From: Bordetella genomosp. 4
GTDB taxonomy: Bacteria; Pseudomonadota; Gammaproteobacteria; Burkholderiales; Burkholderiaceae_B
Direction of reading: 5' to 3'
Length of the DNA: 64,000 bases
NCBI RefSeq assembly: GCF_002261185.1
Contig: NZ_NEVQ01000003.1
Location: forward strand, 186,001-250,000
The translations under genes were made by a program, and so were the position numbers. Each line of letters starts with the position of its first letter. The first letter of the stretch is position 1. The notes under the pieces are model-generated. The model made no database searches. It worked only from the letters and a program-made list of their open reading frames with translations, and had not been told where the DNA came from. This document shows, piece after piece, positions 1 to 64,000 of the stretch.

Positions 1-33
1 GACCCCGCGAAGGTTTGCGCCGGGCGTGTGTAG
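1..33 (+). CDS. possible C-terminal tail of an upstream gene
   Basis: Frame 1 is open from the window edge and stops with TAG at 31-33, giving the short tail DPAKVCAGRV. A strong rho-independent terminator follows 10 bases later, as expected for the end of a plus-strand gene. The fragment is too short to identify the protein. Confidence 0.35.
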   Translation, partial: DPAKVCAGRV

Positions 34-43
34 TACCTAGAAA

Positions 44-76
44 GGGGGGCCTCTTCGGAGGCCCCCCACTTTTTTG
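44..76 (+). terminator. rho-independent terminator
   Basis: A perfect 10-bp GC-rich stem (44-53 with 58-67) closes a TTCG tetraloop and is followed by ACTTTTTTG. It would end a plus-strand transcript entering from the left edge. The ilvA gene on the other strand ends about 125 bases further on. Confidence 0.9.
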
Positions 77-202
77 CGCTGTTGATTTATGGCCGCGACG
101 AGTGAATGGCAAGTGGCGCTAGCAAAACGCCGGAGCATGCGAAATAAAACGGCCCAGAGCAATGCCCCAGGCCGCGTTGACGAGCGATGGATGTCGTGAC
201 GG

Positions 203-1711
203 TTACAGGAACAGCCTGTAGGCAGGATTGTCCGTCTCGTTCCAGTGGGGATAGCCCAATTCGGCGACAAAAGTCTTGAACAATTTCTTGTCCGAAGGCG
301 GAACCTGGATACCTATCAGGATGCGGCCGTAGTCGGCGCCCTGATTACGGTAATGGAACAGGCTGATGTTCCAGTCCGGATTCATCGCATTCAAAAAGCG
401 CATCAGCGCGCCCGGACGTTCGGGGAATTCAAAGCGATACAGCAGCTCATTGCTGGCCAGGGCAGAGTGGCCTCCTACCATGTGGCGCAAGTGCGTCTTG
501 GCCATTTCGTCATGGGTCAAGTCCAGGGTATCAAAACCATGGCGGCGGAAATTTGCCGCGATCTTGTCTGGCTCGGCCGGCGAGTTGATTTGAACGCCGA
601 CAAAGACATGGGCGCGCTGGGCGTCGGATATCCGATAGTTGAACTCCGTGACGCTGCGGTTGCCCACCAGCTCACAGAACCGACGGAAACTGCCGCGTTG
701 TTCGGGCATGGTGACGGCAAATACGGCTTCGCGCATTTCACCGACCTCGGCACGTTCTGCGACGAAACGCAGGCGGTCGAAGTTCATATTGGCGCCGCAT
801 GCGACAGCGATCAAGGTTTTGCCCTTGAGTTTGTGGTCGGCCGCGTATTGTTTGGCCGCCGCGACAGCCATGGCGCCAGCGGGCTCGAGCACGCTGCGTG
901 TATCCGTAAACACGTCTTTGATGGCAGCGCAGATCGCGTCGGTATCGACCACCACGAAATCGTCCACGTATTTGCGCGTCAGTCGGAATGTTTCCGCTCC
1001 TACCATCTTGACCGCCGTGCCATCGGAAAACAAGCCGACGTCATTGAGCTGGACTCGCCGCCCGGCCCGTACGCTGCGCAGCATGGCGTCCGAGTCTTCG
1101 GTCTGGACACCGATGATCTTGATCTCGGGCCGTAGTTGTTTGACATAAGCGGCGACGCCCGAGACCAAGCCACCACCCCCAATAGCGACAAAAATGGCGT
1201 CGATGGGGCCGGGGTGCTGGCGCAAAATCTCCATCCCGATGGTTCCTTGGCCGGCGATCACATCCGGATCATCAAAGGGATGTACGAAGGTGAGTTTTTC
1301 TTTCTTTTCCAGCGTCAACGCATGGGCGTAAGCGTCGGAAAAACTTTCGCCCGCCAGCACGACTTCGCCGCCCAGGCCGCGCACGGCATCGATCTTGACC
1401 TGCGGGCTGGTGGTTGGCATGACGATGACCGCACGGCATCCTAGCCGGCGAGCCGATAAGGCTACGCCCTGCGCGTGATTGCCCGCGGAGGCCGCGATCA
1501 CGCCGCGATTGCGGGCCGCCGGGCTCAGGTTGGCCATCTTGTTGTACGCACCGCGCAGCTTGAAGCTGAACACTGCCTGAGTATCTTCACGCTTGAGCAG
1601 AATCGTGTTCGAAATTCGCTGAGACAACTGAGTGGCGGTTTCGAGGGGGGATTCGACAGCGACGTCGTAGACCTTGGAGGTCAGGATGCGTTTTAGATAA
1701 TCGTCAGACAT
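203..1711 (-). CDS. ilvA: threonine ammonia-lyase, biosynthetic
   Basis: The product deaminates L-threonine to 2-oxobutanoate, the first step of isoleucine synthesis, using PLP in the cytoplasm. In the 502-residue protein the PLP lysine lies in the SFKLRGA motif (Lys51), the phosphate-binding GGGGLVSG loop is at about 178-185, and the last third carries the two ACT-like regulatory domains of the biosynthetic, isoleucine-inhibited enzyme. The frame stays open upstream to 1858, but MSDDYLKRILTSKVYDV at 1711 is the family's usual N-terminus, so I chose that ATG. It is divergent from the membrane protein at 1940. Confidence 0.95.
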   Translation of the reverse strand: MSDDYLKRILTSKVYDVAVESPLETATQLSQRISNTILLKREDTQAVFSFKLRGAYNKMANLSPAARNRGVIAASAGNHAQGVALSARRLGCRAVIVMPTTSPQVKIDAVRGLGGEVVLAGESFSDAYAHALTLEKKEKLTFVHPFDDPDVIAGQGTIGMEILRQHPGPIDAIFVAIGGGGLVSGVAAYVKQLRPEIKIIGVQTEDSDAMLRSVRAGRRVQLNDVGLFSDGTAVKMVGAETFRLTRKYVDDFVVVDTDAICAAIKDVFTDTRSVLEPAGAMAVAAAKQYAADHKLKGKTLIAVACGANMNFDRLRFVAERAEVGEMREAVFAVTMPEQRGSFRRFCELVGNRSVTEFNYRISDAQRAHVFVGVQINSPAEPDKIAANFRRHGFDTLDLTHDEMAKTHLRHMVGGHSALASNELLYRFEFPERPGALMRFLNAMNPDWNISLFHYRNQGADYGRILIGIQVPPSDKKLFKTFVAELGYPHWNETDNPAYRLFL

Positions 1712-1939
1712 GATGGCGTAAAAGGCCGGGTGAGAGAAATAAGGCGTGGGCCAGATTACCACAGCGTCCGGCGCGACTTTGCCGTCCGGGCTACACTGCC
1801 GCCCATCCGGTATCGATTGATCGATCTTCGCGCGCCGCATTGCGCTTTGAATGGGCAACGCGTGTCGCGTGTGCGGCTTCGTGCCGCGCCCCTCGCCGGG
1901 GCTCTATGAGGAAATATTGGGCAACTCGTCCGTGGCGCC

Positions 1940-2485
1940 ATGGAACAAAGTCTACTGAGTGCGGTGCATTGGTTATTAGCGGTCTTGGCATTGCCAACGA
2001 TCGGTTTGCCCGCCATCTTTTTGATCAGCCTGATTTCGGCGACGCTGCTGCCTTTGGGATCCGAGCCGGCCGTCTTCGGGTTCGTGAAATTGGCCCCGGA
2101 TATGTTCTGGCCAGCCGTCCTGGTGGCCACGGTGGGCAACACCATCGGCGGCGCGATCAGCTACGCCATGGGACTTGGCGCGCACCGGGCCCTGGAACGC
2201 TGGCGTGAGAAGCATCCCCATCTGTCTTCGGAGGGTGGGGAGCCTGTCATGGGCAAGAATATGCGCAGCCGCTGGCATCAATATGCCCAGCAATGGTTGC
2301 ATCGCATGGGACCGCCTGCCTTGCTCCTGTCCTGGTTGCCTGCCGTAGGCGACCCGCTATGTGCGGTAGCCGGGTGGCTGCGCCTGGCATTCTGGCCCTG
2401 CGTGCTGTACATGGCCATTGGGAAATTCGCTCGCTACACAGTGATGACCGCAGGCCTGTTATGGTTTTTTCCGCAGCCGGTGTAG
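1940..2485 (+). CDS. DedA/YqaA-family integral membrane protein
   Basis: This 181-residue membrane protein has several hydrophobic segments (about 8-40, 52-75, 125-150, 155-175). The motif around SATLLPLGSEP and a Gly-rich GNTIGGAISY region recall the YqaA branch of the DedA (VTT/SNARE-associated) family, thought to act in membrane homeostasis or lipid transport. The ATG starts the first hydrophobic stretch. It is followed by its own terminator at 2573. The exact substrate is unknown. Confidence 0.8.
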   Translation: MEQSLLSAVHWLLAVLALPTIGLPAIFLISLISATLLPLGSEPAVFGFVKLAPDMFWPAVLVATVGNTIGGAISYAMGLGAHRALERWREKHPHLSSEGGEPVMGKNMRSRWHQYAQQWLHRMGPPALLLSWLPAVGDPLCAVAGWLRLAFWPCVLYMAIGKFARYTVMTAGLLWFFPQPV

Positions 2486-2572
2486 TGCTGGAAGATGGGC
2501 TGCTGAATGGCCCGGTCGACCTTAACCCATTGGCATGTATGCGTTTTTTATACATTACGCTATTTCGTCAAG

Positions 2573-2594
2573 GGGCGGGGCACCGCCGTTTTTT
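2573..2594 (+). terminator. rho-independent terminator after the YqaA-like gene
   Basis: A short GC stem (GGCGG/CCGCC around a GGCA loop, 2574-2587) is followed by GTTTTTT. It separates the membrane-protein gene from the downstream flavoenzyme. The rest of the gap holds an AT-rich stretch (TCATAAAATGATTC near 2634) that could carry the next promoter. Confidence 0.65.
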
Positions 2595-2675
2595 CAGACG
2601 CGTCAGCACGCCGCAGGGCAATTTCTGCGCAATGTCATAAAATGATTCTTTAAGGGCCATTCCCAGTCTTGTTTC

Positions 2676-5600
2676 ATGAACGCCCCCCTCGCCAGCCAAA
2701 TCCTCTCTGAGGCGATTCCGCCCGCAGCTACTGCGCGTTTGCGCGAAATTCCGTACAACTACACCTCGTTCTCCGATCGCGAGATCGTGGGCCGTCTGTT
2801 AGGCGAAGACGCCTGGCAATGGCTCTGCGATCTGCGTGGCGAACGGCGCACCGGCCGGTCCGCACGGATGCTGTACGAGGTGTTGGGCGATATCTGGGTG
2901 GTACGCCGCAATCCCTATTTGCAGGACGATCTGCTCGACAACCCGAAACGGCGCAAGCTGTTGATCGAAGCACTCCATCATCGTCTGAGCGAAATCGACA
3001 AGCGCCGCGAGCCGGATTCGCCTACCGAAGCCGGCCATGACCCGCAGCGCGACAGTAAAGTCGTCGAGCTGCTGGCCCGCGCGCGCTCGGCCATCGCGGC
3101 GTTCGAGAGCGAGTTCGATCAAACCCAGCACCTGCGCAAGCAAGCCCAGAAAGTGCTGGGCCGCATCACAGCCAAGGACAATATCAAGTTCGATGGTCTG
3201 TCGCGGGTGTCTCACGTGACCGATGCGACGGACTGGCGCGTCGAATATCCCTTTGTCGTACTGACTCCGGACAACGAGTCCGAGATCGCCGCCCTGGTGC
3301 GCGCCTGTATTGAGCTGGGCCTGACCATCATTCCTCGCGGGGGCGGCACCGGCTATACCGGCGGCGCGATCCCATTGACCTGGAAATCGGCTGTCATCAA
3401 TACCGAGAAATTCGACACGCTGGGTGCGGTCGAGTCCTGTATCTTGCCCGGCCTGACCGAACCCGCGGCCGTGGTGTTTGCCGGGGCAGGGGTTGTGACC
3501 AAGCGCGTCGCCGAGGCTGCCGAACAGGCGGGATTCGTGTTTGCGGTGGATCCGACTTCGGCAGAGGCCTCGTGCGTGGGCGGCAACATCGCCATGAACG
3601 CGGGCGGAAAAAAAGCCGTGCTGTGGGGCACGGCGCTGGATAACCTGGCCTGGTGGCGCATGGTCGATCCCAACGGCAACTGGCTGGAGGTCACCCGCCT
3701 GGATCACAATCTGGGCAAGATCCACGACGTCGAGACCGCGCGGTTCGAGCTGAAATGGTTCGACGGCAGCGGTCAGCCTGGCGAAAAACTGCTGAAGACC
3801 GAATTGCTCGAAATCGCCGGCAAGGTGTTCCGCAAAGAAGGCCTGGGCAAAGACGTCACCGATAAATTCCTGGCGGGCCTGCCTGGCGTGCAAAAAGAAG
3901 GCTGCGACGGCCTGATCACGTCGGCGCGGTGGGTGCTGCATCGCATGCCGCGTCATACGCGCACGGTCTGTATGGAGTTTTTCGGTCAGGCTCGCGATGC
4001 GATTCCGTCGATCGTCGAGGTCAAGGGTTACCTGGATGGCGAGGGCCGCGCACGCGGGGCCATTCTGGCAGGCCTGGAGCATCTGGACGAACGCTACCTG
4101 CGCGCGGTCGGCTATGCGACCAAGAGCAAACGCGGCACGCTGCCAAAAATGGTGTTGATTGGCGATATCGTCGGTGACGATGAGGACGCGGTGGCGGTTG
4201 CTGCCAGCGAGGTCGTGCGTCTGGCCAACACGCGCCACGGCGAGGGCTTCGTCGCCGTCAGTGCCGAGGCGCGCAAGAAATTCTGGCTCGACCGTTCGCG
4301 TACGGCGGCGATCGCCCGCCATACCAATGCGTTCAAGATCAATGAAGACGTGGTCATCCCGTTGTCGCGCATGGGCGAGTACACGGATCACATCGAACGC
4401 ATCAACATCGAACTGTCGACGCGCAACAAGCTCAAGCTGTTGACCGCGCTGGATGCTTATCTGTCCGAACCTTTGCCTGTGGGCAAAGCCGAGGACGAGG
4501 ATGATGAGATCACGCGTACCCAGACGCTGGCCGAGCGGACCAGTCACGCGAAGGAGGTCTTGGCCGAGGTGCGCCGGCGCTGGCAATGGCTGCTGGACAA
4601 TCTCGACTTGCCGCTGCGCCAGGCATTGCCGGATCTGGCCAGCGTGGGCATGACGCCCTTGCAAGGTGCTTTGTCTGATCGTGTAGCTGCCCAACCAGAC
4701 GCTCGCCTTTTTGATGTGGTGCAGGATCGCACGATACGCGTGTCCTGGAAGACCGAAGTCCTGGCGCCGTTGCAGAACGTTTTTTCCGGTGCGACGGGCG
4801 CGCACATCGTGGACGAACTCAAGGCCATACACGCTCGCGTGCTGAAGGGGCGTGTATTCGTTGCGCTGCATATGCATGCGGGCGATGGCAACGTGCACAC
4901 CAACATCCCGGTCAACTCCGACGATTACGAGATGCTGACCGAGGCCCACCAGGCAGTGGATCGCATCATGCAGATCGCACGGGATCTGGATGGCGTGATC
5001 TCGGGCGAGCACGGTATCGGGCTGACCAAGTATGAGTTCCTGACCGAGGCCGAGCTGGCGCCATTTCAGGAATACAAGCGCCGTGTCGACCCGCGCGGGC
5101 ATTTCAACGCAGGCAAACTGATGCCGGGTGCAGATTTGCGCCACGCCTGGACGCCTAGTTTCAGTCTGATGGGGCACGAATCGCTGATCATGCAGCAGAG
5201 CGATATCGGCGCGATCTCTGCATCGGTCAAAGACTGTCTGCGCTGCGGCAAGTGCAAGCCCGTCTGCGCCACGCATGTGCCGCGCGCCAATCTGCTGTAT
5301 TCGCCTCGCAACAAGATCCTGGCCACATCGCTGCTGGTCGAAGCGTTCCTCTACGAGGAGCAGACCCGTCGCGGCGTCAGCTTGAAGCACTGGGAAGAGT
5401 TCGAGGACGTTGCCGACCACTGCACGGTTTGCCACAAGTGCTACAACCCCTGTCCGGTAGATATCGATTTTGGCGACGTGTCGATGAATATGCGGGCGTT
5501 GTTGCGACGGATGGGGCGCAAGTCCTTTAATCCGGGCACGGCGGCGGCCATGTTCTTTTTGAATGCGAAAGATCCGGCCACGATCAATGCGACGCGCAAG

Positions 5601-6635
5601 GCGATGGTGGGCGTCGGGTACAAGGCCCAGCGTCTGGCCAATGATGTGTTGTCGTCGTTTGCGCGCAAGCAGACCGCGCATCCGCCTGCCACGGTCGGCA
5701 AGCCGCCGCTGCGCGAACAGATCGTGCACTTCGTCAACAAGAAAATGCCGGGCGGTCTGCCCAAGCAAAGCGCACGCAAGCTGCTCGACATCGAAGATGC
5801 CAATTACGTGCCCATCATTCGCGATCCCAAGACCACGTCGGCGGATACCGAGGCGGTATTTTATTTCCCGGGTTGCGGATCGGAGCGTTTGTTTTCGCAG
5901 GTAGGGCTGGCTACGCAAGCCATGCTCTGGCACGCAGGCGTGCAGACTGTCTTGCCGCCGGGCTATCTATGTTGCGGTTATCCGCAGCGTGGCAATGGCA
6001 TGAACGACAAGGCCGAACAGATCATCACGGATAACCGGGTACTGTTCCATCGTGTGGCGAACACGTTGAACTACCTGGACATCAAGACGGTCGTGGTGAG
6101 CTGCGGGACGTGTTATGACCAGCTGGCCGGCTATGAATTCGAAAAAATCTTTCCGGGCTGCCGTCTGATCGATATTCACGAATATCTGCTGGAAAAGGGC
6201 ATCAAGCTCGATGGCATCACCGGTACTCGCTACATGTACCACGATCCTTGCCACACGCCGATGAAGCTGCAGGATCCGATGAAGACCGTGCGTTCACTCG
6301 TAGGCGATGGGGCGATCAAGACGGATCGTTGCTGTGGCGAATCGGGGACCTTGGCGGTGACGCGTCCTGACGTATCTACTCAGGTGCGTTTCCGCAAGCA
6401 AGAGGAACTGCTTAAAAACCAGAACACCTTGCGTCAGGATGGATACGCCGGGGATATCAAAGTACTGACATCTTGTCCGTCGTGTCTGCAGGGCTTGTCG
6501 CGCTATGAGGGTGATACGGCTATGGATGCGGATTACATCGTTGTTGAGATGGCGCGGAATATTCTTGGTGAGCAGTGGATGGAGGAGTATGTTAGGCGGG
6601 CTAACTCGGGGGGGATTGAGCGGGTGCTCGTGTAA
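2676..6635 (+). CDS. DUF3683/FAD-linked oxidase/Fe-S (GlcD-GlcF type) fusion oxidoreductase
   Basis: This 1319-residue protein has four parts. Residues about 20-160 match the DUF3683 region seen only in such fusions. A PCMH-type FAD domain has its pyrophosphate loop [13 protein letters not shown] near 217-229. An FAD-oxidase C-terminal domain runs to about 830 ([19 protein letters not shown]). Two 4Fe-4S motifs ([11 protein letters not shown] about 853; [12 protein letters not shown] about 916) precede two CCG domains ([31 protein letters not shown]). The arrangement fuses GlcD-like and GlcF-like parts, so oxidation of a 2-hydroxy acid such as D-lactate with transfer to quinones is likely. 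The true substrate cannot be read from sequence. Convergent with pxpA across repeat element 1. Confidence 0.85.
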
Positions 6636-6678
6636 GGGGGGCGGTGCCTCTTAGGACGAGGTAGGGGTTCTATTGGTC

Positions 6679-6840
6679 GTCGAGCCGAGGCAATCGGCCC
6701 GGCCGGGCTTCACAAAGTCGGTCCGGCGCGCGGGCGCCGGACACCGTGTTCGCTCACCTCGTCCGCGCCTGCGCGCTCCCTACGGTGTCCGCTCCACTCG
6801 ACTTTGAGGCGCCCGGCCGGGCCGATTGCCTCGGCTCGAC
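6679..6840 (+). repeat. palindromic module A
   Basis: Two perfectly complementary 30-bp arms (6679-6708 and 6811-6840, starting GTCGAG) enclose 102 bp. Inside the arms a TTCAC/GAGGC internal loop is followed by a short AAAGTC/GACTTT helix, then a GC-rich hairpin (GGTCCGGCGC region). It is in sense with the upstream plus-strand gene and is followed by a T-run at about 6892-6897. Confidence 0.9.
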
Positions 6841-7373
6841 TGGCAGCAATTAGAGCTCTCTGCATCGCTGGCACGACTTTCTTGCTTGGCGTTTTTTCGC
6901 AGCCGCATTGGTAGAGAGAAAGATCTTGCGGTGCTGCTTTCGGCGGCCGCCCTGCGCGGCCACCTCAAGCGATCGGTCCGGGCATGCGGGAGGGGTGGCG
7001 TGGTGCCTAGTTGGAAGATCTGCTTGGCCGCGAGTGAGGCTTGCGGCGATGATGCATAGCGCAGGTTTTCTGCCGGCGTATCCGTAGCATGCCCGTGCTC
7101 TGGATCAGAGTTCATTCGCAGACCTGATTTGCGCTCACCATGACCGCGCTATAACGAGTGCCATGCGTGGCATTACGTCAATGTGACTCGAGAGATCTTT
7201 TGTCCGGCAACGGTGCCACAGCGTCTGCATGCAGATCCCGAACGCGATGACCGGGTGTGCAGGGCACCCGGTCATCGCAGCCCTGCAAGATCTTTCTCTT
7301 CACCCAGGCTGACACAGAAAAATGCCAAGCAAAAAAGCCGTGCCAGCGATGTGATGAGCTTGAGTTACTGCGA

Positions 7374-7537
7374 GTCGATGCGGGGCAGTGGCTGCGTGGG
7401 GGCGCCTCGTTGGCGAGCGGAGCGGACACCGTAGGTAGGCCCGAACGGGCCGGACGAGGTGAGCGAACGCGGTGTCCGGCGCCCGCGCGCCGGACCGCCA
7501 ACGTGAAGCCCCCACGCAGCCACTGCCCCGCATCGAC
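7374..7537 (-). repeat. palindromic module B
   Basis: Perfect 30-bp arms (7374-7403, 7508-7537) enclose 104 bp. Read on the minus strand it has the same internal order as module A (TTCAC, short helix GTTGGCG/CGCCAAC, GC-rich hairpins, GAGGC). The arm sequence differs from A and equals that of module C. It ends 12 bp from the pxpA stop codon and is in sense with pxpA. Confidence 0.9.
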
Positions 7538-7549
7538 GTCCAATAGCAC

Positions 7550-8320
7550 TCAAACCTTCCGAATCTCAACTCCCGCCTTCAGCAACGCCTCTCTAAGCCC
7601 TTCAGCAAACACCACCGCATTAGGCTGATCCCCATGAATGCAAAGCGTGTCTGCTTGAACCGGAACATCACGTCCATTGACCGAGCGGACAACTCGATCC
7701 TGGACCATGCGCAGCACCTGGGCGACGGCAGTATCGAGATCCTCGATCATCGCGCCCGCCTGTGTGCGAGGCGTCAGGGATCCATCATCCTGGTAAGTGC
7801 GATCGGCAAACACCTCATTGGCAGCCCGCAAACCGAGTTCATTGGCAGCCTCGATGAGATAGCTGCCCGGTAAACCATACAGGACAAGGCTTGCATCGAC
7901 ATCGTGAACCGCCCGAGCGATGGCTTGCGCTAGAGGGCGGTCTTTGACGGCCATGTTGTAGAGCGCGCCGTGAGCTTTGACATGATGCAGACGCGTGCCC
8001 TGCGTGGCAGCGACGGCGGCCAGGGCGCCGACCTGGTAGACCACCATATCGTAGGCTTCTTGCGGCGTGACCTGCATCGGGCGGCGGCCGAAGCCCACCA
8101 GATCGGGCAGGCTCGGGTGGGCGCCGATTGATACGTTGTGCTTCAGCGCAGCGGCGACCGTCTTGCGCATGGTAGAGGGATCGCCACCATGAAATCCACA
8201 GGCGACGTTCGCTGAGCTGACAAACTGCAGCACCGCATCGTCGTTGCCCATGTGCCAGGCGCCATAGCTTTCGCCCATGTCGCAGTTCAGATCGATGACG
8301 AGATTGGTCGTGGCGGTCAT
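7550..8320 (-). CDS. pxpA: 5-oxoprolinase subunit A (LamB/YcsF family)
   Basis: This is the 256-residue component of ATP-dependent 5-oxoprolinase, which opens 5-oxoproline (pyroglutamate) to glutamate with PxpB and PxpC in the cytoplasm. The N-terminal DLNCDMGES and ANVACGFHGGDP motifs are typical of the family. It is last in the minus-strand run VOC-pxpB-pxpC-pxpA, 114 bp after pxpC, so it may have its own ribosome entry. Its stop lies almost against palindrome B. Confidence 0.93.
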   Translation of the reverse strand: MTATTNLVIDLNCDMGESYGAWHMGNDDAVLQFVSSANVACGFHGGDPSTMRKTVAAALKHNVSIGAHPSLPDLVGFGRRPMQVTPQEAYDMVVYQVGALAAVAATQGTRLHHVKAHGALYNMAVKDRPLAQAIARAVHDVDASLVLYGLPGSYLIEAANELGLRAANEVFADRTYQDDGSLTPRTQAGAMIEDLDTAVAQVLRMVQDRVVRSVNGRDVPVQADTLCIHGDQPNAVVFAEGLREALLKAGVEIRKV

Positions 8321-8434
8321 GATGAAGTTCCTGATAGAACGAATGATTGTGAGTGGCCGTGACGGTGCAGGGTGGGCGTCGGATTCTGTGTTCGACGTCT
8401 AGCCGAGGATCAACATAATCCTAACCCGTAGACG

Positions 8435-9436
8435 TCAGGTGCGCAGCAATGCCCGTAACGGCGCGAGCGCTTCCTGCAGCTGCGTGAAGGCTTCTTCGCG
8501 CTCGCCGTCGAGCCGTTGCGCTTCGTCGAGCTCGATCGATGCAAAGCGCACGCTTTGCCCGGGCCTGCGTTGTGCGAGGTCGGGCAAATCGACTGAGATG
8601 ACCTGCGCGATTTTGGGATAGCCACCGGTACTCTGGCGATCGGCCATGAGGACAATGGCTTCGCCACCGGATGGAACCTGAATGGTGCCGTAACCGGTCG
8701 CTTCGGACAGAATCTGGCGCGGCGTGGTCATGGCCAGCGGTGGGCCTTCCAGCCGATAGCCCATGCGATCCGATTGTGTGCTGATGCGGAATTCGGCATG
8801 CAAGAGATCGTGTTGCGACTCGGGGGTGAATTCGTCCCAGTGCACACCCGGGAGCAAGCGCAAGTAGTCCCGTGTCCGTCCTGACAACGCAGACGGCACA
8901 TAAACGCGGATTTGCCATAGTGCCTGAGCCAATTCGGATAGCGACTCTGGCGCAGTGGGCAGTGATGCGTGCAGCCCGATGACATCGCCTTTGGCCAAGG
9001 CGCGCCCCGCATGGCCGCCAAAGCCGCCACGTACATAAGTGCTCGTGCTGCCCAGGACAGGCGTTAGCGCATAGCCTCCATGAACAGCGAGATAGGCTCG
9101 TACGCCCGTATCTGGAGGCGCAGCGCCAAACGCCAATACATCACCCGCACGCGCGATCAGAGGGCGATAGCCTGCAACCGGATTGCCGTTGAGCGTGGGC
9201 TGCAAGTTGGCGCCGGTCATGGCAAAACAGGCGGGCGCCTCGAATCGCAGCGTCGGACCCGTCAGGGTGATTTCCAAAGAGGCGTGATCTGCATCGTTGC
9301 CCGCCAGCAAGTTCGCCAGCCGATGGGCTTTCAGATCCATCGCGCCACAGACGGGGACTCCCACGTGCTGGCTGCCGGTGCGGCCAAGGTCCTGGAATGT
9401 CGACAATAGACCCGGTTTGAGGACGGTGATACTCAT
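8435..9436 (-). CDS. pxpC: 5-oxoprolinase subunit C (biotin-dependent carboxyltransferase-like, KipA family)
   Basis: This 333-residue protein has the family N-terminus (ITVLKPGLLSTFQDLGR) and the motif SDRMGYRLEGP, and ends with the QSTGGYPKIAQV region. It forms the catalytic complex with PxpB. Its start overlaps the pxpB stop by four bases, which suggests translational coupling. The name 'urea carboxylase-related' sometimes given to this family would be misleading here because pxpA and pxpB are adjacent. Confidence 0.93.
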   Translation of the reverse strand: MSITVLKPGLLSTFQDLGRTGSQHVGVPVCGAMDLKAHRLANLLAGNDADHASLEITLTGPTLRFEAPACFAMTGANLQPTLNGNPVAGYRPLIARAGDVLAFGAAPPDTGVRAYLAVHGGYALTPVLGSTSTYVRGGFGGHAGRALAKGDVIGLHASLPTAPESLSELAQALWQIRVYVPSALSGRTRDYLRLLPGVHWDEFTPESQHDLLHAEFRISTQSDRMGYRLEGPPLAMTTPRQILSEATGYGTIQVPSGGEAIVLMADRQSTGGYPKIAQVISVDLPDLAQRRPGQSVRFASIELDEAQRLDGEREEAFTQLQEALAPLRALLRT

Positions 9437-10158
9437 CGCTTTGTCTCGCGCAGACGGTCAAACTCGGCCGCGTCGATCGGCACAAAGCGTACTCGATCAC
9501 CGGGCTGCATCAGGGTCGAGGGCGTACGCGCCGGATCGAATAGCGATAGCGGGGTCGCACCGATGATGTTCCATCCGCCTGGCAAGCGGCTGGGATACAG
9601 CACGCTTTGACGATTGGCGACGGCGACGGAGCCGGGAGGTACCGCTGTGCGCGGTGACGCGCGGCGAGGGATGTTCAAGCGCTCGTCGTGTACGCCGATG
9701 TACGGCAGACCTGGGGCGAATCCCAGCATGAACACCAGATTGCCCGGTTGTGTGTGCAACGCGATGACCTCGTCGGTCGAGATGCCGGCATGCCGAGCCA
9801 CCTCGTCCAGATCGGGGCCATATTCCCCGCCATAACAGACCGGGATCTCGACATCTCCCCCCGTTTGCGTATCGGGGGTGATGCCTTGCGACAGGATCCG
9901 TTCGATTTGTGCCGCGAGCTCAGCGTAACGCGGTCCGTGCCGGCCATTAGGCTGGTAATGAACGGCCAGTGCAATGAATGACGGCACCACGTCCGTCACA
10001 CCGGGCAGCTCGGCTTGCCGCAGCAGATTCGCCGCGGCCAGGCACAGGCGGCCGATCGACATGTCGATCTGGTCGCCAAAGTAAATCATCAGGCAACGAT
10101 CGCCTTGGGGCTGAATGCGCCAGGCGGCTGAACTGGATGTGAGGGGAGATTCGTTCAC
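9433..10158 (-). CDS. pxpB: 5-oxoprolinase subunit B (KipI family)
   Basis: The 241-residue product carries the allophanate-hydrolase subunit 1 domain. Family features include GDRCLMIYFG near the N-terminus, FIALAVHYQP, and the C-terminal GFAPGLPYIG and LPGGWNIIG motifs. It pairs with PxpC. It starts 24 bp after the VOC gene and overlaps pxpC, consistent with one operon. Confidence 0.92.
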   Translation of the reverse strand: MNESPLTSSSAAWRIQPQGDRCLMIYFGDQIDMSIGRLCLAAANLLRQAELPGVTDVVPSFIALAVHYQPNGRHGPRYAELAAQIERILSQGITPDTQTGGDVEIPVCYGGEYGPDLDEVARHAGISTDEVIALHTQPGNLVFMLGFAPGLPYIGVHDERLNIPRRASPRTAVPPGSVAVANRQSVLYPSRLPGGWNIIGATPLSLFDPARTPSTLMQPGDRVRFVPIDAAEFDRLRETKR

Positions 10159-10182
10159 CAGGGCAACCGCCTCCAGACGGGA

Positions 10183-10614
10183 TTATTTTGCGAACAAAGA
10201 GTCCAGGTTTTTGAACGACTTGAATTCCAGAGCATTGCCCGACGGATCCAGGAAGAACATCGTAGCCTGTTCGCCGACTTCGCCTTTGAAACGGACGTAG
10301 GGCTCGATCACGAATTTCGTGCCGGCATCGGTCAGTTTTTTGGCCAGGGCTTCCCAGTCTTCCATGGGCAGGACCGCGCCAAAGTGGCGAACCGGCACAT
10401 CGTGGTCGTCGACAGCGCTGGTCGATTTGTGACCGCACTCGTCGGGCGACAAGTGTGCAACGATCTGGTGGCCATAGAAATTGAAATCCACCCACTCAGG
10501 CGCGCTGCGCCCCTCCGGACAGCCTAGCAACTCGCCATAAAATGCGCGGGCCTCGGCGATGTCGCGGACAGGAAATGCGAGGTGAAAAGGGGGCAGGACG
10601 GCAGGGGTACTCAT
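10183..10614 (-). CDS. VOC-superfamily (glyoxalase/dioxygenase-like) protein
   Basis: This 143-residue vicinal-oxygen-chelate protein has the metal-type signature [16 protein letters not shown] at the N-terminus and [15 protein letters not shown] at the C-terminus, so His and Glu ligands are present. The frame extends ten residues upstream, but [14 protein letters not shown] at 10614 is the natural start. It is the first gene of the run leading into pxpB, which suggests a linked but unknown reaction. Promoter-like AT-rich sequence lies upstream. Confidence 0.82.
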
Positions 10615-10934
10615 ACAAACTCCGAATCGATAAGGATAAATCAAAATAAGTGGGCCTGTGTCGCGATCCCGTCACCGAGAAACTCAGCGTACGGATGGCA
10701 ACCGCATGGCGGATAGTGTAGCCACTGTTTTTTGATAGAAAAACGATATTTTTTGGGTGTGAGCATCAAAAAAATCGATTATTTCATCGATGCGTATTTC
10801 GGGGAGCTATGTCATCGGGGCGTTGAAAGTTTGTCGTGCTCACGGCCGGGACGAGGTCCCCGAATCGGACGGTATGGCGCAATAGCGAGCGGCGCCCACT
10901 CCGACGCCGCCCCTGTCCTGTCAATAACAGTCTG
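10615..10934. other. intergenic region between the VOC gene and serA
   Basis: These 320 bases hold no gene. The middle (about 10725-10800) is AT-rich and contains the 18-bp inverted repeat 10774-10791 (two ATCGAT arms) and two TTTTTT blocks, a plausible operator/promoter for the VOC-pxp operon on the minus strand. TACACT (minus strand, about 10714-10719) is a possible -10. No regulator gene is adjacent. Confidence 0.4.
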
Positions 10935-12134
10935 TCAGACCAGATCGCAGCGCACCGTAATGGGGTGGTTGCGCAGCGTCGCCAGCACGGCGTCGCTGAC
11001 TTCGCCGTCGACGTCTGTAATCACATAGCCTACCTGGCCGCGTGTCTGCAGGCTCTGGCTGACGATGTTCAGGCCCTGTTCGGCCAGCAGATTGTCCAAC
11101 GTACCCAATGCCCCCGGCGCGTTGCGGTGCACGTGCAAAATACGCGCCTCGCCTGCGGGCTCTTGGTAGGGCAGTTCGGGGAAATTGACCGCCCCCTTGG
11201 TTGTGCCTGCCTGCAGGAATCTCACCAGTTTTTCCGCGACCTCGCGGCCGATGTTCTCTTGGGATTCCTGCGTGCTGCCGCCAATGTGCGGCGTCAACAA
11301 TACATTGGGCATGCCGATGAGCGGGCTGGCCAGCGGCTCGTTCGGGCCTTTGGGCTCGGTGGGAAAGACGTCTAGTGCAGCGCCCGCCACATGGCCGGCT
11401 TTCAGCGCTGCATGCAGCGCATCGATATCCACGACGGTGCCGCGGGAGGCGTTGATCAAGATCGCACCGCGTTTCATCTGCGCCAGCGTGTCTGCATTGA
11501 TCAGGTTTTCGGTGCTTTTGCCACCCGGCACATGCAGCGTCACCACATCGGCCTGCTCCAGCAATTCCGTCAGCGTGGTCGCTGCGCGGGCATTGCCTAG
11601 CGGCAGTTTGCCCTCGACATCATGGAACACGACTCGCATGCCGAGACTTTCCGCCAGTGTGCTGATCTGCGAGCCGATATTGCCATAGCCGATGATGCCC
11701 AGTGTCTTGCCTCGGATCTCGAACGCGCCCGTGGCGGATTTATCCCAGTGCCCCTGATGCACACGGGCATTCTTCTCCGGGATACGCCGCAGCAGCAGAA
11801 TCGCCTCGCCGAGCACCAGCTCTGCGACCGAACGGGTGTTGGAAAATGGCGCGTTGAATACCGGGATGCCGCGTTGCATCGCGTGATTCAGGTCCACCTG
11901 ATTGGTGCCGATACAAAAACATCCCACCAGCCGCAGATCGGGAGCGGCGGCAAAGGCCTCTGCGTCCATTTGGGTGCGAGAACGGATCCCCGCCACGTGC
12001 GCGCCGCGCAGGGCTTCGCGCAGTTCAGACGGCGGCAGGGCCGTCGCATGCGTGACGATGTCGGTGTAGCCCGCTGCGGCGAAGACTTCGCGGGCACTGG
12101 GATGGATGTTCTCGAACAGGACGATCTTGGTCAT
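10935..12134 (-). CDS. serA: D-3-phosphoglycerate dehydrogenase
   Basis: The product oxidises 3-phosphoglycerate to 3-phosphohydroxypyruvate, the committed step of serine synthesis. At 399 residues it has the 2-hydroxyacid dehydrogenase catalytic region, the NAD-binding GIIGYGNIGSQ motif at about 146-156, the catalytic-type LTPHIGGST motif, and a C-terminal ACT domain (HRNAPGALGTLDNLL), like the E. coli enzyme. It is separated from the phoBR operon by a terminator. Confidence 0.95.
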   Translation of the reverse strand: MTKIVLFENIHPSAREVFAAAGYTDIVTHATALPPSELREALRGAHVAGIRSRTQMDAEAFAAAPDLRLVGCFCIGTNQVDLNHAMQRGIPVFNAPFSNTRSVAELVLGEAILLLRRIPEKNARVHQGHWDKSATGAFEIRGKTLGIIGYGNIGSQISTLAESLGMRVVFHDVEGKLPLGNARAATTLTELLEQADVVTLHVPGGKSTENLINADTLAQMKRGAILINASRGTVVDIDALHAALKAGHVAGAALDVFPTEPKGPNEPLASPLIGMPNVLLTPHIGGSTQESQENIGREVAEKLVRFLQAGTTKGAVNFPELPYQEPAGEARILHVHRNAPGALGTLDNLLAEQGLNIVSQSLQTRGQVGYVITDVDGEVSDAVLATLRNHPITVRCDLV

Positions 12135-12159
12135 GGATGCGGCAGGGGGAAAGGCGGTG

Positions 12160-12208
12160 AAAAAAAGGCAGGCCCGAACGGAAGGAGTAAATGAAACTCT
12201 TTCCGTTC
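12160..12208 (-). terminator. rho-independent terminator of the phoB-phoR operon
   Basis: Read on the minus strand, a 12-bp stem with one mismatch (12197-12208 with 12176-12187, loop 9) is followed within about ten bases by seven T residues (complement of 12160-12166). It lies just after phoR and before serA. Confidence 0.8.
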
Positions 12209-12272
12209 ATTGTGACGCAGTTTTCCGCCCGGGACCCGAGAGTCCATTCGGTCTGTATGGCGATAGCGCCGG

Positions 12273-13571
12273 TCAGGCAGCCGCGACCCTTTCCGCTGGA
12301 AAATGCAACGCGAACGTGCTGCCTTTACCCGGCTCGCTGGTGATGGTCAGCTCTGCATCGTGGCGGATGGCGATGTGTTTGGTGATGGCCAACCCCAGAC
12401 CCGTGCCGCCTGCAGCGCGCGAACGGCCCCGGTCAACGCGGTAAAAACGCTCGGTGAGACGCGGGATATGCAGCGCTGCGATGCCGATCCCCGTGTCTTG
12501 GACACTGTAGCGCGCTCCGCCATCGGGCGCGCCCTGCCAGCGTACTGTGATGGTGCCCCCGTCAGGCGTATAGCGCACGGCATTGGTCAGCAGATTTGAC
12601 ATGGCCGAGGCCAGTTCGGTCTCTGCGCCCAGGACGTCAAGGGACTCGTCGATATCCCAGTGAAAGACATGCCGGCCAGCGGAGAGGGCTTCGATCTGCT
12701 GGCGGGTGGTCTGCAACAGGGCGGGCACATTGACGGCTCGCGGGTCGGATCCGGGCGACGATTCCAGCGTGGACAGGGTCAGCAGGTCTTCTACGATGGC
12801 CTGCATGCGCAAGGCCTGCTCGTGCATCATGGACAGGTACTGGGCGCGCTGCTCTTCATCCAACGCCTCGGCGGGCATATCGCGCAGCGTTTCCAGAAAT
12901 CCGGCCAATACCGTCAGCGGCGTGCGCAGTTCGTGCGATACGTTGGCGACGAAATCGCGCCGCGTCGTTTCCAGTTTTTCGATCTGCGTGACGTCGCGCG
13001 TGATCAACAGGCGGCGATTGCTGGCGTAGGCAGCCAAGTGCATCATCATGACGCGCTCTTGCCCTCCGTGAACCAGGCGGACCAGGATGGGCTCGGGCCA
13101 GTCGCTGCGGTGGGCGTAGGCGACAAACTCCGGAGCGCGCAGCAGATTCAGCAGATTCTGGCCGCGATCGGCCGGCAGATTCAGCGTCAAATGGTGGCGT
13201 GCGACGCGATTGCACCATTCAATCTGAAAGTCTTCGTTCAATGTCACGACGCCGTCGGGCAAGGCCTGGGCCGCGGACAGCATGCTTTGCATGGCAGCAC
13301 GGGCCTCGGCCAAATCCCGTGCGCGAGCGCGGGTATAGCGATACAGCGGCGCCAGTATGTCGTCCCACGGTCCGACCGACGCAGGGGGCGAGGTTTCGGG
13401 ATGGTGGGCCCAATGCGACACCGAACGCAGCCGCCAGCTGCGCCAGAACAGCATGAATAACAGTGCTGCGCAAAATACCACCCAACCCGCCGGGTCGCCG
13501 ATCAGCCATTGCAGGAACAGTGAAATGATCGCCCAGAGGGTGACCAGGAAAAAAGTGCGCAGCCAGATCAT
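12273..13571 (-). CDS. phoR: phosphate-regulon sensor histidine kinase
   Basis: This 432-residue kinase senses phosphate status through the Pst system and phosphorylates PhoB. Two N-terminal hydrophobic segments (about 4-24 and 30-45) anchor it. A PAS-type region (DGVVTLNEDFQIEWCN) follows, then HisKA with the phospho-acceptor His213 (VSHELRTPL), and an HATPase domain (NLLTNAVRYTP, DTGIGI, GTGLGL). It is 12 bp after phoB in one operon. Confidence 0.93.
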   Translation of the reverse strand: MIWLRTFFLVTLWAIISLFLQWLIGDPAGWVVFCAALLFMLFWRSWRLRSVSHWAHHPETSPPASVGPWDDILAPLYRYTRARARDLAEARAAMQSMLSAAQALPDGVVTLNEDFQIEWCNRVARHHLTLNLPADRGQNLLNLLRAPEFVAYAHRSDWPEPILVRLVHGGQERVMMMHLAAYASNRRLLITRDVTQIEKLETTRRDFVANVSHELRTPLTVLAGFLETLRDMPAEALDEEQRAQYLSMMHEQALRMQAIVEDLLTLSTLESSPGSDPRAVNVPALLQTTRQQIEALSAGRHVFHWDIDESLDVLGAETELASAMSNLLTNAVRYTPDGGTITVRWQGAPDGGARYSVQDTGIGIAALHIPRLTERFYRVDRGRSRAAGGTGLGLAITKHIAIRHDAELTITSEPGKGSTFALHFPAERVAAA

Positions 13572-13583
13572 CGTGGCTGTTTT

Positions 13584-14282
13584 TTAACGTGCCGGGACCT
13601 GGGCCGTAAAGCGATATCCGCTGCCACGGACTGTTTCGACATGCGAATCATGCCCGGAGGGCTCTAGCGCCTTGCGTAGACGGCGGATGTGCACGTCGAC
13701 GGTGCGCTCTTCGACGAACACGTGGTCGCCCCACACTTGATCCAGCAGTTGCGAGCGGGAGAATACGCGTTCCGGGTGCGTCATGAAGAAATGCAGCAGG
13801 CGGAATTCGGTCGGCCCGATCGACAACGATTGCTCGTTGCCCGACAGGCGGTGAGTCACGGGATCGAGTTTCAGCCCGCTGACGTCGATGATGTCGTCCG
13901 TCAGTTGCGGCGCGCGGCGGCGCAAGACCGCCTTGATGCGTGCCATCAGCTCCTTGGGCGAGAACGGCTTGGTGATGTAATCATCGGCGCCGGCTTCCAG
14001 GCCGTCGACCTTGTCCTGCTCGGATCCCTTGGCTGTCAACATGATGACGGGAACGGCTCGGGTGCGCTCGCTGTCGCGCAGCTTGCGGGCCAGGGCCAGG
14101 CCAGAAGTGCCGGGCAGCATCCAGTCCAGCAAAATGAGGTCGGGCAGTTCGGCGCGGATCAGGGTCTGGGCCTGTTCAGCGTCGAAAGCGCGCAAGACTT
14201 TATGGCCGGCAAACGACAGGTTGACGGCAATGAGTTCTTGGATGGCGGGTTCGTCTTCGACGACAAGAATGGTGCTGGACAT
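13584..14282 (-). CDS. phoB: phosphate-regulon response regulator
   Basis: This 232-residue OmpR/PhoB-type regulator has the acidic pocket EDEP, phospho-acceptor Asp53 (LLDWMLPG), Lys in TAKGSEQDK, and a winged-helix C-terminus (RTVDVHIRRLRKAL). The frame opens 14 codons upstream, but MSSTILVVEDEP at 14282 is the family start. A matching Pho box is present in this window at 18925. It is divergent from ubiE. Confidence 0.94.
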   Translation of the reverse strand: MSSTILVVEDEPAIQELIAVNLSFAGHKVLRAFDAEQAQTLIRAELPDLILLDWMLPGTSGLALARKLRDSERTRAVPVIMLTAKGSEQDKVDGLEAGADDYITKPFSPKELMARIKAVLRRRAPQLTDDIIDVSGLKLDPVTHRLSGNEQSLSIGPTEFRLLHFFMTHPERVFSRSQLLDQVWGDHVFVEERTVDVHIRRLRKALEPSGHDSHVETVRGSGYRFTAQVPAR

Positions 14283-14439
14283 TGGCAATAGAGGCAGACG
14301 ATGAGCGCCGGCAGGCGCGAACATTGCGATAGTATGGCCGGAATATTTCAGGTATGTGACGATTTGGTGTTTTGCTGCCGGCTTTCTGCTGTCTTGGGCC
14401 TCGATCGGCTACCATTGCGTCATATACCGGGCTCTTACT

Positions 14440-15204
14440 ATGCAACAAAACCCTGATTCTTCTTCTGATTCGGCCAGCACGCATTTCGGTTTTCAATCCG
14501 TCCCTGAAAACGAAAAGGCGCGCAAGGTCGCCGAGGTCTTCCATTCGGTGGCGTCGCGCTACGACGTCATGAACGATTTGATGTCAGGCGGCCTGCACCG
14601 CATCTGGAAGGCCTTCACCATCGGGCGCGCCGCCATCCGTCCAGGCATGAAAGTGCTGGACATTGCTGGCGGGACGGGCGATCTGGCGAAGGCCTTTGCC
14701 CGCCGCGCGGGCCCGACAGGCGAGGTCTGGCTGACTGATATTAACGATTCCATGCTGCGTGTGGGGCGGGATCGCATGACTGATGCCGGGCTATTGTTGC
14801 CCACTGCAGTCTGTGACGCCGAGAAATTGCCCTTTCCATCTGGATATTTTGACCGGGTCAGCGTGGCATTCGGGCTGCGTAATATGACCCACAAAGACCG
14901 CGCGCTGGCGGAAATGACGCGCGTGCTCAAGCCCGGCGGAAAACTGCTGGTGCTGGAGTTCTCGCGCGTGGCGCGGCCTCTGGCGCCGGTATATGACTGG
15001 TATTCGTTCAACGTGCTGCCCTGGCTGGGCAAAAAGGTCGCGGGGGACGAAGCCAGTTACCGCTATTTGGCAGAATCCATTCGCATGCATCCAGACCAGG
15101 ATACCCTGGCCGACATGATGCGTACCGCAGGTCTGGAACGCGTGCAGTATTTCAACCTGACCGCGGGTGTGACGGCTCTGCACGAAGGCGTGCGTCTGGG
15201 TTGA
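14440..15204 (+). CDS. ubiE: demethylmenaquinone/2-polyprenyl-6-methoxy-benzoquinol C-methyltransferase
   Basis: This is the SAM-dependent C-methyltransferase of ubiquinone (and menaquinone) synthesis. At 254 residues it has [19 protein letters not shown] near the start, the SAM motif [11 protein letters not shown], and the [15 protein letters not shown] motif typical of UbiE. The ATG at 14440 gives the family N-terminus; the longer open frame upstream is unlikely. It heads the cluster that contains ubiJ and ubiB. Confidence 0.95.
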
Positions 15205-15314
15205 GGGCTGGCGGATACAGCGTCCCTGACGGCGTTACCTATCTATTACGACGGTCGCCTCGCCATACGGTGTTGCCGGGATAGGGTTATTCAAAAGAAA
15301 GACGGGACCTGGCG

Positions 15315-15344
15315 GGAACTTGTCGTCCGTCAGCTTGTCCGTTA
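15315..15344 (+). promoter_or_regulatory. possible extracytoplasmic-function (sigma-E-like) promoter
   Basis: GGAACTT (15315-15321) is followed after 15 bases by GTCCGTTA (15337-15344). This resembles a sigma-E -35 (GGAACTT) with a weaker -10. It would give a leader of about 110 nt ahead of the Tim44-domain gene. Only the -35 half is a good match. Confidence 0.35.
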
Positions 15345-15460
15345 TTCTTAAGGCATTCAGCTTTCTGTCAGAAAGTGTTCAACAAAAAGCCAGCCACCTA
15401 GCGGGGGGCTGGCGGGCAGGGGTCATTCAGGCCCCGGTCACGTGTCAGGAGTCACACAAT

Positions 15461-16462
15461 ATGTCCCGATCCGGAATTTCCCGGTTTTTCGCCGCAGCCC
15501 TGATTGCTGTCGCCGGCACGGCGATGCTGGCGACGTCGTTCGACGCCGAAGCCCGTCGCATGGGCGGGGGCAGCAGCGTGGGCCGTCAATCGACCAATGT
15601 TACCCAGCAGCGGCAGGCCACGACGCCGCCGGCGACCGCAACCACCACCAACCGTACGGCAGCACCGGCCACCGCTGCGACGGGCGCGGCAGCCGCAGGC
15701 ACCGCCGCGAAAAGCGGTATGTCACGCTGGTTAGGTCCTATCGCCGGTATCGCCGCTGGTCTGGGTATCGCGGCCTTGCTGTCACATCTGGGTCTGTCCG
15801 GCGCATTTGCCGAGTTCCTGTCCAGCATGTTGCTGATCGCGCTGGTCGTGTTCGCCGTGATCTTCATCGTGCGCCGTCTGCGCGGCGCGGGTGCACGTCG
15901 TCCGGCGATGCAGGGCGCTTATGGCGCCAGCAACGCGGCACGTCAGGGCGATGACCGCCAAGGCCAGCAGCCTCTGTGGCGCGAATCGCTGGCGCCCTCG
16001 GCCGCTGCGCCAGCCGCTGCCGCTGCAGCGCCTGCAGCAGCCGAGTTGCCTGCGGCCGGTGCCAGCGACAACTGGTACGTCCCCGGCGATTTCGACAGCA
16101 CGGCTTTCCTGGCCAATGCCAAGAAGCAGTTTGTGGAAATCCAGGCCATCTGGGATAGCGGCAATACCGATCGCCTGCGCGAATACTTGACCGACGATTT
16201 GATCGCCGAACTCAAGCAACAGCTGACCGAGCGCGGTGCGGCGCCCAGCCAGACCGAAGTCGTCCTGCTGAACGCCGAGCTGCTGGGCATCGAGACGGTG
16301 TCTGACGGTCACTTGGCCAGCGTACGCTTCTCCGGCATGCTGCGCGAAGCCCCGGGTACCGAGGCCTTCCGCTTCGAAGAAGTCTGGAACCTGTTCAAGC
16401 CCCAGCAAGGCGGCTGGCTGTTGGCCGGTATTCAACAGATTCCTGTGGAATACGCCAGCTGA
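15461..16462 (+). CDS. Tim44-like domain membrane-associated protein
   Basis: The 333-residue protein has an N-terminal signal-like segment (about 8-28), a low-complexity Gln/Thr/Ala-rich stretch, two hydrophobic segments (about 92-110 and 115-135), an Ala/Pro linker, and a C-terminal Tim44-like domain (about 200-333) beginning NWYVPGDFDSTAFLANAKKQF. Function in bacteria is not established. Its place between ubiE and ubiJ is common in this group. The ATG at 15461 was chosen because it begins the signal segment. Confidence 0.8.
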   Translation: MSRSGISRFFAAALIAVAGTAMLATSFDAEARRMGGGSSVGRQSTNVTQQRQATTPPATATTTNRTAAPATAATGAAAAGTAAKSGMSRWLGPIAGIAAGLGIAALLSHLGLSGAFAEFLSSMLLIALVVFAVIFIVRRLRGAGARRPAMQGAYGASNAARQGDDRQGQQPLWRESLAPSAAAPAAAAAAPAAAELPAAGASDNWYVPGDFDSTAFLANAKKQFVEIQAIWDSGNTDRLREYLTDDLIAELKQQLTERGAAPSQTEVVLLNAELLGIETVSDGHLASVRFSGMLREAPGTEAFRFEEVWNLFKPQQGGWLLAGIQQIPVEYAS

Positions 16463-16520
16463 TTGGAGCCTGGGCCGGAACATTTCTCTTGATCCGGCCT
16501 GGTCTCCAGCCACTGCAGAA

Positions 16521-16551
16521 GGGCGCCGTTCGTGCGGTGCCCTACTTTTTT
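16521..16551 (+). terminator. rho-independent terminator after the Tim44-domain gene
   Basis: An 8-bp stem with one GU wobble (GGGCGCCG with CGGTGCCC) around TTCGTG is followed by TACTTTTTT. A second 7-bp hairpin (GGCCGGA/TCCGGCC) lies just before it at about 16473-16500. Confidence 0.8.
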
Positions 16552-16691
16552 GTCCAAGCCGCCTCAAGAGGGCAGCAAGCCGCAGGCGCGGCGTGGGGGC
16601 CGATTTCCACGGGTTGCAGCCCGTTTTCAGGGACGGCACGCCCTGACCCGGTAAACTCCGGGTATCTCCGTTTTTTTGGCGGGGTCTGCCA

Positions 16692-17351
16692 GTGCAGGCT
16701 CGCTTTGCATCGATGTTGCCTTTTTCCTTTTTGCCCACTCCGTCGCGGTTAGCCGTTCGCGCGCTCAACGGCTTGTTGTCGCGTGAAGACTGGGCGCGCG
16801 AGCGCCTGTCGCGCCACGCGGGCAAAACCGTGCGTTTTGCGCTGGGCGGCTTTGTGACTGGCTTGGCAATCAATAGCGAAGGCTATGCCGATCTGGCCGA
16901 CACCGCGGTGGTGCCCGACGTCACCCTGACTGTCAATCCCGGCAAACTCAATCCACTAGGGATGCTGCCTGGACAGGATAGGCCCGATGTCGCCGAGGCG
17001 ACGCACATCGAGGGCGATGCTGCGCTGGCTCGCGTGGTGGCTGAGCTGGCGGAAAACCTGCGTTGGGACCCCGAGGACGATTTGTCGCGGCTGGTGGGTG
17101 ATATTCCCGCCACGCGTCTGATGGCCGGCGCTCGCGCGGCGGGCGAGGGGGCCAAGGCCGCGGTGGCCAGTCTGAGCCGCAACGTATCGGAATATTTGGC
17201 CGAAGAGCGCGGCGTTCTCGTCGGGACATCGCTGCTGGAGCAGTGGAGGCTGGATCTCGCCGACCTGAATCAACGACGTGATGCCGCTGCCAGAGCGGCA
17301 GCGGCATTGGATGCGCGCCTGGCTCGTCTGGCTGCGAAGCGAGGCGCTTGA
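16692..17351 (+). CDS. ubiJ: ubiquinone biosynthesis accessory factor (SCP2 domain)
   Basis: This 219-residue protein has an SCP2-like lipid-binding region in the N-terminal half and an Ala/Arg-rich, probably coiled-coil C-terminus (LADLNQRRDAAARAAAALD). UbiJ helps organise the cytosolic Ubi complex in E. coli. It starts with GTG at 16692, which has a GGCGGGG stretch upstream. An ATG at 16713 is an alternative. Its stop is 3 bp before ubiB, which supports the assignment. Confidence 0.85.
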   Translation: MQARFASMLPFSFLPTPSRLAVRALNGLLSREDWARERLSRHAGKTVRFALGGFVTGLAINSEGYADLADTAVVPDVTLTVNPGKLNPLGMLPGQDRPDVAEATHIEGDAALARVVAELAENLRWDPEDDLSRLVGDIPATRLMAGARAAGEGAKAAVASLSRNVSEYLAEERGVLVGTSLLEQWRLDLADLNQRRDAAARAAAALDARLARLAAKRGA

Positions 17352-17354
17352 TTC

Positions 17355-18908
17355 ATGCTCAGCTTTTTCCGCGTCCTTCGCATTCTGTGTGTCGCCTACC
17401 GTTACGGCCTGGACGATCTGGCCTTGTCCAGCCTCAATCATCCCTTGGCAAAGGGGCTGCGATGGTTGCTGCGTCTCGGACGGCGGCCAAAAGCGCCTCG
17501 AGGGCTGAGGCTACGGCGTGCGCTGGAGTCGCTAGGTCCCATTTTCGTCAAATTCGGCCAGGTGCTTTCCACCCGGCGCGATCTGATTCCGGCGGATATT
17601 GCCGACGAACTGGCGCTGTTGCAGGATCGCGTGGCACCCTTTCCCTCTGCCGAGGCGGCGGCATGTATTGAGGCCGCACTGGGGGCGCCGCCGTCCAAGC
17701 TGTTTGCACAGTTCGAGGTGGACCCTGTGGCCTCGGCGTCCATCGCTCAGGTGCATTTTGCTGTGCTTCACGATGGCCGCGAGGTCGCGGTAAAGGTCTT
17801 GCGCCCGGGCATGCGCCAAGCAATCGAGCGTGATTTGTCGTTGCTGCATATTGTGGCGCGCATCGTCGAGCGCGCCGGTGCAGACGGGCGGCGCCTGAAG
17901 CCTCGTGAGGTCGTTGCCGAGTTCGACAATTATCTGCATGACGAGTTGGACCTGGTGCGCGAGGCCTCGAACTGCAGTCAGCTGCGCCGGAATTTTGACG
18001 CGGCATCGGGGCGCGGCGATTTGCTGATCGTGCCGGAAGTCATCTGGGAATACACCGCGGCGACGGTGTTCACCATGCAAAGGATGTACGGCATTCCCGT
18101 GGGACAGATCGATCGCTTGCGCGCTGCAGGTATTGATATTCCCACGTTGGCGCGCAGTGGCGTCGATATCTTCTTTACCCAGGTGTTTTCCGACGGGTTT
18201 TTCCATGCGGACATGCATCCGGGCAACATTTACGTTTCTGACCGGCCCGAGACGCTCGGGCGTTATATCGCGCTGGATTTTGGCATCGTCGGTTCGTTGT
18301 CGGAGTTCGACAAGAACTATCTCGCGCAGAATTTCCTGGCTTTCTTCCATCGGGACTACCGCCGTGTGGCGCAGTTGCATATCGAGTCTGGCTGGGTGCC
18401 GGCCGATACCCGCGAAGAAGAGCTCGAGGGCGCTGTACGGGCCGTCTGCGAACCGTATTTCGATCGGCCGTTGTCCGAGATTTCGTTAGGGCAAGTGCTG
18501 CTGCGCCTGTTCCAGACGTCGCGGCGCTTCAACGTCGAGATTCAGCCGCAATTGGTACTGCTGCAAAAAACGCTGCTCAACGTCGAAGGGCTCGGCCGCC
18601 AACTCGATCCGAATCTGGATCTCTGGAAAACGGCCAAGCCTTATCTGGAAAACTGGATGCGGCGTCGTATGGGATTTGAAGGCTTTCGCCAGTCGTTGGC
18701 CAAAGAAGCCGCGCAATGGTCGCAGACACTGCCGGCCTTGCCGCGCTTGATGTACGAGCAGCTCAGCCGTCCCGATACGGCGCCGCAGTTGCTCAATGAA
18801 ATGACCCGTCTGCGCCACGCGCAAGAACAGGGAAACCGCCTATTAGTCGCCTTGACGGCGGTGTTGGCGGTCGCAGTGGGGGTGGCCTTGTGGGCACTGA
18901 CTCGCTGA
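17355..18908 (+). CDS. ubiB: ubiquinone biosynthesis regulatory kinase-like protein
   Basis: This 517-residue ABC1/UbiB atypical kinase-like protein acts on the membrane in ubiquinone synthesis. The KxGQ motif ([11 protein letters not shown]), the Ala-rich [12 protein letters not shown] loop, the VAVKVLRPG lysine, HADMHPGN and ALDFGIVG motifs are all visible. A C-terminal hydrophobic segment (about 495-515) is the usual membrane anchor. Tightly linked to ubiJ. Confidence 0.95.
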
Positions 18909-18924
18909 TACGCTGACTGTGCGT

Positions 18925-18980
18925 CTGTCATGATTTTGTCGTAAATCTGTCATGACAGATTCGCACGCAACAGCGATAAA
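18925..18980 (+). promoter_or_regulatory. Pho box and associated -10 upstream of the di-iron protein gene
   Basis: Three 11-bp direct repeats start at 18925 (CTGTCAT), 18936 (TTGTCGT) and 18947 (CTGTCAT), each followed by a 4-bp AT-rich spacer. This is the PhoB-binding layout of 7-bp repeats with an 11-bp period. GATAAA at 18975-18980 is a suitably placed -10. The gene starts at 19076. Confidence 0.8.
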
Positions 18981-19075
18981 CACGCTTGCGTGACATGCGC
19001 GTAGCGTCCGGGCCGTGATGACACGGCATTCCGAAAATGATAGCGCCCCACGCGGGAAAAACTAAGGGCCACACC

Positions 19076-19963
19076 ATGCTTTATCCTGAACTCTTCAAGA
19101 CCATGGAAGCCGTGCGCTGGAACATGGCGAGCGATATTCCTTGGCACGAATTTGATCGCAGTAAACTGTCGGACGAACAGGCGTACACCATCAAGATGAA
19201 CGCCATCACCGAATGGGCAGCGCTGCCGGCGACGGAAATGTTCCTGCGCGATAACCGCGGCGATAGTGATTTTTGCGCGTTCATGTCGGTGTGGTTTTTC
19301 GAGGAACAGAAGCATTCCCTGGTGTTGATGGAATACTTGCGGCGTTTTTGCCCCGAGCTGGTTCCGACTGAGGAAGAACTGCACAAGATCCGTTTCGAAT
19401 TTGATCCGGCGCCTGAGCTCGACACGCTGATGCTGCATTTTTGCGGTGAGATCCGTTTGAACCACTGGTATCGCCGCGCTGCGGACTGGCATACGGAACC
19501 GGTGATCCGCGAGATCTATCGCACGATTTCGCGCGACGAGGCTCGGCATGCGGGGGCGTATTTGCAATACATGCGGCGCGCGCTGCATGATCGTGGCGAG
19601 CAGACCAGCGCCCAGGCACGCTTGTCGTTTTCGAAGATTGGCGTGTTGATGGCCTCGGCCAGCCGTACCTCGCAGGCGATGCATCCGACCAATTTGCACG
19701 TGAACAAAAATCTGTTCCCGAATGACACGGTGCAGTCGCGCCTGCCCGAGCCGGGTTGGCTGGAAAACTGGTTGGATACGCAGATTCGTTTTGACGATGT
19801 GTGGGAACAAAAGGTCGCTACGCGCATTCTGCATATCCTGTCCAAGCTGATGGGTCGGACTTTCGATACGGTGAAGGACTTGAGCCGCTATCGCAAGGAA
19901 GTCTCCAGCTTGATCTCGGCAAGCAACGAGAAGTCCGGATTGATCGTGCCTGTTGGCGCGTGA
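19076..19963 (+). CDS. ferritin-like di-iron protein resembling acyl-ACP desaturases
   Basis: The 295-residue protein shows a four-helix di-iron set: Glu in ITEWAALPATEMF, the EEQKH pair (about residue 82), Glu in HFCGEIRLNHWY, and DEARH (about 160). The E/D-E-x-[RK]-H pairs are those of soluble acyl-ACP desaturases and relatives, so an O2-dependent oxidation of a fatty-acyl or similar substrate is plausible but unproven. The ATG at 19076 is preceded by AAGGG. A Pho box lies 120-150 bp upstream, which suggests induction at low phosphate. Confidence 0.72.
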   Translation: MLYPELFKTMEAVRWNMASDIPWHEFDRSKLSDEQAYTIKMNAITEWAALPATEMFLRDNRGDSDFCAFMSVWFFEEQKHSLVLMEYLRRFCPELVPTEEELHKIRFEFDPAPELDTLMLHFCGEIRLNHWYRRAADWHTEPVIREIYRTISRDEARHAGAYLQYMRRALHDRGEQTSAQARLSFSKIGVLMASASRTSQAMHPTNLHVNKNLFPNDTVQSRLPEPGWLENWLDTQIRFDDVWEQKVATRILHILSKLMGRTFDTVKDLSRYRKEVSSLISASNEKSGLIVPVGA

Positions 19964-19999
19964 TACGCATCCAGGACGGCGGCGGCGTACAATCCGGGT

Positions 20000-20488
20000 A
20001 TGTCTGCCGCTCGTTTTGAATCCAAAATCCTGTCCCGCGACGCTTGCGCCGCGGCGATTGCGTTGGGGAAATTGCCCCGGCCGCTGGTCTTTACCAATGG
20101 CGTCTTCGATATTCTGCATCGAGGCCATGCTACCTATCTGGATCAGGCCGCTCAATTAGGGGCGACGCTGGTGGTGGCGATCAATACCGATGATTCGGTG
20201 CGGCGCTTGGGCAAGGGGGATGATCGTCCGCTCAATCGCCAAGAGGATCGCGCTGCGTTGCTGGCCGCGTTGGAATGCGTGAGTATCGTTACGACTTTCC
20301 ACGAGGATACGCCGGTGGAGATCATTGGCGAGTTGCGGCCGGATTTGATCGTCAAGGGCGGCGATTACGATATGGAGACGCTGCCTGAGACGGCGCTCGT
20401 GAAGACCTGGGGCGGGAAGGCGTTGGCGATTCCGTTTGAGTTTGAGCGGTCTACGACGTCGTTGGTGCGGAAGATTCGGGGCGATTGA
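20000..20488 (+). CDS. rfaE2: D-glycero-beta-D-manno-heptose 1-phosphate adenylyltransferase
   Basis: This 162-residue nucleotidyltransferase makes ADP-heptose for the LPS inner core. It carries the HxGH signature (TNGVFDILHRGHATYL) and the C-terminal RSTTSLVRKI substrate motif, matching the C-terminal domain of E. coli HldE. The kinase half is a separate gene elsewhere, as usual in betaproteobacteria. Followed by the 42-bp tandem repeats. Confidence 0.92.
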   Translation: MSAARFESKILSRDACAAAIALGKLPRPLVFTNGVFDILHRGHATYLDQAAQLGATLVVAINTDDSVRRLGKGDDRPLNRQEDRAALLAALECVSIVTTFHEDTPVEIIGELRPDLIVKGGDYDMETLPETALVKTWGGKALAIPFEFERSTTSLVRKIRGD

Positions 20489-20496
20489 CGTCGGTC

Positions 20497-20622
20497 GCGG
20501 CTGGAGAGTCCGCTTGAGCAGGCTTATGAGTTCCGGTGGCGGCTGAGGAGTCCGCTTGAGACGGCTTACGAGTTCCGGTGGCGGCTGAGGAGTTCGCTGT
20601 TTGGGCTTATGAGTTCTTTAGG
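20497..20622. repeat. three-copy 42-bp tandem repeat
   Basis: Units begin at 20497, 20539 and 20581 with GCGGCTG and contain GAGTCCGCTTGAG and GAGTTCCGGTGGC. The first two differ at a few positions; the third is more diverged and runs into the left arm of the next palindrome. It begins 8 bp after the rfaE2 stop. Confidence 0.85.
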
Positions 20623-20623
20623 C

Positions 20624-20841
20624 GCCGGGGCTCGTCGTGTAAAGGGCGCGCTGGCCCTATCGCCTGGTCTGGCCGCCTGCGCGGCCAGACTGCCCTCCAC
20701 CTGTCTTGCCAGGCGGGGCGGCTGGGCAAACTCGCTCCGCTACGCTCCACTCAAACATGCCCAGCCGACTTCCCCCCGCCTGGCAAGACAGGTTCGGCAG
20801 GCTCTACGGGCCAGCGCACCCTTTACACGACGAACCCCGGC
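20624..20841. repeat. large hyphenated palindrome F (diverged module)
   Basis: Thirty-four-bp arms (20624-20657 and 20808-20841) match with two mismatches. Inside is a second pair of arms around CCTGTCTTGCCAGGCGGGG and TGCCCAGCC, plus a GGTCTGGCCG/CGGCCAGAC hairpin and a CTCCGCTACGCTCCACTC stretch like that in module D. The arms share little sequence with the 30-bp modules, but the order of parts and the convergent location are the same. The remaining 130 bp up to 20973 is GC-rich without visible genes. Confidence 0.8.
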
Positions 20842-20973
20842 TCGCGGCGGTTATGAACGCATCAGGAGGACAGCCGACAGCCGCAGCCGCGGCCGACTCT
20901 TGCGGCGTTGACGCGCGTTGGGTCGAGCCGGGGCGTTGAGGCGCGTTCGGCTGGTTCGCAGGGTGGGGGTGTT

Positions 20974-21393
20974 TTATCCTCGTTGAGAGATGCCGGATAG
21001 GGCTTGGCCGGCGGGTTTGGGGCTGCTTGCGCCGATGGCCAGGTCGCCCAGCGCTACGATGCCTACCAGGCGCTTGTCGGTGTTGATGATGGGTAAGCGG
21101 CGGATCTGGTTCTCGCTCATGATTTGGCAGGCTTTTTCTACCGAGTCGTTGTCGTACGCCCACAGTACTTTTTCGGACATGATGTCTCGGACTCTGGTGC
21201 CAGAGTCGCGGCCTTCTGCGACTGCGCGCAGCACGATGTCACGGTCTGACAGCGTTCCGATCAGGCGATCGTTTTCTCCTACGGGCATGAGGCCAAAGTC
21301 GCCGTCGCGCATTTGGCTTGCAGCATCTTTGATGGTCGTCTCAGGGTTCAGGATTTTGACGCGTTCGGTCATTACGTCTTTGAGCTGTTGCAT
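20974..21393 (-). CDS. CBS-domain protein
   Basis: The 139-residue protein is two CBS motifs in tandem (VMTERVKILNPETTIKDAA to about 60; IMSEKVLWAYDNDSVEKA to about 120), forming one Bateman module that usually binds an adenosyl ligand. No catalytic domain is attached. It reads towards palindrome F and is convergent with rfaE2. The function is regulatory at best guess. Confidence 0.85.
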   Translation of the reverse strand: MQQLKDVMTERVKILNPETTIKDAASQMRDGDFGLMPVGENDRLIGTLSDRDIVLRAVAEGRDSGTRVRDIMSEKVLWAYDNDSVEKACQIMSENQIRRLPIINTDKRLVGIVALGDLAIGASSPKPAGQALSGISQRG

Positions 21394-21735
21394 GATTGCT
21401 CCTTATTCACGGTTGAGGCCTGTCTGGAACGGCCGCAAGCGGCGATCCTGCGCATTGCGCGGTGCATCCATGCATTGCCACTTGGGCCGCGGCCCTTTTC
21501 ACGGACTCGGCGCGTGGTCGCCGCTTTCGATGCGTTGAAAGTTTTCGTTAACCAGGAGGATCCAAGAAGAAGAAATTTTCCGATTGCGCAGGCACAAATT
21601 GCCTGCAATCAGGCAAGGCGTCGCGGGGGGGGCAGCAAGGGGAGTATTGCGGCGGTGCAGGCAATTTGGGTCAGGCACTTTACTTGCTGCTTTTTATTGG
21701 CGTTGTAGTCCGGCGATCTATCAAGGAGGCTACCA
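21394..21735. other. intergenic region with repeated CAGGCA/TGCCTG motifs
   Basis: No gene is visible in these 342 bases between divergent genes. A 7-bp palindrome (GCAGGCA around CAAAT, about 21588-21606) is followed by further CAGGCAA, GCAGGCAATTTG and CAGGCAC copies to about 21682. These could be operator sites for the downstream DUF2231 gene, but no known consensus is recognised. Confidence 0.35.
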
Positions 21736-22185
21736 GTGCCCCAAATTGTCGAACCTCGCTATGCCTTGACAGTGCACCCCTTGCATGCAGTATTTGTTGG
21801 GGGAGCGTTCTCTTTATTTATCGGCGCGGCTCTCAGCGATGTCGCCTATGCGATGTCGTTTGATATCCAGTGGAATAACTTTGCCTCGTGGCTCCTGGTT
21901 GGCGCGCTGATTTTTGGTGGCATCGCGCTGGTCTTTGCCATCGTTGATCTTTTTCGGGCGCAGCAGCGTGAGCGCGGAGTGATCCCCTATTCGCTGGTGT
22001 GGATAGCGGCGTGGGTCGTGGGTTTTTTCAATGCGTTGATTCATGCGCGCGACGCGTGGGCGAGCATGCCTGCCGGCCTGGTCTTGTCGGTGATCACAGT
22101 GGTGCTTGCCGGCATAGCTACGTGGCTGGGTTTTCGCACTCCGCATATTTTTCGCACTCCGCATATCAGCAGAGGTGCCGTATGA
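21736..22185 (+). CDS. DUF2231-type small membrane protein
   Basis: This 149-residue protein has four hydrophobic segments (about 18-40, 52-72, 86-104, 110-130) and the N-terminal HPLHAVFVGGAF motif resembling DUF2231 proteins. The GTG start at 21736 is supported by AAGGAGG at 21723-21729. Its stop overlaps the ATG of the dehydrogenase gene (ATGA). A 15-bp direct duplication near the end encodes a repeated FRTPHI-like tail. Confidence 0.75.
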   Translation: MPQIVEPRYALTVHPLHAVFVGGAFSLFIGAALSDVAYAMSFDIQWNNFASWLLVGALIFGGIALVFAIVDLFRAQQRERGVIPYSLVWIAAWVVGFFNALIHARDAWASMPAGLVLSVITVVLAGIATWLGFRTPHIFRTPHISRGAV

Positions 22186-23576
22186 AAACGCTGAGCGTGA
22201 TCGCCGCGGTGCCGTTGCTCGCCGCTGTGGGCGTGTGCAGCGCCCAATCCGGATCTTTGGTCGGGCCAGAGCCTGAGCTGCCCAAGCCCCAGCAAGGGCT
22301 GCTGCCTGATATGGTGATCGCAGAGCCTGCGCCATGGGGAGACAAGGTTCCAACAGTGCCAGAAGGCTATACGATTGCCGCCATCGCGACAGATCTGAAG
22401 ATCCCGCGGCAGACGCTGGTATTGCCCAACGGCGACATCCTGGTGGCCGAGGGGCGGGGCGGTAATGCCGCGAAGCTCAAGCCCAAAGACGTGATCGCCG
22501 GCATCATCAAGGCGAGGGGCACGAGCCCGGTCAAGGGGGGCAACCGCCTGACGTTGCTGCGCGATCCCGAGGGAGACGGTACCTATGAGGCGTCGACTTT
22601 CGCGGAGAATCTGAATGCGCCTTACGGGCTTGCGTTGGTAGATAACAATCTTTACGTTGCTAACCAGGACGCCCTGGTGCGTTTCGACTATCAGCCAGGG
22701 CAGATGAAGGCCAGCGGCCCGCCTGAGACGGTTACGCTGCTGCCATCGGAAATCAACCATCACTGGACCAAGGCTCTGACTGCTAGCGCGGACGGGCAGT
22801 ATCTGTATGTAGGCATCGGGTCCAATAGCAATATCACCGAACGCGGCATGACGGCGGAAGCTGACCGTGCGCGTGTCTGGAGGGTGAATGCCCGCACCGG
22901 CGAGTACAAGACTTACGCCACGGGCCTGCGCAATCCCACTGCGCTGACCATCCAGCCTGATACGGGTCAGTTATGGGCGGTCGTCAATGAGCGCGACGAG
23001 CTCGGCTCGGATTTGGTTCCCGACTATCTGACGGCGGTGCAGGAAAACGCCTTCTATGGCTGGCCGTACAGTTATTGGGGGCAACACGTAGATGAGCGTG
23101 TGCGGCCGCAGGATCCGGAAAAGGTCAAGGCTGCGATCAAACCCGATTACAGCTTGGGCGCGCACGTGGCGGCGCTAGGGGTGGATTTCTCGACTGCCGC
23201 GATGGGCGACCGGTTTGCCGAAGGCGTCTTCGTCGGCGAACACGGCAGTTGGAATCGCAGCGAACCCTCTGGCTACAAGGTGGTCTTTGTGCCCTTCAGT
23301 GCGGGGCGTCCATCTGGGCCGCCGGTAGATTTTGTGGCTGGATTCCGGGACAGTGACGGCACGACTCGCGGCCGTCCGGTAGGGGTGACGGTAGACCCGC
23401 GCGGCGCGCTTATTGTCGCTGACGATCTGTCAAACACGATCTGGCGCATCACGCCGACACAGCCCGCCGGGCCGCGGACGCAGACTGACGGGCCGGCGTC
23501 GGTGCAGACACCGACATCGCCCCCAACACCGACACAGACACCCACACAGACACCGACGTCAACGCCGCCGACCTAG
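22182..23576 (+). CDS. glucose/sorbosone-dehydrogenase family beta-propeller protein
   Basis: This 464-residue exported protein has a signal peptide (about 1-21, ending SAQS) and a six-bladed sorbosone-dehydrogenase-type propeller that in relatives uses PQQ. Motifs include LNAPYGLALVDNNLYVAN and GVFVGEHGSWNRS. The C-terminus (about 430-464) is a Pro/Thr-rich repeat tail. It is translationally coupled to the membrane protein before it, which may anchor or pass electrons to it. The substrate is unknown. Confidence 0.8.
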   Translation: MKTLSVIAAVPLLAAVGVCSAQSGSLVGPEPELPKPQQGLLPDMVIAEPAPWGDKVPTVPEGYTIAAIATDLKIPRQTLVLPNGDILVAEGRGGNAAKLKPKDVIAGIIKARGTSPVKGGNRLTLLRDPEGDGTYEASTFAENLNAPYGLALVDNNLYVANQDALVRFDYQPGQMKASGPPETVTLLPSEINHHWTKALTASADGQYLYVGIGSNSNITERGMTAEADRARVWRVNARTGEYKTYATGLRNPTALTIQPDTGQLWAVVNERDELGSDLVPDYLTAVQENAFYGWPYSYWGQHVDERVRPQDPEKVKAAIKPDYSLGAHVAALGVDFSTAAMGDRFAEGVFVGEHGSWNRSEPSGYKVVFVPFSAGRPSGPPVDFVAGFRDSDGTTRGRPVGVTVDPRGALIVADDLSNTIWRITPTQPAGPRTQTDGPASVQTPTSPPTPTQTPTQTPTSTPPT

Positions 23577-23742
23577 CCGCTCCGACGGTCTCTTGAGCGA
23601 CTCGGCGTCCTACGCGACTCAGCGGCTTAGGGACCCAGCCGTGTCACCGATGTAGCCATGTAGTCCACCGATCGCCGGCAGACCGTCGGACCCAGCGCGG
23701 CTTTCTGAAGCGTCGCAGCCCCCAGCCCGTACGCAAGTCCGC
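23577..23742. other. convergent intergenic gap with long-range inverted repeat
   Basis: Between the convergent dehydrogenase and tolC genes, an 11-bp perfect inverted repeat (23581-23591 with 23680-23690, TCCGACGGTCT) spans an 88-bp loop. It recalls the large palindromes elsewhere but is much shorter. No U-rich terminator tail is obvious. Confidence 0.4.
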
Positions 23743-25077
23743 TTATTGCGGCGGCAAGCGTAGCAGACGGTTGATGGTCTCAAGGTCGACTTCGGACAGG
23801 ATGCCGCCGGCCGCCTTGAGGCGCAGGCCGTCCAATAGCGTGGCGTAGCGTGCCTGCGCGAGGTCGCGCTGGGTGGCGTAGAGCTGTTGCTGGGCGTTCA
23901 GGACGTCCAGGTTGATGCGCACGCCGATCTCATAACCGGTTTTGTTGGCTTCTACAGAGGCCCGGCTGGATTTTTCCCCGGCCTCCAGGGCACGGATACG
24001 GGCCAGGCCGGTCATGACGCCTGTGTAGTACTGACGGGCAGATTGTGCAGCCTGACGGCGGGCTGCCTGGTAGTCGTTGCGCGCTTTTTGTTCGAGCTGG
24101 ACTTTTTCTGTGACCTGAGAGGATATGCCGCCGCCCGCGTAGATGGGCACAGACAATACCAGGCCGACAGCGCTGTCGGCCGCCCGGCTGCCGGCGGCGC
24201 TGCGATTCGAGGTGCTGGCGCTGCCGCTGCTGGCCTGCAGGCTCAGGGTGGGGTAATGTCCGCCGCGTGCTATTTGGATATCGCGTTGAGCAATCTGGGT
24301 CTGCAATTGGGCGCGTGCGACTTCCAGGCTGGCGGATTCGGCCTGGGTAGACCAATCGTCCTGTCTCGCTGGCTGAGGCGCTGGCAGCGGGACTGTGGAC
24401 GGCAACTCGGCCAGCGCTTCAGGGGGCTGGCCAATGATTTGGGTCAGCTGCCCGCGTAATACTGTCAGGTCGTGCTGTTGCTGCAATTCCTGGGCGACAA
24501 CCAGGTCGTAGCGGGCCTGCGCCTCGTAGGTGTCGGTGATCGTGGCATTGCCCAGCTCGAAATTTCGCTTGGCGGACTCGAGTTGGGCGGCTACCGAGGC
24601 CTTTTCTCCCTCGGTGGCTGTCAGGGCGTCCTGAGCAGTGAGGATGCCGAAATAGGTGTCCGATACGCGCAGCAGCAGGTCTTGATAGGCCTGTTGCAGG
24701 GCGAGCTCCGCGTCGGCGACGCCGAGTTTGGCCTGTTCGTAGCGCTGCCAGCTTGACCAGTCGTAAAGCGGCTGCGTCAGGACCAGTTCCCACGGCGCCC
24801 GCGTGTTGTCCTGAACACGCCGGGACAGATTGCGCGTGGCGCGGGTGTCTTGGTAGGTCAGGCCGATTTCGGCATTGATGGCCGGCAGCAGCCCAGCGCG
24901 CGCCTGAGGCAATTGTTCGATCGACGCACGGTACTGGGCACGGGCCGCTGCGTATACGGGATCGTTGGCCAGTGCCGCCTGCCATGTCTGCAGCAGGTCC
25001 TGCGCAGCGCTAGCCGGGAAGCACCAGCTGGTACTGAGCGCCAGACCCAGCGTAGCCGCAAGCGATCTGGCGCGCAT
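23743..25077 (-). CDS. tolC: TolC-family outer-membrane channel protein
   Basis: This 444-residue protein has a signal peptide (about 1-24, PASAAQ) and the doubled outer-membrane efflux-protein repeat: LLQTWQAALANDPVYAAARA at the N-terminus and a second half from about 235. It would form the trimeric outer-membrane duct for type I secretion or efflux. No inner-membrane partners are next to it. The gene is 9 bp after the methyltransferase gene, an arrangement common in this family of bacteria. Confidence 0.9.
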   Translation of the reverse strand: MRARSLAATLGLALSTSWCFPASAAQDLLQTWQAALANDPVYAAARAQYRASIEQLPQARAGLLPAINAEIGLTYQDTRATRNLSRRVQDNTRAPWELVLTQPLYDWSSWQRYEQAKLGVADAELALQQAYQDLLLRVSDTYFGILTAQDALTATEGEKASVAAQLESAKRNFELGNATITDTYEAQARYDLVVAQELQQQHDLTVLRGQLTQIIGQPPEALAELPSTVPLPAPQPARQDDWSTQAESASLEVARAQLQTQIAQRDIQIARGGHYPTLSLQASSGSASTSNRSAAGSRAADSAVGLVLSVPIYAGGGISSQVTEKVQLEQKARNDYQAARRQAAQSARQYYTGVMTGLARIRALEAGEKSSRASVEANKTGYEIGVRINLDVLNAQQQLYATQRDLAQARYATLLDGLRLKAAGGILSEVDLETINRLLRLPPQ

Positions 25078-25086
25078 GGGGCCGTA

Positions 25087-25767
25087 TCAGAACTTGAAAT
25101 GCGAAACGGTGGTCCCGCGCAGCGGCTTGACGACGGTCTCGAACAAATTGACGGTTTCGAAGCTGGCTGCCGTAGTGCGCGTGATGCGACAGGCGGTCAT
25201 GATGGGGGCCTGCCCCACGATGATCACCAGGCGGCCACCTACGCGCAACTGATATTTCAGTGCATCCGGCACGGCGGGCACTGAACCCGTGACCAGAATG
25301 GCATCATATTCGGTGGTACCCCAGCCATTGCGTCCGTCACCGGTTTCGACCTTGACGTTGGTGACGTTGTTCGCCTGCAGGTTGTTCTGCGCGAATGCCA
25401 CCAGGCGATTGTCGATTTCGACCGAGGTGACCTGTTGGGCCAGATGTGCCAGCAAGGCTGCCTGGTAGCCCGATCCCGTGCCGATTTCCAGCACGCAGTC
25501 GGTCGCGGTCAGTTGCAACTCCTGGGTCAGACGGGCCTCGACCTTGGGGGCCAGCATGTTCTGGCGGGTGTTGGTCGCATTGATTTCCAGCGGCAGTTCC
25601 AGGTCGGAAAACGCCAGGGCTCGCAACGCCGGCGGCACGAATTGCTCGCGGCGGACAACAAACAGAGCGTCCAGGACCTTGGGATCGAGTACGTCCCAGG
25701 GGCGGATTTGCTGCTCCACCATGTTGAAGCGGGCTTGTTCTACATCAGGCAGGGTCGAAGCGTTCAT
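25087..25767 (-). CDS. protein-L-isoaspartate O-methyltransferase family protein
   Basis: The 226-residue product has the PCMT fold with the FNMVEQQIRPWDV N-terminus and the SAM motif EIGTGSGYQAALLA. The family repairs isoaspartyl residues, though this tolC-linked subgroup may differ in substrate. I chose MNASTLPDVEQ at 25767 over the open frame ten codons upstream because it fits the family start. Operonic with tolC. Confidence 0.82.
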   Translation of the reverse strand: MNASTLPDVEQARFNMVEQQIRPWDVLDPKVLDALFVVRREQFVPPALRALAFSDLELPLEINATNTRQNMLAPKVEARLTQELQLTATDCVLEIGTGSGYQAALLAHLAQQVTSVEIDNRLVAFAQNNLQANNVTNVKVETGDGRNGWGTTEYDAILVTGSVPAVPDALKYQLRVGGRLVIIVGQAPIMTACRITRTTAASFETVNLFETVVKPLRGTTVSHFKF

Positions 25768-25956
25768 GACAGCGAAGAGAAAATCAAGAAGAACCAACCG
25801 GACATTGTACTGATTCGGTGGGAATGTGGGTGACGGCCCCCCGGAGTGGGGCGGGCGCCTTCATCGGGACTGTTTCCAGCGGGGCTCATGCGGCTGGTCA
25901 GGGCGGCGAGGGGAGCCTGTAGCTGCGGCCAGGCCTAGGCGCCGTTACCGGCACGA

Positions 25957-26793
25957 TTACCACCAAGCGTGAAAATGGTGTGTGGGGCCATGTCCGGAGC
26001 CGACCTTCAGGCGGTCAGCATGGCGCAAAGCCTCGGCCAGGTAGGCCTTGGCGCGGCGGGCGGCCTCGGGAACATCATCGATCTGCGGCAGCAGCGCGGC
26101 CAGGGCTGCCGACAGCGTGCAGCCTGTGCCGTGGGTGTTGCGTGTTTCGATGCGATGGCCGGGCAGTTCGATCATCCGGTCGCCGTCGTGCAGCAGGTCG
26201 ATGGTGTCGTTGCCCGGCAGGTGGCCGCCTTTTAGCAGCACCCATCGCTGCCCGGAATACGCCATGATGTTGCGCAGCCGCTCGGCGACGCGACGCATTT
26301 CCTTGACGGTTTCGACGGGGCGTTCGTCCAGCAGTACGCCCGCCTCGGGCAGATTGGGCGTCAACATGGTGGCGTGCGGCAACAGGGCCTCGCGCAGGGC
26401 GCCGACGGCATCGCGCTCGAGCAGGTGGTCGCCGCTCTTGGCGACCATGACCGGATCCAGGACGACATGAGCGGGCAGCCATTTGGCCAATTTTTCCGCG
26501 ACGACGAGCGTTACCGGCCGTTGACCCAGCATGCCGATCTTGACCGCGTCGATGCGGACATCGGCAAATAGCGTGTCGATCTGTAGGCCGACGAACTCGG
26601 GCGGCACGGGGGCGATGCCGGTGACGCCTTGGGTGTTCTGTGCGGTGAGCGCGGCAATGACCGCGCATCCATAGGCACCCAGTGCGCTCATGGCTTTGAC
26701 GTCGGCCAGCACGCCGGCGCCGCCGGAGGGGTCTACGCCGGCGATGCTGAGCGCGTTGGGAATCGGCCGGCCGCTGCCTTGCGAAGTGCTCAT
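25957..26793 (-). CDS. thiD: hydroxymethylpyrimidine/phosphomethylpyrimidine kinase
   Basis: The 278-residue ribokinase-like enzyme phosphorylates HMP and HMP-P for thiamine synthesis. It shows the family motifs [12 protein letters not shown] near the N-terminus, [12 protein letters not shown], and the catalytic [12 protein letters not shown]. The start overlaps the thiG stop by four bases, so the two are probably co-translated. Confidence 0.95.
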
Positions 26794-27599
26794 CGCGTAT
26801 TGGCCGGGGCGGCGGTGATCAGGCCTTCGGTGGGCGAGCTGGGCGCGCCACTGTACAACTTGCGTGGCATGCGGCCGGCCAGGAAGGCATCGCGGCCGGC
26901 CTGGACGGCGTTCTTCATGGCGCGAGCCATCAGAACGGGGTCTTTGGCGCCCGCGATCGCGGTATTCATCAGGACGCCGTCGCAGCCGAGTTCCAGAGCG
27001 ATGGCGGCGTCAGACGCGGTGCCCACCCCTGCGTCTACCAGCACCGGGACACGGGCCTGATCAATGATCAGGCGCAGGTTCCAGGGATTCAGAATGCCCA
27101 TGCCCGAGCCGATCAACGAGGCCAGCGGCATGACCGCGACCACGCCGATGTCTTCCAGCATGCGGCACTGGATGGGGTCGTCGGTGCAATAGACCATGAC
27201 TTTGAAGCCATCGTTGACCAGGGTCTTTGCGGCCTCGAGGGTGGCAGGCATGTTGGGGAACAGCGTGTGCGGATCGCCCAGGACCTCGAGTTTGACGAGG
27301 TCATGGCCGTCGAGCAGCTCGCGCGCCAGCCGCAGGGTACGCACCGCGTCGTCAGCGGTGTAGCAGCCCGCGGTATTGGGCAACAGAGTGAACTGCGAGG
27401 GCGGGACATAGTCCAGCAGGCTGGGTTCGCCTGGATTTTGACCGATATTCGTGCGGCGGATGGCCACGGTCACGATTTGCGTGCCGCTGGCATCCAGCGC
27501 GGCGCGGGTTTGTTCGAAATCTTTGTATTTGCCGGTGCCTACCAACAGGCGCGACTGGTATTCGCGCCCGGCGATGGTCAAAGTGTCTGGAGTCGTCAT
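26790..27599 (-). CDS. thiG: thiazole synthase
   Basis: The 269-residue TIM-barrel enzyme assembles the thiazole phosphate of thiamine. Visible motifs are [14 protein letters not shown], the Schiff-base lysine region [10 protein letters not shown], and the phosphate-binding [11 protein letters not shown]. It is paired with thiD; thiS and thiO/H are not in the window. No TPP riboswitch is seen in the roughly 100 bp upstream. Confidence 0.95.
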
Positions 27600-27611
27600 T
27601 GTGCAGCGTGC

Positions 27612-27649
27612 TGAAAAAGAGTCCGGTGGCCGGGCGTGAGGCGACCGGC
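27612..27649 (-). terminator. rho-independent terminator after btuF
   Basis: On the minus strand GCCGGTCGCC and GGCCACCGG form an imperfect GC hairpin followed by ACTCTTTTTC (complement of 27612-27625). It separates the btuB-btuF operon from thiG. Confidence 0.6.
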
Positions 27650-27698
27650 ATCTAGGTCTCCATGATAATCCACCTGGAGAGCCGAGGCGGTTCTGCGG

Positions 27699-28784
27699 CT
27701 AGCGAGAATGGCGGACCCGATCCAGGTCCTGGCATATTTGCTCCGCCATGCCGATCAAACGTGGTCCGGGACGATAGAGCGCATCGGCATCGAGGCTGAA
27801 TACGAAGCCTTGCTGTGCGGCGGGCAGGCCATATTGTCGCCAGGTTTGCAGGTTGCTACGGCCATCGTCGGCGCTGATCGCCCCGGCTATCACCGCGTCC
27901 GGCCGCGCGGCAAGCACGCTTTCGAGCGACACCTGCGGCGCCAGCGCGTTTGTCTGCGCAAACACATTGACGCCGCCGCACAGACGTATGGCATCGCTGA
28001 CGATACTGCGGCCGTTCAGGGTGTAAATCGGCTGCAGGCCGGCTTGAATGAAAACGCGCACGGGTGCGAGATGCGTGTAGCGTGCGGACAGCGAGGCGAG
28101 CCGGGCGCGTAAAGCCTCGGCTGCAGGATTGGCCTGCGTCTCGGTGCCGAACAAGCGGCCCATGGTTTCCACCGCGTCGGGAATCTCGGCCAAGGTGCGC
28201 GGGTCGCTGTAGAACACCGGCACTTTCTGGCGTTGCATGAGATCCCCCAATGGATCAGGGACCGCTGGCTGCCAGGCGATCAGCAGGTCGGGTTGCAGCG
28301 CTGCTGCGATTTCCAGGTTCGGTCGCAGTGTGGTGCCGATGGAAGGCAGCGTGAGGGCCGCGGGGGGGTAGTTACTGCCCTGGGCAGTGCCGGCGAGATA
28401 GATGCCTGCGCCAGCCGCGTAAACCAATTCTGTGGCATGTGGCGCGGCCGTGATGGCACGCCGCGCGGGGGCGGGCAGCGTGATGGTATGGCCGTGATCA
28501 TCGCGCAGTGTGATCACTGCGCGATGCGCCGTCGTTGCAACGGGTGCGGGGGCCGTCGCTATTTGTGGTCGCTCCGATGCCGTTGCTGCCACAGCGGTTG
28601 ACGGGACAGTCGCAGCCGAGATTGTTTTTGCGGTCGTTGAGGCAACGTGGGCAGCACCCCGTGTCACGGTTGCCGTATCCGCCCACGCAGACATTGCGGT
28701 CAGGCCGAGCAGTGCTGCCGCCAATGCCCGTCCATCCAGGCTGAAAAGCCTGGCACCACTGGAGGCGGGCAGGGCGGATTGCAT
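27699..28784 (-). CDS. btuF: periplasmic cobalamin-binding protein (BtuF-like)
   Basis: The 361-residue protein has a signal segment (about 16-35), a long Ala/Thr-rich low-complexity linker (about 36-92), and a class III substrate-binding domain starting ITLRDDHGHTITLPAPARRAIT. Motifs such as APHATELVYAAGAG and LQPDLLIAW are typical of BtuF/FhuD. Its ATG overlaps the stop of the TonB receptor (TGATG). The upstream B12 riboswitch supports cobalamin as ligand. BtuC/BtuD are not adjacent. Confidence 0.85.
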   Translation of the reverse strand: MQSALPASSGARLFSLDGRALAAALLGLTAMSAWADTATVTRGAAHVASTTAKTISAATVPSTAVAATASERPQIATAPAPVATTAHRAVITLRDDHGHTITLPAPARRAITAAPHATELVYAAGAGIYLAGTAQGSNYPPAALTLPSIGTTLRPNLEIAAALQPDLLIAWQPAVPDPLGDLMQRQKVPVFYSDPRTLAEIPDAVETMGRLFGTETQANPAAEALRARLASLSARYTHLAPVRVFIQAGLQPIYTLNGRSIVSDAIRLCGGVNVFAQTNALAPQVSLESVLAARPDAVIAGAISADDGRSNLQTWRQYGLPAAQQGFVFSLDADALYRPGPRLIGMAEQICQDLDRVRHSR

Positions 28785-30817
28785 CAGTAGCGGATCGTCA
28801 AGGACGCCTGGACGTTGCGGCCGGCAGCCGGATAGAGGTTATACGCACCCGTAGCGCCGGTGCTGCCCGAGCGAATGCCATAGGTCGCGTATTCCTTGTC
28901 AAACAGATTGTTTACCGCCAACGTGCCTGAGATGTTTTTGGTAAAGGCATAGCCGACCTTGCCGTTGACCAGGAAATAGTCATCCAGTTGTTTGTCGAAC
29001 TCGTTGGCCTGGTCGTTATCCATGCGTGCTTTGCCTACGTATTGGCCGGACAGGCTGATGAAAAGCTTGTCCATGGGGCGCCATGTGGCGCCCAGGTTGG
29101 CCATCCATTTTGGCACCAAGGGCACGGTGTTGCCGGCCAGGTCCACGCCAGCGGCGTTGCCGGAGCGGAATTCAGCTTGCATCCACGTGACGTTTGCATC
29201 CAGGCTCAAGGTCTTGGTCAGATCGTGATGGCCTTCCAGTTCGACCCCTTGGCGGCGCGTCGGATCCAGGTTGACGTTGGAGAACGTGATCGGGTTGTAC
29301 TGGATCTCGTTGGTCAGATCGTAGCGATACCAGGTCAGGCGGGCGCTGGAGGTATCCGACTTCCACAAAATGCCCAATTCCTTGTCCACCGAGGTCTGCG
29401 GTTTGAGCGGGGTCGCGACGTATAGCAGTTCGTCGGAATTGGCGAAACGGAAGCTGCGGCCGACTTTGCCGTAGGCGCTGAAACCCGCGCCGAGTTCCTG
29501 GCGCAGGGCCAGTTGCCACGCGCCCAGATGGCGTGTCTCGTCGGAGTTGCCACTGTAGCCCGACAGGGTTTCCAACTGATCGTTGGCATATTGGCGGCGG
29601 CCGCCCAGCGTGATGCGGGTCGTATCGGTAGCCTGGATTTGGGCCTCGGCAAAGAAGCCGTGCTGACGCTGTTTGGCGCGCCATTGATCCGGCGTAGGCG
29701 AGTACGAGTAGAGATTGGAAGCGTCCAGGCTGCTGTCGAGCATGTCGGCGCCCACGATCAGTGCGTGCTTGCCGGCAATCGGCAACTGATAGCGAATGCT
29801 GCCGGTGGTTTCGTCCAGATCCTGTTCGCGGGTCGTGTCGCCGTAGCTGGATCCCGTGAAACCTGTCAACGACTTGTCGCGTTGATTCAAGTCGGCATAC
29901 AGGGTGCCCGTGCCCAGGCGCTGTTCGATTTGCAGGCCGAACGCGTCTGTTTGGGTGTTGACATAATCGTCGGGCGTGGAGGTGCCGCGCGGGTCGTCCT
30001 CGTACTCGTTCAGGCCTGTGGCAGGATCCACGCGGCGCGGGCCAGGCAGGCCGAGTTTCTGCGTGGTGGTGCGGGCATAGAGGCGGATCTGGCCATCGTC
30101 GTGATGAAACGCCAGGCCGATGCCGCCACCGTCGCGGCTTTCGCGATTATTGTCGCGGTAGTTGTCGGTACGCAGCGTTTGCCCGTAGACGTCGACAGTC
30201 ACGTGTTCGTTTTGCAGGCTGACGGCGGCATCCAGTTGATGCAGGCCGTAATTGCCTACCGTGCCGGTCACGCTGGCCGAGACGGGTTGGCCGTCGGGAT
30301 TGCCGCGCTTGGTCAGGATGTTGATGACGCCGCCGGTCGTGCCGCCGCCATATTGAACGGAACCGCTGCCGCGTACGATCTCGATGCGTTCGATGCGGTC
30401 CAGCGGCACCGTGCCCAGCGAGGGCGCCGACAGGTCATTGTTGTTCTGCGGTACGCCATCGATCAGGATCAGCGTGTTGCTGAACCCTGCAATACCAAAC
30501 CCGCGCAGGTCTATCTGCGCCTGTGCCGCTGCCCCCGTGCTGTTGATCGCGTGTACGCCGGCTTGGGTGGACAACAGCTCCTGAACCGTCATGGCGCTGC
30601 TGGTGCGGATTTGTTCCTGGGTCAGCACAGACACCTGTACGGGTTGCTCGCGGGCCTCGGTAGGCACGCGCGAGGCCGTGACGGTGACGGTGCTGAGCTC
30701 TGGGGCGGCTGCCGCAGTCGATGTTTGAGTTTGTTGTTGGGATTGTTGGGCGGCGGCCAGCGCGGGCACCGCGCAAATCAAGATTCCGGCTGCATGCCGG
30801 AAGGGGCGGGATTTCAT
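28784..30817 (-). CDS. btuB: TonB-dependent cobalamin receptor (BtuB-like)
   Basis: This 677-residue outer-membrane receptor has a signal peptide (about 1-23), a TonB box (STVTVTASR), a plug domain (QEQIRTSSAMTVQELLSTQAGV to about 170) and a 22-strand-type barrel ending in the aromatic motif VQASLTIRY. Length is close to that of BtuB-type receptors. The cobalamin riboswitch directly upstream is the best evidence for the substrate. Confidence 0.88.
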   Translation of the reverse strand: MKSRPFRHAAGILICAVPALAAAQQSQQQTQTSTAAAAPELSTVTVTASRVPTEAREQPVQVSVLTQEQIRTSSAMTVQELLSTQAGVHAINSTGAAAQAQIDLRGFGIAGFSNTLILIDGVPQNNNDLSAPSLGTVPLDRIERIEIVRGSGSVQYGGGTTGGVINILTKRGNPDGQPVSASVTGTVGNYGLHQLDAAVSLQNEHVTVDVYGQTLRTDNYRDNNRESRDGGGIGLAFHHDDGQIRLYARTTTQKLGLPGPRRVDPATGLNEYEDDPRGTSTPDDYVNTQTDAFGLQIEQRLGTGTLYADLNQRDKSLTGFTGSSYGDTTREQDLDETTGSIRYQLPIAGKHALIVGADMLDSSLDASNLYSYSPTPDQWRAKQRQHGFFAEAQIQATDTTRITLGGRRQYANDQLETLSGYSGNSDETRHLGAWQLALRQELGAGFSAYGKVGRSFRFANSDELLYVATPLKPQTSVDKELGILWKSDTSSARLTWYRYDLTNEIQYNPITFSNVNLDPTRRQGVELEGHHDLTKTLSLDANVTWMQAEFRSGNAAGVDLAGNTVPLVPKWMANLGATWRPMDKLFISLSGQYVGKARMDNDQANEFDKQLDDYFLVNGKVGYAFTKNISGTLAVNNLFDKEYATYGIRSGSTGATGAYNLYPAAGRNVQASLTIRY

Positions 30818-30874
30818 CAGACAAGCCTCGGTTTGACGCGCGACCCCGCACGTCGTTCACGGTAATGGGCCGCA

Positions 30875-31045
30875 CGGGGCGTCCCGGTGGGTGAACTGGC
30901 CGGTGTCGGGCTGCCATGCGGCGCGATGCACGCATGGGGACCGTTGCGGGGGCAGCACAGGCTGGGCGCGGCGCGCCTTCCTGTTTCCCGTTTACCTTCG
31001 GCGCGCATCGCGCACCAGAAGCACCAGTTCGGGGCCGCACTGTAG
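30875..31045 (-). promoter_or_regulatory. cobalamin (AdoCbl) riboswitch
   Basis: Reading the minus strand, AACGGGAAACAGGAAG (about 30977-30992) is followed by GCTGCCCCCGCAACGG (about 30942-30957) and then by the B12 box GCAGCCCGACACCGGCC (30898-30914). The order and motifs match the class I cobalamin riboswitch. It precedes btuB by about 60-80 bp. Flank limits are approximate. Confidence 0.9.
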
Positions 31046-31137
31046 CATTGGCAGACAGAGCATTAGCCATTTTGTTACCATCAAGTGTCGGTTTTCGGGC
31101 ATTTTTTGCCTTTTCGCCACATTTCCGAGATATTTCC

Positions 31138-34100
31138 GTGTCGTATCCCCGCCTGCCTTATCCGCCTTCATCCTATACCCGGGGTGGTGATTTTGCCCGC
31201 CTGCTCGGCGAGCGCATTCTGATCCTGGATGGTGCGATGGGCACCATGATCCAGCGCTACAAGCTCGGCGAAGCTGATTTCCGCGGTCAGCGTTTCGCGG
31301 ATCACCACAAAGATCTCAAGGGCGATAACGAACTGCTGTCGCTGGTGCGGCCGGATGTCATCGACGAGATCCACCGCCAGTATCTCGAGGCAGGCGCCGA
31401 TGTCATCGAAACCAATACTTTTGGCGCGACGTCTATTGCGCAGGGCGACTATGACTTGCCCGAGTTGGCGTACGAGCTGAATCTCGAGTCTGCAAAACTC
31501 GCGCGTGCGGCCTGTGATGCGTACAGCACCCCTGAGCGTCCGCGTTTTGTGGCGGGCGCGTTGGGGCCGCAACCCAAGACCGCGTCGATTTCCCCCGATG
31601 TGAACGATCCTGGCGCGCGCAACATCACCTTTGATGAGCTGCGCATCGCCTATATCGAGCAATTGAATGGCCTGCTCGACGGTGGCATTGACATTGTGTT
31701 GATCGAAACCATTTTCGACACGCTCAATGCCAAGGCTGCGATTTTTGCCGTCGAATCCGTGTTTGAAGAGCGCGGCGTACGCCTGCCCGTCATGATCTCG
31801 GGCACCGTCACCGATGCGTCAGGCCGCATTCTCTCGGGCCAGACTGTCGAGGCGTTCTGGAATTCCGTGCGTCATGCTAGGCCGGTCACGATCGGATTGA
31901 ACTGTGCGTTGGGTGCGGCGTTGATGCGCCCCTATGTTGCCGAGCTGTCCAAGATCTGCGATACCTACGTCTGTGTGTATCCCAACGCAGGTCTGCCCAA
32001 TCCCATGGCAGAAACGGGCTTTGACGAAACGCCCGCCGATACCTCCGCGTTACTAGAGGAATTCGCGCGCGCCGGATTGGTCAACATGTCGGGCGGCTGC
32101 TGTGGCACGACCCCTGACCATATTCGTGCGATTGCAGAGAAAGTCACCGCGCTGACGCCGCGCGTTGTGCCAGAAATTCCCGTAAAGACTCGCCTGTCAG
32201 GGCTGGAGCCGTTGAACATCGACGAGGAGTCCTTGTTCGTCAACGTGGGCGAGCGCACCAACGTGACAGGCAGCAAAATGTTCGCGCGCCTGATTCGCGA
32301 AGAAAAATACGACGAGGCTTTGGCTGTCGCGCGGCAACAGGTCGAGAACGGCGCACAGATCATCGATATCAATATGGACGAAGCCATGTTGGATTCGGTG
32401 GCGTGCATGCACCGTTTTCTGAACCTGATCGCTTCCGAGCCCGACATTGCCCGCGTGCCGATCATGATCGACAGCTCCAAGTGGGAGGTCATCGAGGCAG
32501 GGCTCAAATGCGTGCAAGGCAAGCCCGTGGTGAACTCGATCTCCATGAAAGAGGGCATCGAGATCTTTCGCGAGCATGCCCGTCTGTGCCGCCGCTATGG
32601 CGCAGCCGTGGTGGTGATGGCCTTTGACGAACAAGGCCAGGCCGATACGCTCGAGCGGCGCAAAGAGATTTGCGGGCGCGCCTACAAAATACTGGTCGAA
32701 GAAGAACAATTCCCGCCCGAGGACATCATCTTTGACCCCAACGTGTTTGCGGTGGCCACCGGTATCGACGAACACAATCACTATGCGATGGATTTCATCG
32801 AGGGTACGCGTTGGATCCGGCAAAATCTGCCGCACGCGCGCATCTCCGGCGGTATCTCGAACGTAAGCTTTTCGTTCCGCGGCAATGAGCCCATGCGCGA
32901 AGCCATTCACACGGTGTTCTTGTACTACGCCATTCGCGAAGGCCTGACGATGGGTATCGTCAACGCGGGTCAGTTGGGCGTGTACGCCGATCTGGATGGT
33001 GTGCTGCGAGACCTGGTCGAAGACGTCATCCTGGACCGTGATCCCCCCGTGGGCAAAACCGATCCCGCCGACGAGCGCACGCCCACCGAGCGGCTGGTGC
33101 AGTTCGCCGATACCGTCAAAGGCTCGGGCGCAAAGAAAGAAGAGGATCTCGCCTGGCGCGACGCTCCTGTGCAAGACCGCTTGTCGCACGCGTTGGTGCA
33201 TGGCATCACGACATTCATCGTCGAAGACACGGAGGAAGTCCGTCAGCAGATCGCCGCGCGTGGAGGCCGTCCGATCGAGGTGATCGAAGGGCCATTGATG
33301 GATGGGATGAATATCGTCGGCGATCTATTTGGCGCCGGAAAAATGTTCCTGCCCCAGGTGGTGAAATCCGCACGCGTGATGAAGCAGGCCGTGGCGCATC
33401 TGATTCCCTTTATCGAAGAAGAAAAGCGTCAGATTGCGGCGGCAGGCGGCGACGTGCGCGCCAAGGGCAAAATGGTGATTGCCACCGTCAAAGGCGACGT
33501 GCATGACATTGGCAAGAACATCGTTTCTGTCGTGCTGCAATGTAATAACTTCGAAGTCGTGAACATGGGCGTGATGGTGCCGTGCGCGCAGATTCTGGAG
33601 AAAGCCAAAGAAGAGCAGGCCGATATTGTGGGCCTGTCGGGCCTGATCACGCCCAGCCTCGAGGAAATGGCCTATGTGGCTTCGGAAATGCAGCGCGATC
33701 CGTATTTCCGCGATCGCAAGATTCCGCTGATGATCGGTGGCGCGACGACCAGCCGCGTCCACACGGCCGTAAAAATTGCGCCCAATTACGATGGCCCCGT
33801 GATCTACACCCCCGATGCCAGCCGTGCTGTGGGGGTGGCAGCCAATCTGGTATCCGAACAGGCCCAAACGTATATCGACGAGATCGCCCAGGAATACGAA
33901 GAAGTCCGCCGCCGCCATGCGAATCGCAAGGCCACGCCGCTGATCTCATTGGCCGAGGCACGTGCCGCACGTCCGCAGATCGATTGGGCCAACTACACGC
34001 CGCCGCGTCCGAAATTCATCGGTCGTCGTTCGTTCAAAAGCTACGATCTGAGCGAGATCGCCAAGTATCTGGATTGGACGCCGTTCTTTCAGACCTGGAG

Positions 34101-34911
34101 TCTGTTCGGGCAATTCCCGGCCATTCTCGAGGACAAGGTCGTCGGCGAGCAGGCGAAAAAGGTATATGCCGATGGGCAGGCCATGCTCAAGCGCATCATC
34201 GATGGCCGTTGGCTGACCGCCAATGGCGCGGTGGCGTTTTATCCGGCCAATACCGTCAACGACGAAGACATCGAGATCTATACCGATGAGTCGCGCAGCG
34301 AAGTGCTGTTCACTTATCGCAACCTGCGTCAGCAAGGTGCCAAGCGCGAGGGCGTCAGCAACAAATGCCTGGCGGATTTCATCGCGCCGAAGTCTTCTGG
34401 CGTGGCCGATTACATCGGCATGTTCGCGGTGACAGCGGGATTGGGCATCGAAAAGAAAGAGGCCGAATTCCAGGCGGCGTTGGATGACTATTCCAGCATC
34501 ATGCTCAAGGCCATGGCGGATCGTTTGGCAGAAGGCTTTGCCGAGTGCCTGCATGCGCGCGTGCGGCAGGATCTGTGGGGCTATGCACCTGACGAAGGTT
34601 TGTCCAACGATGACATGATTGCCGAGAAATACGTTGGCATCCGTCCGGCGCCGGGGTATCCGGCTTGTCCTGAGCATGTGGTCAAGACCGATATGTTCCG
34701 TGTGTTGGATGGTGCGGATATCGGGATGATGTTGACCGATAGCTATGCGATGTATCCGGCGTCCAGCGTGTCTGGGTTCTACTTCAGTCATCCGCAGTCG
34801 CAGTATTTCAACGTGGGAACGATTGGTGAGGATCAGCTTGCTGATTACATCGCGCGTAGTGGGCGGACTGAGGGGGATGTTCGGCGGACGTTGGTTAGTA
34901 GTTTGGGGTGA
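31138..34911 (+). CDS. metH: methionine synthase, cobalamin-dependent
   Basis: The 1257-residue enzyme transfers a methyl group from 5-methyl-THF to homocysteine through B12. Domains in order are homocysteine S-methyltransferase ([11 protein letters not shown]; zinc ligands in SGGCCGTTP), pterin-binding ([15 protein letters not shown]), the cap and B12-binding domain ([10 protein letters not shown], with the axial His), and the activation domain ([14 protein letters not shown]). The frame is open back into the riboswitch region; the family N-terminus [11 protein letters not shown] fits a GTG start at 31138. The ribosome site is weak. It is divergent from the B12-uptake operon. Confidence 0.93.
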
Positions 34912-34932
34912 TGGGGGTTAGTGCTATTGGAC

Positions 34933-35095
34933 GTCGATGCGGGGCAGTGGCTGCGTGGGGGCTTCACGTGGCCGGTCCGGCGCCCTGCGCGCCGGACACC
35001 GTGTTCGCTCACCTCGTCCGCGCCTTCGCGCTCCCTACGGTGTCCGCTCCACTCGACCACGAGGCGCCCCCACGCAGCCACTGCCCCGCATCGAC
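34933..35095 (+). repeat. palindromic module C
   Basis: Perfect 30-bp arms (34933-34962, 35066-35095) enclose 103 bp. The arm sequence equals that of module B, 27 kb away. Inside the TTCAC/GAGGC loop the short helix is GTGG(C)C/G(A)CCAC, and the inner GCGC-CTTC-GCGC hairpin differs from the GGCCC hairpin of B. In sense with metH, starting 22 bp after its stop. Confidence 0.9.
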
Positions 35096-35629
35096 TCGCA
35101 GTAACTCAAGCTCATCACATCGCTGGCACGGTTTTCTTGCTTGGCATTTTTCTGCATCAGTCTGGGTAAAGAGAAAGATCTTGCAGGGCTGCGATTCACG
35201 GGTGCCCTGCACACCCGTGAATCGCGTTCGGAATCTGCATGCACAGGCTGTGGCACCGTTGGATGGCAAAAGATCTCTCGAGTCACATTGACGTAATGCC
35301 ACGCATGGCACTCGTTGTAATGCCATCATGGTTAGCCCAAATCACGTCCGCGAATGAACTCTAATCCAGAGCACGGACATGCTACGGATACGTCGCCGGA
35401 AAAAGTGCCCTACGCATCATCGTCGCAAGCACCAAACGCAGCCAAGCAGATCTTCCGATCAGGCATGACGCCACCCCGTCGCATGCCCGGACCGATCGCT
35501 TGAGGTAGGCGCGCTGGGCGCCTGCCGAAAGCAGCACCGCAAGATCTTTCTCTCTACCAATGCGGCTGCAAAAAAACGCCAAGCAAGAAAGTCGTGCCAG
35601 CGGTGTAGAGAATTCTAATTGCTGCCAGT

Positions 35630-35652
35630 CGGGCCGATTGCCTCGGCTCGAC
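35630..35652. repeat. collapsed palindrome (single arm remnant)
   Basis: Only the outer 23 bp of one arm (CGGGCCGATTGCCTCGGCTC plus GAC) remain, next to GCTGCCAGT. Compared with module A, about 140 bp comprising one arm and the loop are missing. This is the expected product of deletion between palindrome arms. Confidence 0.75.
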
Positions 35653-35685
35653 GACCAACAGAACTCCATCCCTCACACAGCCCCA

Positions 35686-36456
35686 TCACCCCCTACGCAC
35701 CACCAACGTCCCCGTATCACTACTAAACGACCCATCCCCCTGAATCTCAAAATGCCCCCGCACCACATCCGGCGCAATCGCATGCAGGGCTCTCAATGCG
35801 GCCACGAACGTCTCGGGCGTCCGCATCCGTGCCACCCAGGACGAGAACTCCAGCGGCAAACGCCGCAATGTCGTGCTTTGCAACGTAAAGCCCGCTTGCG
35901 TCAGCAACGCAGACCATTCCGCGATCGAGTAATTACGCACATGCGAAGTATCACGCAGTAATTCGAACGTTTGCAGCCACGTATCGAGTAATGCTTCGCC
36001 GGGCGAAACCACATCTGCAAAGGCTGCGATACCCCCGGGCTTCAATACGCGTCTTGCTTCGCGTATGGCTTGTCCGGGGTCCTGCCAATGGTGGGTCGAA
36101 TAGCGGCACAGCACCAGATCGAACTGCTCATCGTCGAATGGCAGACGTTCCGCCTTGCCCTGACAGGTGTCCAGGTTGTGCAATCCGCGGCGGCCAGCTT
36201 CGGCGGCGACGACATCGAGCATGGCTTGGGACAGATCGTAAGCAGTGACGTGTTGAACCAAGGGGGCAACGAGAAAACTCACATGGCCTCCGCCGCAACC
36301 GAGATCCAAGACACGAGCCTTTGGTTGCTCCCGAGCGAGGCTGGCCAGTTGTTGCAGGTCTTCGCCCTGCGCGTGAACTGCGCTGGTCAAATATGCGGCG
36401 GCTTGTGGACTGAACTGACGCTCGACAGCGGCGTCGTGAGAGGCAGAGAGGGTCAT
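35686..36456 (-). CDS. class I SAM-dependent methyltransferase
   Basis: This 256-residue UbiE/COQ5-like small-molecule methyltransferase has motif I VLDLGCGGGHVSF, motif II-III LCRYSTHHWQDP and the post-motif RRVLKPGGIAAFADVV. I chose MTLSASHDAAVERQFSP at 36456; the frame is open 39 codons further upstream, over the divergent promoter. The substrate is unknown. It is divergent from an HTH regulator that probably controls it. Confidence 0.8.
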   Translation of the reverse strand: MTLSASHDAAVERQFSPQAAAYLTSAVHAQGEDLQQLASLAREQPKARVLDLGCGGGHVSFLVAPLVQHVTAYDLSQAMLDVVAAEAGRRGLHNLDTCQGKAERLPFDDEQFDLVLCRYSTHHWQDPGQAIREARRVLKPGGIAAFADVVSPGEALLDTWLQTFELLRDTSHVRNYSIAEWSALLTQAGFTLQSTTLRRLPLEFSSWVARMRTPETFVAALRALHAIAPDVVRGHFEIQGDGSFSSDTGTLVVRRG

Positions 36457-36555
36457 TAATGACTCCAAAAACGGCGTTGGGACAGATGGCATGACGTGCC
36501 AGGAGTTAAGATAAGTGTCTGTTGATACGCGTACAAGACCATTGCTTATCCTGGT
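36457..36555. promoter_or_regulatory. divergent promoter region of methyltransferase and HTH regulator
   Basis: The 99-bp gap carries GATAAG (36510-36515) and its complement CTTATC (36545-36550) flanking GATACGCGTAC, a plausible autoregulatory operator. No matching known consensus was recognised. Confidence 0.3.
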
Positions 36556-37377
36556 ATGAGTGCTTCCCCCCAAGCCGGTTTGCCGGCATCACATGACAGT
36601 TCGACCCGCCGCCGTCACGCTTTGGGTGAATTCGTGCGTGCCGCGCGGGCGCGGATTACGCCGCAGATGGCGGGATTGCCGGAAGGTATGCGACGTCGCA
36701 CACCCGGACTGCGGCGCGAAGAGGTCGCGCAGTTATGCGGGATCAGCGTGACCTGGTACACCTGGATCGAGCAAGGACGCGAGGTCTCTGTGTCGCCTGC
36801 CGTGTGGGCGCGGATTGCAGGTGTGCTGCAGTTGGCGCGCGCCGAGCGTGCATACCTGTTCGAGTTGGCCGAGTGCGCGGACCCACAGCACCCGCGCGAC
36901 GAGGGTAGCGAGGCGCCCGGGTTGTTGCGCGAATGTGTGGATGCGATCACTGCGCCGGCTTATGTACTAGATCGCGCATGGAATGTGTTGGTGCACAACG
37001 CATCGATGAGCGAGCTGTTTGACGACTGGCCGGTACGCGATCCTCAGCCGAATCTGTTGCGTTATATCTTTCTCGATCCGGCCGCGCGCCAACTGGTGGT
37101 GGACTGGGATCAGCGCGCGCGCCGCGTCGTGGCCGAGTTCCGAGCCGATGCCGGGGCGCATCTGGATGAACCAGATGTGTTGACGCTGCTCGATGAGCTG
37201 AATCGAGACAGCGATGTGTTTGCGCATTGGTGGACACGTCACGCCGTGGTCGAGCGCGAAGGCGGTCTACGCGAATTTCAACATCCGCGTCATGGCCGGC
37301 TGGCTTATCAGCAAACGACGTTTCGCTTGGCGACGCATCCGGATCTGAAATTGGTGATGCTGTTGCAGGGCACTTGA
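36556..37377 (+). CDS. XRE-type regulator with MmyB-like ligand domain
   Basis: The 273-residue protein has an HTH_XRE domain at about 22-95 (RRTPGLRREEVAQLCGISVTWYTWIEQGR) and a C-terminal MmyB-like PAS-type ligand domain (about 110-270; LDRAWNVLVHNASMSELF). This architecture is common in actinobacterial and proteobacterial regulators that control a divergent gene, here the methyltransferase. The ligand is unknown; fatty acids have been proposed for the family. Confidence 0.85.
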   Translation: MSASPQAGLPASHDSSTRRRHALGEFVRAARARITPQMAGLPEGMRRRTPGLRREEVAQLCGISVTWYTWIEQGREVSVSPAVWARIAGVLQLARAERAYLFELAECADPQHPRDEGSEAPGLLRECVDAITAPAYVLDRAWNVLVHNASMSELFDDWPVRDPQPNLLRYIFLDPAARQLVVDWDQRARRVVAEFRADAGAHLDEPDVLTLLDELNRDSDVFAHWWTRHAVVEREGGLREFQHPRHGRLAYQQTTFRLATHPDLKLVMLLQGT

Positions 37378-37527
37378 GCAATCTGGAATTTTCCTGGATT
37401 GTTCAATGACCGCTCGCCTAAGCGATCGGCCGTGCCGCCGTGTGAATAGCAAACGAAGGCTTTCAACTCGGTCGATCAGGCGGAGCTCCATGTTGCCGCC
37501 GAGTACCGTACTGTCAGGGGCAGTGGC

Positions 37528-38586
37528 TTATTCAGGCAAGCCTGCCTCCAGCAGCCCTTCCAATAATTTTCGTATCGGTGCCGGCAGCGCCAGCGATGGC
37601 AGCTCCGCGAGGCTAGCCCAGCGCTGCGGTGTCGTCGGCTCGGCTATGGCCGCAGCTTGGCTCACGGGCAGATACCACGGTTTGATATGCAACCGGTAAT
37701 GCGTGAACGTATGCGCAAACGCGGCCAGTTCGTATCGCTGCGTGGGCTCCAGGCCCAATTGTCGTGCGGCCTGAGCCGGATCGCCGCCTGCTTCGAATTC
37801 CGGCAAGCTCCACAAACCACCCCAGATACCCGGCGACGGCCGTTGTTCCAGCAAAATTGCACCATCGCGTTGCAGTATAAGCATGCCGGTCTGGCGTTCG
37901 GGGATGGCTTTGCGGGCCTTGGGAGTGGGGAGTTCGCTCTGGCGCCCATCGCGGCGCGCGATACAGGTGTCGGCTACCGGGCAGCGCGTACAGTCGGGCT
38001 TGCCGCGCGTGCATAATGTGGCGCCCAGGTCCATCAAGCCCTGGGTATAGGTGGCCATGTTCAGGCCGGGCGCCTCGGCAACCTGTGCATCTGCCAGTTC
38101 CCACAAGCGCTGTTCGACTTCACGCCGCGTGGGCTCGCCCTCGACACCGAAATGCCGCGTGAATACGCGCTTGACGTTACCGTCCAGGATCGGAGACCTC
38201 TCCCCGTAGGCAAAGGCCGCAATCGCGGCCGCCGTGGACCGGCCTATGCCCGGCAACGTGGCGATCTGCTCGGCGGTGGGCGGAAAACGTCCGTCCCAGT
38301 CGCTCATGATGGTTTGCGCGCAACGGTGCAGGTTGCGCGCGCGTGCGTAATAACCCAGGCCTGCCCAATAAGGCATGACCGCTTCCTGGTCCGCAGCCGC
38401 CAGCGTTGCAACGTCGGGGAACCGTTCCAGAAACCGCTGGTAGTACGGAATGACCGTCGTCACCTGCGTTTGCTGCAGCATGATTTCTGACAGCCAGATC
38501 CGATACGGGTCTTGCGTATGTTGCCAGGGGAGTCCGTGGCGGCCGTGGCTAGCTTGCCAGGCGACGATGCGAAGGGCGAAATCCAT
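37528..38586 (-). CDS. mutY: A/G-specific adenine DNA glycosylase
   Basis: The 352-residue enzyme removes adenine mispaired with 8-oxoG. It has the HhH motif (LPGIGRSTAAAIAAFAYGE, with the catalytic Asp in ILDGNVKRVF), the 4Fe-4S ligands C-x6-C-x2-C-x5-C (CTRGKPDCTRCPVADTC), and the C-terminal NUDIX-like recognition domain. Convergent with the HTH regulator; ftsEX follow upstream on the same strand. Confidence 0.95.
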   Translation of the reverse strand: MDFALRIVAWQASHGRHGLPWQHTQDPYRIWLSEIMLQQTQVTTVIPYYQRFLERFPDVATLAAADQEAVMPYWAGLGYYARARNLHRCAQTIMSDWDGRFPPTAEQIATLPGIGRSTAAAIAAFAYGERSPILDGNVKRVFTRHFGVEGEPTRREVEQRLWELADAQVAEAPGLNMATYTQGLMDLGATLCTRGKPDCTRCPVADTCIARRDGRQSELPTPKARKAIPERQTGMLILQRDGAILLEQRPSPGIWGGLWSLPEFEAGGDPAQAARQLGLEPTQRYELAAFAHTFTHYRLHIKPWYLPVSQAAAIAEPTTPQRWASLAELPSLALPAPIRKLLEGLLEAGLPE

Positions 38587-38659
38587 AGCGCGGGATTATC
38601 GCACCCCGCGCCTGCCCAGCGGTTCGCTCGACTTCAACGAGTACGGCGAGGCATGGGTA

Positions 38660-38840
38660 CATAATTAGATGATTTTAAAAAATGGCCTGACTATATATAT
38701 AAGTTATGTAGCCATGATCAGAGGCCATTTGCCGCGACAGTTCGTCTGAAACTTTTATTTTCTGAACGTAACAGAAAAATAAAAATACGTCCGAATTTCT
38801 TGGCCATGAGCCCGAAAAAATCGGTCTCATGGCCGGCTTG
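38660..38840. other. AT-rich intergenic island with three hairpins
   Basis: In the gap between ftsX and mutY, base composition drops sharply. Three inverted repeats follow one another: 38680-38688/38722-38730 (AAATGGCCT), 38754-38764/38772-38783 (TTTATTTTCTG), and a 14-bp stem with one mismatch and AAAAA loop at 38802-38834. The last could terminate ftsEX on the minus strand. TATATATA at about 38691-38700 may serve mutY. Confidence 0.6.
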
Positions 38841-38858
38841 GCTTTAATGCGTCCCCGA

Positions 38859-39767
38859 TTAAAAACGGGTGCTGCGAGTGACTGACCAGCGTGCCGCCAG
38901 TGCTCCCAGGATACCCGTGCCCACCACCGCAATCGCCAGTATTGGCAATCCCGGCAAATGCAGGGCAAAGTTTGCCCCGTAACTACGGGCGAGCCCCACC
39001 AATGCGTTATTCAGCGGAGTCAGGGCGGCAGCCGCCGCGCCTATGGCGATCAAGGCCGCCAACGCACCCGACAGGGCGCCCAGATATAGAAAGGGCCGGC
39101 GGACAAAGGATTCCGTGGCGCCCACCAGGCGTGCAACCGCGATCTCTTCTCGTTGCAGCATGGCCTGCATGCGTACCGTATTGAAGACCGCTGCCAGCAC
39201 CACTGCCGCGACGCATGCCGCCAGGAATATCAGCCCCACACGTGCAAAACGCAGAATGGCTTCCAGTCGCTGCACCCACGCGCTGTCCAGCTGCACCATA
39301 TCGACGTGCTCCCATTTCTGCCACGTCTCGGCGAGCGCGTTGGCGCGCTCCGCGAGTTGTTCTCCCTCGGTCAGCGTGGCCACTACCGCATCAGGCAGCG
39401 GATTGCCAGGTAACACGGCCAGGGCCTGATCCCAAGTAGGATCGTTGCGCAATGAGGCCAGTGCCTCGTCGCGCGGCACGACACGTACTGCTTGTACCTG
39501 CCCGGCATTCTCGTCGCGGATGCGTTGCGCAATCGCGGCGGCAGCGCCGTCGGGGGCGGACGTCTTCAGGAACAACGTGATCTCAGGCGTTACCGATACT
39601 TGGCGGGCGACTGGCTGGGCAGAGACCAGAATCGCCGCTCCCAATAGCGGCAAGGCCAAGGCCAGAGCCATGACCACGAGATTCGCCAACGAGGAAAAGG
39701 GGTGCGCCGCCAGCCGGCGCAACGTCACTATCAGCGCATAGCGATGCAATCGCAACCAGGATTTCAT
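38859..39767 (-). CDS. ftsX: cell-division protein FtsX
   Basis: The 302-residue membrane subunit of the FtsEX complex activates septal peptidoglycan hydrolases. It has a short cytoplasmic N-terminus, TM1 (about 25-48), a periplasmic domain, and three C-terminal TMs (about 173-196, 222-248, 270-292). It overlaps ftsE by four bases. Confidence 0.92.
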   Translation of the reverse strand: MKSWLRLHRYALIVTLRRLAAHPFSSLANLVVMALALALPLLGAAILVSAQPVARQVSVTPEITLFLKTSAPDGAAAAIAQRIRDENAGQVQAVRVVPRDEALASLRNDPTWDQALAVLPGNPLPDAVVATLTEGEQLAERANALAETWQKWEHVDMVQLDSAWVQRLEAILRFARVGLIFLAACVAAVVLAAVFNTVRMQAMLQREEIAVARLVGATESFVRRPFLYLGALSGALAALIAIGAAAAALTPLNNALVGLARSYGANFALHLPGLPILAIAVVGTGILGALAARWSVTRSTRF

Positions 39768-40432
39768 TCGTGGGCTCCCGAATCAAAGAACTTGCCGGGT
39801 TCCAGCCGCAGGGTGCGCGTCGCGTACTGCGCCATCAGGGCCTGATCGTGCGAAGCAATCAATGTCGTGACACCAACGCGATTGAAGTCGCGAAACACAT
39901 TCAAAATGCGCCGCGCCGTGTCCTGGTCCAGGTTTGCCGTCGGTTCGTCGGCAATCAAGATCGCAGGCCGGTTCACGATCGCGCGCGCAATGGCCAGGCG
40001 TTGTTGTTCACCGCCAGAGAGTTCGATCGGATTCATATCTTCTTTACCTGCCAGGCCGACCTTGTCCAGGGCGGCGCGCGCTCGCGCGCTGGCGGGCCCG
40101 TGGGCTTGACCGGTGACCGCCAGGGGAAGCATGACGTTCTGCAGGGCGCTGCGATCAAACAGCAAGTGAGTGTCTTGCAGGATCACGCCCACCGCACGCC
40201 GCAGATAGGGCCGCGCACGTGCCGAGAGCTGGTCCAGACGCTGGCCGTTGACCTGGATCGAACCCCGGCTGGCAGGCTCCAGCCCGCCGATTAGTTTCAG
40301 CAAGGTGGATTTGCCCGCGCCCGACGCCCCTGAGACAAACAGGAACTCGCCGGCGGTTACGCGGAAATTGATGTCGGCCAGGATGTTGCGGCCGCGCCCA
40401 TACGATTTGAAGACGTGCTGGAATTCGATCAT
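39764..40432 (-). CDS. ftsE: cell-division ATP-binding protein FtsE
   Basis: The 222-residue ABC ATPase partner of FtsX has Walker A GASGAGKSTLLK, signature LSGGEQQRLAIARA, Walker B ILIADEP, and the FtsE-type N-terminus MIEFQHVFKSYGRG. The frame is open 34 codons upstream, but this start at 40432 is the conserved one. Confidence 0.94.
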   Translation of the reverse strand: MIEFQHVFKSYGRGRNILADINFRVTAGEFLFVSGASGAGKSTLLKLIGGLEPASRGSIQVNGQRLDQLSARARPYLRRAVGVILQDTHLLFDRSALQNVMLPLAVTGQAHGPASARARAALDKVGLAGKEDMNPIELSGGEQQRLAIARAIVNRPAILIADEPTANLDQDTARRILNVFRDFNRVGVTTLIASHDQALMAQYATRTLRLEPGKFFDSGAHE

Positions 40433-40647
40433 GGCGGCAAGAAAGGATGAAGCAGCAATAGTACCGTGTGTATTCCGGTTAGTGGGACGTGTCACGCTTG
40501 TTGCATATTTCTTGTGTCCCCTTTTTTTGCTCAACTTGTCGAGGGATTTCCCCCATGTCCCCGAATATCTCCAACCGCTACCATCCCCGGCGATGCTTGA
40601 ATTGCCGGATTACGTTGCACAGCAAGCGTTTCTTACAGGAGATCCAA

Positions 40648-41664
40648 ATGAAAGCACTAAAATTAGCCGCAGTGGCTGCTGCGTTATTGGCTACTGCGGC
40701 GACCGCTCATGCGGGTGCCACTTTTGATAGCGTCAAAAAGAAAGGTTTCGTCCAGTGCGGCGTGTCCACGGGGATTTCGGGTTTTTCCATGGCCGACAGC
40801 AAAGGGCAATGGCAAGGGATTGACATCGATATGTGCCGCGCCATCGCAGCCACGATGTTCAACGACGCGACCAAATTCAAAGTCACTCCGCTGAATACGC
40901 AGCAGCGTTTTACCGCGCTGCAGTCCGGCGAGGTCGATGTATTGACTCGTAATACGACGCAAACGCTGACGCGCGACACCACCCTGGGCCTGATTGGCGC
41001 CGGCGTGAACTACTACGACAGCCAAGGCGTGATGGTGTCCAAAGAGCTGGGCGTCAAGAGCGCGAAAGAACTGAACGGCGCTACCGTCTGCGTTCAGCCT
41101 GGCACCACTACCGAACTCAACCTGGCCGACTGGTTCCGCGGCGAAAAGATCGAGTTCAAGCCAGTCGTGATCGACAAGTACGACGAAATCATCCGCGCTT
41201 TCTCGGCCGGTCGCTGCGACGCCTTCACGACCGACAAGTCGCAATTGGCTTCGAGCCGCACCACGCTCGAAAAACCTGACAATTACATCATCCTGCCGGA
41301 AGACTTCTCGAAAGAGCCGCTCGGCCCCATGGTGCGTCAGGGCGATGAGCAGTGGTTCAACGTTGTTCGTTGGACGCTGAACGCCATGATCGAAGCCGAA
41401 GAATATGGCATTACGTCCAAGAACGTCGACGAAATGACCAAGAATCCCAATCCCAATATTCAACGCATCCTGGGCGTGACCCCGGGCATGGGCAAGAACC
41501 TGGGTGTGGATGACAAGTGGGCCTACAACATCATCAAGCAGGTCGGTAACTACGGCGAAAGCTTTGAGCGCACGCTCGGGATGAGCAGCCCCATGAAACT
41601 TGAACGCGGCCTGAATGCCTCGTACAAGAAGGGCGGCATTATGTACGGTTGGCCGGTGCGCTAA
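40648..41664 (+). CDS. aapJ: general L-amino-acid ABC transporter, periplasmic binding protein
   Basis: The 338-residue class-3 solute-binding protein has a signal peptide (about 1-22, AHAGATFDSVKKKG). The mature part matches AapJ/BztA: VQCGVSTGISGFS, GVNYYDSQGVMV, GRCDAFTTDKSQL. The ATG at 40648 follows CAGGAGAT. First gene of a four-gene transporter operon for broad L-amino-acid uptake. Confidence 0.93.
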   Translation: MKALKLAAVAAALLATAATAHAGATFDSVKKKGFVQCGVSTGISGFSMADSKGQWQGIDIDMCRAIAATMFNDATKFKVTPLNTQQRFTALQSGEVDVLTRNTTQTLTRDTTLGLIGAGVNYYDSQGVMVSKELGVKSAKELNGATVCVQPGTTTELNLADWFRGEKIEFKPVVIDKYDEIIRAFSAGRCDAFTTDKSQLASSRTTLEKPDNYIILPEDFSKEPLGPMVRQGDEQWFNVVRWTLNAMIEAEEYGITSKNVDEMTKNPNPNIQRILGVTPGMGKNLGVDDKWAYNIIKQVGNYGESFERTLGMSSPMKLERGLNASYKKGGIMYGWPVR

Positions 41665-41677
41665 GCATCGCTGCCGG

Positions 41678-41762
41678 GCAAGACGGGATCAACCCGTCTT
41701 GCTTTGATGTCCGCATCATGCGGACGGCAGGAGTGAGGTGGCCTGCGGCGGGTCCCAGGCCA
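41678..41762 (+). repeat. three intercistronic hairpins after aapJ
   Basis: A perfect 10-bp stem (41678-41702, GCAAGACGGG, loop ATCAA) is followed by GTCCGCA hairpin 41709-41725 and TGGCCTG hairpin 41739-41762. Lacking a long T-run, they probably stabilise the aapJ mRNA or attenuate read-through, giving more binding protein than permease. Confidence 0.7.
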
Positions 41763-41792
41763 TTCCTGTTTTGACTTCTGTAGAAGCTTTTC

Positions 41793-42983
41793 ATGACGAC
41801 AAACAACCCTCAAGCTCCAGTGGCCGCGCCCAAACGCCGCCTCAGCTGGAACGATCCCGGCGTGCGCGCCGTGGTCTATCAGGTTGTCGCGCTGGCCCTC
41901 GTTGCCTGGGCCGTGTGGTTCCTGGTTTCTAATACTCTGAATAATCTGCAGGTACGCAATATTTCGACGGGTTTCGGCTTTCTCGATCGAGAGGCTGGAT
42001 TCGCGATCGGCGAGACTCCGGTCGCCTATAGCCCTGCGGACACGTACGGCCGCGCCATCTGGGTCGGCTTGCTCAATACGCTGCGCGCTGCGGTGCTGGG
42101 CATTATCTTTGCGACGATTCTGGGCACGCTCATCGGCGTGGGACGCTTGTCCAAGAACTGGTTGATCGCCAAAGTCTGCTCGGTCTATGTCGAGGTCATG
42201 CGCAACGTACCACTGCTGTTGCAGCTGTTCTTCTGGTACGCGCTGATTACCGAAAACATGCCCGGTCCGCGCCAGGCGTACAACCCGCTGCCTGGTGTGT
42301 TTATTTCCAATCGTGGCTTGAAGGTGCCTGGTCTGGAAGGCAACTCCATGGATTGGATACTCGGCGGCTTGGCGCTGGCGATTGTCGGCACGATTCTGGT
42401 GGCGCACTGGGGCAAGAAACGCCAAGAGGCCACCGGTCAGATTTTCCCGCTGGGGCGTGCAGCGTTAGCGCTGTTCATTGGTTTGCCGATACTAGGCTGG
42501 CTCGTCAGCGGCGCGTCGCTGTCGTTGAATATGCCCGAGTTGAAAGGTTTTAACTTCAGCGGCGGCTTGACGCTGTCGCCTGAGTTTGCTGCATTGCTCG
42601 CGGGTCTGGTGATCTACACCGCTGCCTTTATTGCGGAAGTCGTTCGCTCGGGTATCCAGGCTGTCAACCATGGCCAATGGGAGGCTGCCGGCTCGTTAGG
42701 GTTGCGACGTTCCCGCGTACTGCGTCTGGTGGTATTGCCTCAGGCCTTGCGCGTGATCATTCCGCCCATGACCAGTCAGTACCTGAACTTGACCAAGAAC
42801 AGCTCGCTGGCGGTGGCGATCGGCTACCCCGATATCGTGTCGGTGGTCAACACCATGATGAATCAGACGGGCCAGGCGATCGAGGGCATCTTGATCATCA
42901 TGGCGGCCTATCTGACCGTCAGTCTGTCGATCTCGATTTTCATGAACTGGTACAACAAGCGCATTGCGCTGGTGGAGCGTTGA
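41793..42983 (+). CDS. aapQ: amino-acid ABC transporter permease AapQ
   Basis: The 396-residue inner-membrane permease has an N-terminal TM (about 30-48), a periplasmic insertion, and a HisM/AapQ permease core with the EAA loop NHGQWEAAGSLGLRRSRVLRLVVLPQA near 295-320 (shown in part). Length is in the range of AapQ/BztB. Its stop is 1 bp before aapM. Confidence 0.92.
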   Translation: MTTNNPQAPVAAPKRRLSWNDPGVRAVVYQVVALALVAWAVWFLVSNTLNNLQVRNISTGFGFLDREAGFAIGETPVAYSPADTYGRAIWVGLLNTLRAAVLGIIFATILGTLIGVGRLSKNWLIAKVCSVYVEVMRNVPLLLQLFFWYALITENMPGPRQAYNPLPGVFISNRGLKVPGLEGNSMDWILGGLALAIVGTILVAHWGKKRQEATGQIFPLGRAALALFIGLPILGWLVSGASLSLNMPELKGFNFSGGLTLSPEFAALLAGLVIYTAAFIAEVVRSGIQAVNHGQWEAAGSLGLRRSRVLRLVVLPQALRVIIPPMTSQYLNLTKNSSLAVAIGYPDIVSVVNTMMNQTGQAIEGILIIMAAYLTVSLSISIFMNWYNKRIALVER

Positions 42984-42984
42984 T

Positions 42985-44085
42985 ATGAGTACGACTACGC
43001 CTATCCCCAGCGAAGGCCTGCCGCCGCCCAAAAACCAGGTGGGCCTGTGGCCCACCTGGAAAGAACGCCTGTTCTCGTCTCCCTTGAGCATCCTGGCCAC
43101 GGTGTTGACGGCCTGGGTGCTGATCATGGCGGTGCCCGCGTTGATCGATTGGGCATTCTTGCAGGCGGATTTCACCTCGTCGACTGCGCAGGAATGCCGC
43201 AAGGCCGCAGGCGCATGCTGGGCATTCATTGCTGAAAAGCATCGTCTGATCTTGTTTGGCACTTATCCCTACGATGAACAGTGGCGGCCGCTGATCGCTA
43301 CCATCATCTTGATTGCGGTCATCGTGTGCAGCGGCTTGCGCCGCTTCTGGAACGCACGCCTGGCGCTGATCTGGGTTGTGGGCCTGACGGCTGTGGCGGT
43401 GCTGATGTGGGGCGGTGTGTTTGGTCTGACCTACGTCGAAAACTCGTTGTGGGGCGGCCTGCCGCTGACATTGATCCTGTCGACGTTCGGTATTGCTTTT
43501 GCTTTCCCGCTGGGCGTGTTGCTGGCCCTGGGCCGCCGATCAAAAATGCCGGCTATCAAAGCCCTCTGCGTCGTGTACATCGAGTTGATTCGCGGCGTGC
43601 CGCTGATCAGCCTGTTGTTCATGTCCTCGGTCATGTTGCCGCTGTTCTTGCCGGTAGGCTTTTCCATCGACAAACTGCTGCGTGCGCAGATCGCCATCAT
43701 CATGTTCGCGGCGGCCTACATCGCCGAGACTGTGCGGGGCGGCTTGCAGGCTATTCCAAAGGGGCAGTACGAGGGCGCCGATTCACTGGGGCTGAACTAC
43801 TGGCAGCAAATGCGCAAGATCATCTTGCCGCAGGCGCTGCGCATCGTGATTCCGCCTTTGGTCAGCATCTTTATCGCGCTGTTCAAAGACACGTCGCTGG
43901 TGGTGATCATCGGGATTTTCGATCTGACGCTGGCTGCCAAGGCAGCGCTGTCGGATGCGGCATGGCGCGGCTTCGGTATTGAGGCCTACGTCTTCATTTC
44001 ACTGATTTATTTCGTGTTCTGCTTTTCGATGTCGAAATACAGCCAACGTCTGGAAACGCGCTTGGCGGCCGGACAGAAACGATAG
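42985..44085 (+). CDS. aapM: amino-acid ABC transporter permease AapM
   Basis: The 366-residue second permease has a long N-terminal region with one TM (about 40-60), several further TMs, and a C-terminal core with the EAA loop PKGQYEGADSLGLNYWQQM. The ATG at 42985 directly follows the aapQ stop. Pairs with AapQ to form the channel. Confidence 0.92.
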   Translation: MSTTTPIPSEGLPPPKNQVGLWPTWKERLFSSPLSILATVLTAWVLIMAVPALIDWAFLQADFTSSTAQECRKAAGACWAFIAEKHRLILFGTYPYDEQWRPLIATIILIAVIVCSGLRRFWNARLALIWVVGLTAVAVLMWGGVFGLTYVENSLWGGLPLTLILSTFGIAFAFPLGVLLALGRRSKMPAIKALCVVYIELIRGVPLISLLFMSSVMLPLFLPVGFSIDKLLRAQIAIIMFAAAYIAETVRGGLQAIPKGQYEGADSLGLNYWQQMRKIILPQALRIVIPPLVSIFIALFKDTSLVVIIGIFDLTLAAKAALSDAAWRGFGIEAYVFISLIYFVFCFSMSKYSQRLETRLAAGQKR

Positions 44086-44145
44086 TTGCCTGGCCCGGGA
44101 CCGCTCAGAGCGGCTCGGGCAGGCGAACCTTTTGGGAGTACAGGC

Positions 44146-44886
44146 ATGAGTGATGCCATCATCCGCTTGCAGAACGTGAACAAGTGGTACGGTCAGTTCC
44201 ACGTGCTGCGCAATATCAATCTGGATGTGACGCCAGGCGAACGTATTGTAATCTGCGGTCCATCGGGCTCGGGTAAGTCGACGATGATTCGCTGCATCAA
44301 TCGTCTGGAGGAACACCAGCAAGGTCAGATCATTGTCGATGGCACTGAGTTGACCAATGACCTGAAGCAGATCGAAACCATCCGCCGCGATGTCGGCATG
44401 GTGTTTCAGCACTTCAATCTGTTTCCGCATCTGACCGTGCTGGAAAACCTGACGTTGGGGCCGACGTGGGTGCTGAAGAAATCACGTGCCGAGGCCGAGG
44501 CGACGGCCATGAAATATCTGGAGCGTGTTCGTATTCCAGAGCAGGCCAACAAGTATCCCGGTCAGCTTTCGGGCGGCCAGCAACAGCGTGTGGCGATTGC
44601 GCGGTCTTTGTGCATGAGCCCCAAGATCATGCTGTTCGATGAGCCGACCTCCGCGTTGGATCCGGAAATGGTGAAAGAAGTGCTGGACGTGATGGTGACG
44701 CTGGCTCAGGAAAGCGGCATGACCATGCTGTGCGTGACGCACGAAATGACGTTCGCGCGTAAGGTGGCTGATCGGGTCATCTTCATGGACCGTGGTGAGA
44801 TCATCGAGCAGAATAGTCCGGATCAGTTCTTTGATAATCCGCAGAACGAGCGTACGAAGCATTTCTTGAGTCAGATTTTGCATTGA
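44146..44886 (+). CDS. aapP: amino-acid ABC transporter ATP-binding protein AapP
   Basis: The 246-residue ATPase has Walker [13 protein letters not shown], signature [14 protein letters not shown], Walker [17 protein letters not shown] and the H-loop [29 protein letters not shown] at 44146, with GGGAG upstream, is the family start. Last gene of the operon; repeat element 3 follows within 45 bp. Confidence 0.94.
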
Positions 44887-44944
44887 GGAGTGCTTGCCGG
44901 GGGGGGGGCGTCGGCGGCGTGGGGGTGCATGAGTTCTGTTGGAC

Positions 44945-45096
44945 GTCGAGGCGGGGCAGTGACCGTGTTGGCGCTTCACGGAGTCGGTCGGCCGCCTGCG
45001 CGTCCGACTCCGCTTCGTCAACCTCGTCGCTACGCTCCTTCGGTTTCCCTCGCTCGACTCCGAGGCGCGCCAACACGGTCACTGCCCCGCCTCGAC
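44945..45096 (+). repeat. palindromic module D
   Basis: Perfect 30-bp arms (44945-44974, 45067-45096) enclose 92 bp. The arm sequence differs from A, B/C and E. The short inner helix is GGAGTCG/CGACTCC. The following flank lacks the clear T-run of the other copies. In sense with aapP. Confidence 0.9.
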
Positions 45097-45531
45097 TCGC
45101 AGCATCTCTGATTCCCTCGTCGCTGGCACGACTGGTCTACGTAGGCTTCGTAGGAACTGGCGTTTGCAAGGATGAAGATCTTGCAGGGCGGCTATTCATG
45201 GCCGCCTACGGGCGCGGCCATGAATAGCGTTCGGGATTGGCATGCGAAGGCTTTGGCATCGGAGATGAACAGAAGCTCTCTCGAGCTACGATTTCGTTAT
45301 ACCTAGAGATGAGCTGCGCATCATCGTCGCATGCATCAACGCTAGCCAAGCAGATCTTCCAACTTGGCAACACGCCACCCCGCCGCATGCCCGGACCGAT
45401 CGCTATTCGCGCGTGTGCAGGGCACGCGCGAATAGCAGCACCGCAAGATCTTTCTCTTTGCCAACAGGGCTACAAAAAAACGCCAAGCAAGAAAATCGTG
45501 CCAGCGATGTGATGAGCTTGAATTACTGCGA

Positions 45532-45695
45532 GTCGAGCCGAGGCAATCGGGCCGTGCGGGCGCCTCAAAGCCGAGTGGAGCGGAGGCTGAAGGGAGGCCC
45601 GTAGGGGCCGGACGAAGCGAGCGAACACGATGTCCGGCGCCCGCGCGCCGGACCGGCTTTGTGAAGCCCGCACGGCCCGATTGCCTCGGCTCGAC
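45532..45695 (-). repeat. palindromic module E
   Basis: Perfect 30-bp arms (45532-45561, 45666-45695) enclose 104 bp. Arms resemble module A in the outer 18 bp and differ towards the loop, still fully complementary. The short helix is AAAGCCG/CGGCTTT and the inner hairpin GGCCC-CTAC-GGGCC. In sense with the minus-strand Bug gene; the minus-strand flank has eight T residues. Confidence 0.9.
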
Positions 45696-45748
45696 GTCCA
45701 ACAACCACGCCAACCTCACAACACTTCGATCACCGCCAACGCCTTCCG

Positions 45749-46753
45749 TCATTCCCACGTGATACGCGCCCTCTGACCCAGGTCACGCCACAATGCGATG
45801 TCCTTGTTCAGATAAGCCACGAATTCCTCCGGCGTACTGCCCACGATTTCAACGGCGTCGGCAGCCAGTCTTTCTTTCAAGGCCGGCGTATTGCAGGCTT
45901 GTATGATTTCATTGTGCAGCCGGTCGACGATGGCTGTTGCCGTGCCGGCCGCTACTGCGAATCCCCACCATCCCACGACGTCGTAACTCGGGTACCCAGA
46001 TTCGGCAATGGTAGGGATATCGGGAAAGACCGGTGCCCGTTTTGCACTGGTCACCGCCAAGACTTTCAACCGATCCGCCTGGATGGCCGCCGCTGCGCCC
46101 GAGTAGGTGCTGAATGTGCATTGGACTTGACCGCCAATGATGTCATTGATCGCAGCGGCCGTGCCTTTGTATGGCACGTGCAGCATCTGGATGTCCGCTA
46201 CGTTATTGAGCAATTCTCCCATCAAGTGCGCATTACCACCGGTGCCGGATGAGGCAAAGCTGATGGCGTCGGGGGCTTTCTTTGCGGCAGCTACTAGATC
46301 TTGTACGGAATTGATCGGTGAAGCTTTGCTGACGACCAGCAAAAAGGGCGCCCGGGCAGCCAGGGTGATAAAGCTGAAATCCTTGATTGGGTCATAGGGC
46401 AAACGGCGTTGGAGCGCCGCATTGATGGCATGCGCGGCGGGGACTTGCAGCAGCGTGTAGCCATCCGGGTCGGATTTGGCGACAAACTGCGTGCCGATCA
46501 GGGTATTGCCGCCGGGCTTGTTCTCTACGATGACCGCTTTGCCCATCGACGCGGTCAACCTTTCGCCAATGGCGCGCGCCAGCACATCATTGATTGCACC
46601 GGGCGGATAAGGAACAACGATGCGCAGCGCCCGCGAAGGATAGGGCTCGCTTGCCCGACTCGACTTGCCAGCGATGGCCGGCGCCATGGACAGCGCGGCC
46701 AGTCCTCGCAGCAGGCTGCGTCGCTTTCTGCTGTCTATTTTTGTTGTGATCAT
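45749..46753 (-). CDS. Bug-family (TctC) periplasmic substrate-binding protein
   Basis: The 334-residue protein has a twin-arginine-like signal (RRSLLRGLAAL) and the Bug fold beginning YPSRALRIVVPYPPG; the ligand loop region includes VENKPGGNTLIGTQFVAK. Such proteins bind carboxylates for TTT transporters or signalling; no TctA/TctB gene is present. MITTKIDSRKRRS at 46753 is the start. It lies downstream of the enolase-superfamily gene in the same run. Confidence 0.88.
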   Translation of the reverse strand: MITTKIDSRKRRSLLRGLAALSMAPAIAGKSSRASEPYPSRALRIVVPYPPGAINDVLARAIGERLTASMGKAVIVENKPGGNTLIGTQFVAKSDPDGYTLLQVPAAHAINAALQRRLPYDPIKDFSFITLAARAPFLLVVSKASPINSVQDLVAAAKKAPDAISFASSGTGGNAHLMGELLNNVADIQMLHVPYKGTAAAINDIIGGQVQCTFSTYSGAAAAIQADRLKVLAVTSAKRAPVFPDIPTIAESGYPSYDVVGWWGFAVAAGTATAIVDRLHNEIIQACNTPALKERLAADAVEIVGSTPEEFVAYLNKDIALWRDLGQRARITWE

Positions 46754-46776
46754 CTCCCTTCTCCTGTTCTGAGCTG

Positions 46777-47880
46777 CTATCGGGCGCGCAGGCTGACGCC
46801 GCTGCCGTAGCCGTCCGAGACCGGAACGTGGCCATCCTGGGCGCCAAACCCCGAAAATGGGTCGTCCAGCAAATGTTCGGATTCGGCGATCTCGGCGCCG
46901 CCCTCTATGGACTGCAGACCAGCGGCCAGATGGGCCGCCTGAGCCGATGCCAGACGAGGCCCAAAAATGGCGCCGAGCCGGCATTGAACGCCTGCCGCTT
47001 CGCACAGCCGTGCGGCAGTCAGCGTGTTGCGCAGGCCGCCCATATAAGGCACCTTCAAGTTGTACGAGTGCGCAGCCCCCATGGCGATGAGTTCGACCAA
47101 ACCACGCAGCGAGCCGATGGCTTCATCGGCTTCGATACGCATCACGCCACTTTGCGTGATACGCCGCAGGCCATCGCGGTCTGCGGCGGGCACAGGCTGT
47201 TCCATGAGCGTGACCTGTTGTTCGGACAAGGCACGGCAGACCTCGATTGCGGTGTCGGCGTCGTAAGCCTGATTGGCATCAACAGTGAGGAGCAGATCGG
47301 TCCCTACGGCTGCACGTACGGCACGTACGCGAGAAATGTCGGTGTCAGCTTCGCCATTGAGCTTGAGCTTCAGGCCGCGAAACCCCTGGCTTTGCAATCG
47401 CAGGGCTTCGGTGGCCATGAGCTCGGGCGACTTGATAGGAATCAGTCTGGTAGCGGGAATGCGGTGACGGACCGTACCTCCCAATAGCGCATGCAACGGC
47501 ACCCTCAGACAACGTGCGGCCAGTTCCAATGCGGCGGAAGTGATGCCTGACTGAATGCAAGGCAGGCCATGGCAGGGTTCTGCCAGCACCGCGTGCATCT
47601 GTTGTTGGTCCAGCGGGCGATGTCCTACGACGAGCGGCAATGCCGCTTTGAGCGCGTTCTCCGTGCGGGCCACGTCCGGATTCGCTATCGGCGTGGTAAG
47701 GACATGTCCCCAGCCTTGTTCGCCTGAGCGGGCAGTGAGCGTGACGATCCAACCCTGGATCTGCGGGATGCCGCCTCGGGAGAATCTCCAGGTGGGATCT
47801 TCCTGGCGTTGCAGGTATGGCGTGCAAGTGGCTGATTCAATGATCATCGATTCGCCGGGGGCGTGGTCGGGGGCATTCAT
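46777..47880 (-). CDS. enolase-superfamily (mandelate racemase/muconate lactonizing) enzyme
   Basis: This 367-residue protein keeps the MLE-subgroup catalytic set: KxK in GLKLKLNG, metal ligands in TVDANQAYD, LMEQPVP and RIEADEAIGS, and the second Lys in YNLKVPYMGG. It could be a cycloisomerase, racemase/epimerase or dehydratase. The ATG at 47880 has AGGAG upstream; an in-frame GTG at 47955 is less likely. First gene of the minus-strand arm of the catabolic locus. Confidence 0.82.
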   Translation of the reverse strand: MNAPDHAPGESMIIESATCTPYLQRQEDPTWRFSRGGIPQIQGWIVTLTARSGEQGWGHVLTTPIANPDVARTENALKAALPLVVGHRPLDQQQMHAVLAEPCHGLPCIQSGITSAALELAARCLRVPLHALLGGTVRHRIPATRLIPIKSPELMATEALRLQSQGFRGLKLKLNGEADTDISRVRAVRAAVGTDLLLTVDANQAYDADTAIEVCRALSEQQVTLMEQPVPAADRDGLRRITQSGVMRIEADEAIGSLRGLVELIAMGAAHSYNLKVPYMGGLRNTLTAARLCEAAGVQCRLGAIFGPRLASAQAAHLAAGLQSIEGGAEIAESEHLLDDPFSGFGAQDGHVPVSDGYGSGVSLRAR

Positions 47881-48099
47881 GGTGGCGCTCCTGGGGCCAT
47901 TAGGGTGGCGATAAATTTCGTTTTGTTGTTCTTTTGTAAAGTTGAATTTATCCACTAATTAGTTTCATATGTCAACCAATAGTGATTTTTTCATTGGTCA
48001 TGGATGGTGAAAAAAATCATGATGTTTTTTTTGATTTGTTCTTGTTGTGGATTTGAAAGTAGTTTAAATTGTCAACTAGTTTGGTTTGGCGAAATTTTC
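47881..48099. promoter_or_regulatory. AT-rich divergent promoter/operator region of the catabolic locus
   Basis: The 219-bp gap is strikingly AT-rich. It contains the palindromes ACTAATTAGT (47954-47963) and AACTAGTT (48074-48081), and GTCAACCA (47971) and GTCAACTA (48071) exactly 100 bp apart. These are candidate sites for the MarR protein encoded at 55523. Promoter -10/-35 boxes cannot be assigned with confidence. Confidence 0.45.
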
Positions 48100-49056
48100 A
48101 TGGCTACCCGCATTACGAATTTGTTAGGCATCAAGTACCCCATCGTGCAGGCGGGGATGAGTTGGGCGTCGTCGAATGTCGAACTGCCTGCCGCAGTGTC
48201 CAATGCCGGCGCACTGGGGGTGTTGGCCGCGGGGCCAATGCGCGTAGACGATTTCAGCCGCACTTTGGATGCTCTGGCAGGGGCAACCGATAAACCCTAT
48301 GCCGTCAATATCCCGCTGTATCGACCGCAGGCCGCCGAGTTGCTGGACGCCATGGCTGCGCGTCAGGTGCCCGTAGTCATTGCTTCTCAGGGCGGTCCGA
48401 AAGCGCATTTGCCGCGATTCCGGGAATACGGCGCGGTGTGGATTCAAGTGGTCTCGACGCTTGAACATGCCAAAAAGGCGGCCGATGCCGGCGTCGATGC
48501 CTTGGTCGTCGTAGGCGGCGAGGCCGGCGGGCATCCTCCGGCCAATGAGGTCAGTACGCTCGTCACTGTGCGTCGGGTCCTGCAAGAAGTCTCCGTTCCC
48601 GTGATCGCGGGTGGAGGCGTTGCCGACGGTTGGGGCATCGCAGCGTTGCTTGCATTAGGGGCGGATGCCGTGCAGTTGGGGACGCGGTTTCTACTCACGC
48701 AAGAGGCTGGCGTACACGAACGCTACAAGGCGGCCGTACTGGCAGCCGACGTGCATGACACGGCGCTGATCGGACGCAGAGGCCTGCCCGTCAGAGGAAT
48801 ACGCAACGCCTTTGCGCAAGCGATATTTGACGCCGAACGCGAACAGATGCCTCAAGAGCACTACGACGCGCTATTCAAAAAAGGCACGCTCAAGCAGGCG
48901 GCCCTGGATGGCGATATCGAATGGGGAAAGGTCGAGCTCGGACAGTCGGCCGGCCTCATTTCCAGTATTCGGCCGGCCGCCGAGGTGGTCAAGCAATTGG
49001 TTGACGAGCTCAGGCAGGCCAGTGCCCGGCTGCACGAGATGGATCTGAGAGGCTGA
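48100..49056 (+). CDS. nitronate monooxygenase/FMN-dependent family protein
   Basis: The 318-residue FMN TIM-barrel protein has the N-terminal LLGIKYPIVQAGMSWAS motif, the catalytic-type His in VVGGEAGGHPP, and the phosphate-binding VIAGGGVADGWGIAALLALGADAVQLGTRF region (quoted in part). The family includes nitronate monooxygenases and enoyl reductases such as FabK, so the reaction is uncertain. MATRITNLL at 48100 is the family start. First gene of the plus-strand arm. Confidence 0.8.
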   Translation: MATRITNLLGIKYPIVQAGMSWASSNVELPAAVSNAGALGVLAAGPMRVDDFSRTLDALAGATDKPYAVNIPLYRPQAAELLDAMAARQVPVVIASQGGPKAHLPRFREYGAVWIQVVSTLEHAKKAADAGVDALVVVGGEAGGHPPANEVSTLVTVRRVLQEVSVPVIAGGGVADGWGIAALLALGADAVQLGTRFLLTQEAGVHERYKAAVLAADVHDTALIGRRGLPVRGIRNAFAQAIFDAEREQMPQEHYDALFKKGTLKQAALDGDIEWGKVELGQSAGLISSIRPAAEVVKQLVDELRQASARLHEMDLRG

Positions 49057-49100
49057 CCGCATGTCAGGCCTTTCTTGTTGATAACGAGAGATACCAAACC

Positions 49101-49838
49101 ATGATGGAACACCTGCTCATCGAAGACCGCGGTGCGGTTCGCATTTTGACGATGAATCGTCCGGAAAAACATAACGCCTTGAATACGGCATTGACGCAGA
49201 CGCTGCTGGACAGCCTGCGCGCGGCAGATAGCAACCCCGCCGTCAACGCGGTGGTGCTGACTGGTGCAGGGAAATCGTTCTGCGCCGGCGCCGACACGAC
49301 CGAGTTTTCGGCACTGACACCAGAAGACCCTCAGGCCGTGACCGCGCGAGCGGATTTGACTACGGCATTGCATCTCGTTTTCTCGCAGATGAACAAACCC
49401 GTCATTTCGGCGGTGCGCGGCAATGCATTGGGTGGCGGCGCAGGCCTCGCCATTGCCTGCGATCTTTCGGTTATGTCCGAGACTGTGCGATTCGGTTATC
49501 CAGAACTGAAGCACGGCATCGTGGCTGCCGTAGTGATGGCGAATCTGGTCCGGCAGGTTGGGCGTAAACAGGCTTTCGAACTGGTGGCTTTAGCCGAGCC
49601 GCTGGATGGCCATGCTGCCAAAGCGATGGGACTATGCAATCGTGTTGTGCCTGATGCACAGGTGCTCGATGTGGCTTTGGCGTTGGCCAGCACGGTCGCC
49701 GGCTGGAGTCCGGTCGCCATGGCAACGACCAAGCGGAGCTTTCATCGGGTTGCCGATCTGGCTCTGGCTCCCGCGTTAGAGGTCGGGCGCGACGCCAATG
49801 TGATGATGCGGGGCTTTCGCAAGGCCAAAGGAGCGTGA
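49101..49838 (+). CDS. enoyl-CoA hydratase/isomerase family protein (one catalytic Glu missing)
   Basis: This 245-residue crotonase-fold protein has the oxyanion-hole motifs (AGKSFCAGADTTEF; VRGNALGGGAGLAIACD). The first catalytic Glu of hydratases (GGGCELA) is Gly here, while the second (FGYPELKHG) is kept. It may be an isomerase, a hydrolase or act on an unusual acyl-CoA. ATG at 49101 with a second ATG next to it. Confidence 0.8.
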   Translation: MMEHLLIEDRGAVRILTMNRPEKHNALNTALTQTLLDSLRAADSNPAVNAVVLTGAGKSFCAGADTTEFSALTPEDPQAVTARADLTTALHLVFSQMNKPVISAVRGNALGGGAGLAIACDLSVMSETVRFGYPELKHGIVAAVVMANLVRQVGRKQAFELVALAEPLDGHAAKAMGLCNRVVPDAQVLDVALALASTVAGWSPVAMATTKRSFHRVADLALAPALEVGRDANVMMRGFRKAKGA

Positions 49839-49839
49839 A

Positions 49840-51036
49840 ATGAGGCCGCTCGAAGGAATCACCATTCTGGATCTATCGCGCGTACTGGCATGTCCATTCG
49901 CGTCGATGATACTCGCGGAATTGGGTGCTGAGGTCATCAAGGTCGAGCAGCCAAAGACTGGAGACGAAACTCGGTCGTTCGAGCCCATGGTGCAGGGCGA
50001 TGCGGCAGCGGTGTCGGCCTACTATCTCGCTTTTAATCGCAGCAAGCGTTCTATCACCGTCAATCTGCGATCGCCTCAGGGGCAGGACATCGTGCGTCAG
50101 CTCGCGGCGCAAGCGGACGTAGTGCTGGAGAACTTCCCCGTTGGAACCTTGGGCAAGTATGGCCTGGACTATGCGGCGCTGCGTGCAGTCAACGAACGAC
50201 TGGTCTATGTCAGTTGCACAGGCTTTGGCATGACGGGGCCCTATGCCAATCGCAAAGGCTACGACACGGTATTTCAAGCAATGGCAGGCATCATGAGCCT
50301 GACAGGCGAGCGCGGTGGCGGTCCGGTCAAGCCCGGCTTGCCTGTGGCGGATTTGAGCTCCGGACTCTGGGTGACGATTGCTGTGCTGGCCGGGCTGACA
50401 GGACGCGACAAGACGGGCAAAGGCAGTCATGTAGATTTTTCGATGTTCGATGGCCAAGTGGGCTTGTTGTCGCTCGCTGCCGCACGCTGGTTCGCCCTCG
50501 GAGAGGTCCCTGAGCGTCTCGGCACGGAACATCCAGGGCGCATCCCGTCTGCGGCATTTGTTTGCGGCGATGGAAAATGGGTGCAGATCACCGGCAGCGA
50601 TCAACATTGGGCGCCCTTGTGCAATTTGCTGGGACTGGAAGACTGGGCCAGCGATGCCGAGCTCGCAAAAAATGCCGGCCGCCTGGCGCGCCGCGAAGAG
50701 GTGATGGCAGGCTTGCAAGCGGCGATCAGTCGGCTGGATCGGGATGAGTTATGCCGCCGTTGCGACGCAGTAGGTGTGCCGGCTGGCCCTATTTTGCAGG
50801 TCGACGAAGTGCTCAGCAACGAACATGTCGCTGCGCGCGGCATGGTGGTGGAGTATCCGCATCCGCAAATCGGCCGTTTTCATGGCCTGAAAATCCCGTT
50901 CCGCTTTGACGGGTTCGATGATCCCAGCGTCACGCGCCCGCCCATGCTGGGCGAACACACGCACGATATCCTGCACGAAAAGCTGTCGCTCAGCGATGCG
51001 GAGATTCAACGCTTGCACGCCGAGGGGGCGATCTGA
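49840..51036 (+). CDS. CaiB/BaiF (family III) CoA-transferase
   Basis: The 398-residue enzyme moves CoA between carboxylic acids. Family features: LEGITILDLSRVLACPFASM at the start (quoted in part), RSKRSITVNL, GFGMTGPYANRKGYD and the catalytic Asp in PVADLSSGLW. Starts 1 bp after the previous stop with AAAGGAG upstream. It could activate the acid brought in by the Bug-linked uptake system. Confidence 0.9.
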   Translation: MRPLEGITILDLSRVLACPFASMILAELGAEVIKVEQPKTGDETRSFEPMVQGDAAAVSAYYLAFNRSKRSITVNLRSPQGQDIVRQLAAQADVVLENFPVGTLGKYGLDYAALRAVNERLVYVSCTGFGMTGPYANRKGYDTVFQAMAGIMSLTGERGGGPVKPGLPVADLSSGLWVTIAVLAGLTGRDKTGKGSHVDFSMFDGQVGLLSLAAARWFALGEVPERLGTEHPGRIPSAAFVCGDGKWVQITGSDQHWAPLCNLLGLEDWASDAELAKNAGRLARREEVMAGLQAAISRLDRDELCRRCDAVGVPAGPILQVDEVLSNEHVAARGMVVEYPHPQIGRFHGLKIPFRFDGFDDPSVTRPPMLGEHTHDILHEKLSLSDAEIQRLHAEGAI

Positions 51037-51063
51037 GCTTTTCCGGAGATGAAGGAGACAATC

Positions 51064-52047
51064 ATGAGAAAAACTATTCGCTTGTTGAGAAATGCATTAT
51101 TGCTGTTGTCCGCGGGTATGGTGACGTCGGCCGCCGTGGCGCAAGATAATTACCCATCCCGGCCTATTACCCTGGTCAATCCGTATGCGGTAGGCGGTCC
51201 GGCAGATTTGCTGGGCCGCGCACTGGCGAAGGAATTGGGCGATGTCCTCGGTCAATCCATCATCGTTGAAAACAAAGCCGGCGGCGGGGCTTCGATTGGC
51301 GCCGCCTATGTCGCCAAGGCCGCACCCGATGGCTACACCTTGCTGTTGGGGACAGCCGCCGCCCACACGGTGACGCCGCTGGCCACTCATGTGCCTTATG
51401 ACGGTGTCGCGGATTTCGAGTTCATCGGCATGGTGGCCAATGTGCCGAATGTGCTGACGGTGCATCCGTCGGTGTCTGCTAAAACCGTGCAGGAATTCAT
51501 TGCCCTGGCCAAGGCCGAACCAGGGAAGATCAGTTATGGTTCGGCGGGGATGGGCAGTTCACCGCACATAGGCGGTGAAATGTTCAAGAAGGCCGCTGGC
51601 GTCGATCTGATGCACGTGCCCTACAAGGGTGCTGCGCCGGCCGCCAATGATATGGTGGCTGGCGTCGTGCAAGCCGGGTTCCTGAATGTCTCTGCCGTAT
51701 TGCCATTGATCAAATCCGGCCGTTTGCGTGCATTGGCGTATGGCGGTAGCAAGCGCCTGGCGGATTTGCCCGATGTGCCGATTTTTGCGCAGGCCGGGCT
51801 GCCTGATCTGGAAATGGGCAGCTGGTATTCGCTGGCAGTGCCTGCCAAGACGCCGGCAGCGGTGGTGGACAAGCTCGCAGCCGCCCTGCAGACGGTACAG
51901 GCCAAGCCCGAGTTTCAAAAGACGCTGGCCGTCCAGAATGCCGAAACCATGCCTCAGCTAAAGGCGCAGGCAACCGAATACATCCGCGCGGATGGGCAAC
52001 GGCTGGCCGAGCTCGTGCGTGCCACAGGCATGAAATTGCAGAACTGA
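51064..52047 (+). CDS. Bug-family (TctC) periplasmic substrate-binding protein
   Basis: The 327-residue protein has a signal peptide (about 1-25, AAVAQDNYPSRP) and the Bug motifs ITLVNPYAVGGPAD, VENKAGGGASIGAAYV and MHVPYKGAAPA. Starts at 51064 with AAGGAGA upstream. It sits between the CoA-transferase and hydratase genes, so its ligand is probably the substrate or product of this pathway. No membrane subunits are linked. Confidence 0.9.
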   Translation: MRKTIRLLRNALLLLSAGMVTSAAVAQDNYPSRPITLVNPYAVGGPADLLGRALAKELGDVLGQSIIVENKAGGGASIGAAYVAKAAPDGYTLLLGTAAAHTVTPLATHVPYDGVADFEFIGMVANVPNVLTVHPSVSAKTVQEFIALAKAEPGKISYGSAGMGSSPHIGGEMFKKAAGVDLMHVPYKGAAPAANDMVAGVVQAGFLNVSAVLPLIKSGRLRALAYGGSKRLADLPDVPIFAQAGLPDLEMGSWYSLAVPAKTPAAVVDKLAAALQTVQAKPEFQKTLAVQNAETMPQLKAQATEYIRADGQRLAELVRATGMKLQN

Positions 52048-52067
52048 GATCCAAGGTGGCTTTGACT

Positions 52068-52829
52068 ATGCAGACTTATCCGGAATTCACCACATTACGT
52101 TTGGCAGTTACCGAAGGCGTAGCCACGCTGTGGCTGGCGCGCCCAGATAGCCGCAACGCTTTGAATGTCGCGATGTGCCAGGAGTTGACGGCCGCGTGCG
52201 AAGCGCTCGAAAACGACGACGAGGTGCGGGTCGTCGTCATCCGTGGCGAAGGCGTCGCATTCTGCGCCGGAGCCGATCTCAAGGAACGCCAGGGCATGAG
52301 TCCTGCCGAGATGGTGGCGCGGCGCGTCAATGGCTTTACCGCCTATGCTGCGATCGAGGCAGTGTCCAAACCCGTCATCGCGGCGGTGCATGGCCCGGCG
52401 TTCGGGTCGGGTTGCGAGATTGCGGCAGCGTGTGATTTTGTGCTGGCCAGCCCTGCCGCCGTTTTCAAGTATCCCGAAGTGGGCTGGGGAACGGTGGGTG
52501 CGACGCAGCGTTTGCCGCGCATTGTGGGACGGCGCATGGCAAAGGAACTCTTGTTCACTGGCCGGCTCGTCGACGCCAGCGAGGCGGCACAACTGGGTCT
52601 GGTCAATCATGTGTTTGATGCAGAGACATTTGATATGCGGGTGACGGAGATGGCCACGCAGATTGCCGCCGCAAATCCGTTGACGGTAAAGCTGACCAAA
52701 CGCAGCATCGATAACGGTCTGGAGACTACGCGCGAGGGAGCGATGGCGATCGAGCTGTTGGCGATTCAGGAAAATCTGCGCCATAGCGATTGGAAAAAAG
52801 CCATCGAAAATTTTGGCAAGAAAGGTTGA
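52068..52829 (+). CDS. enoyl-CoA hydratase
   Basis: The 253-residue crotonase-fold enzyme keeps both catalytic Glu residues (GSGCEIAAACDF and KYPEVGWGT), unlike the copy at 49101, so hydration of an enoyl-CoA is likely. The ATG at 52068 has AAGGTGG 8 bases upstream; a GTG at 52056 is the alternative. Confidence 0.88.
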   Translation: MQTYPEFTTLRLAVTEGVATLWLARPDSRNALNVAMCQELTAACEALENDDEVRVVVIRGEGVAFCAGADLKERQGMSPAEMVARRVNGFTAYAAIEAVSKPVIAAVHGPAFGSGCEIAAACDFVLASPAAVFKYPEVGWGTVGATQRLPRIVGRRMAKELLFTGRLVDASEAAQLGLVNHVFDAETFDMRVTEMATQIAAANPLTVKLTKRSIDNGLETTREGAMAIELLAIQENLRHSDWKKAIENFGKKG

Positions 52830-52834
52830 AGACG

Positions 52835-54496
52835 ATGCGATTGCTGGATGAGGCAGGGATTCCTGTACCCACTACGCTGCCGCAGGTGCTGCGAGAGACG
52901 GTGACCAGCCGGGGCGATCATGAGGCTTATGTGGGACCGGGCGAGCGTCATGCCTGGTCGGCCCTTGCGGCCGACAGCCGCCGTATCGCAAAGTCGCTGT
53001 ACGCTGCCGGGATTAAAAAAGGCGATCATGTCGGGCTGATGCTGGGCAACTCCGGCGGCTGGATCGCGGCGTTTTTTGCTTGCGCCTCCATTGGGGCAGT
53101 GACTGTTCCCGTCAATACGCGCTTCAAGGCCGAAGAACTCTTGTTTTGCCTGCAGCAATCGAACGTCAAGCTGCTGATCTATGCAGACAGTTTCTTGGGG
53201 ATCGATTTCACAGGGTTGCTGCGCCAGGTCGAGCCCGCGATCGACGGGCAGTTGCCGGGCACGGTGCTGCCTGCGCTGGCTTATGTGGTCACCGTAGGTG
53301 ATGCGGGCGTTCCTGCTGGCACTGTGTCTTACGACGCGTTCTTATCGGCAGGCGGGAAAATTTCCGACGAGGAAATCGAACTGGTGATGGCTCGCGTTGT
53401 GCCCGACGATGTGCTGCTGATTCAGTACACCTCCGGTACGACGTCATTTCCCAAAGGCGTCATGTTGACCCATGCGAACATGCTCGGCGATGCAGCGAGC
53501 GTTGCCAGGCGCATGGGCGTATGCGCGGATGACCGCTATTTCAGCATTCGTCCTTTTTTCCATGTGGCCGGCAGTACTTTGTCTGTGCTTGTATCGCTGG
53601 TGTCGGGGTGTTGTCTGCTAAGCATGCCAAAGTTCGACGTAGCCGAGGCTTTGCGCGTGCTGGAGACAGAGCGTTGTACGTTGACATCGGGCAATGACAC
53701 GATTTTCTTGATGCTGATGGGCCACGAAGATTTCGATCCGGCTCGCTTGCATCTGACCGGCGGGTGGGCCGCCGCGGGCCCAGAGGTCATGCAGAAAATC
53801 CGCGATGTGATGAACGTGCCGTTCGTCTGCAATGCCTATGGTCAGTCCGAGGCCTCGCCTAACGTGCTCATCAGCGACAAAGCCGACGATTTCGCATTGC
53901 GGCGCGATGGCTTCATGTGGCCTCACCCGGGTGTCGATGTACGCATTGCAGATGCAGAAACGGGTGCAGTGTTGGCGCCCGGTACCGGCCAAGGAGAAAT
54001 CCAGGTTCGCGGCTGGAACGTGATGCGGGGCTACTACAACATGCCCTATGCGACTGCCAAGGCATTTACTGCCGATGGCTGGCTGCGTACCGGCGATTTG
54101 GGAGAGCAGCGCGCCGATGGGCGAATGCGCATGGTGGGCCGTCTGAAGGACATGTACCGTGTCGGCGGGGAAAATGTCGCACCGGCAGAAGTCGAGGAGG
54201 TTCTACATGCGCATCCTGCTGTCAGGCAGGCTCAGGTGATCGGTGTGCCGGATGCCAGACTTGGTGAGGTGACGGGCGCATTCATTTTGCTCAAGCCGGG
54301 GCAGCAGGCAACCAACGATGAATTGGTGGCATGGTGCAAGGCACGATGCGCAAATTTCAAGGTGCCTAGATATATTGCCCAGGTTGATACGTTTGAGCAT
54401 ATTGGCATGACGGGCAGCAGCAAGGTTCAGAAAAACAAGCTGCGCGAGCATGCCATCAAACTGTGGGATATTCGTTCGGATACGGTGGCGTCATGA
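52835..54496 (+). CDS. acyl-CoA synthetase (AMP-forming)
   Basis: The 553-residue adenylating ligase has the P-loop-like YTSGTTSFPKGVMLTHANM, the GWLRTGDLGE motif, the hinge GRLKDMYRVGGENV and the C-terminal Lys in TGSSKVQKNK. It would activate a carboxylic acid to its CoA ester. It starts 5 bp after the hydratase stop and overlaps the lyase-like gene with ATGA. Confidence 0.9.
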   Translation: MRLLDEAGIPVPTTLPQVLRETVTSRGDHEAYVGPGERHAWSALAADSRRIAKSLYAAGIKKGDHVGLMLGNSGGWIAAFFACASIGAVTVPVNTRFKAEELLFCLQQSNVKLLIYADSFLGIDFTGLLRQVEPAIDGQLPGTVLPALAYVVTVGDAGVPAGTVSYDAFLSAGGKISDEEIELVMARVVPDDVLLIQYTSGTTSFPKGVMLTHANMLGDAASVARRMGVCADDRYFSIRPFFHVAGSTLSVLVSLVSGCCLLSMPKFDVAEALRVLETERCTLTSGNDTIFLMLMGHEDFDPARLHLTGGWAAAGPEVMQKIRDVMNVPFVCNAYGQSEASPNVLISDKADDFALRRDGFMWPHPGVDVRIADAETGAVLAPGTGQGEIQVRGWNVMRGYYNMPYATAKAFTADGWLRTGDLGEQRADGRMRMVGRLKDMYRVGGENVAPAEVEEVLHAHPAVRQAQVIGVPDARLGEVTGAFILLKPGQQATNDELVAWCKARCANFKVPRYIAQVDTFEHIGMTGSSKVQKNKLREHAIKLWDIRSDTVAS

Positions 54497-55467
54497 CGAT
54501 GGATGCGTTTACGCTTGAAGACGACGGGCGCGATGTGGTGCTGTGCGAATGCTTTGCCCGTGACGGGCTGCAGCATGAACCGAATCACTTGGCAACCTCG
54601 ACCAAGGTGGATTTGGTCGCTCGCTTTGCCGAACTGGGATTCGCCCGCGTCGAGGCGACGTCTTATTCCAATCCCAAGGTGATTCCGCAGTTTGCCGATG
54701 CGTCGGCCATGCTGCAGGCATTGCCGCGCAAACGCGGGGTCTTTTATAAAGCCACCTGCGCCAATATGCGAGCGGTTGAGCGTGCATTGGCCGACGCCGA
54801 GGCAGGTTTCGGTGCGAACGAGATCAGCTTGCTGGTATCTGCCACCGATACGCACTCGCAAAAAAACCTGGCGCGCAGCCGGGCTGACCAATGGAATAAC
54901 GTTGCCGAGATGGCGGCAGCCGCCGCAGACCGTTTCCGTTTGATCGGCACGATCTCCATGGCTTTTGGCTGCCCATTCGAAGGGCGTGTCGATCCAGAGA
55001 GTGTGTTGGCCGATGTGGGGCGATTTCGAGACGCGGGCGTACGCTATATCGCGCTGGGCGATACCACGGGCACGGCCACACCGCGGACCACGGCAGACCT
55101 GTTTCGCCGCATGCGCAATGCTTATCCGGATGTGCATCCTATCGCGCATTTTCACGATACGCGCGGCACCGGCCTGGTCAATTATGTGGCGGCCCTGGAT
55201 CAGGGTGTACGCCATTTTGACTGTGCCATTGGCGGTGTGGGCGGTCATCCGGTCAAGGTGAAATATGGCGGCGGACACACCGGTAATGTCGTTAGCGAAG
55301 ACCTGATCGATCTTTTCGAAAACATGGGGGTGAAAACCGGTGTGAACATGGATGCCTTGCTGGAGACGGTGGAGGCTTGCGAAGCCGCGCTGGGAAGAGA
55401 GCTGCAAGGGCGTGTGGCACGCAGTGGGCTCAATCCGCTGCGCAATGCGTTGAACCACCGGGATTGA
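54493..55467 (+). CDS. HMG-CoA-lyase-like protein lacking the catalytic Cys
   Basis: The 324-residue TIM-barrel protein keeps ARDGLQHEPN (Arg-Asp pair), metal-binding HFHDTRG, and TGNVVSED (Asn ligand). The G-loop that in HMG-CoA lyases reads GGCPYA is GGHPVKVKYGGG here, with His in place of Cys and a small insertion. A different acyl-CoA or aldol substrate is therefore likely. The start at 54493 overlaps the ligase stop. Confidence 0.8.
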   Translation: MTMDAFTLEDDGRDVVLCECFARDGLQHEPNHLATSTKVDLVARFAELGFARVEATSYSNPKVIPQFADASAMLQALPRKRGVFYKATCANMRAVERALADAEAGFGANEISLLVSATDTHSQKNLARSRADQWNNVAEMAAAAADRFRLIGTISMAFGCPFEGRVDPESVLADVGRFRDAGVRYIALGDTTGTATPRTTADLFRRMRNAYPDVHPIAHFHDTRGTGLVNYVAALDQGVRHFDCAIGGVGGHPVKVKYGGGHTGNVVSEDLIDLFENMGVKTGVNMDALLETVEACEAALGRELQGRVARSGLNPLRNALNHRD

Positions 55468-55522
55468 TTGCGGCGGTCGGTGCTTCTTTCACTGTTGACC
55501 GGGATTTTTTATACTTGCGCCC

Positions 55523-56044
55523 ATGCCTAATACCGACCTCCCCTCGCCCGAATCCGCGCCCACTGCCGCGAGTCACTTCAAGGAACTGGTCTCGTTTCGC
55601 CTGAATATGCTGGCCAACCACTGGAGCCGCCTGGCAGCCGAGTCGAACCAGCGTGATTTTGATCTCGATCCGCGAGAGTGGCGGATCCTGGGCATGCTGG
55701 GGGCTTACGCACCGATGTCGCTGCAGGGGCTGGCCAGAGAGGTCAATATCGACAAAAGCCTGGCGAGCCGGGCGGTGTCATTAATGATCGAGCGGGGGTT
55801 GCTGCGGCGTGGTTCGGATGAGAACGATGGCCGTGGTGTACAGCTAAGCCTGACGACGAAAGGCAAGAATCTGTATCGCAAGGTCTTTCCCAAGGCGGTG
55901 GAGCGCAATGAGGCTCTGTTGTCGGTATTGAGTCCGGAAGAGCGAGAGGTCTTTGAGCGTGCTCTGACTCGGCTCACGGAGCATGCGCAACAGACTTTGG
56001 CGTTGGATCGTGTCAAAACGTCCAGGCGTAAGAAGGAAGCTTGA
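55523..56044 (+). CDS. MarR-family transcriptional regulator
   Basis: The 173-residue protein has the winged-helix MarR core at about 20-150 (LDPREWRILGMLGAY, VNIDKSLASRAVSLMIERG, DENDGRGVQLSLTTKGK). It is 55 bp after the lyase-like gene and probably regulates this locus, perhaps through CoA-ester or carboxylate ligands. A remnant of the repeat element's leader follows at once. Confidence 0.9.
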   Translation: MPNTDLPSPESAPTAASHFKELVSFRLNMLANHWSRLAAESNQRDFDLDPREWRILGMLGAYAPMSLQGLAREVNIDKSLASRAVSLMIERGLLRRGSDENDGRGVQLSLTTKGKNLYRKVFPKAVERNEALLSVLSPEEREVFERALTRLTEHAQQTLALDRVKTSRRKKEA

Positions 56045-56049
56045 ATCTT

Positions 56050-56067
56050 CGACGTCCAATAGAACTC
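56050..56067. repeat. orphan outer-leader remnant of the composite repeat
   Basis: GACGTCCAATAGAACTC here matches the outermost segment that borders the 30-bp palindromes in elements 1-3 (for example 7535-7551). No palindrome or flank accompanies it. It lies between the convergent MarR and OprC genes. Confidence 0.7.
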
Positions 56068-56149
56068 GACTCCTTCCTCAGCCGCCTCCCCCGACGCGGC
56101 AAAAAACAGAAAGCCCGCCTTGTGACCAACAGAGTTATTGAATACGACC

Positions 56150-58213
56150 TTAGTAAGTCACTCCCACCCGCGCCCAGACCGCACGTCCTGGTTCGTTAAA
56201 AGCAGTATTTCCCGAATATCCGAACGCCGCGTTGCCCGCGCGATTCAGATGTTCGCTGTACGTCTTGTTCAATAGATTGTCTATCCCGGCTGTGAGTTGA
56301 ACATGCTTGTTCACGGCGTAGCCGCCATTGAGGGAAAGCACGCCAAATCCGCTGCTGGCGCTGAAGTCTTTACCGGCCGCGTTGCCGGTGTTCAACGCGT
56401 AGCGGTGTTGCGGAGCAACCAGACGCCACAAGACGCCCGCCGTCCACGTGCCATCGTCGTAGGTCGCCATCAGGCGTGCATCCAGCGGCGGAATTTGCGG
56501 CAGGGGGCGGCCATCGCTGGTGTTCTTGGCCCAGGCATAGGCCAAGGTCGCCGTCGTCGTCCAGGTGCGGGTGAGTGCATACCGGGTGCCGAATTCGCCA
56601 CCGAAAATGCGCGCGTCGACGTTGGTGGCCTGTGTGCCGCCCATCATGCCTGCCGCCGGGTATTTCAAGAGGATGAAGTCGTGGATGTAGCCCGCATAGG
56701 CAGAGACCCACGCGCTGAACGCTTCAGTTTTGTACTGTGCGCCTATATCCAGCTGCGTGGTTTTCTCCGGCTTGACGCCCTGAAATGCGTTGACCGATCC
56801 TTGAGGGCCGCGGCTGGGGGGAAACATTTCCCAATAATCCGGAAAGCGCTCGACATGTCCAAGCCCGACGTACCACGTCGCGGGAGCCGCCGCCAGATCG
56901 TGCTCGTAACGCAGGAATCCGCTGGGCAGTGTGTCAGTGCGGCGTTCGCCCGCCGTGGGATCGGGCATACGCGTGACAGGGCGTTTCGTGCCGCGTAAAT
57001 CGGTGGCCTGTGCCCAGTCCAGGCGCGCACCGCCAATGATCCGTTGTGTGTCTTCTGCGAGATGCCACGTCATTTCGCCGAACAGGCCAGTATTGGCAAA
57101 GGTGGCATTCGTGGTCCAAGACTCACGGCGATATGATGCCGTGTCTGTGCCGCGACGCACACGGTGTCGGCTGCGCTGGAAATCCAATCCCGTGACGAGG
57201 CTGGTGCGATCTGACAGGGTCCAGGTTCCAGCGACCCGGCCGCCCCAGGTGGTGCGATTGACGTTAGACGCAAGCCCCGAGGACATGGAGCTCATACGGT
57301 CAGGTGCACGTAGTGTGAAGTTGTCCATGACATGATTGGCGTCGTTGTAATACATCTGCGCTTGTATGGCGCTCAACGTATAGCCGAGGTTGTCTTTTTC
57401 GAAACGAAAGCCGAAGCTCTCTCGTTTGAACTGTGTCCCGTCCATGCCACGGCTGGCATAACGGGCCTCGCCATCGCCGGTGCCGGCCGTCAACTCGTAG
57501 CGCGTGTCGGCATCCGGAGTGAAGCCTAGCGTCAGCTCGGCACCCCATTTGTCCCAGCGCGAAGGAACGGTGTTGCCGTCGCCATCCTTGTAGTCTTGAG
57601 AGTGCGAGTGATTGGCCGTCACGCGAGCGTATGTCTTGTCGTTGCCCATGGTCAGGTCCGCGGCTTGATCGTTGCGGCCAAAGGAGCCGCCAACCAGGCT
57701 GCCATCGAAACGGACGCCCGTTTCGGCAAAGCGCGGCGTGTCCCTATCGAATTTGACAGTGCCAGCCGATGCGCCCGGCCCCCACTGCACGGTCTGAGGG
57801 CCCTTGATCACTGTCAATTGATCAAAGTTCGACGGCGAAATATAAGACGTGGGCGGGTCCATCCGGCCGCCGCACGCACCGGGCATGGAGGTGCCGTTGC
57901 TCAGGATATTCAGGCGCGAGCCAAAGAGTCCGCGCAATACCGGATCGCTATTGGTGCCGCCATTGCCAATCGCAGAAAACCCGGGGATGGTCTTCAGATA
58001 GTCGGTTCCATCGCTGGCTGGCAGAGGCTGCCGAGGCAGCTTGGGATCGGTGATAAAGATCAGCGGCGCGCTCGGTGACGTGCTGGTGATGACGATGGGG
58101 CCGGGTTGATAAACCGCGCCAGGCGCGTCATCAGCGTGAGTGACGGCGGGATGGATGCATATCAGTGCAGGGGCAAGGAGGCTCACGTGGAGCCAAGAGG
58201 GAGGATTTTGCAT
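56150..58213 (-). CDS. oprC: TonB-dependent copper receptor (OprC family)
   Basis: The 687-residue outer-membrane receptor has a signal peptide (about 1-27), TonB box (PIVITSTSPS), plug and barrel with C-terminal WARVGVTY. The OprC copper-site pattern is visible: C114xxxM118 (CGGRMDPPTSY), M257 and H294xM296. This supports copper uptake rather than siderophore import. No copper regulator is adjacent. Divergent from a Bug gene. Confidence 0.88.
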   Translation of the reverse strand: MQNPPSWLHVSLLAPALICIHPAVTHADDAPGAVYQPGPIVITSTSPSAPLIFITDPKLPRQPLPASDGTDYLKTIPGFSAIGNGGTNSDPVLRGLFGSRLNILSNGTSMPGACGGRMDPPTSYISPSNFDQLTVIKGPQTVQWGPGASAGTVKFDRDTPRFAETGVRFDGSLVGGSFGRNDQAADLTMGNDKTYARVTANHSHSQDYKDGDGNTVPSRWDKWGAELTLGFTPDADTRYELTAGTGDGEARYASRGMDGTQFKRESFGFRFEKDNLGYTLSAIQAQMYYNDANHVMDNFTLRAPDRMSSMSSGLASNVNRTTWGGRVAGTWTLSDRTSLVTGLDFQRSRHRVRRGTDTASYRRESWTTNATFANTGLFGEMTWHLAEDTQRIIGGARLDWAQATDLRGTKRPVTRMPDPTAGERRTDTLPSGFLRYEHDLAAAPATWYVGLGHVERFPDYWEMFPPSRGPQGSVNAFQGVKPEKTTQLDIGAQYKTEAFSAWVSAYAGYIHDFILLKYPAAGMMGGTQATNVDARIFGGEFGTRYALTRTWTTTATLAYAWAKNTSDGRPLPQIPPLDARLMATYDDGTWTAGVLWRLVAPQHRYALNTGNAAGKDFSASSGFGVLSLNGGYAVNKHVQLTAGIDNLLNKTYSEHLNRAGNAAFGYSGNTAFNEPGRAVWARVGVTY

Positions 58214-58403
58214 GAGGGCCGGCGTGGTGTGAACAGGGGCAGTGCTGACAGGTACCCCATCCGGCGGCAGCGGTGTCCAGAAACGGCATCTTTGTGCTCA
58301 AAATAGGACCGGGCGTCCTTCTTTGCTCGATTCGCCTGGCGGCCTGAGATCGCATGGAGTATGCTGCGGGCCTTACAAAAACCCATGCCTTGGAGACAAC
58401 GCC

Positions 58404-59432
58404 ATGTTTCAATCACCATCGCATTCACTTGTTTCGACGGTGCGCCGCACACTGGTGCTCGGGGCTGCCGCTGTCGTGACCGGGCTGGCCTGCATCGCGC
58501 CGGCGAGTGCGCAAAACACCGATTTCCCCACCAAACCCCTGCGCTTTATCGTGCCTTATCCGCCTGGCGGGCCGCTGGATTCTTCCGCGCGTTTGCTCGC
58601 CGAGAAAGTCCGCGCCTCGCTGGGCCAGCCCGTCATCGTGGAAAACCGCGCTGGCGCGGGCGGTAACATCGGCGCCGATCTGGTGGCCAAGGCTGCGCCA
58701 GACGGCTATACCCTGGTCATGGGCGCCGTGGCGACGCACGCCATCAATCCCTGGCTGTTCGCCAATTTGCCGTACGACCCCATCAAGGATTTCGCGCCAG
58801 TCACCATCGTGGCGGCGGTGCCGAATGTCCTGGTAATGAACGTCGATTTCGCCAAGGCCAACCACATCAATACGCTGGCCGACCTGATCGATTACGCCAA
58901 GAAAAACCCTGACCGTTTGAACTACGGTTCAGGCGGCAACGGCAGCGCCGGCCATCTGGCAGGAGAGTTGCTCAAGGCACGCGCCGGCGTCCAGGCCGTG
59001 CATGTACCCTATCAAGGGGCGTCCCCCGCTCAACTGGCGCTGCTGGCCGGGCAGTCGGACTTCATGTTCGACAATCTGGCTGCCTCGGCCCCCATGATCA
59101 AGGACGGCAAAGTCAAAGCCCTGGCCGTTACGACCCTGCAGCGTTCTTCACTGTTGCCTGACGTGCCTACGATGGACGAGGCTGGCGTCAAAGGCTTTGA
59201 CCTGGGTACCTGGTTCGGTATCTTTACCACCGGCGGCACGCCGCCCGATGTGGTGGCAAAGCTGAATAAAGCCTACGCAGACGCCATGCGCCAACCCGAT
59301 ATCCGCGAACGTCTGCTCGCCATGGGTTCCGAGGCACAGCCTATGACGGCCGAGGCGTTTGCGGAGTTCGTGAAAAAAGAAAAGGCCAAGTACCAGGAAA
59401 TCGTCAAACTTTCGGGTGCCAGCCTGAATTAA
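58404..59432 (+). CDS. Bug-family (TctC) periplasmic substrate-binding protein
   Basis: The 342-residue protein has a signal peptide (about 1-36, APASAQNTDFP) and Bug motifs LRFIVPYPPGGPLD, VENRAGAGGNIGADLVAK (quoted in part) and VHVPYQGASPAQ. The ATG at 58404 follows TGGAGA. It stands alone between the copper receptor and glpK, so no ligand can be proposed. TATGCT at about 58360 is a possible -10. Confidence 0.9.
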   Translation: MFQSPSHSLVSTVRRTLVLGAAAVVTGLACIAPASAQNTDFPTKPLRFIVPYPPGGPLDSSARLLAEKVRASLGQPVIVENRAGAGGNIGADLVAKAAPDGYTLVMGAVATHAINPWLFANLPYDPIKDFAPVTIVAAVPNVLVMNVDFAKANHINTLADLIDYAKKNPDRLNYGSGGNGSAGHLAGELLKARAGVQAVHVPYQGASPAQLALLAGQSDFMFDNLAASAPMIKDGKVKALAVTTLQRSSLLPDVPTMDEAGVKGFDLGTWFGIFTTGGTPPDVVAKLNKAYADAMRQPDIRERLLAMGSEAQPMTAEAFAEFVKKEKAKYQEIVKLSGASLN

Positions 59433-59438
59433 AGACTA

Positions 59439-59464
59439 CGCCCGGGCATTCAGTTGCCTGGGCG
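59439..59464. terminator. possible bidirectional terminator hairpin
   Basis: A 10-bp stem with one mismatch (CGCCCGGGCA with TGCCTGGGCG, loop of 6) fills the 17-bp gap between convergent genes and enters the glpK 3' end. It lacks a T-run, so termination is uncertain. Confidence 0.4.
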
Positions 59465-60991
59465 TGCCCAGCCTTTGGCGTGTTCCACGGCCTGGCGCCA
59501 ACGCGCCAGCCGTGCAGTGCGCTGATCCGCGCTCCACTGCGGTTCAAAGCGGTGTTCAGCTTCCCATTGGCTGGCAAATTCGTCCAGTCCCGACCAGAAA
59601 CCGACGGCCAATCCTGCCAGCCCGGCTGCGCCGCGTGCGGTGGACTCCGACACGCGCGGCCTGACGACAGCGACCCCCAGCAGATCGGCTTGCATCTGCA
59701 TTAATAGATCGTTGCGCGCCGCACCGCCGTCCACGCGGAGTTCCGACAATTCAATGTTGCTGTCGGCCTTCATGCAGGTCATCAGCTCGGCGCTTTGCAG
59801 TGCGATGGCTTCCAGCGTGGCTCGCGCGACGTGAGCGTGTGTCGTGCCGCGAGTCAGCCCGACTAGCGTGCCGCGCGCATAAGGATCCCAGTCCGGTGCC
59901 CCCAAGCCTGCAAAGGCGGGGACCAGAAACACATCGTCCGTGTCGGCTACGCTGGCTGCCAAGGCCTCGATCTGGTCGGAGCGTTGAATGATCTTCAGCC
60001 CGTCCCGCAGCCATTGCACGGCGGCACCCGCCATGAAGACTCCACCTTCCAGCATATACGTGGGTGTCCCGGCGGAAGACGTGGCGTCATTCGATCTGTG
60101 CTTGTCGGCAGGCAACCCCCAGCCTATCGTCGATAGCAGGTTGTTGTGCGACACGACCGGTTTATCGCCGACATTCATCAGCATGAAACATCCGGTGCCA
60201 TAGGTATTTTTGGCCATGCCTGGCTTGAAACACGCCTGGCCAAAGGTCGCAGCCTGTTGATCGCCTGCGACGCCGGCAATGGGAATGGGGCCGCCAAACC
60301 AGTCAGGCAGCGCCTGACCGATCACGGCGCTGCTGGGTGCGATCGATGGCAGGACGCTGCGTGGAATGTCGAGCAAGGCCAGGATCTCGTCGCTCCAGTC
60401 TTGCGTATGAATGTCGAATAACAGGGTGCGCGAGGCATTGCTGGGATCTGTGCTGTGCACAGCGCCGCCGGTCAGATGCCAGATCAGCCAGCTGTCTATC
60501 GTGCCAAAAGCGACTTCGCCCCGTTGCGCGGCTTTGCGTGCGCCGGGGACGTTATCCAGCAACCATGCCAGCTTGGTGCCGGAAAAATATGCATCCAGCA
60601 CCAGCCCGGTGCGTTCCTGCAGCAGCTTGTCATGACCCTGCGCGCGCAGTTCATCGCACAAGGGGGCCGTACGGCGGTCTTGCCAGACCAGCGCATGCGC
60701 CAACGGTTGACCGGTGGCACGGTCCCAGATCAATGTGGTTTCACGCTGATTGGTGATGCCGATCGCCGCAATGTCGGCCGCGGTGGCGCCGGCATTGCGC
60801 AGCGCGATACGGGCGACGTCCAACTGGCTTTGCCAGATTTCGTTGGCATCGTGTTCCACCCAACCCGGCTGCGGGTAGTGCTGTCGGAATTCGCGCTGGC
60901 CCAGGCCTCGGGCCGTGCCTTGGCGGTCGAACACGATGGCACGTGAGCTGGTGGTGCCCTGGTCCAAGGCCAGGATGAACGATTTGGTCAT
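59450..60991 (-). CDS. glpK: glycerol kinase
   Basis: The 513-residue FGGY kinase phosphorylates glycerol to sn-glycerol 3-phosphate. It shows the family start [18 protein letters not shown], the ATPase motifs TIGWGL and [13 protein letters not shown], and the C-terminal [18 protein letters not shown] region (quoted in part). glpF and glpD are not nearby. Confidence 0.96.
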
Positions 60992-61124
60992 ATTGCTCGG
61001 GCCCTAGGAAATGCGTTGTCTCGTGGAATGCTGTTTTTGGCTTGCCTATATCCGCAAGTATGACCGACGTCGCGAACGAGGGGTAGTCAGCTCCCGCGGC
61101 CGTAGCCGGGCCCTGGCTGGCGGG

Positions 61125-62558
61125 CTACGCCTGCCGCAGTTGCGCGCCGGCTGTTTTCGACAAGCGCTGAAACGAGAACGTGGCGGCCGAACACAGGACG
61201 CCGATGACCACAAAGGCCACCATGACGTCGCTGATCGCGACTCGGTCGGCGCCGCGGGCTGCGATGCTGAGATTCAGCGTGACAGCCGCGACGCCGACGC
61301 CCAGGCTGATGCCCAGTTGTTGCGCCATCGCCGCGAAACTGCTGGCGCGGCTCATGCGTTCGGGCGACATGTCGGCATAGGTCAAGGTGTTGACGGCGGT
61401 GAACTGCAGCGACCGGAAAAATCCGCCCGCAAGCAAAATCGCGATCATCAACCAGACGGGCGTCGTGGGCGTAAAGGCGGCGCAAGCAATGATGAACACC
61501 CCGGTCAACACGGCATTGATCGTCAGCACACGGCGAAAACCGAAATGTTGCACGATAGGGGTAGCGACGAACTTCATCAGCAGGGCGCCTGCCGCGCTGG
61601 CAAAGGTAACCAGGCCGGCGGCAAAGGGAGTCATGTTGAAACCGACCTGCAACTGGACAGCCAACAAAAATGGCATCGCGCCTACGGCGAACCGGCAAAG
61701 ATTGCCGCCCAGCACCGAAATCGCAAAGGTCGGCTCACGCATCAGCGTCAGGTCCAGAATGGGGTGCTCGGCGCGTTTGGCATGTTGCACATACAGCCAC
61801 CCGCAGATCAGCCCGACAGCGGCCAGGCCGATGACGGCGGCCGGCGGAATCAGGCTATGCCCCAATGCCTCAAAAGCGCTGACCAGGGTGGCCAGGCAGA
61901 CGGCGCTCAGCAGAAAGCCCGGCCAATCCAGCCCCGGCACCGAGGCCTCGCGAATTTCGGGGACATAGCGCCGAACCAACATGATCCCGATCGCGCCGAT
62001 AGGGATATTGATCAGGAAAATCCAGTGCCACGACATGTAAGTGACCATAAACCCCCCCAGCGGCGGCCCGATGACAGGCCCGAGCAAGGCGGGGATGGAC
62101 AGGAACGACATGGCTTTGAGCAGGTCTTGCTTGGGCACCACGCGCAGCAAAATGATACGGCCGACCGGCACCATCATCGCCCCGGCAATCCCCTGGGCAA
62201 TCCGGGCCAGCACCAGGTGGATCAGATTCTGCGACAGCGCGCAGGCTACCGAACTGAGGGTGAACAGGGCGATAGCCGCCATGAACACGCGCCGGGCGCC
62301 ATAACGGTCGGCGGCCCAGCCGCTGACAGGGACAAAGACCGCCACCGCCAGCAGATAGGAGGTGATCGCCACGTTCAGCCGTACTGCCGTCGATCCCAGC
62401 GCCTGAGCCATCGCCGGCAGCGCGGTCGCCACCACGGTGGAGTCGAGCATCTGCATGAACAGCGCGCATCCCACGATAAAGGGGATCATTCGGGCTGCGC
62501 GAGTGGTGTCCTGGGCAGAATCGGGTGGCGAGGCAGTACTGGCGGATTCGGAGGGCAT
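61125..62558 (-). CDS. MFS transporter, DHA2 (EmrB/QacA) type
   Basis: The 477-residue multi-spanning protein has about 14 predicted TM segments, motif A GWAADRYGARR, and the LDSTVVATALPAMAQALG motif of TM1 in drug:H+ antiporters of the DHA2 group. MPSESASTASPPD at 62558 is the likely start, since the further upstream frame runs over the DUF3460 gene. The exported compound is unknown. Confidence 0.88.
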   Translation of the reverse strand: MPSESASTASPPDSAQDTTRAARMIPFIVGCALFMQMLDSTVVATALPAMAQALGSTAVRLNVAITSYLLAVAVFVPVSGWAADRYGARRVFMAAIALFTLSSVACALSQNLIHLVLARIAQGIAGAMMVPVGRIILLRVVPKQDLLKAMSFLSIPALLGPVIGPPLGGFMVTYMSWHWIFLINIPIGAIGIMLVRRYVPEIREASVPGLDWPGFLLSAVCLATLVSAFEALGHSLIPPAAVIGLAAVGLICGWLYVQHAKRAEHPILDLTLMREPTFAISVLGGNLCRFAVGAMPFLLAVQLQVGFNMTPFAAGLVTFASAAGALLMKFVATPIVQHFGFRRVLTINAVLTGVFIIACAAFTPTTPVWLMIAILLAGGFFRSLQFTAVNTLTYADMSPERMSRASSFAAMAQQLGISLGVGVAAVTLNLSIAARGADRVAISDVMVAFVVIGVLCSAATFSFQRLSKTAGAQLRQA

Positions 62559-62654
62559 GTCGGCGAGAGGTTCGGGGGCCTGTCGATTGTAACGCCGAGT
62601 TTTGGCCGGGCTGAAGTAAACTTGGGTTATCCGTAACCTGTTGACGCTGGTGTC

Positions 62655-62843
62655 ATGGCCAAGAACTACGAATCCGAAATCACTCTCTTCCTCAAGGACT
62701 ACAAGGCATCGCACCCCGATGTCGAGCAGCGCCAGCTCGAAGGGCGTGCCCGTCTCTGGGACAAGCCGCAGGATCCCGAGCTTCTCGAAGGCTTTCGCGC
62801 CGCTCGCGTGCCGCAAAAGCCTTACGTGTACCAAGCCGACTGA
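62655..62843 (+). CDS. DUF3460 small protein
   Basis: This 62-residue soluble protein (NYESEITLFLKDYKASHPDVE, quoted in part) matches a small family found upstream of scpA in Burkholderiales. Function unknown. It is 31 bp before scpA, in the same direction. Confidence 0.85.
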   Translation: MAKNYESEITLFLKDYKASHPDVEQRQLEGRARLWDKPQDPELLEGFRAARVPQKPYVYQAD

Positions 62844-62874
62844 TCTCAGTCGGCGACGCTCGTAACGCGCTCGA

Positions 62875-63762
62875 ATGCCCTCCAAACCGCCGGTTTCCGG
62901 CGATGCAATGGCCGCTCTGGTGGAACCCCCGGTAGACAGCACGCCTGATGTCGTCGATACCGTCGCGTTCGCACGTCTGTACGGCGAGCCGCTGTTTCAG
63001 CTGCCCACCGATCTGTACATTCCGCCGGATGCGCTGGAGGTCTTCCTCGAGACTTTCGAGGGTCCGCTTGACCTGCTGCTGTATCTGATCCGCAAGCAGA
63101 ACTTCAACGTGCTCGACATCCCGATGGCGGATGTCACGCGTCAGTATCTGTCTTATGTCGACCAGATCCGCGTGCACAACCTCGAGTTGGCGGCCGAATA
63201 TCTGCTGATGGCGGCCATGCTGATCGAGATCAAGTCGCGCATGCTGCTGCCGGTCAAAAAGACCGACACCGGCGAAGAGCCCGAGGATCCGCGAGCCGAA
63301 CTGGTACGCCGCCTGCTCGAATACGAGCAGATGAAACTGGCCGCCCAGAAGCTCGATGCCATGCCTCAATTGGGCCGGGATTTCAAAAGCGCTCAGGCCG
63401 TGGCGGACATCAGTTTCGAACGCATGCAGCCCGAGGTCAATCTCGATGATCTGCGTGCGGCATGGGCCGATATTCTCAAGCGCGCCAAGCTCAATCAACA
63501 CCATCACATCACTCGCGAACAGCTCTCGGTGCGCGATCATATGACGCACATTCTGCGCCGTCTGAACGACGTGCGGTTCATGGAATTCGGCGAACTGTTC
63601 ATGGAGCGCATCCTCGAAGGCGCGCCCGTCGCCGTGGTGGTGGTGCACTTTATCGCCATGCTGGAACTGGCGCGCGAATCGCTTCTGGATATCACTCAGG
63701 CCGAGCCCTATGCGCCCATATACGTGCGCCTGGCCTATACCAGCGTTGCCGCCGCCGCGTGA
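62875..63762 (+). CDS. scpA: segregation and condensation protein A
   Basis: The 295-residue kleisin subunit of the Smc-ScpAB condensin has the family motif FEGPLDLLLYLIRKQNFNVLDIP (quoted in part, about 62-84) in the N-terminal helical domain and a winged-helix C-terminal part. The N-terminal 50 residues are an extension. The ATG at 62875 is the first in frame. panC follows after 33 bp; scpB is not in the window. Confidence 0.93.
   Translation: MPSKPPVSGDAMAALVEPPVDSTPDVVDTVAFARLYGEPLFQLPTDLYIPPDALEVFLETFEGPLDLLLYLIRKQNFNVLDIPMADVTRQYLSYVDQIRVHNLELAAEYLLMAAMLIEIKSRMLLPVKKTDTGEEPEDPRAELVRRLLEYEQMKLAAQKLDAMPQLGRDFKSAQAVADISFERMQPEVNLDDLRAAWADILKRAKLNQHHHITREQLSVRDHMTHILRRLNDVRFMEFGELFMERILEGAPVAVVVVHFIAMLELARESLLDITQAEPYAPIYVRLAYTSVAAAA

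Positions 63763-64000
<238 letters not shown>

Follow-up and report, generated by a model that had tools for sequence, protein, structure and literature searches.

In the 64,000-nucleotide stretch of the Bordetella genomosp. 4 genome analyzed here (the window), a composite repeat occupies three of the eight convergent gene junctions and none of the 41 other junctions (Table 1). Each copy is an inverted pair of units, and the five inverted repeats A to E that a first-pass annotation had described over a 39-kb span are the ends of these three dispersed copies; A and B are the two ends of a single composite and so are D and E, a pairing on which that annotation was silent. From the outer end inward, a unit consists of a terminal motif G(G)TTCTTNNGGNC, a hairpin (hp1), a conserved linker and another hairpin (hp2). 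In hp1, a nearly mismatch-free stem of some 30 bp is followed by an asymmetric internal loop, which stays unpaired, and by two or three inner helices. Composites of two inverted units measure about 0.6-1.25 kb, and single units occur too. A further structure at 20613..20841 is probably related to the family, as judged by inspection rather than by a model match.

Table 1. Composite repeats, their parts and related sequences in the window.
Feature	Position	Strand	Context or basis
Composite element 1 (A..B) with terminal motifs	6667..7549	.	Flanked by convergent genes that end at 6635 (+) and 7550 (-)
Left outer terminal motif GTTCTATTGGTC, element 1	6667..6678	+	
hp1 A, whole	6679..6840	+	
hp1 A, 30-bp arms	6679-6708 / 6811-6840	+	
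hp1 A, internal loop TTCAC / GAGGC	6709-6713 / 6806-6810	+	
hp1 A, next helix AAAGTC / GACTTT	6714-6719 / 6800-6805	+	
Linker of A half (..CTGGCACGACTTTCTTGCTTGGCGTTTTTT..AAGATCTTGC..)	6841..6944	+	Outline conserved across genera
hp2 core of A half, 6 bp only (GGCCGC-CCTGC-GCGGCC), weaker than in other copies	6945..6961	+	Sequence
hp2 of B half, 14-bp arms, loop TGCAGGG	7244..7278	-	Sequence
hp1 B, 30-bp arms, outer side at 7537	7374..7537	-	
Right outer terminal motif (GTCCAATAGCAC on +), element 1	7538..7549	-	
Composite element 2 (C and remnant)	34921..35664	.	Between convergent metH (ends 34911, +) and methyltransferase gene (ends 35686, -)
hp1 C, arms as in B, next helix with one mismatch	34933..35095	+	
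hp2 of C half, 14-bp perfect arms, loop CCCTGCA	35191..35225	+	Sequence
Deletion remnant of right hp1, A type (GTCG fused to end of 3' arm)	35628..35652	-	Comparison with hp1 A
Composite element 3 (D..E)	44933..45707	.	Flanked by convergent genes that end at 44886 (+) and 45749 (-)
hp1 D, 30-bp arms, distal loop shorter	44945..45096	+	
hp2 of D half, 15-bp perfect arms	45191..45228	+	Sequence
hp2 of E half, 14-bp perfect arms, loop TGCAGGG	45402..45436	-	Sequence
hp1 E, 30-bp arms	45532..45695	-	
Probable distant relative: GTTCTTTAGGC, then hairpin with 34-nt arms (94%) and inner GC-rich hairpin	20613..20841	+	Convergent junction 20488/20974
Lone terminal motif CGACGTCCAATAGAAC	56050..56065	-	Convergent junction 56044/56150; scar, remnant or target

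The elements match no known RNA family above its gathering score: Cobalamin is the sole Rfam match in the whole window, and element 1 alone returned one miRNA match (E 0.63) far below its cut-off. No coding capacity was detected in elements 1-3, as is typical of MITEs; the ORFs submitted from them gave no Pfam family above cut-off and a single DUF5877 match far below it. Elements 1 and 3 were scanned for T-tailed terminators with short stems, a search whose model does not cover 30-bp stems closing 100-nt loops, and none was found; nor was a sigma-70-like promoter detected in either.

Genomic distribution and place

The genome of Bordetella genomosp. 4 is the richest in copies, with at least 72 strong hp1 matches, and the four arm sequences of the window recur in many of them. 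The covariance model matches all nine genomes of the genus and 34 of 200 genomes of the family; in two wider genome draws, matches were confined to family members. The orthologous junctions of some sister species lack the element, and these empty junctions are so diverged that no target-site duplication can be defined there. Flanking genes could be called on both sides at 51 of the 72 loci (21 were left out), of which 44 lie between convergent genes and seven do not, one being divergent. Orientation was called from codon usage by a classifier whose training set was eight window genes with Pfam support and which replaced a GC3-based caller that proved unreliable against open frames; two of the 72 test loci (L040 and L050) adjoin training genes, and the flank counts leave out loci L106-L109.

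Perfection and covariation of the stems

An inverted-repeat search recovered A to E at the positions first reported, with perfect 30-bp arms and four arm sequences, that of B being identical to that of C; the arms of A and E agree over their first 19 bases. In A, B, D and E, the TTCAC/GAGGC loop and the adjoining helix read as previously quoted, but the corresponding helix of C (GTGGCCG/CGACCAC), which had gone unmentioned, carries one mismatch. The distal hairpin does vary, in that its GGCCC..GGGCC form was found again and the other form is read here as CGC..GCG. Among blastn-matched stretches and the window, a search requiring GTCGA..TCGAC ends and allowing up to 8 mismatches in 30 returned 61 rows representing 58 distinct hairpins (three seen twice), with no mismatch in 52, one in five and two in one; so many mismatch-free arms under so permissive a limit are not a matter of chance. 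One searched stretch at a contig edge (L069) yielded no hairpin. When TTC..GAGGC anchors were required instead, with at most 7 mismatches in 30, the 90 rows had zero, one, two or three mismatches in 70, 12, 7 and 1 cases, respectively, and the absence of rows with four to seven indicates that the limit did not shape this result. The hairpin at L044 was found by the first search and missed by the second, and the arm counts leave out L099-L105, which come from the same genomes as G002 and G006 or from a near strain. The length of hp1 is 152-164 nt in the anchored set and about 107-170 nt overall.

The proposal that compensatory change in several helices reflects a maintained fold is borne out far above shuffled and slid controls, and it holds across species and genera. 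In the hp1 alignment 97.8% of 1610 cells are paired; 36 of 47 pairs have changed on both sides, against 25.7 (sd 1.7) in shuffles, and two-sided cells number 364, against 95 (sd 8) in shuffled alignments and 41-61 in slid structures. A second set of covarying helices is provided by hp2 (65 unique hp2, 970 pairs, 33 mismatches). Given that the changing stems are still paired, the fold itself seems to be what is preserved. A second hairpin set was compiled without 15 of its 80 rows, namely 14 reverse-strand shadows or GGTGTC-type hairpins and one cut fragment. Pairing of the hp2 loop with its flank in a pseudoknot had looked possible and was dropped, since by eye it is not consistently kept.

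The probable folding strand and the origin of matched arms

Mismatches that persist in the stems are asymmetric: on the outer-to-inner strand, A.C outnumbers G.T by 61:14 over P1, P2 and hp2, whereas parts of the same elements outside the screened stems have G>A and C>T at 31:33, without overall strand bias (in genera other than Bordetella, the mismatch count leaves out mismatches within three positions of another). Folding thus appears to be required of the inner-to-outer strand, and the fold looks strand-specific, being formed by RNA or single-stranded DNA read outward, most likely RNA. The earlier formulation, RNA or DNA cruciform, is narrowed accordingly, away from a symmetric cruciform. 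Wobble is rare for an RNA, with 18 A.C (G.U on the other strand) among 1080 Bordetella P1 pairs, and the inner part of hp1 taken by itself has G>A to C>T of 0 to 9, unlike the overall bias. A fold in single-stranded DNA is expected to leave the same strand bias as one in RNA. With non-stem parts as control, this comparison of mismatch types tells the folding strand without experiment.

Comparison of arm and middle divergence, one of the checks first suggested, bears on the explanations for the matching of the arms. Between copies the arms differ by 0-3% and the middles by 12-16% (0-0.8% against 12% for A-B, 8 copies; 1.1-3.2% against 16% for E-D, 11 copies), which by our own ratio makes the arms about 4-25 times less divergent; they are the most constrained part within the genome, yet are replaced between species. 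That a few perfect hairpins were recently duplicated and their fold is not maintained is refuted by these figures, even if the recurrence of four arm sequences in many copies would fit; moreover, 4 of 30 arm positions differ between two species at one orthologous junction, all of them compensated, and arms in other genera are unrelated in sequence and still paired. The arms might instead be matched mainly by mutation, with template switching or hairpin repair copying one onto the other and the fold having little function. Template switching does create and keep perfect stems, according to the accessible parts of two reports (PMC8794818; PMC6649704). Along a spanning forest, 70 of 102 compensated changes are transversions and 32 transitions, although transition-type changes make up 21 of the 23 unpaired differences, a pattern not predicted by a simple, slow pathway through G-U intermediates; copying of one arm onto the other, by gene conversion or by template switching, may well contribute. 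As the main cause we consider it improbable: copying alone would leave the arms neutral-like in divergence, the TTCAC/GAGGC loop stays unmatched between two matched helices, the strand bias requires a strand-specific cause, and no inverted hp1 interior occurs in the 43 composites examined.

A double-stranded cruciform or architectural site of the BIME kind, serving for instance in supercoil handling, would account for the strong preference for convergent junctions, as positive supercoils meet between convergent genes, and for the great stability of perfect stems. Both strands of a cruciform fold alike, however, and the mismatch bias, which rules out a symmetric cruciform as the sole explanation, makes such a role very unlikely. 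Less easily set aside, albeit still unlikely, is a mobile element whose ends are recognized as single-stranded DNA hairpins, as with REPIN/RAYT or IS200/IS605, and moved in trans, the convergent location being a target choice or the only tolerated site. Dispersal under a conserved outer motif, presence and absence at orthologous junctions and the strand-specific fold all agree with it, as do arms fixed within a genome and different between species, which is what a site following its own enzyme would show. The Y1_Tnp family of Pfam is matched in six of the nine genus genomes, including two (G004 and G008) whose hp1 matches are all short variants, but has no match in the genome of Bordetella genomosp. 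4, which holds the most copies, and a RAYT was therefore rejected as the mobilizer there. Neither the element ORFs nor a 1.6-kb interval at L226, considered as a gene-bearing version, contain a Pfam family above cut-off; that interval carries what we take to be parS-like and DnaA-box-like motifs. No parent transposon with the same ends is present among the stretches read, and a phage or plasmid origin was discarded because plasmid, phage and viral collections gave no copy at the sensitivity used. The repeat offers a natural experiment: in many copies per genome and at least ten genera, a long stem alters almost all of its sequence and stays paired, and such copies make it possible to tell apart selection on RNA structure, selection on single-stranded DNA structure and arm-to-arm copying.

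A possible boundary role and relation to known repeats

Our tentative preference, to which we give somewhat less than an even chance, is that of a dispersed, non-coding REPIN/MITE-like repeat that serves, where convergent genes end, as a hairpin boundary; we infer its function, its mechanism of mobility and the choice of RNA over DNA from the patterns above. The strand read from the element center outward would have to fold, most likely as RNA, and in a convergent junction this RNA would be the last part of the transcript that comes in from the inner-side gene, or else a transcript begun within the element. Together, hp2 and hp1 could form a 3' boundary that stops or protects the transcript before it runs antisense into the neighboring gene, so that a composite would serve both convergent genes, and the element would spread as a non-autonomous repeat. 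It is possible, though less than probable, that such pairs of outward-read hairpin units, acting as RNA boundaries for both incoming transcripts, constitute an unnamed structured class restricted to one family, with a fixed fold (30-bp stem, asymmetric loop and hp2) and stems conserved within a genome and wholly replaced between species. A fixed fold with replaced stems suggests co-evolution with a recognizing factor or a demand for perfect double-stranded RNA, for example by a processing enzyme. If true, the boundary role would give a testable answer to how convergent genes avoid transcribing into each other, at junctions where T-tailed terminators are not seen.

Integron attC sites have variable paired stems and conserved unpaired bases, fold as one strand and carry R boxes GTTRRRY/RYYYAAC. 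The repeat resembles them in its variable paired stems, its conserved unpaired bases and its apparently single folding strand; it differs in its GTCG..CGAC ends, no attC-like ends being visible in the hp1 alignment, and no cassette arrays were seen. Among systems cited here from the accessible parts of the respective papers, the REP/BIME/REPIN repeats associated with RAYT, which comprise GTAG and CGTC super-families, are likewise palindromes dispersed in intergenic DNA, frequently paired in inverted orientation, and they too lie downstream of genes and at convergent junctions (PMC3733652). All 43 composites examined (25 in the loci set and 18 in a second set) have units in + then - order, and inverted, extragenic dimers are a trait shared with REP/REPIN. 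However, REPs are 20-40 bp long with an unpaired GTAG or CGTC tag (PMC3733652), whereas hp1 is far longer, its outermost bases are paired without such a tag, and Y1_Tnp is missing from the genome of Bordetella genomosp. 4. TIRYT-associated repeats also form families with long, partly self-complementary terminal inverted repeats, but they flank a tyrosine transposase gene, none of which was detected here, and the available part of the account does not describe covarying 30-bp stems for them (PMC3733652). MITEs (70-300 bp, with 15-30 bp TIRs; PMC3733652, PMC10969869) are similarly non-coding and dispersed with inverted ends, and an outer terminal motif in inverted orientation is common to the copies here; the composites are longer and have hairpins inside their ends, no parent transposon was met among the stretches read, and no target duplication could be defined at the diverged empty junctions. 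Template-switching hairpins share long stems whose two arms change in concert, but the accessible accounts (PMC8794818; PMC6649704) include no dispersed element with constant architecture, location and strand bias.

Two repeats already named in Bordetella also bear comparison. Bor-2 of Bordetella bronchiseptica, an intergenic, structured repeat of 167 nt with 17(6) copies (PMC2267715), could, by its description, be hp1 of this composite family. The betaproteobacterial repeat element BRE, found in Bordetella and other betaproteobacteria, is about 90 bp long with a GC content of 69%, is usually intergenic and approaches the hp1 interior in length, again by description; unlike the present repeat it is often tandem, variable in number and also found in Comamonadaceae and Rhodocyclaceae (PMC3110155). 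A hairpin GGTGTCTGACTCC..GGTGTCAGACACC was also met among the compared sequences, and to judge from the partial description, not the sequence, BRE may correspond to that hairpin instead.

Architecture and covariation of the hairpin elements

An inverted-repeat search of the window recovered all five hairpin modules, A to E, that the first-pass annotation had claimed, each with perfect 30-bp arms, and sequence inspection found their internal loop and helices to be as described there. The modules are not five separate objects; A with B, and D with E, are the paired ends of composite repeats (elements 1 and 3; C lies in element 2). Read inward from its outer end, each half-element comprises a terminal motif (GTTCTATTGGTC or one like it), the hairpin with the 30-bp stem (hp1), a linker and a smaller hairpin (hp2), and the second half is the inverted homologue of the first.

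Coordinates of the composite repeats in the window
Composite	Position	Description
A/B (element 1)	6667-7549	Two ends of one repeat
C (element 2)	34921-35664	Partner hairpin mostly deleted; remnant 35628-35652
D/E (element 3)	44933-45707	Two ends of one repeat

An alignment of 35 hp1 sequences with 47 pairs gives 1610 cells, and 97.8% of these are paired. The proposed compensatory change in several helices exceeds both shuffled and slid controls: 36 of 47 pairs changed on both sides, compared with 25.7 (sd 1.7) after shuffling, a comparison that kinship among the sequences tends to inflate (0 of 500 shuffles as high), and two-sided cells number 364, compared with 95 (sd 8) in shuffled alignments and 41-61 in slid structures, over which a structure derived from the same sequences has an advantage. 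Such pairs account for 26 of 31 in the arm helix P1, and for 6 of 7 and 4 of 9 in the inner helices P2 and P3. The effect is large and arms of other genera are unrelated in sequence, so kinship or self-fit is unlikely to be the source of this covariation. Hairpin hp2 also covaries (65 unique examples, 33 mismatches in 970 pairs), with arms mostly of 14-16 bp and loops mostly CCTGC or related.

The annotation had suggested comparing arm with loop divergence, and the arms prove far less divergent. Among eight full A-B copies divergence is 0-0.8% in the arms, 8-11% in hp1 interiors, 5-8% in linkers with hp2 and 12% in the middle; the values for eleven E-D copies are 1.1-3.2%, 9-20%, 8% and 16%. 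The arms are thus the most constrained part within one genome, and arms at 0-3.2% against middles at 12-16% rule out recent duplication as the cause of their matching. Between species, arm sequences are exchanged with pairing kept. At the junction of a YcsF-like gene and an FAD-oxidase gene, where both the source genome and its congener G007 carry an element, the YcsF-side arms differ at 4 of 30 positions, every one compensated, and the arms on the FAD-oxidase side are mostly different in sequence and still perfectly paired.

When 36 unique Bordetella arm pairs are linked in a spanning forest whose edges carry no more than 8 differences, 102 differences are compensated, of which 70 are transversions and 32 transitions, although part of the larger differences may reflect shifted alignment instead of substitution; 21 of the 23 unpaired differences are A.C or G.T. 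A slow G-U pathway predicts mainly transitions, unlike the observed transversion excess, which could be explained by long-term saturation or by block copying of arms through template switching (PMC8794818; PMC6649704; see also PMC8604942).

Strand bias of stem mismatches

An A.C mismatch on the strand read from element end toward centre is G.T (G.U) on the opposite strand. The A.C:G.T ratio is 18:4 in unique Bordetella P1 arm pairs (1080 pairs), 5:0 in further Bordetella P1 (380), 13:5 in P1 of other genera (1468; isolated mismatches only), 8:2 in P2 (217) and 17:3 in hp2 (970), or 61:14 pooled (two-sided binomial p 4e-8, assuming an independence that related copies violate). Control changes in two families of the source genome comprise 31 G>A and 33 C>T, divided into 31 and 24 in linkers and middle, and 0 and 9 in inner hp1, where they oppose the stem bias; there is no overall mutation bias able to yield the stem result. 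We read this as wobble tolerated on the centre-outward strand, folding as RNA or single-stranded DNA.

Distribution, location and possible function

As a blastn query, element 1 matched 137 pieces of the source genome. A covariance model built from 35 hp1 hairpins gave 112 matches there, reverse-strand shadows and fragments included, and at least 72 full-length matches of at least 141.9 bits, a lower bound from scoring 150 of 4687 first-look candidates. Ten contigs of the assembly end inside elements (C1, C3, C4, C8, C9, C10, C14, C15, C17 and C21); the repeats therefore interrupt assembly from short reads, which makes the copy numbers minimum values. All nine genus genomes have matches, those in G004 and G008 scoring just ~65 bits (variants of ~107-110 nt without the distal loop). 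Across the family, matches occur in 34 of 200 genomes, spread over 10 of 43 genera with the own genus counted. Order-wide (349) and class-wide (369) draws, run with an E ceiling of 1e-7 and tighter filters at the cost of weak matches, gave matches solely in family members. At the sensitivity applied, plasmids and phages yielded zero blastn matches, and viral contigs zero matches to a hairpin pattern search.

To call gene orientation, eight window genes with Pfam support served to train a classifier of codon usage, which resolved both flanks for 51 of the 72 loci: 44 convergent, 3 --, 3 ++ and 1 divergent. Predicted genes in the window form 49 junctions (17 ++, 15 --, 9 -+, 8 +-); elements 1-3 occupy three of the eight convergent ones and none of the other 41 (chance ~0.003, by hand), and two further convergent junctions carry traces. 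A hairpin at a convergent junction (20613-20841; 34-nt arms, 94%; GTTCTTTAGGC in front; inner 20-bp perfect hairpin) is probably a distant relative beyond the model's reach; two 42-nt tandem units, 86% alike, lie shortly ahead of it (20492-20575). A lone terminus, CGACGTCCAATAGAAC (56050-56065), sits in an element-free convergent junction. A Cobalamin riboswitch match (34.5 bits, 30892-31030, minus strand) lies in the interval from metH (+) to a minus-strand gene whose end is at 28784.

Four sister genomes keep both genes of the YcsF/FAD-oxidase junction, with gaps of 78, 109, 151 and 225 bp and no convincing hp1 match in them; the stretches retrieved from G001, G005 and G006 did not show the two genes close together. 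The metH/methyltransferase gaps are 48, 32 and 76 bp in three sisters, the methyltransferase not being seen in the fetched stretch of the other five genomes. This pattern fits gain or loss at individual sites. The 225-bp gap shows a weak match (E 7e-5), which is to a different hairpin repeat. A hairpin repeat of another kind, GGTGTCTGACTCC..GGTGTCAGACACC, occurs at some sister-species gene ends (L247, L248, L253, L258; L080 752-846), in two cases at the same junction as element 1 of the source genome, and may correspond to BRE as published. BRE (PMC3110155) and Bor-2 (PMC2267715) may overlap parts of our element. A literature search, conducted mostly outside subscription-only papers, found no description of our element.

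A hairpin marking transcript boundaries would unite the maintained fold, the outward strand and the convergent junctions, and we tentatively favor this reading as the one that best joins fold, strand and location. Elements 1 and 3 yielded no sigma-70-like promoter or T-tailed terminator, the window and element 1 no Rfam match for the element, and ORFs in elements no Pfam family above cut-off. That the hairpins are mobile ends recognized as single-stranded DNA is somewhat less likely; this would account for dispersal and strand specificity, but alone leaves the constant location unexplained. A profile search of the source genome found no Y1 transposase.

At one locus (L226 985-3207; G000:C21:103495-105693) a 1.6-kb interval with an hp1 unit at either end, the two in facing orientation, contains several parS-like (TGTTTCACGTGGAACA-like) and DnaA-box-like (TTATCCACA) motifs, and the units may flank the replication origin region.
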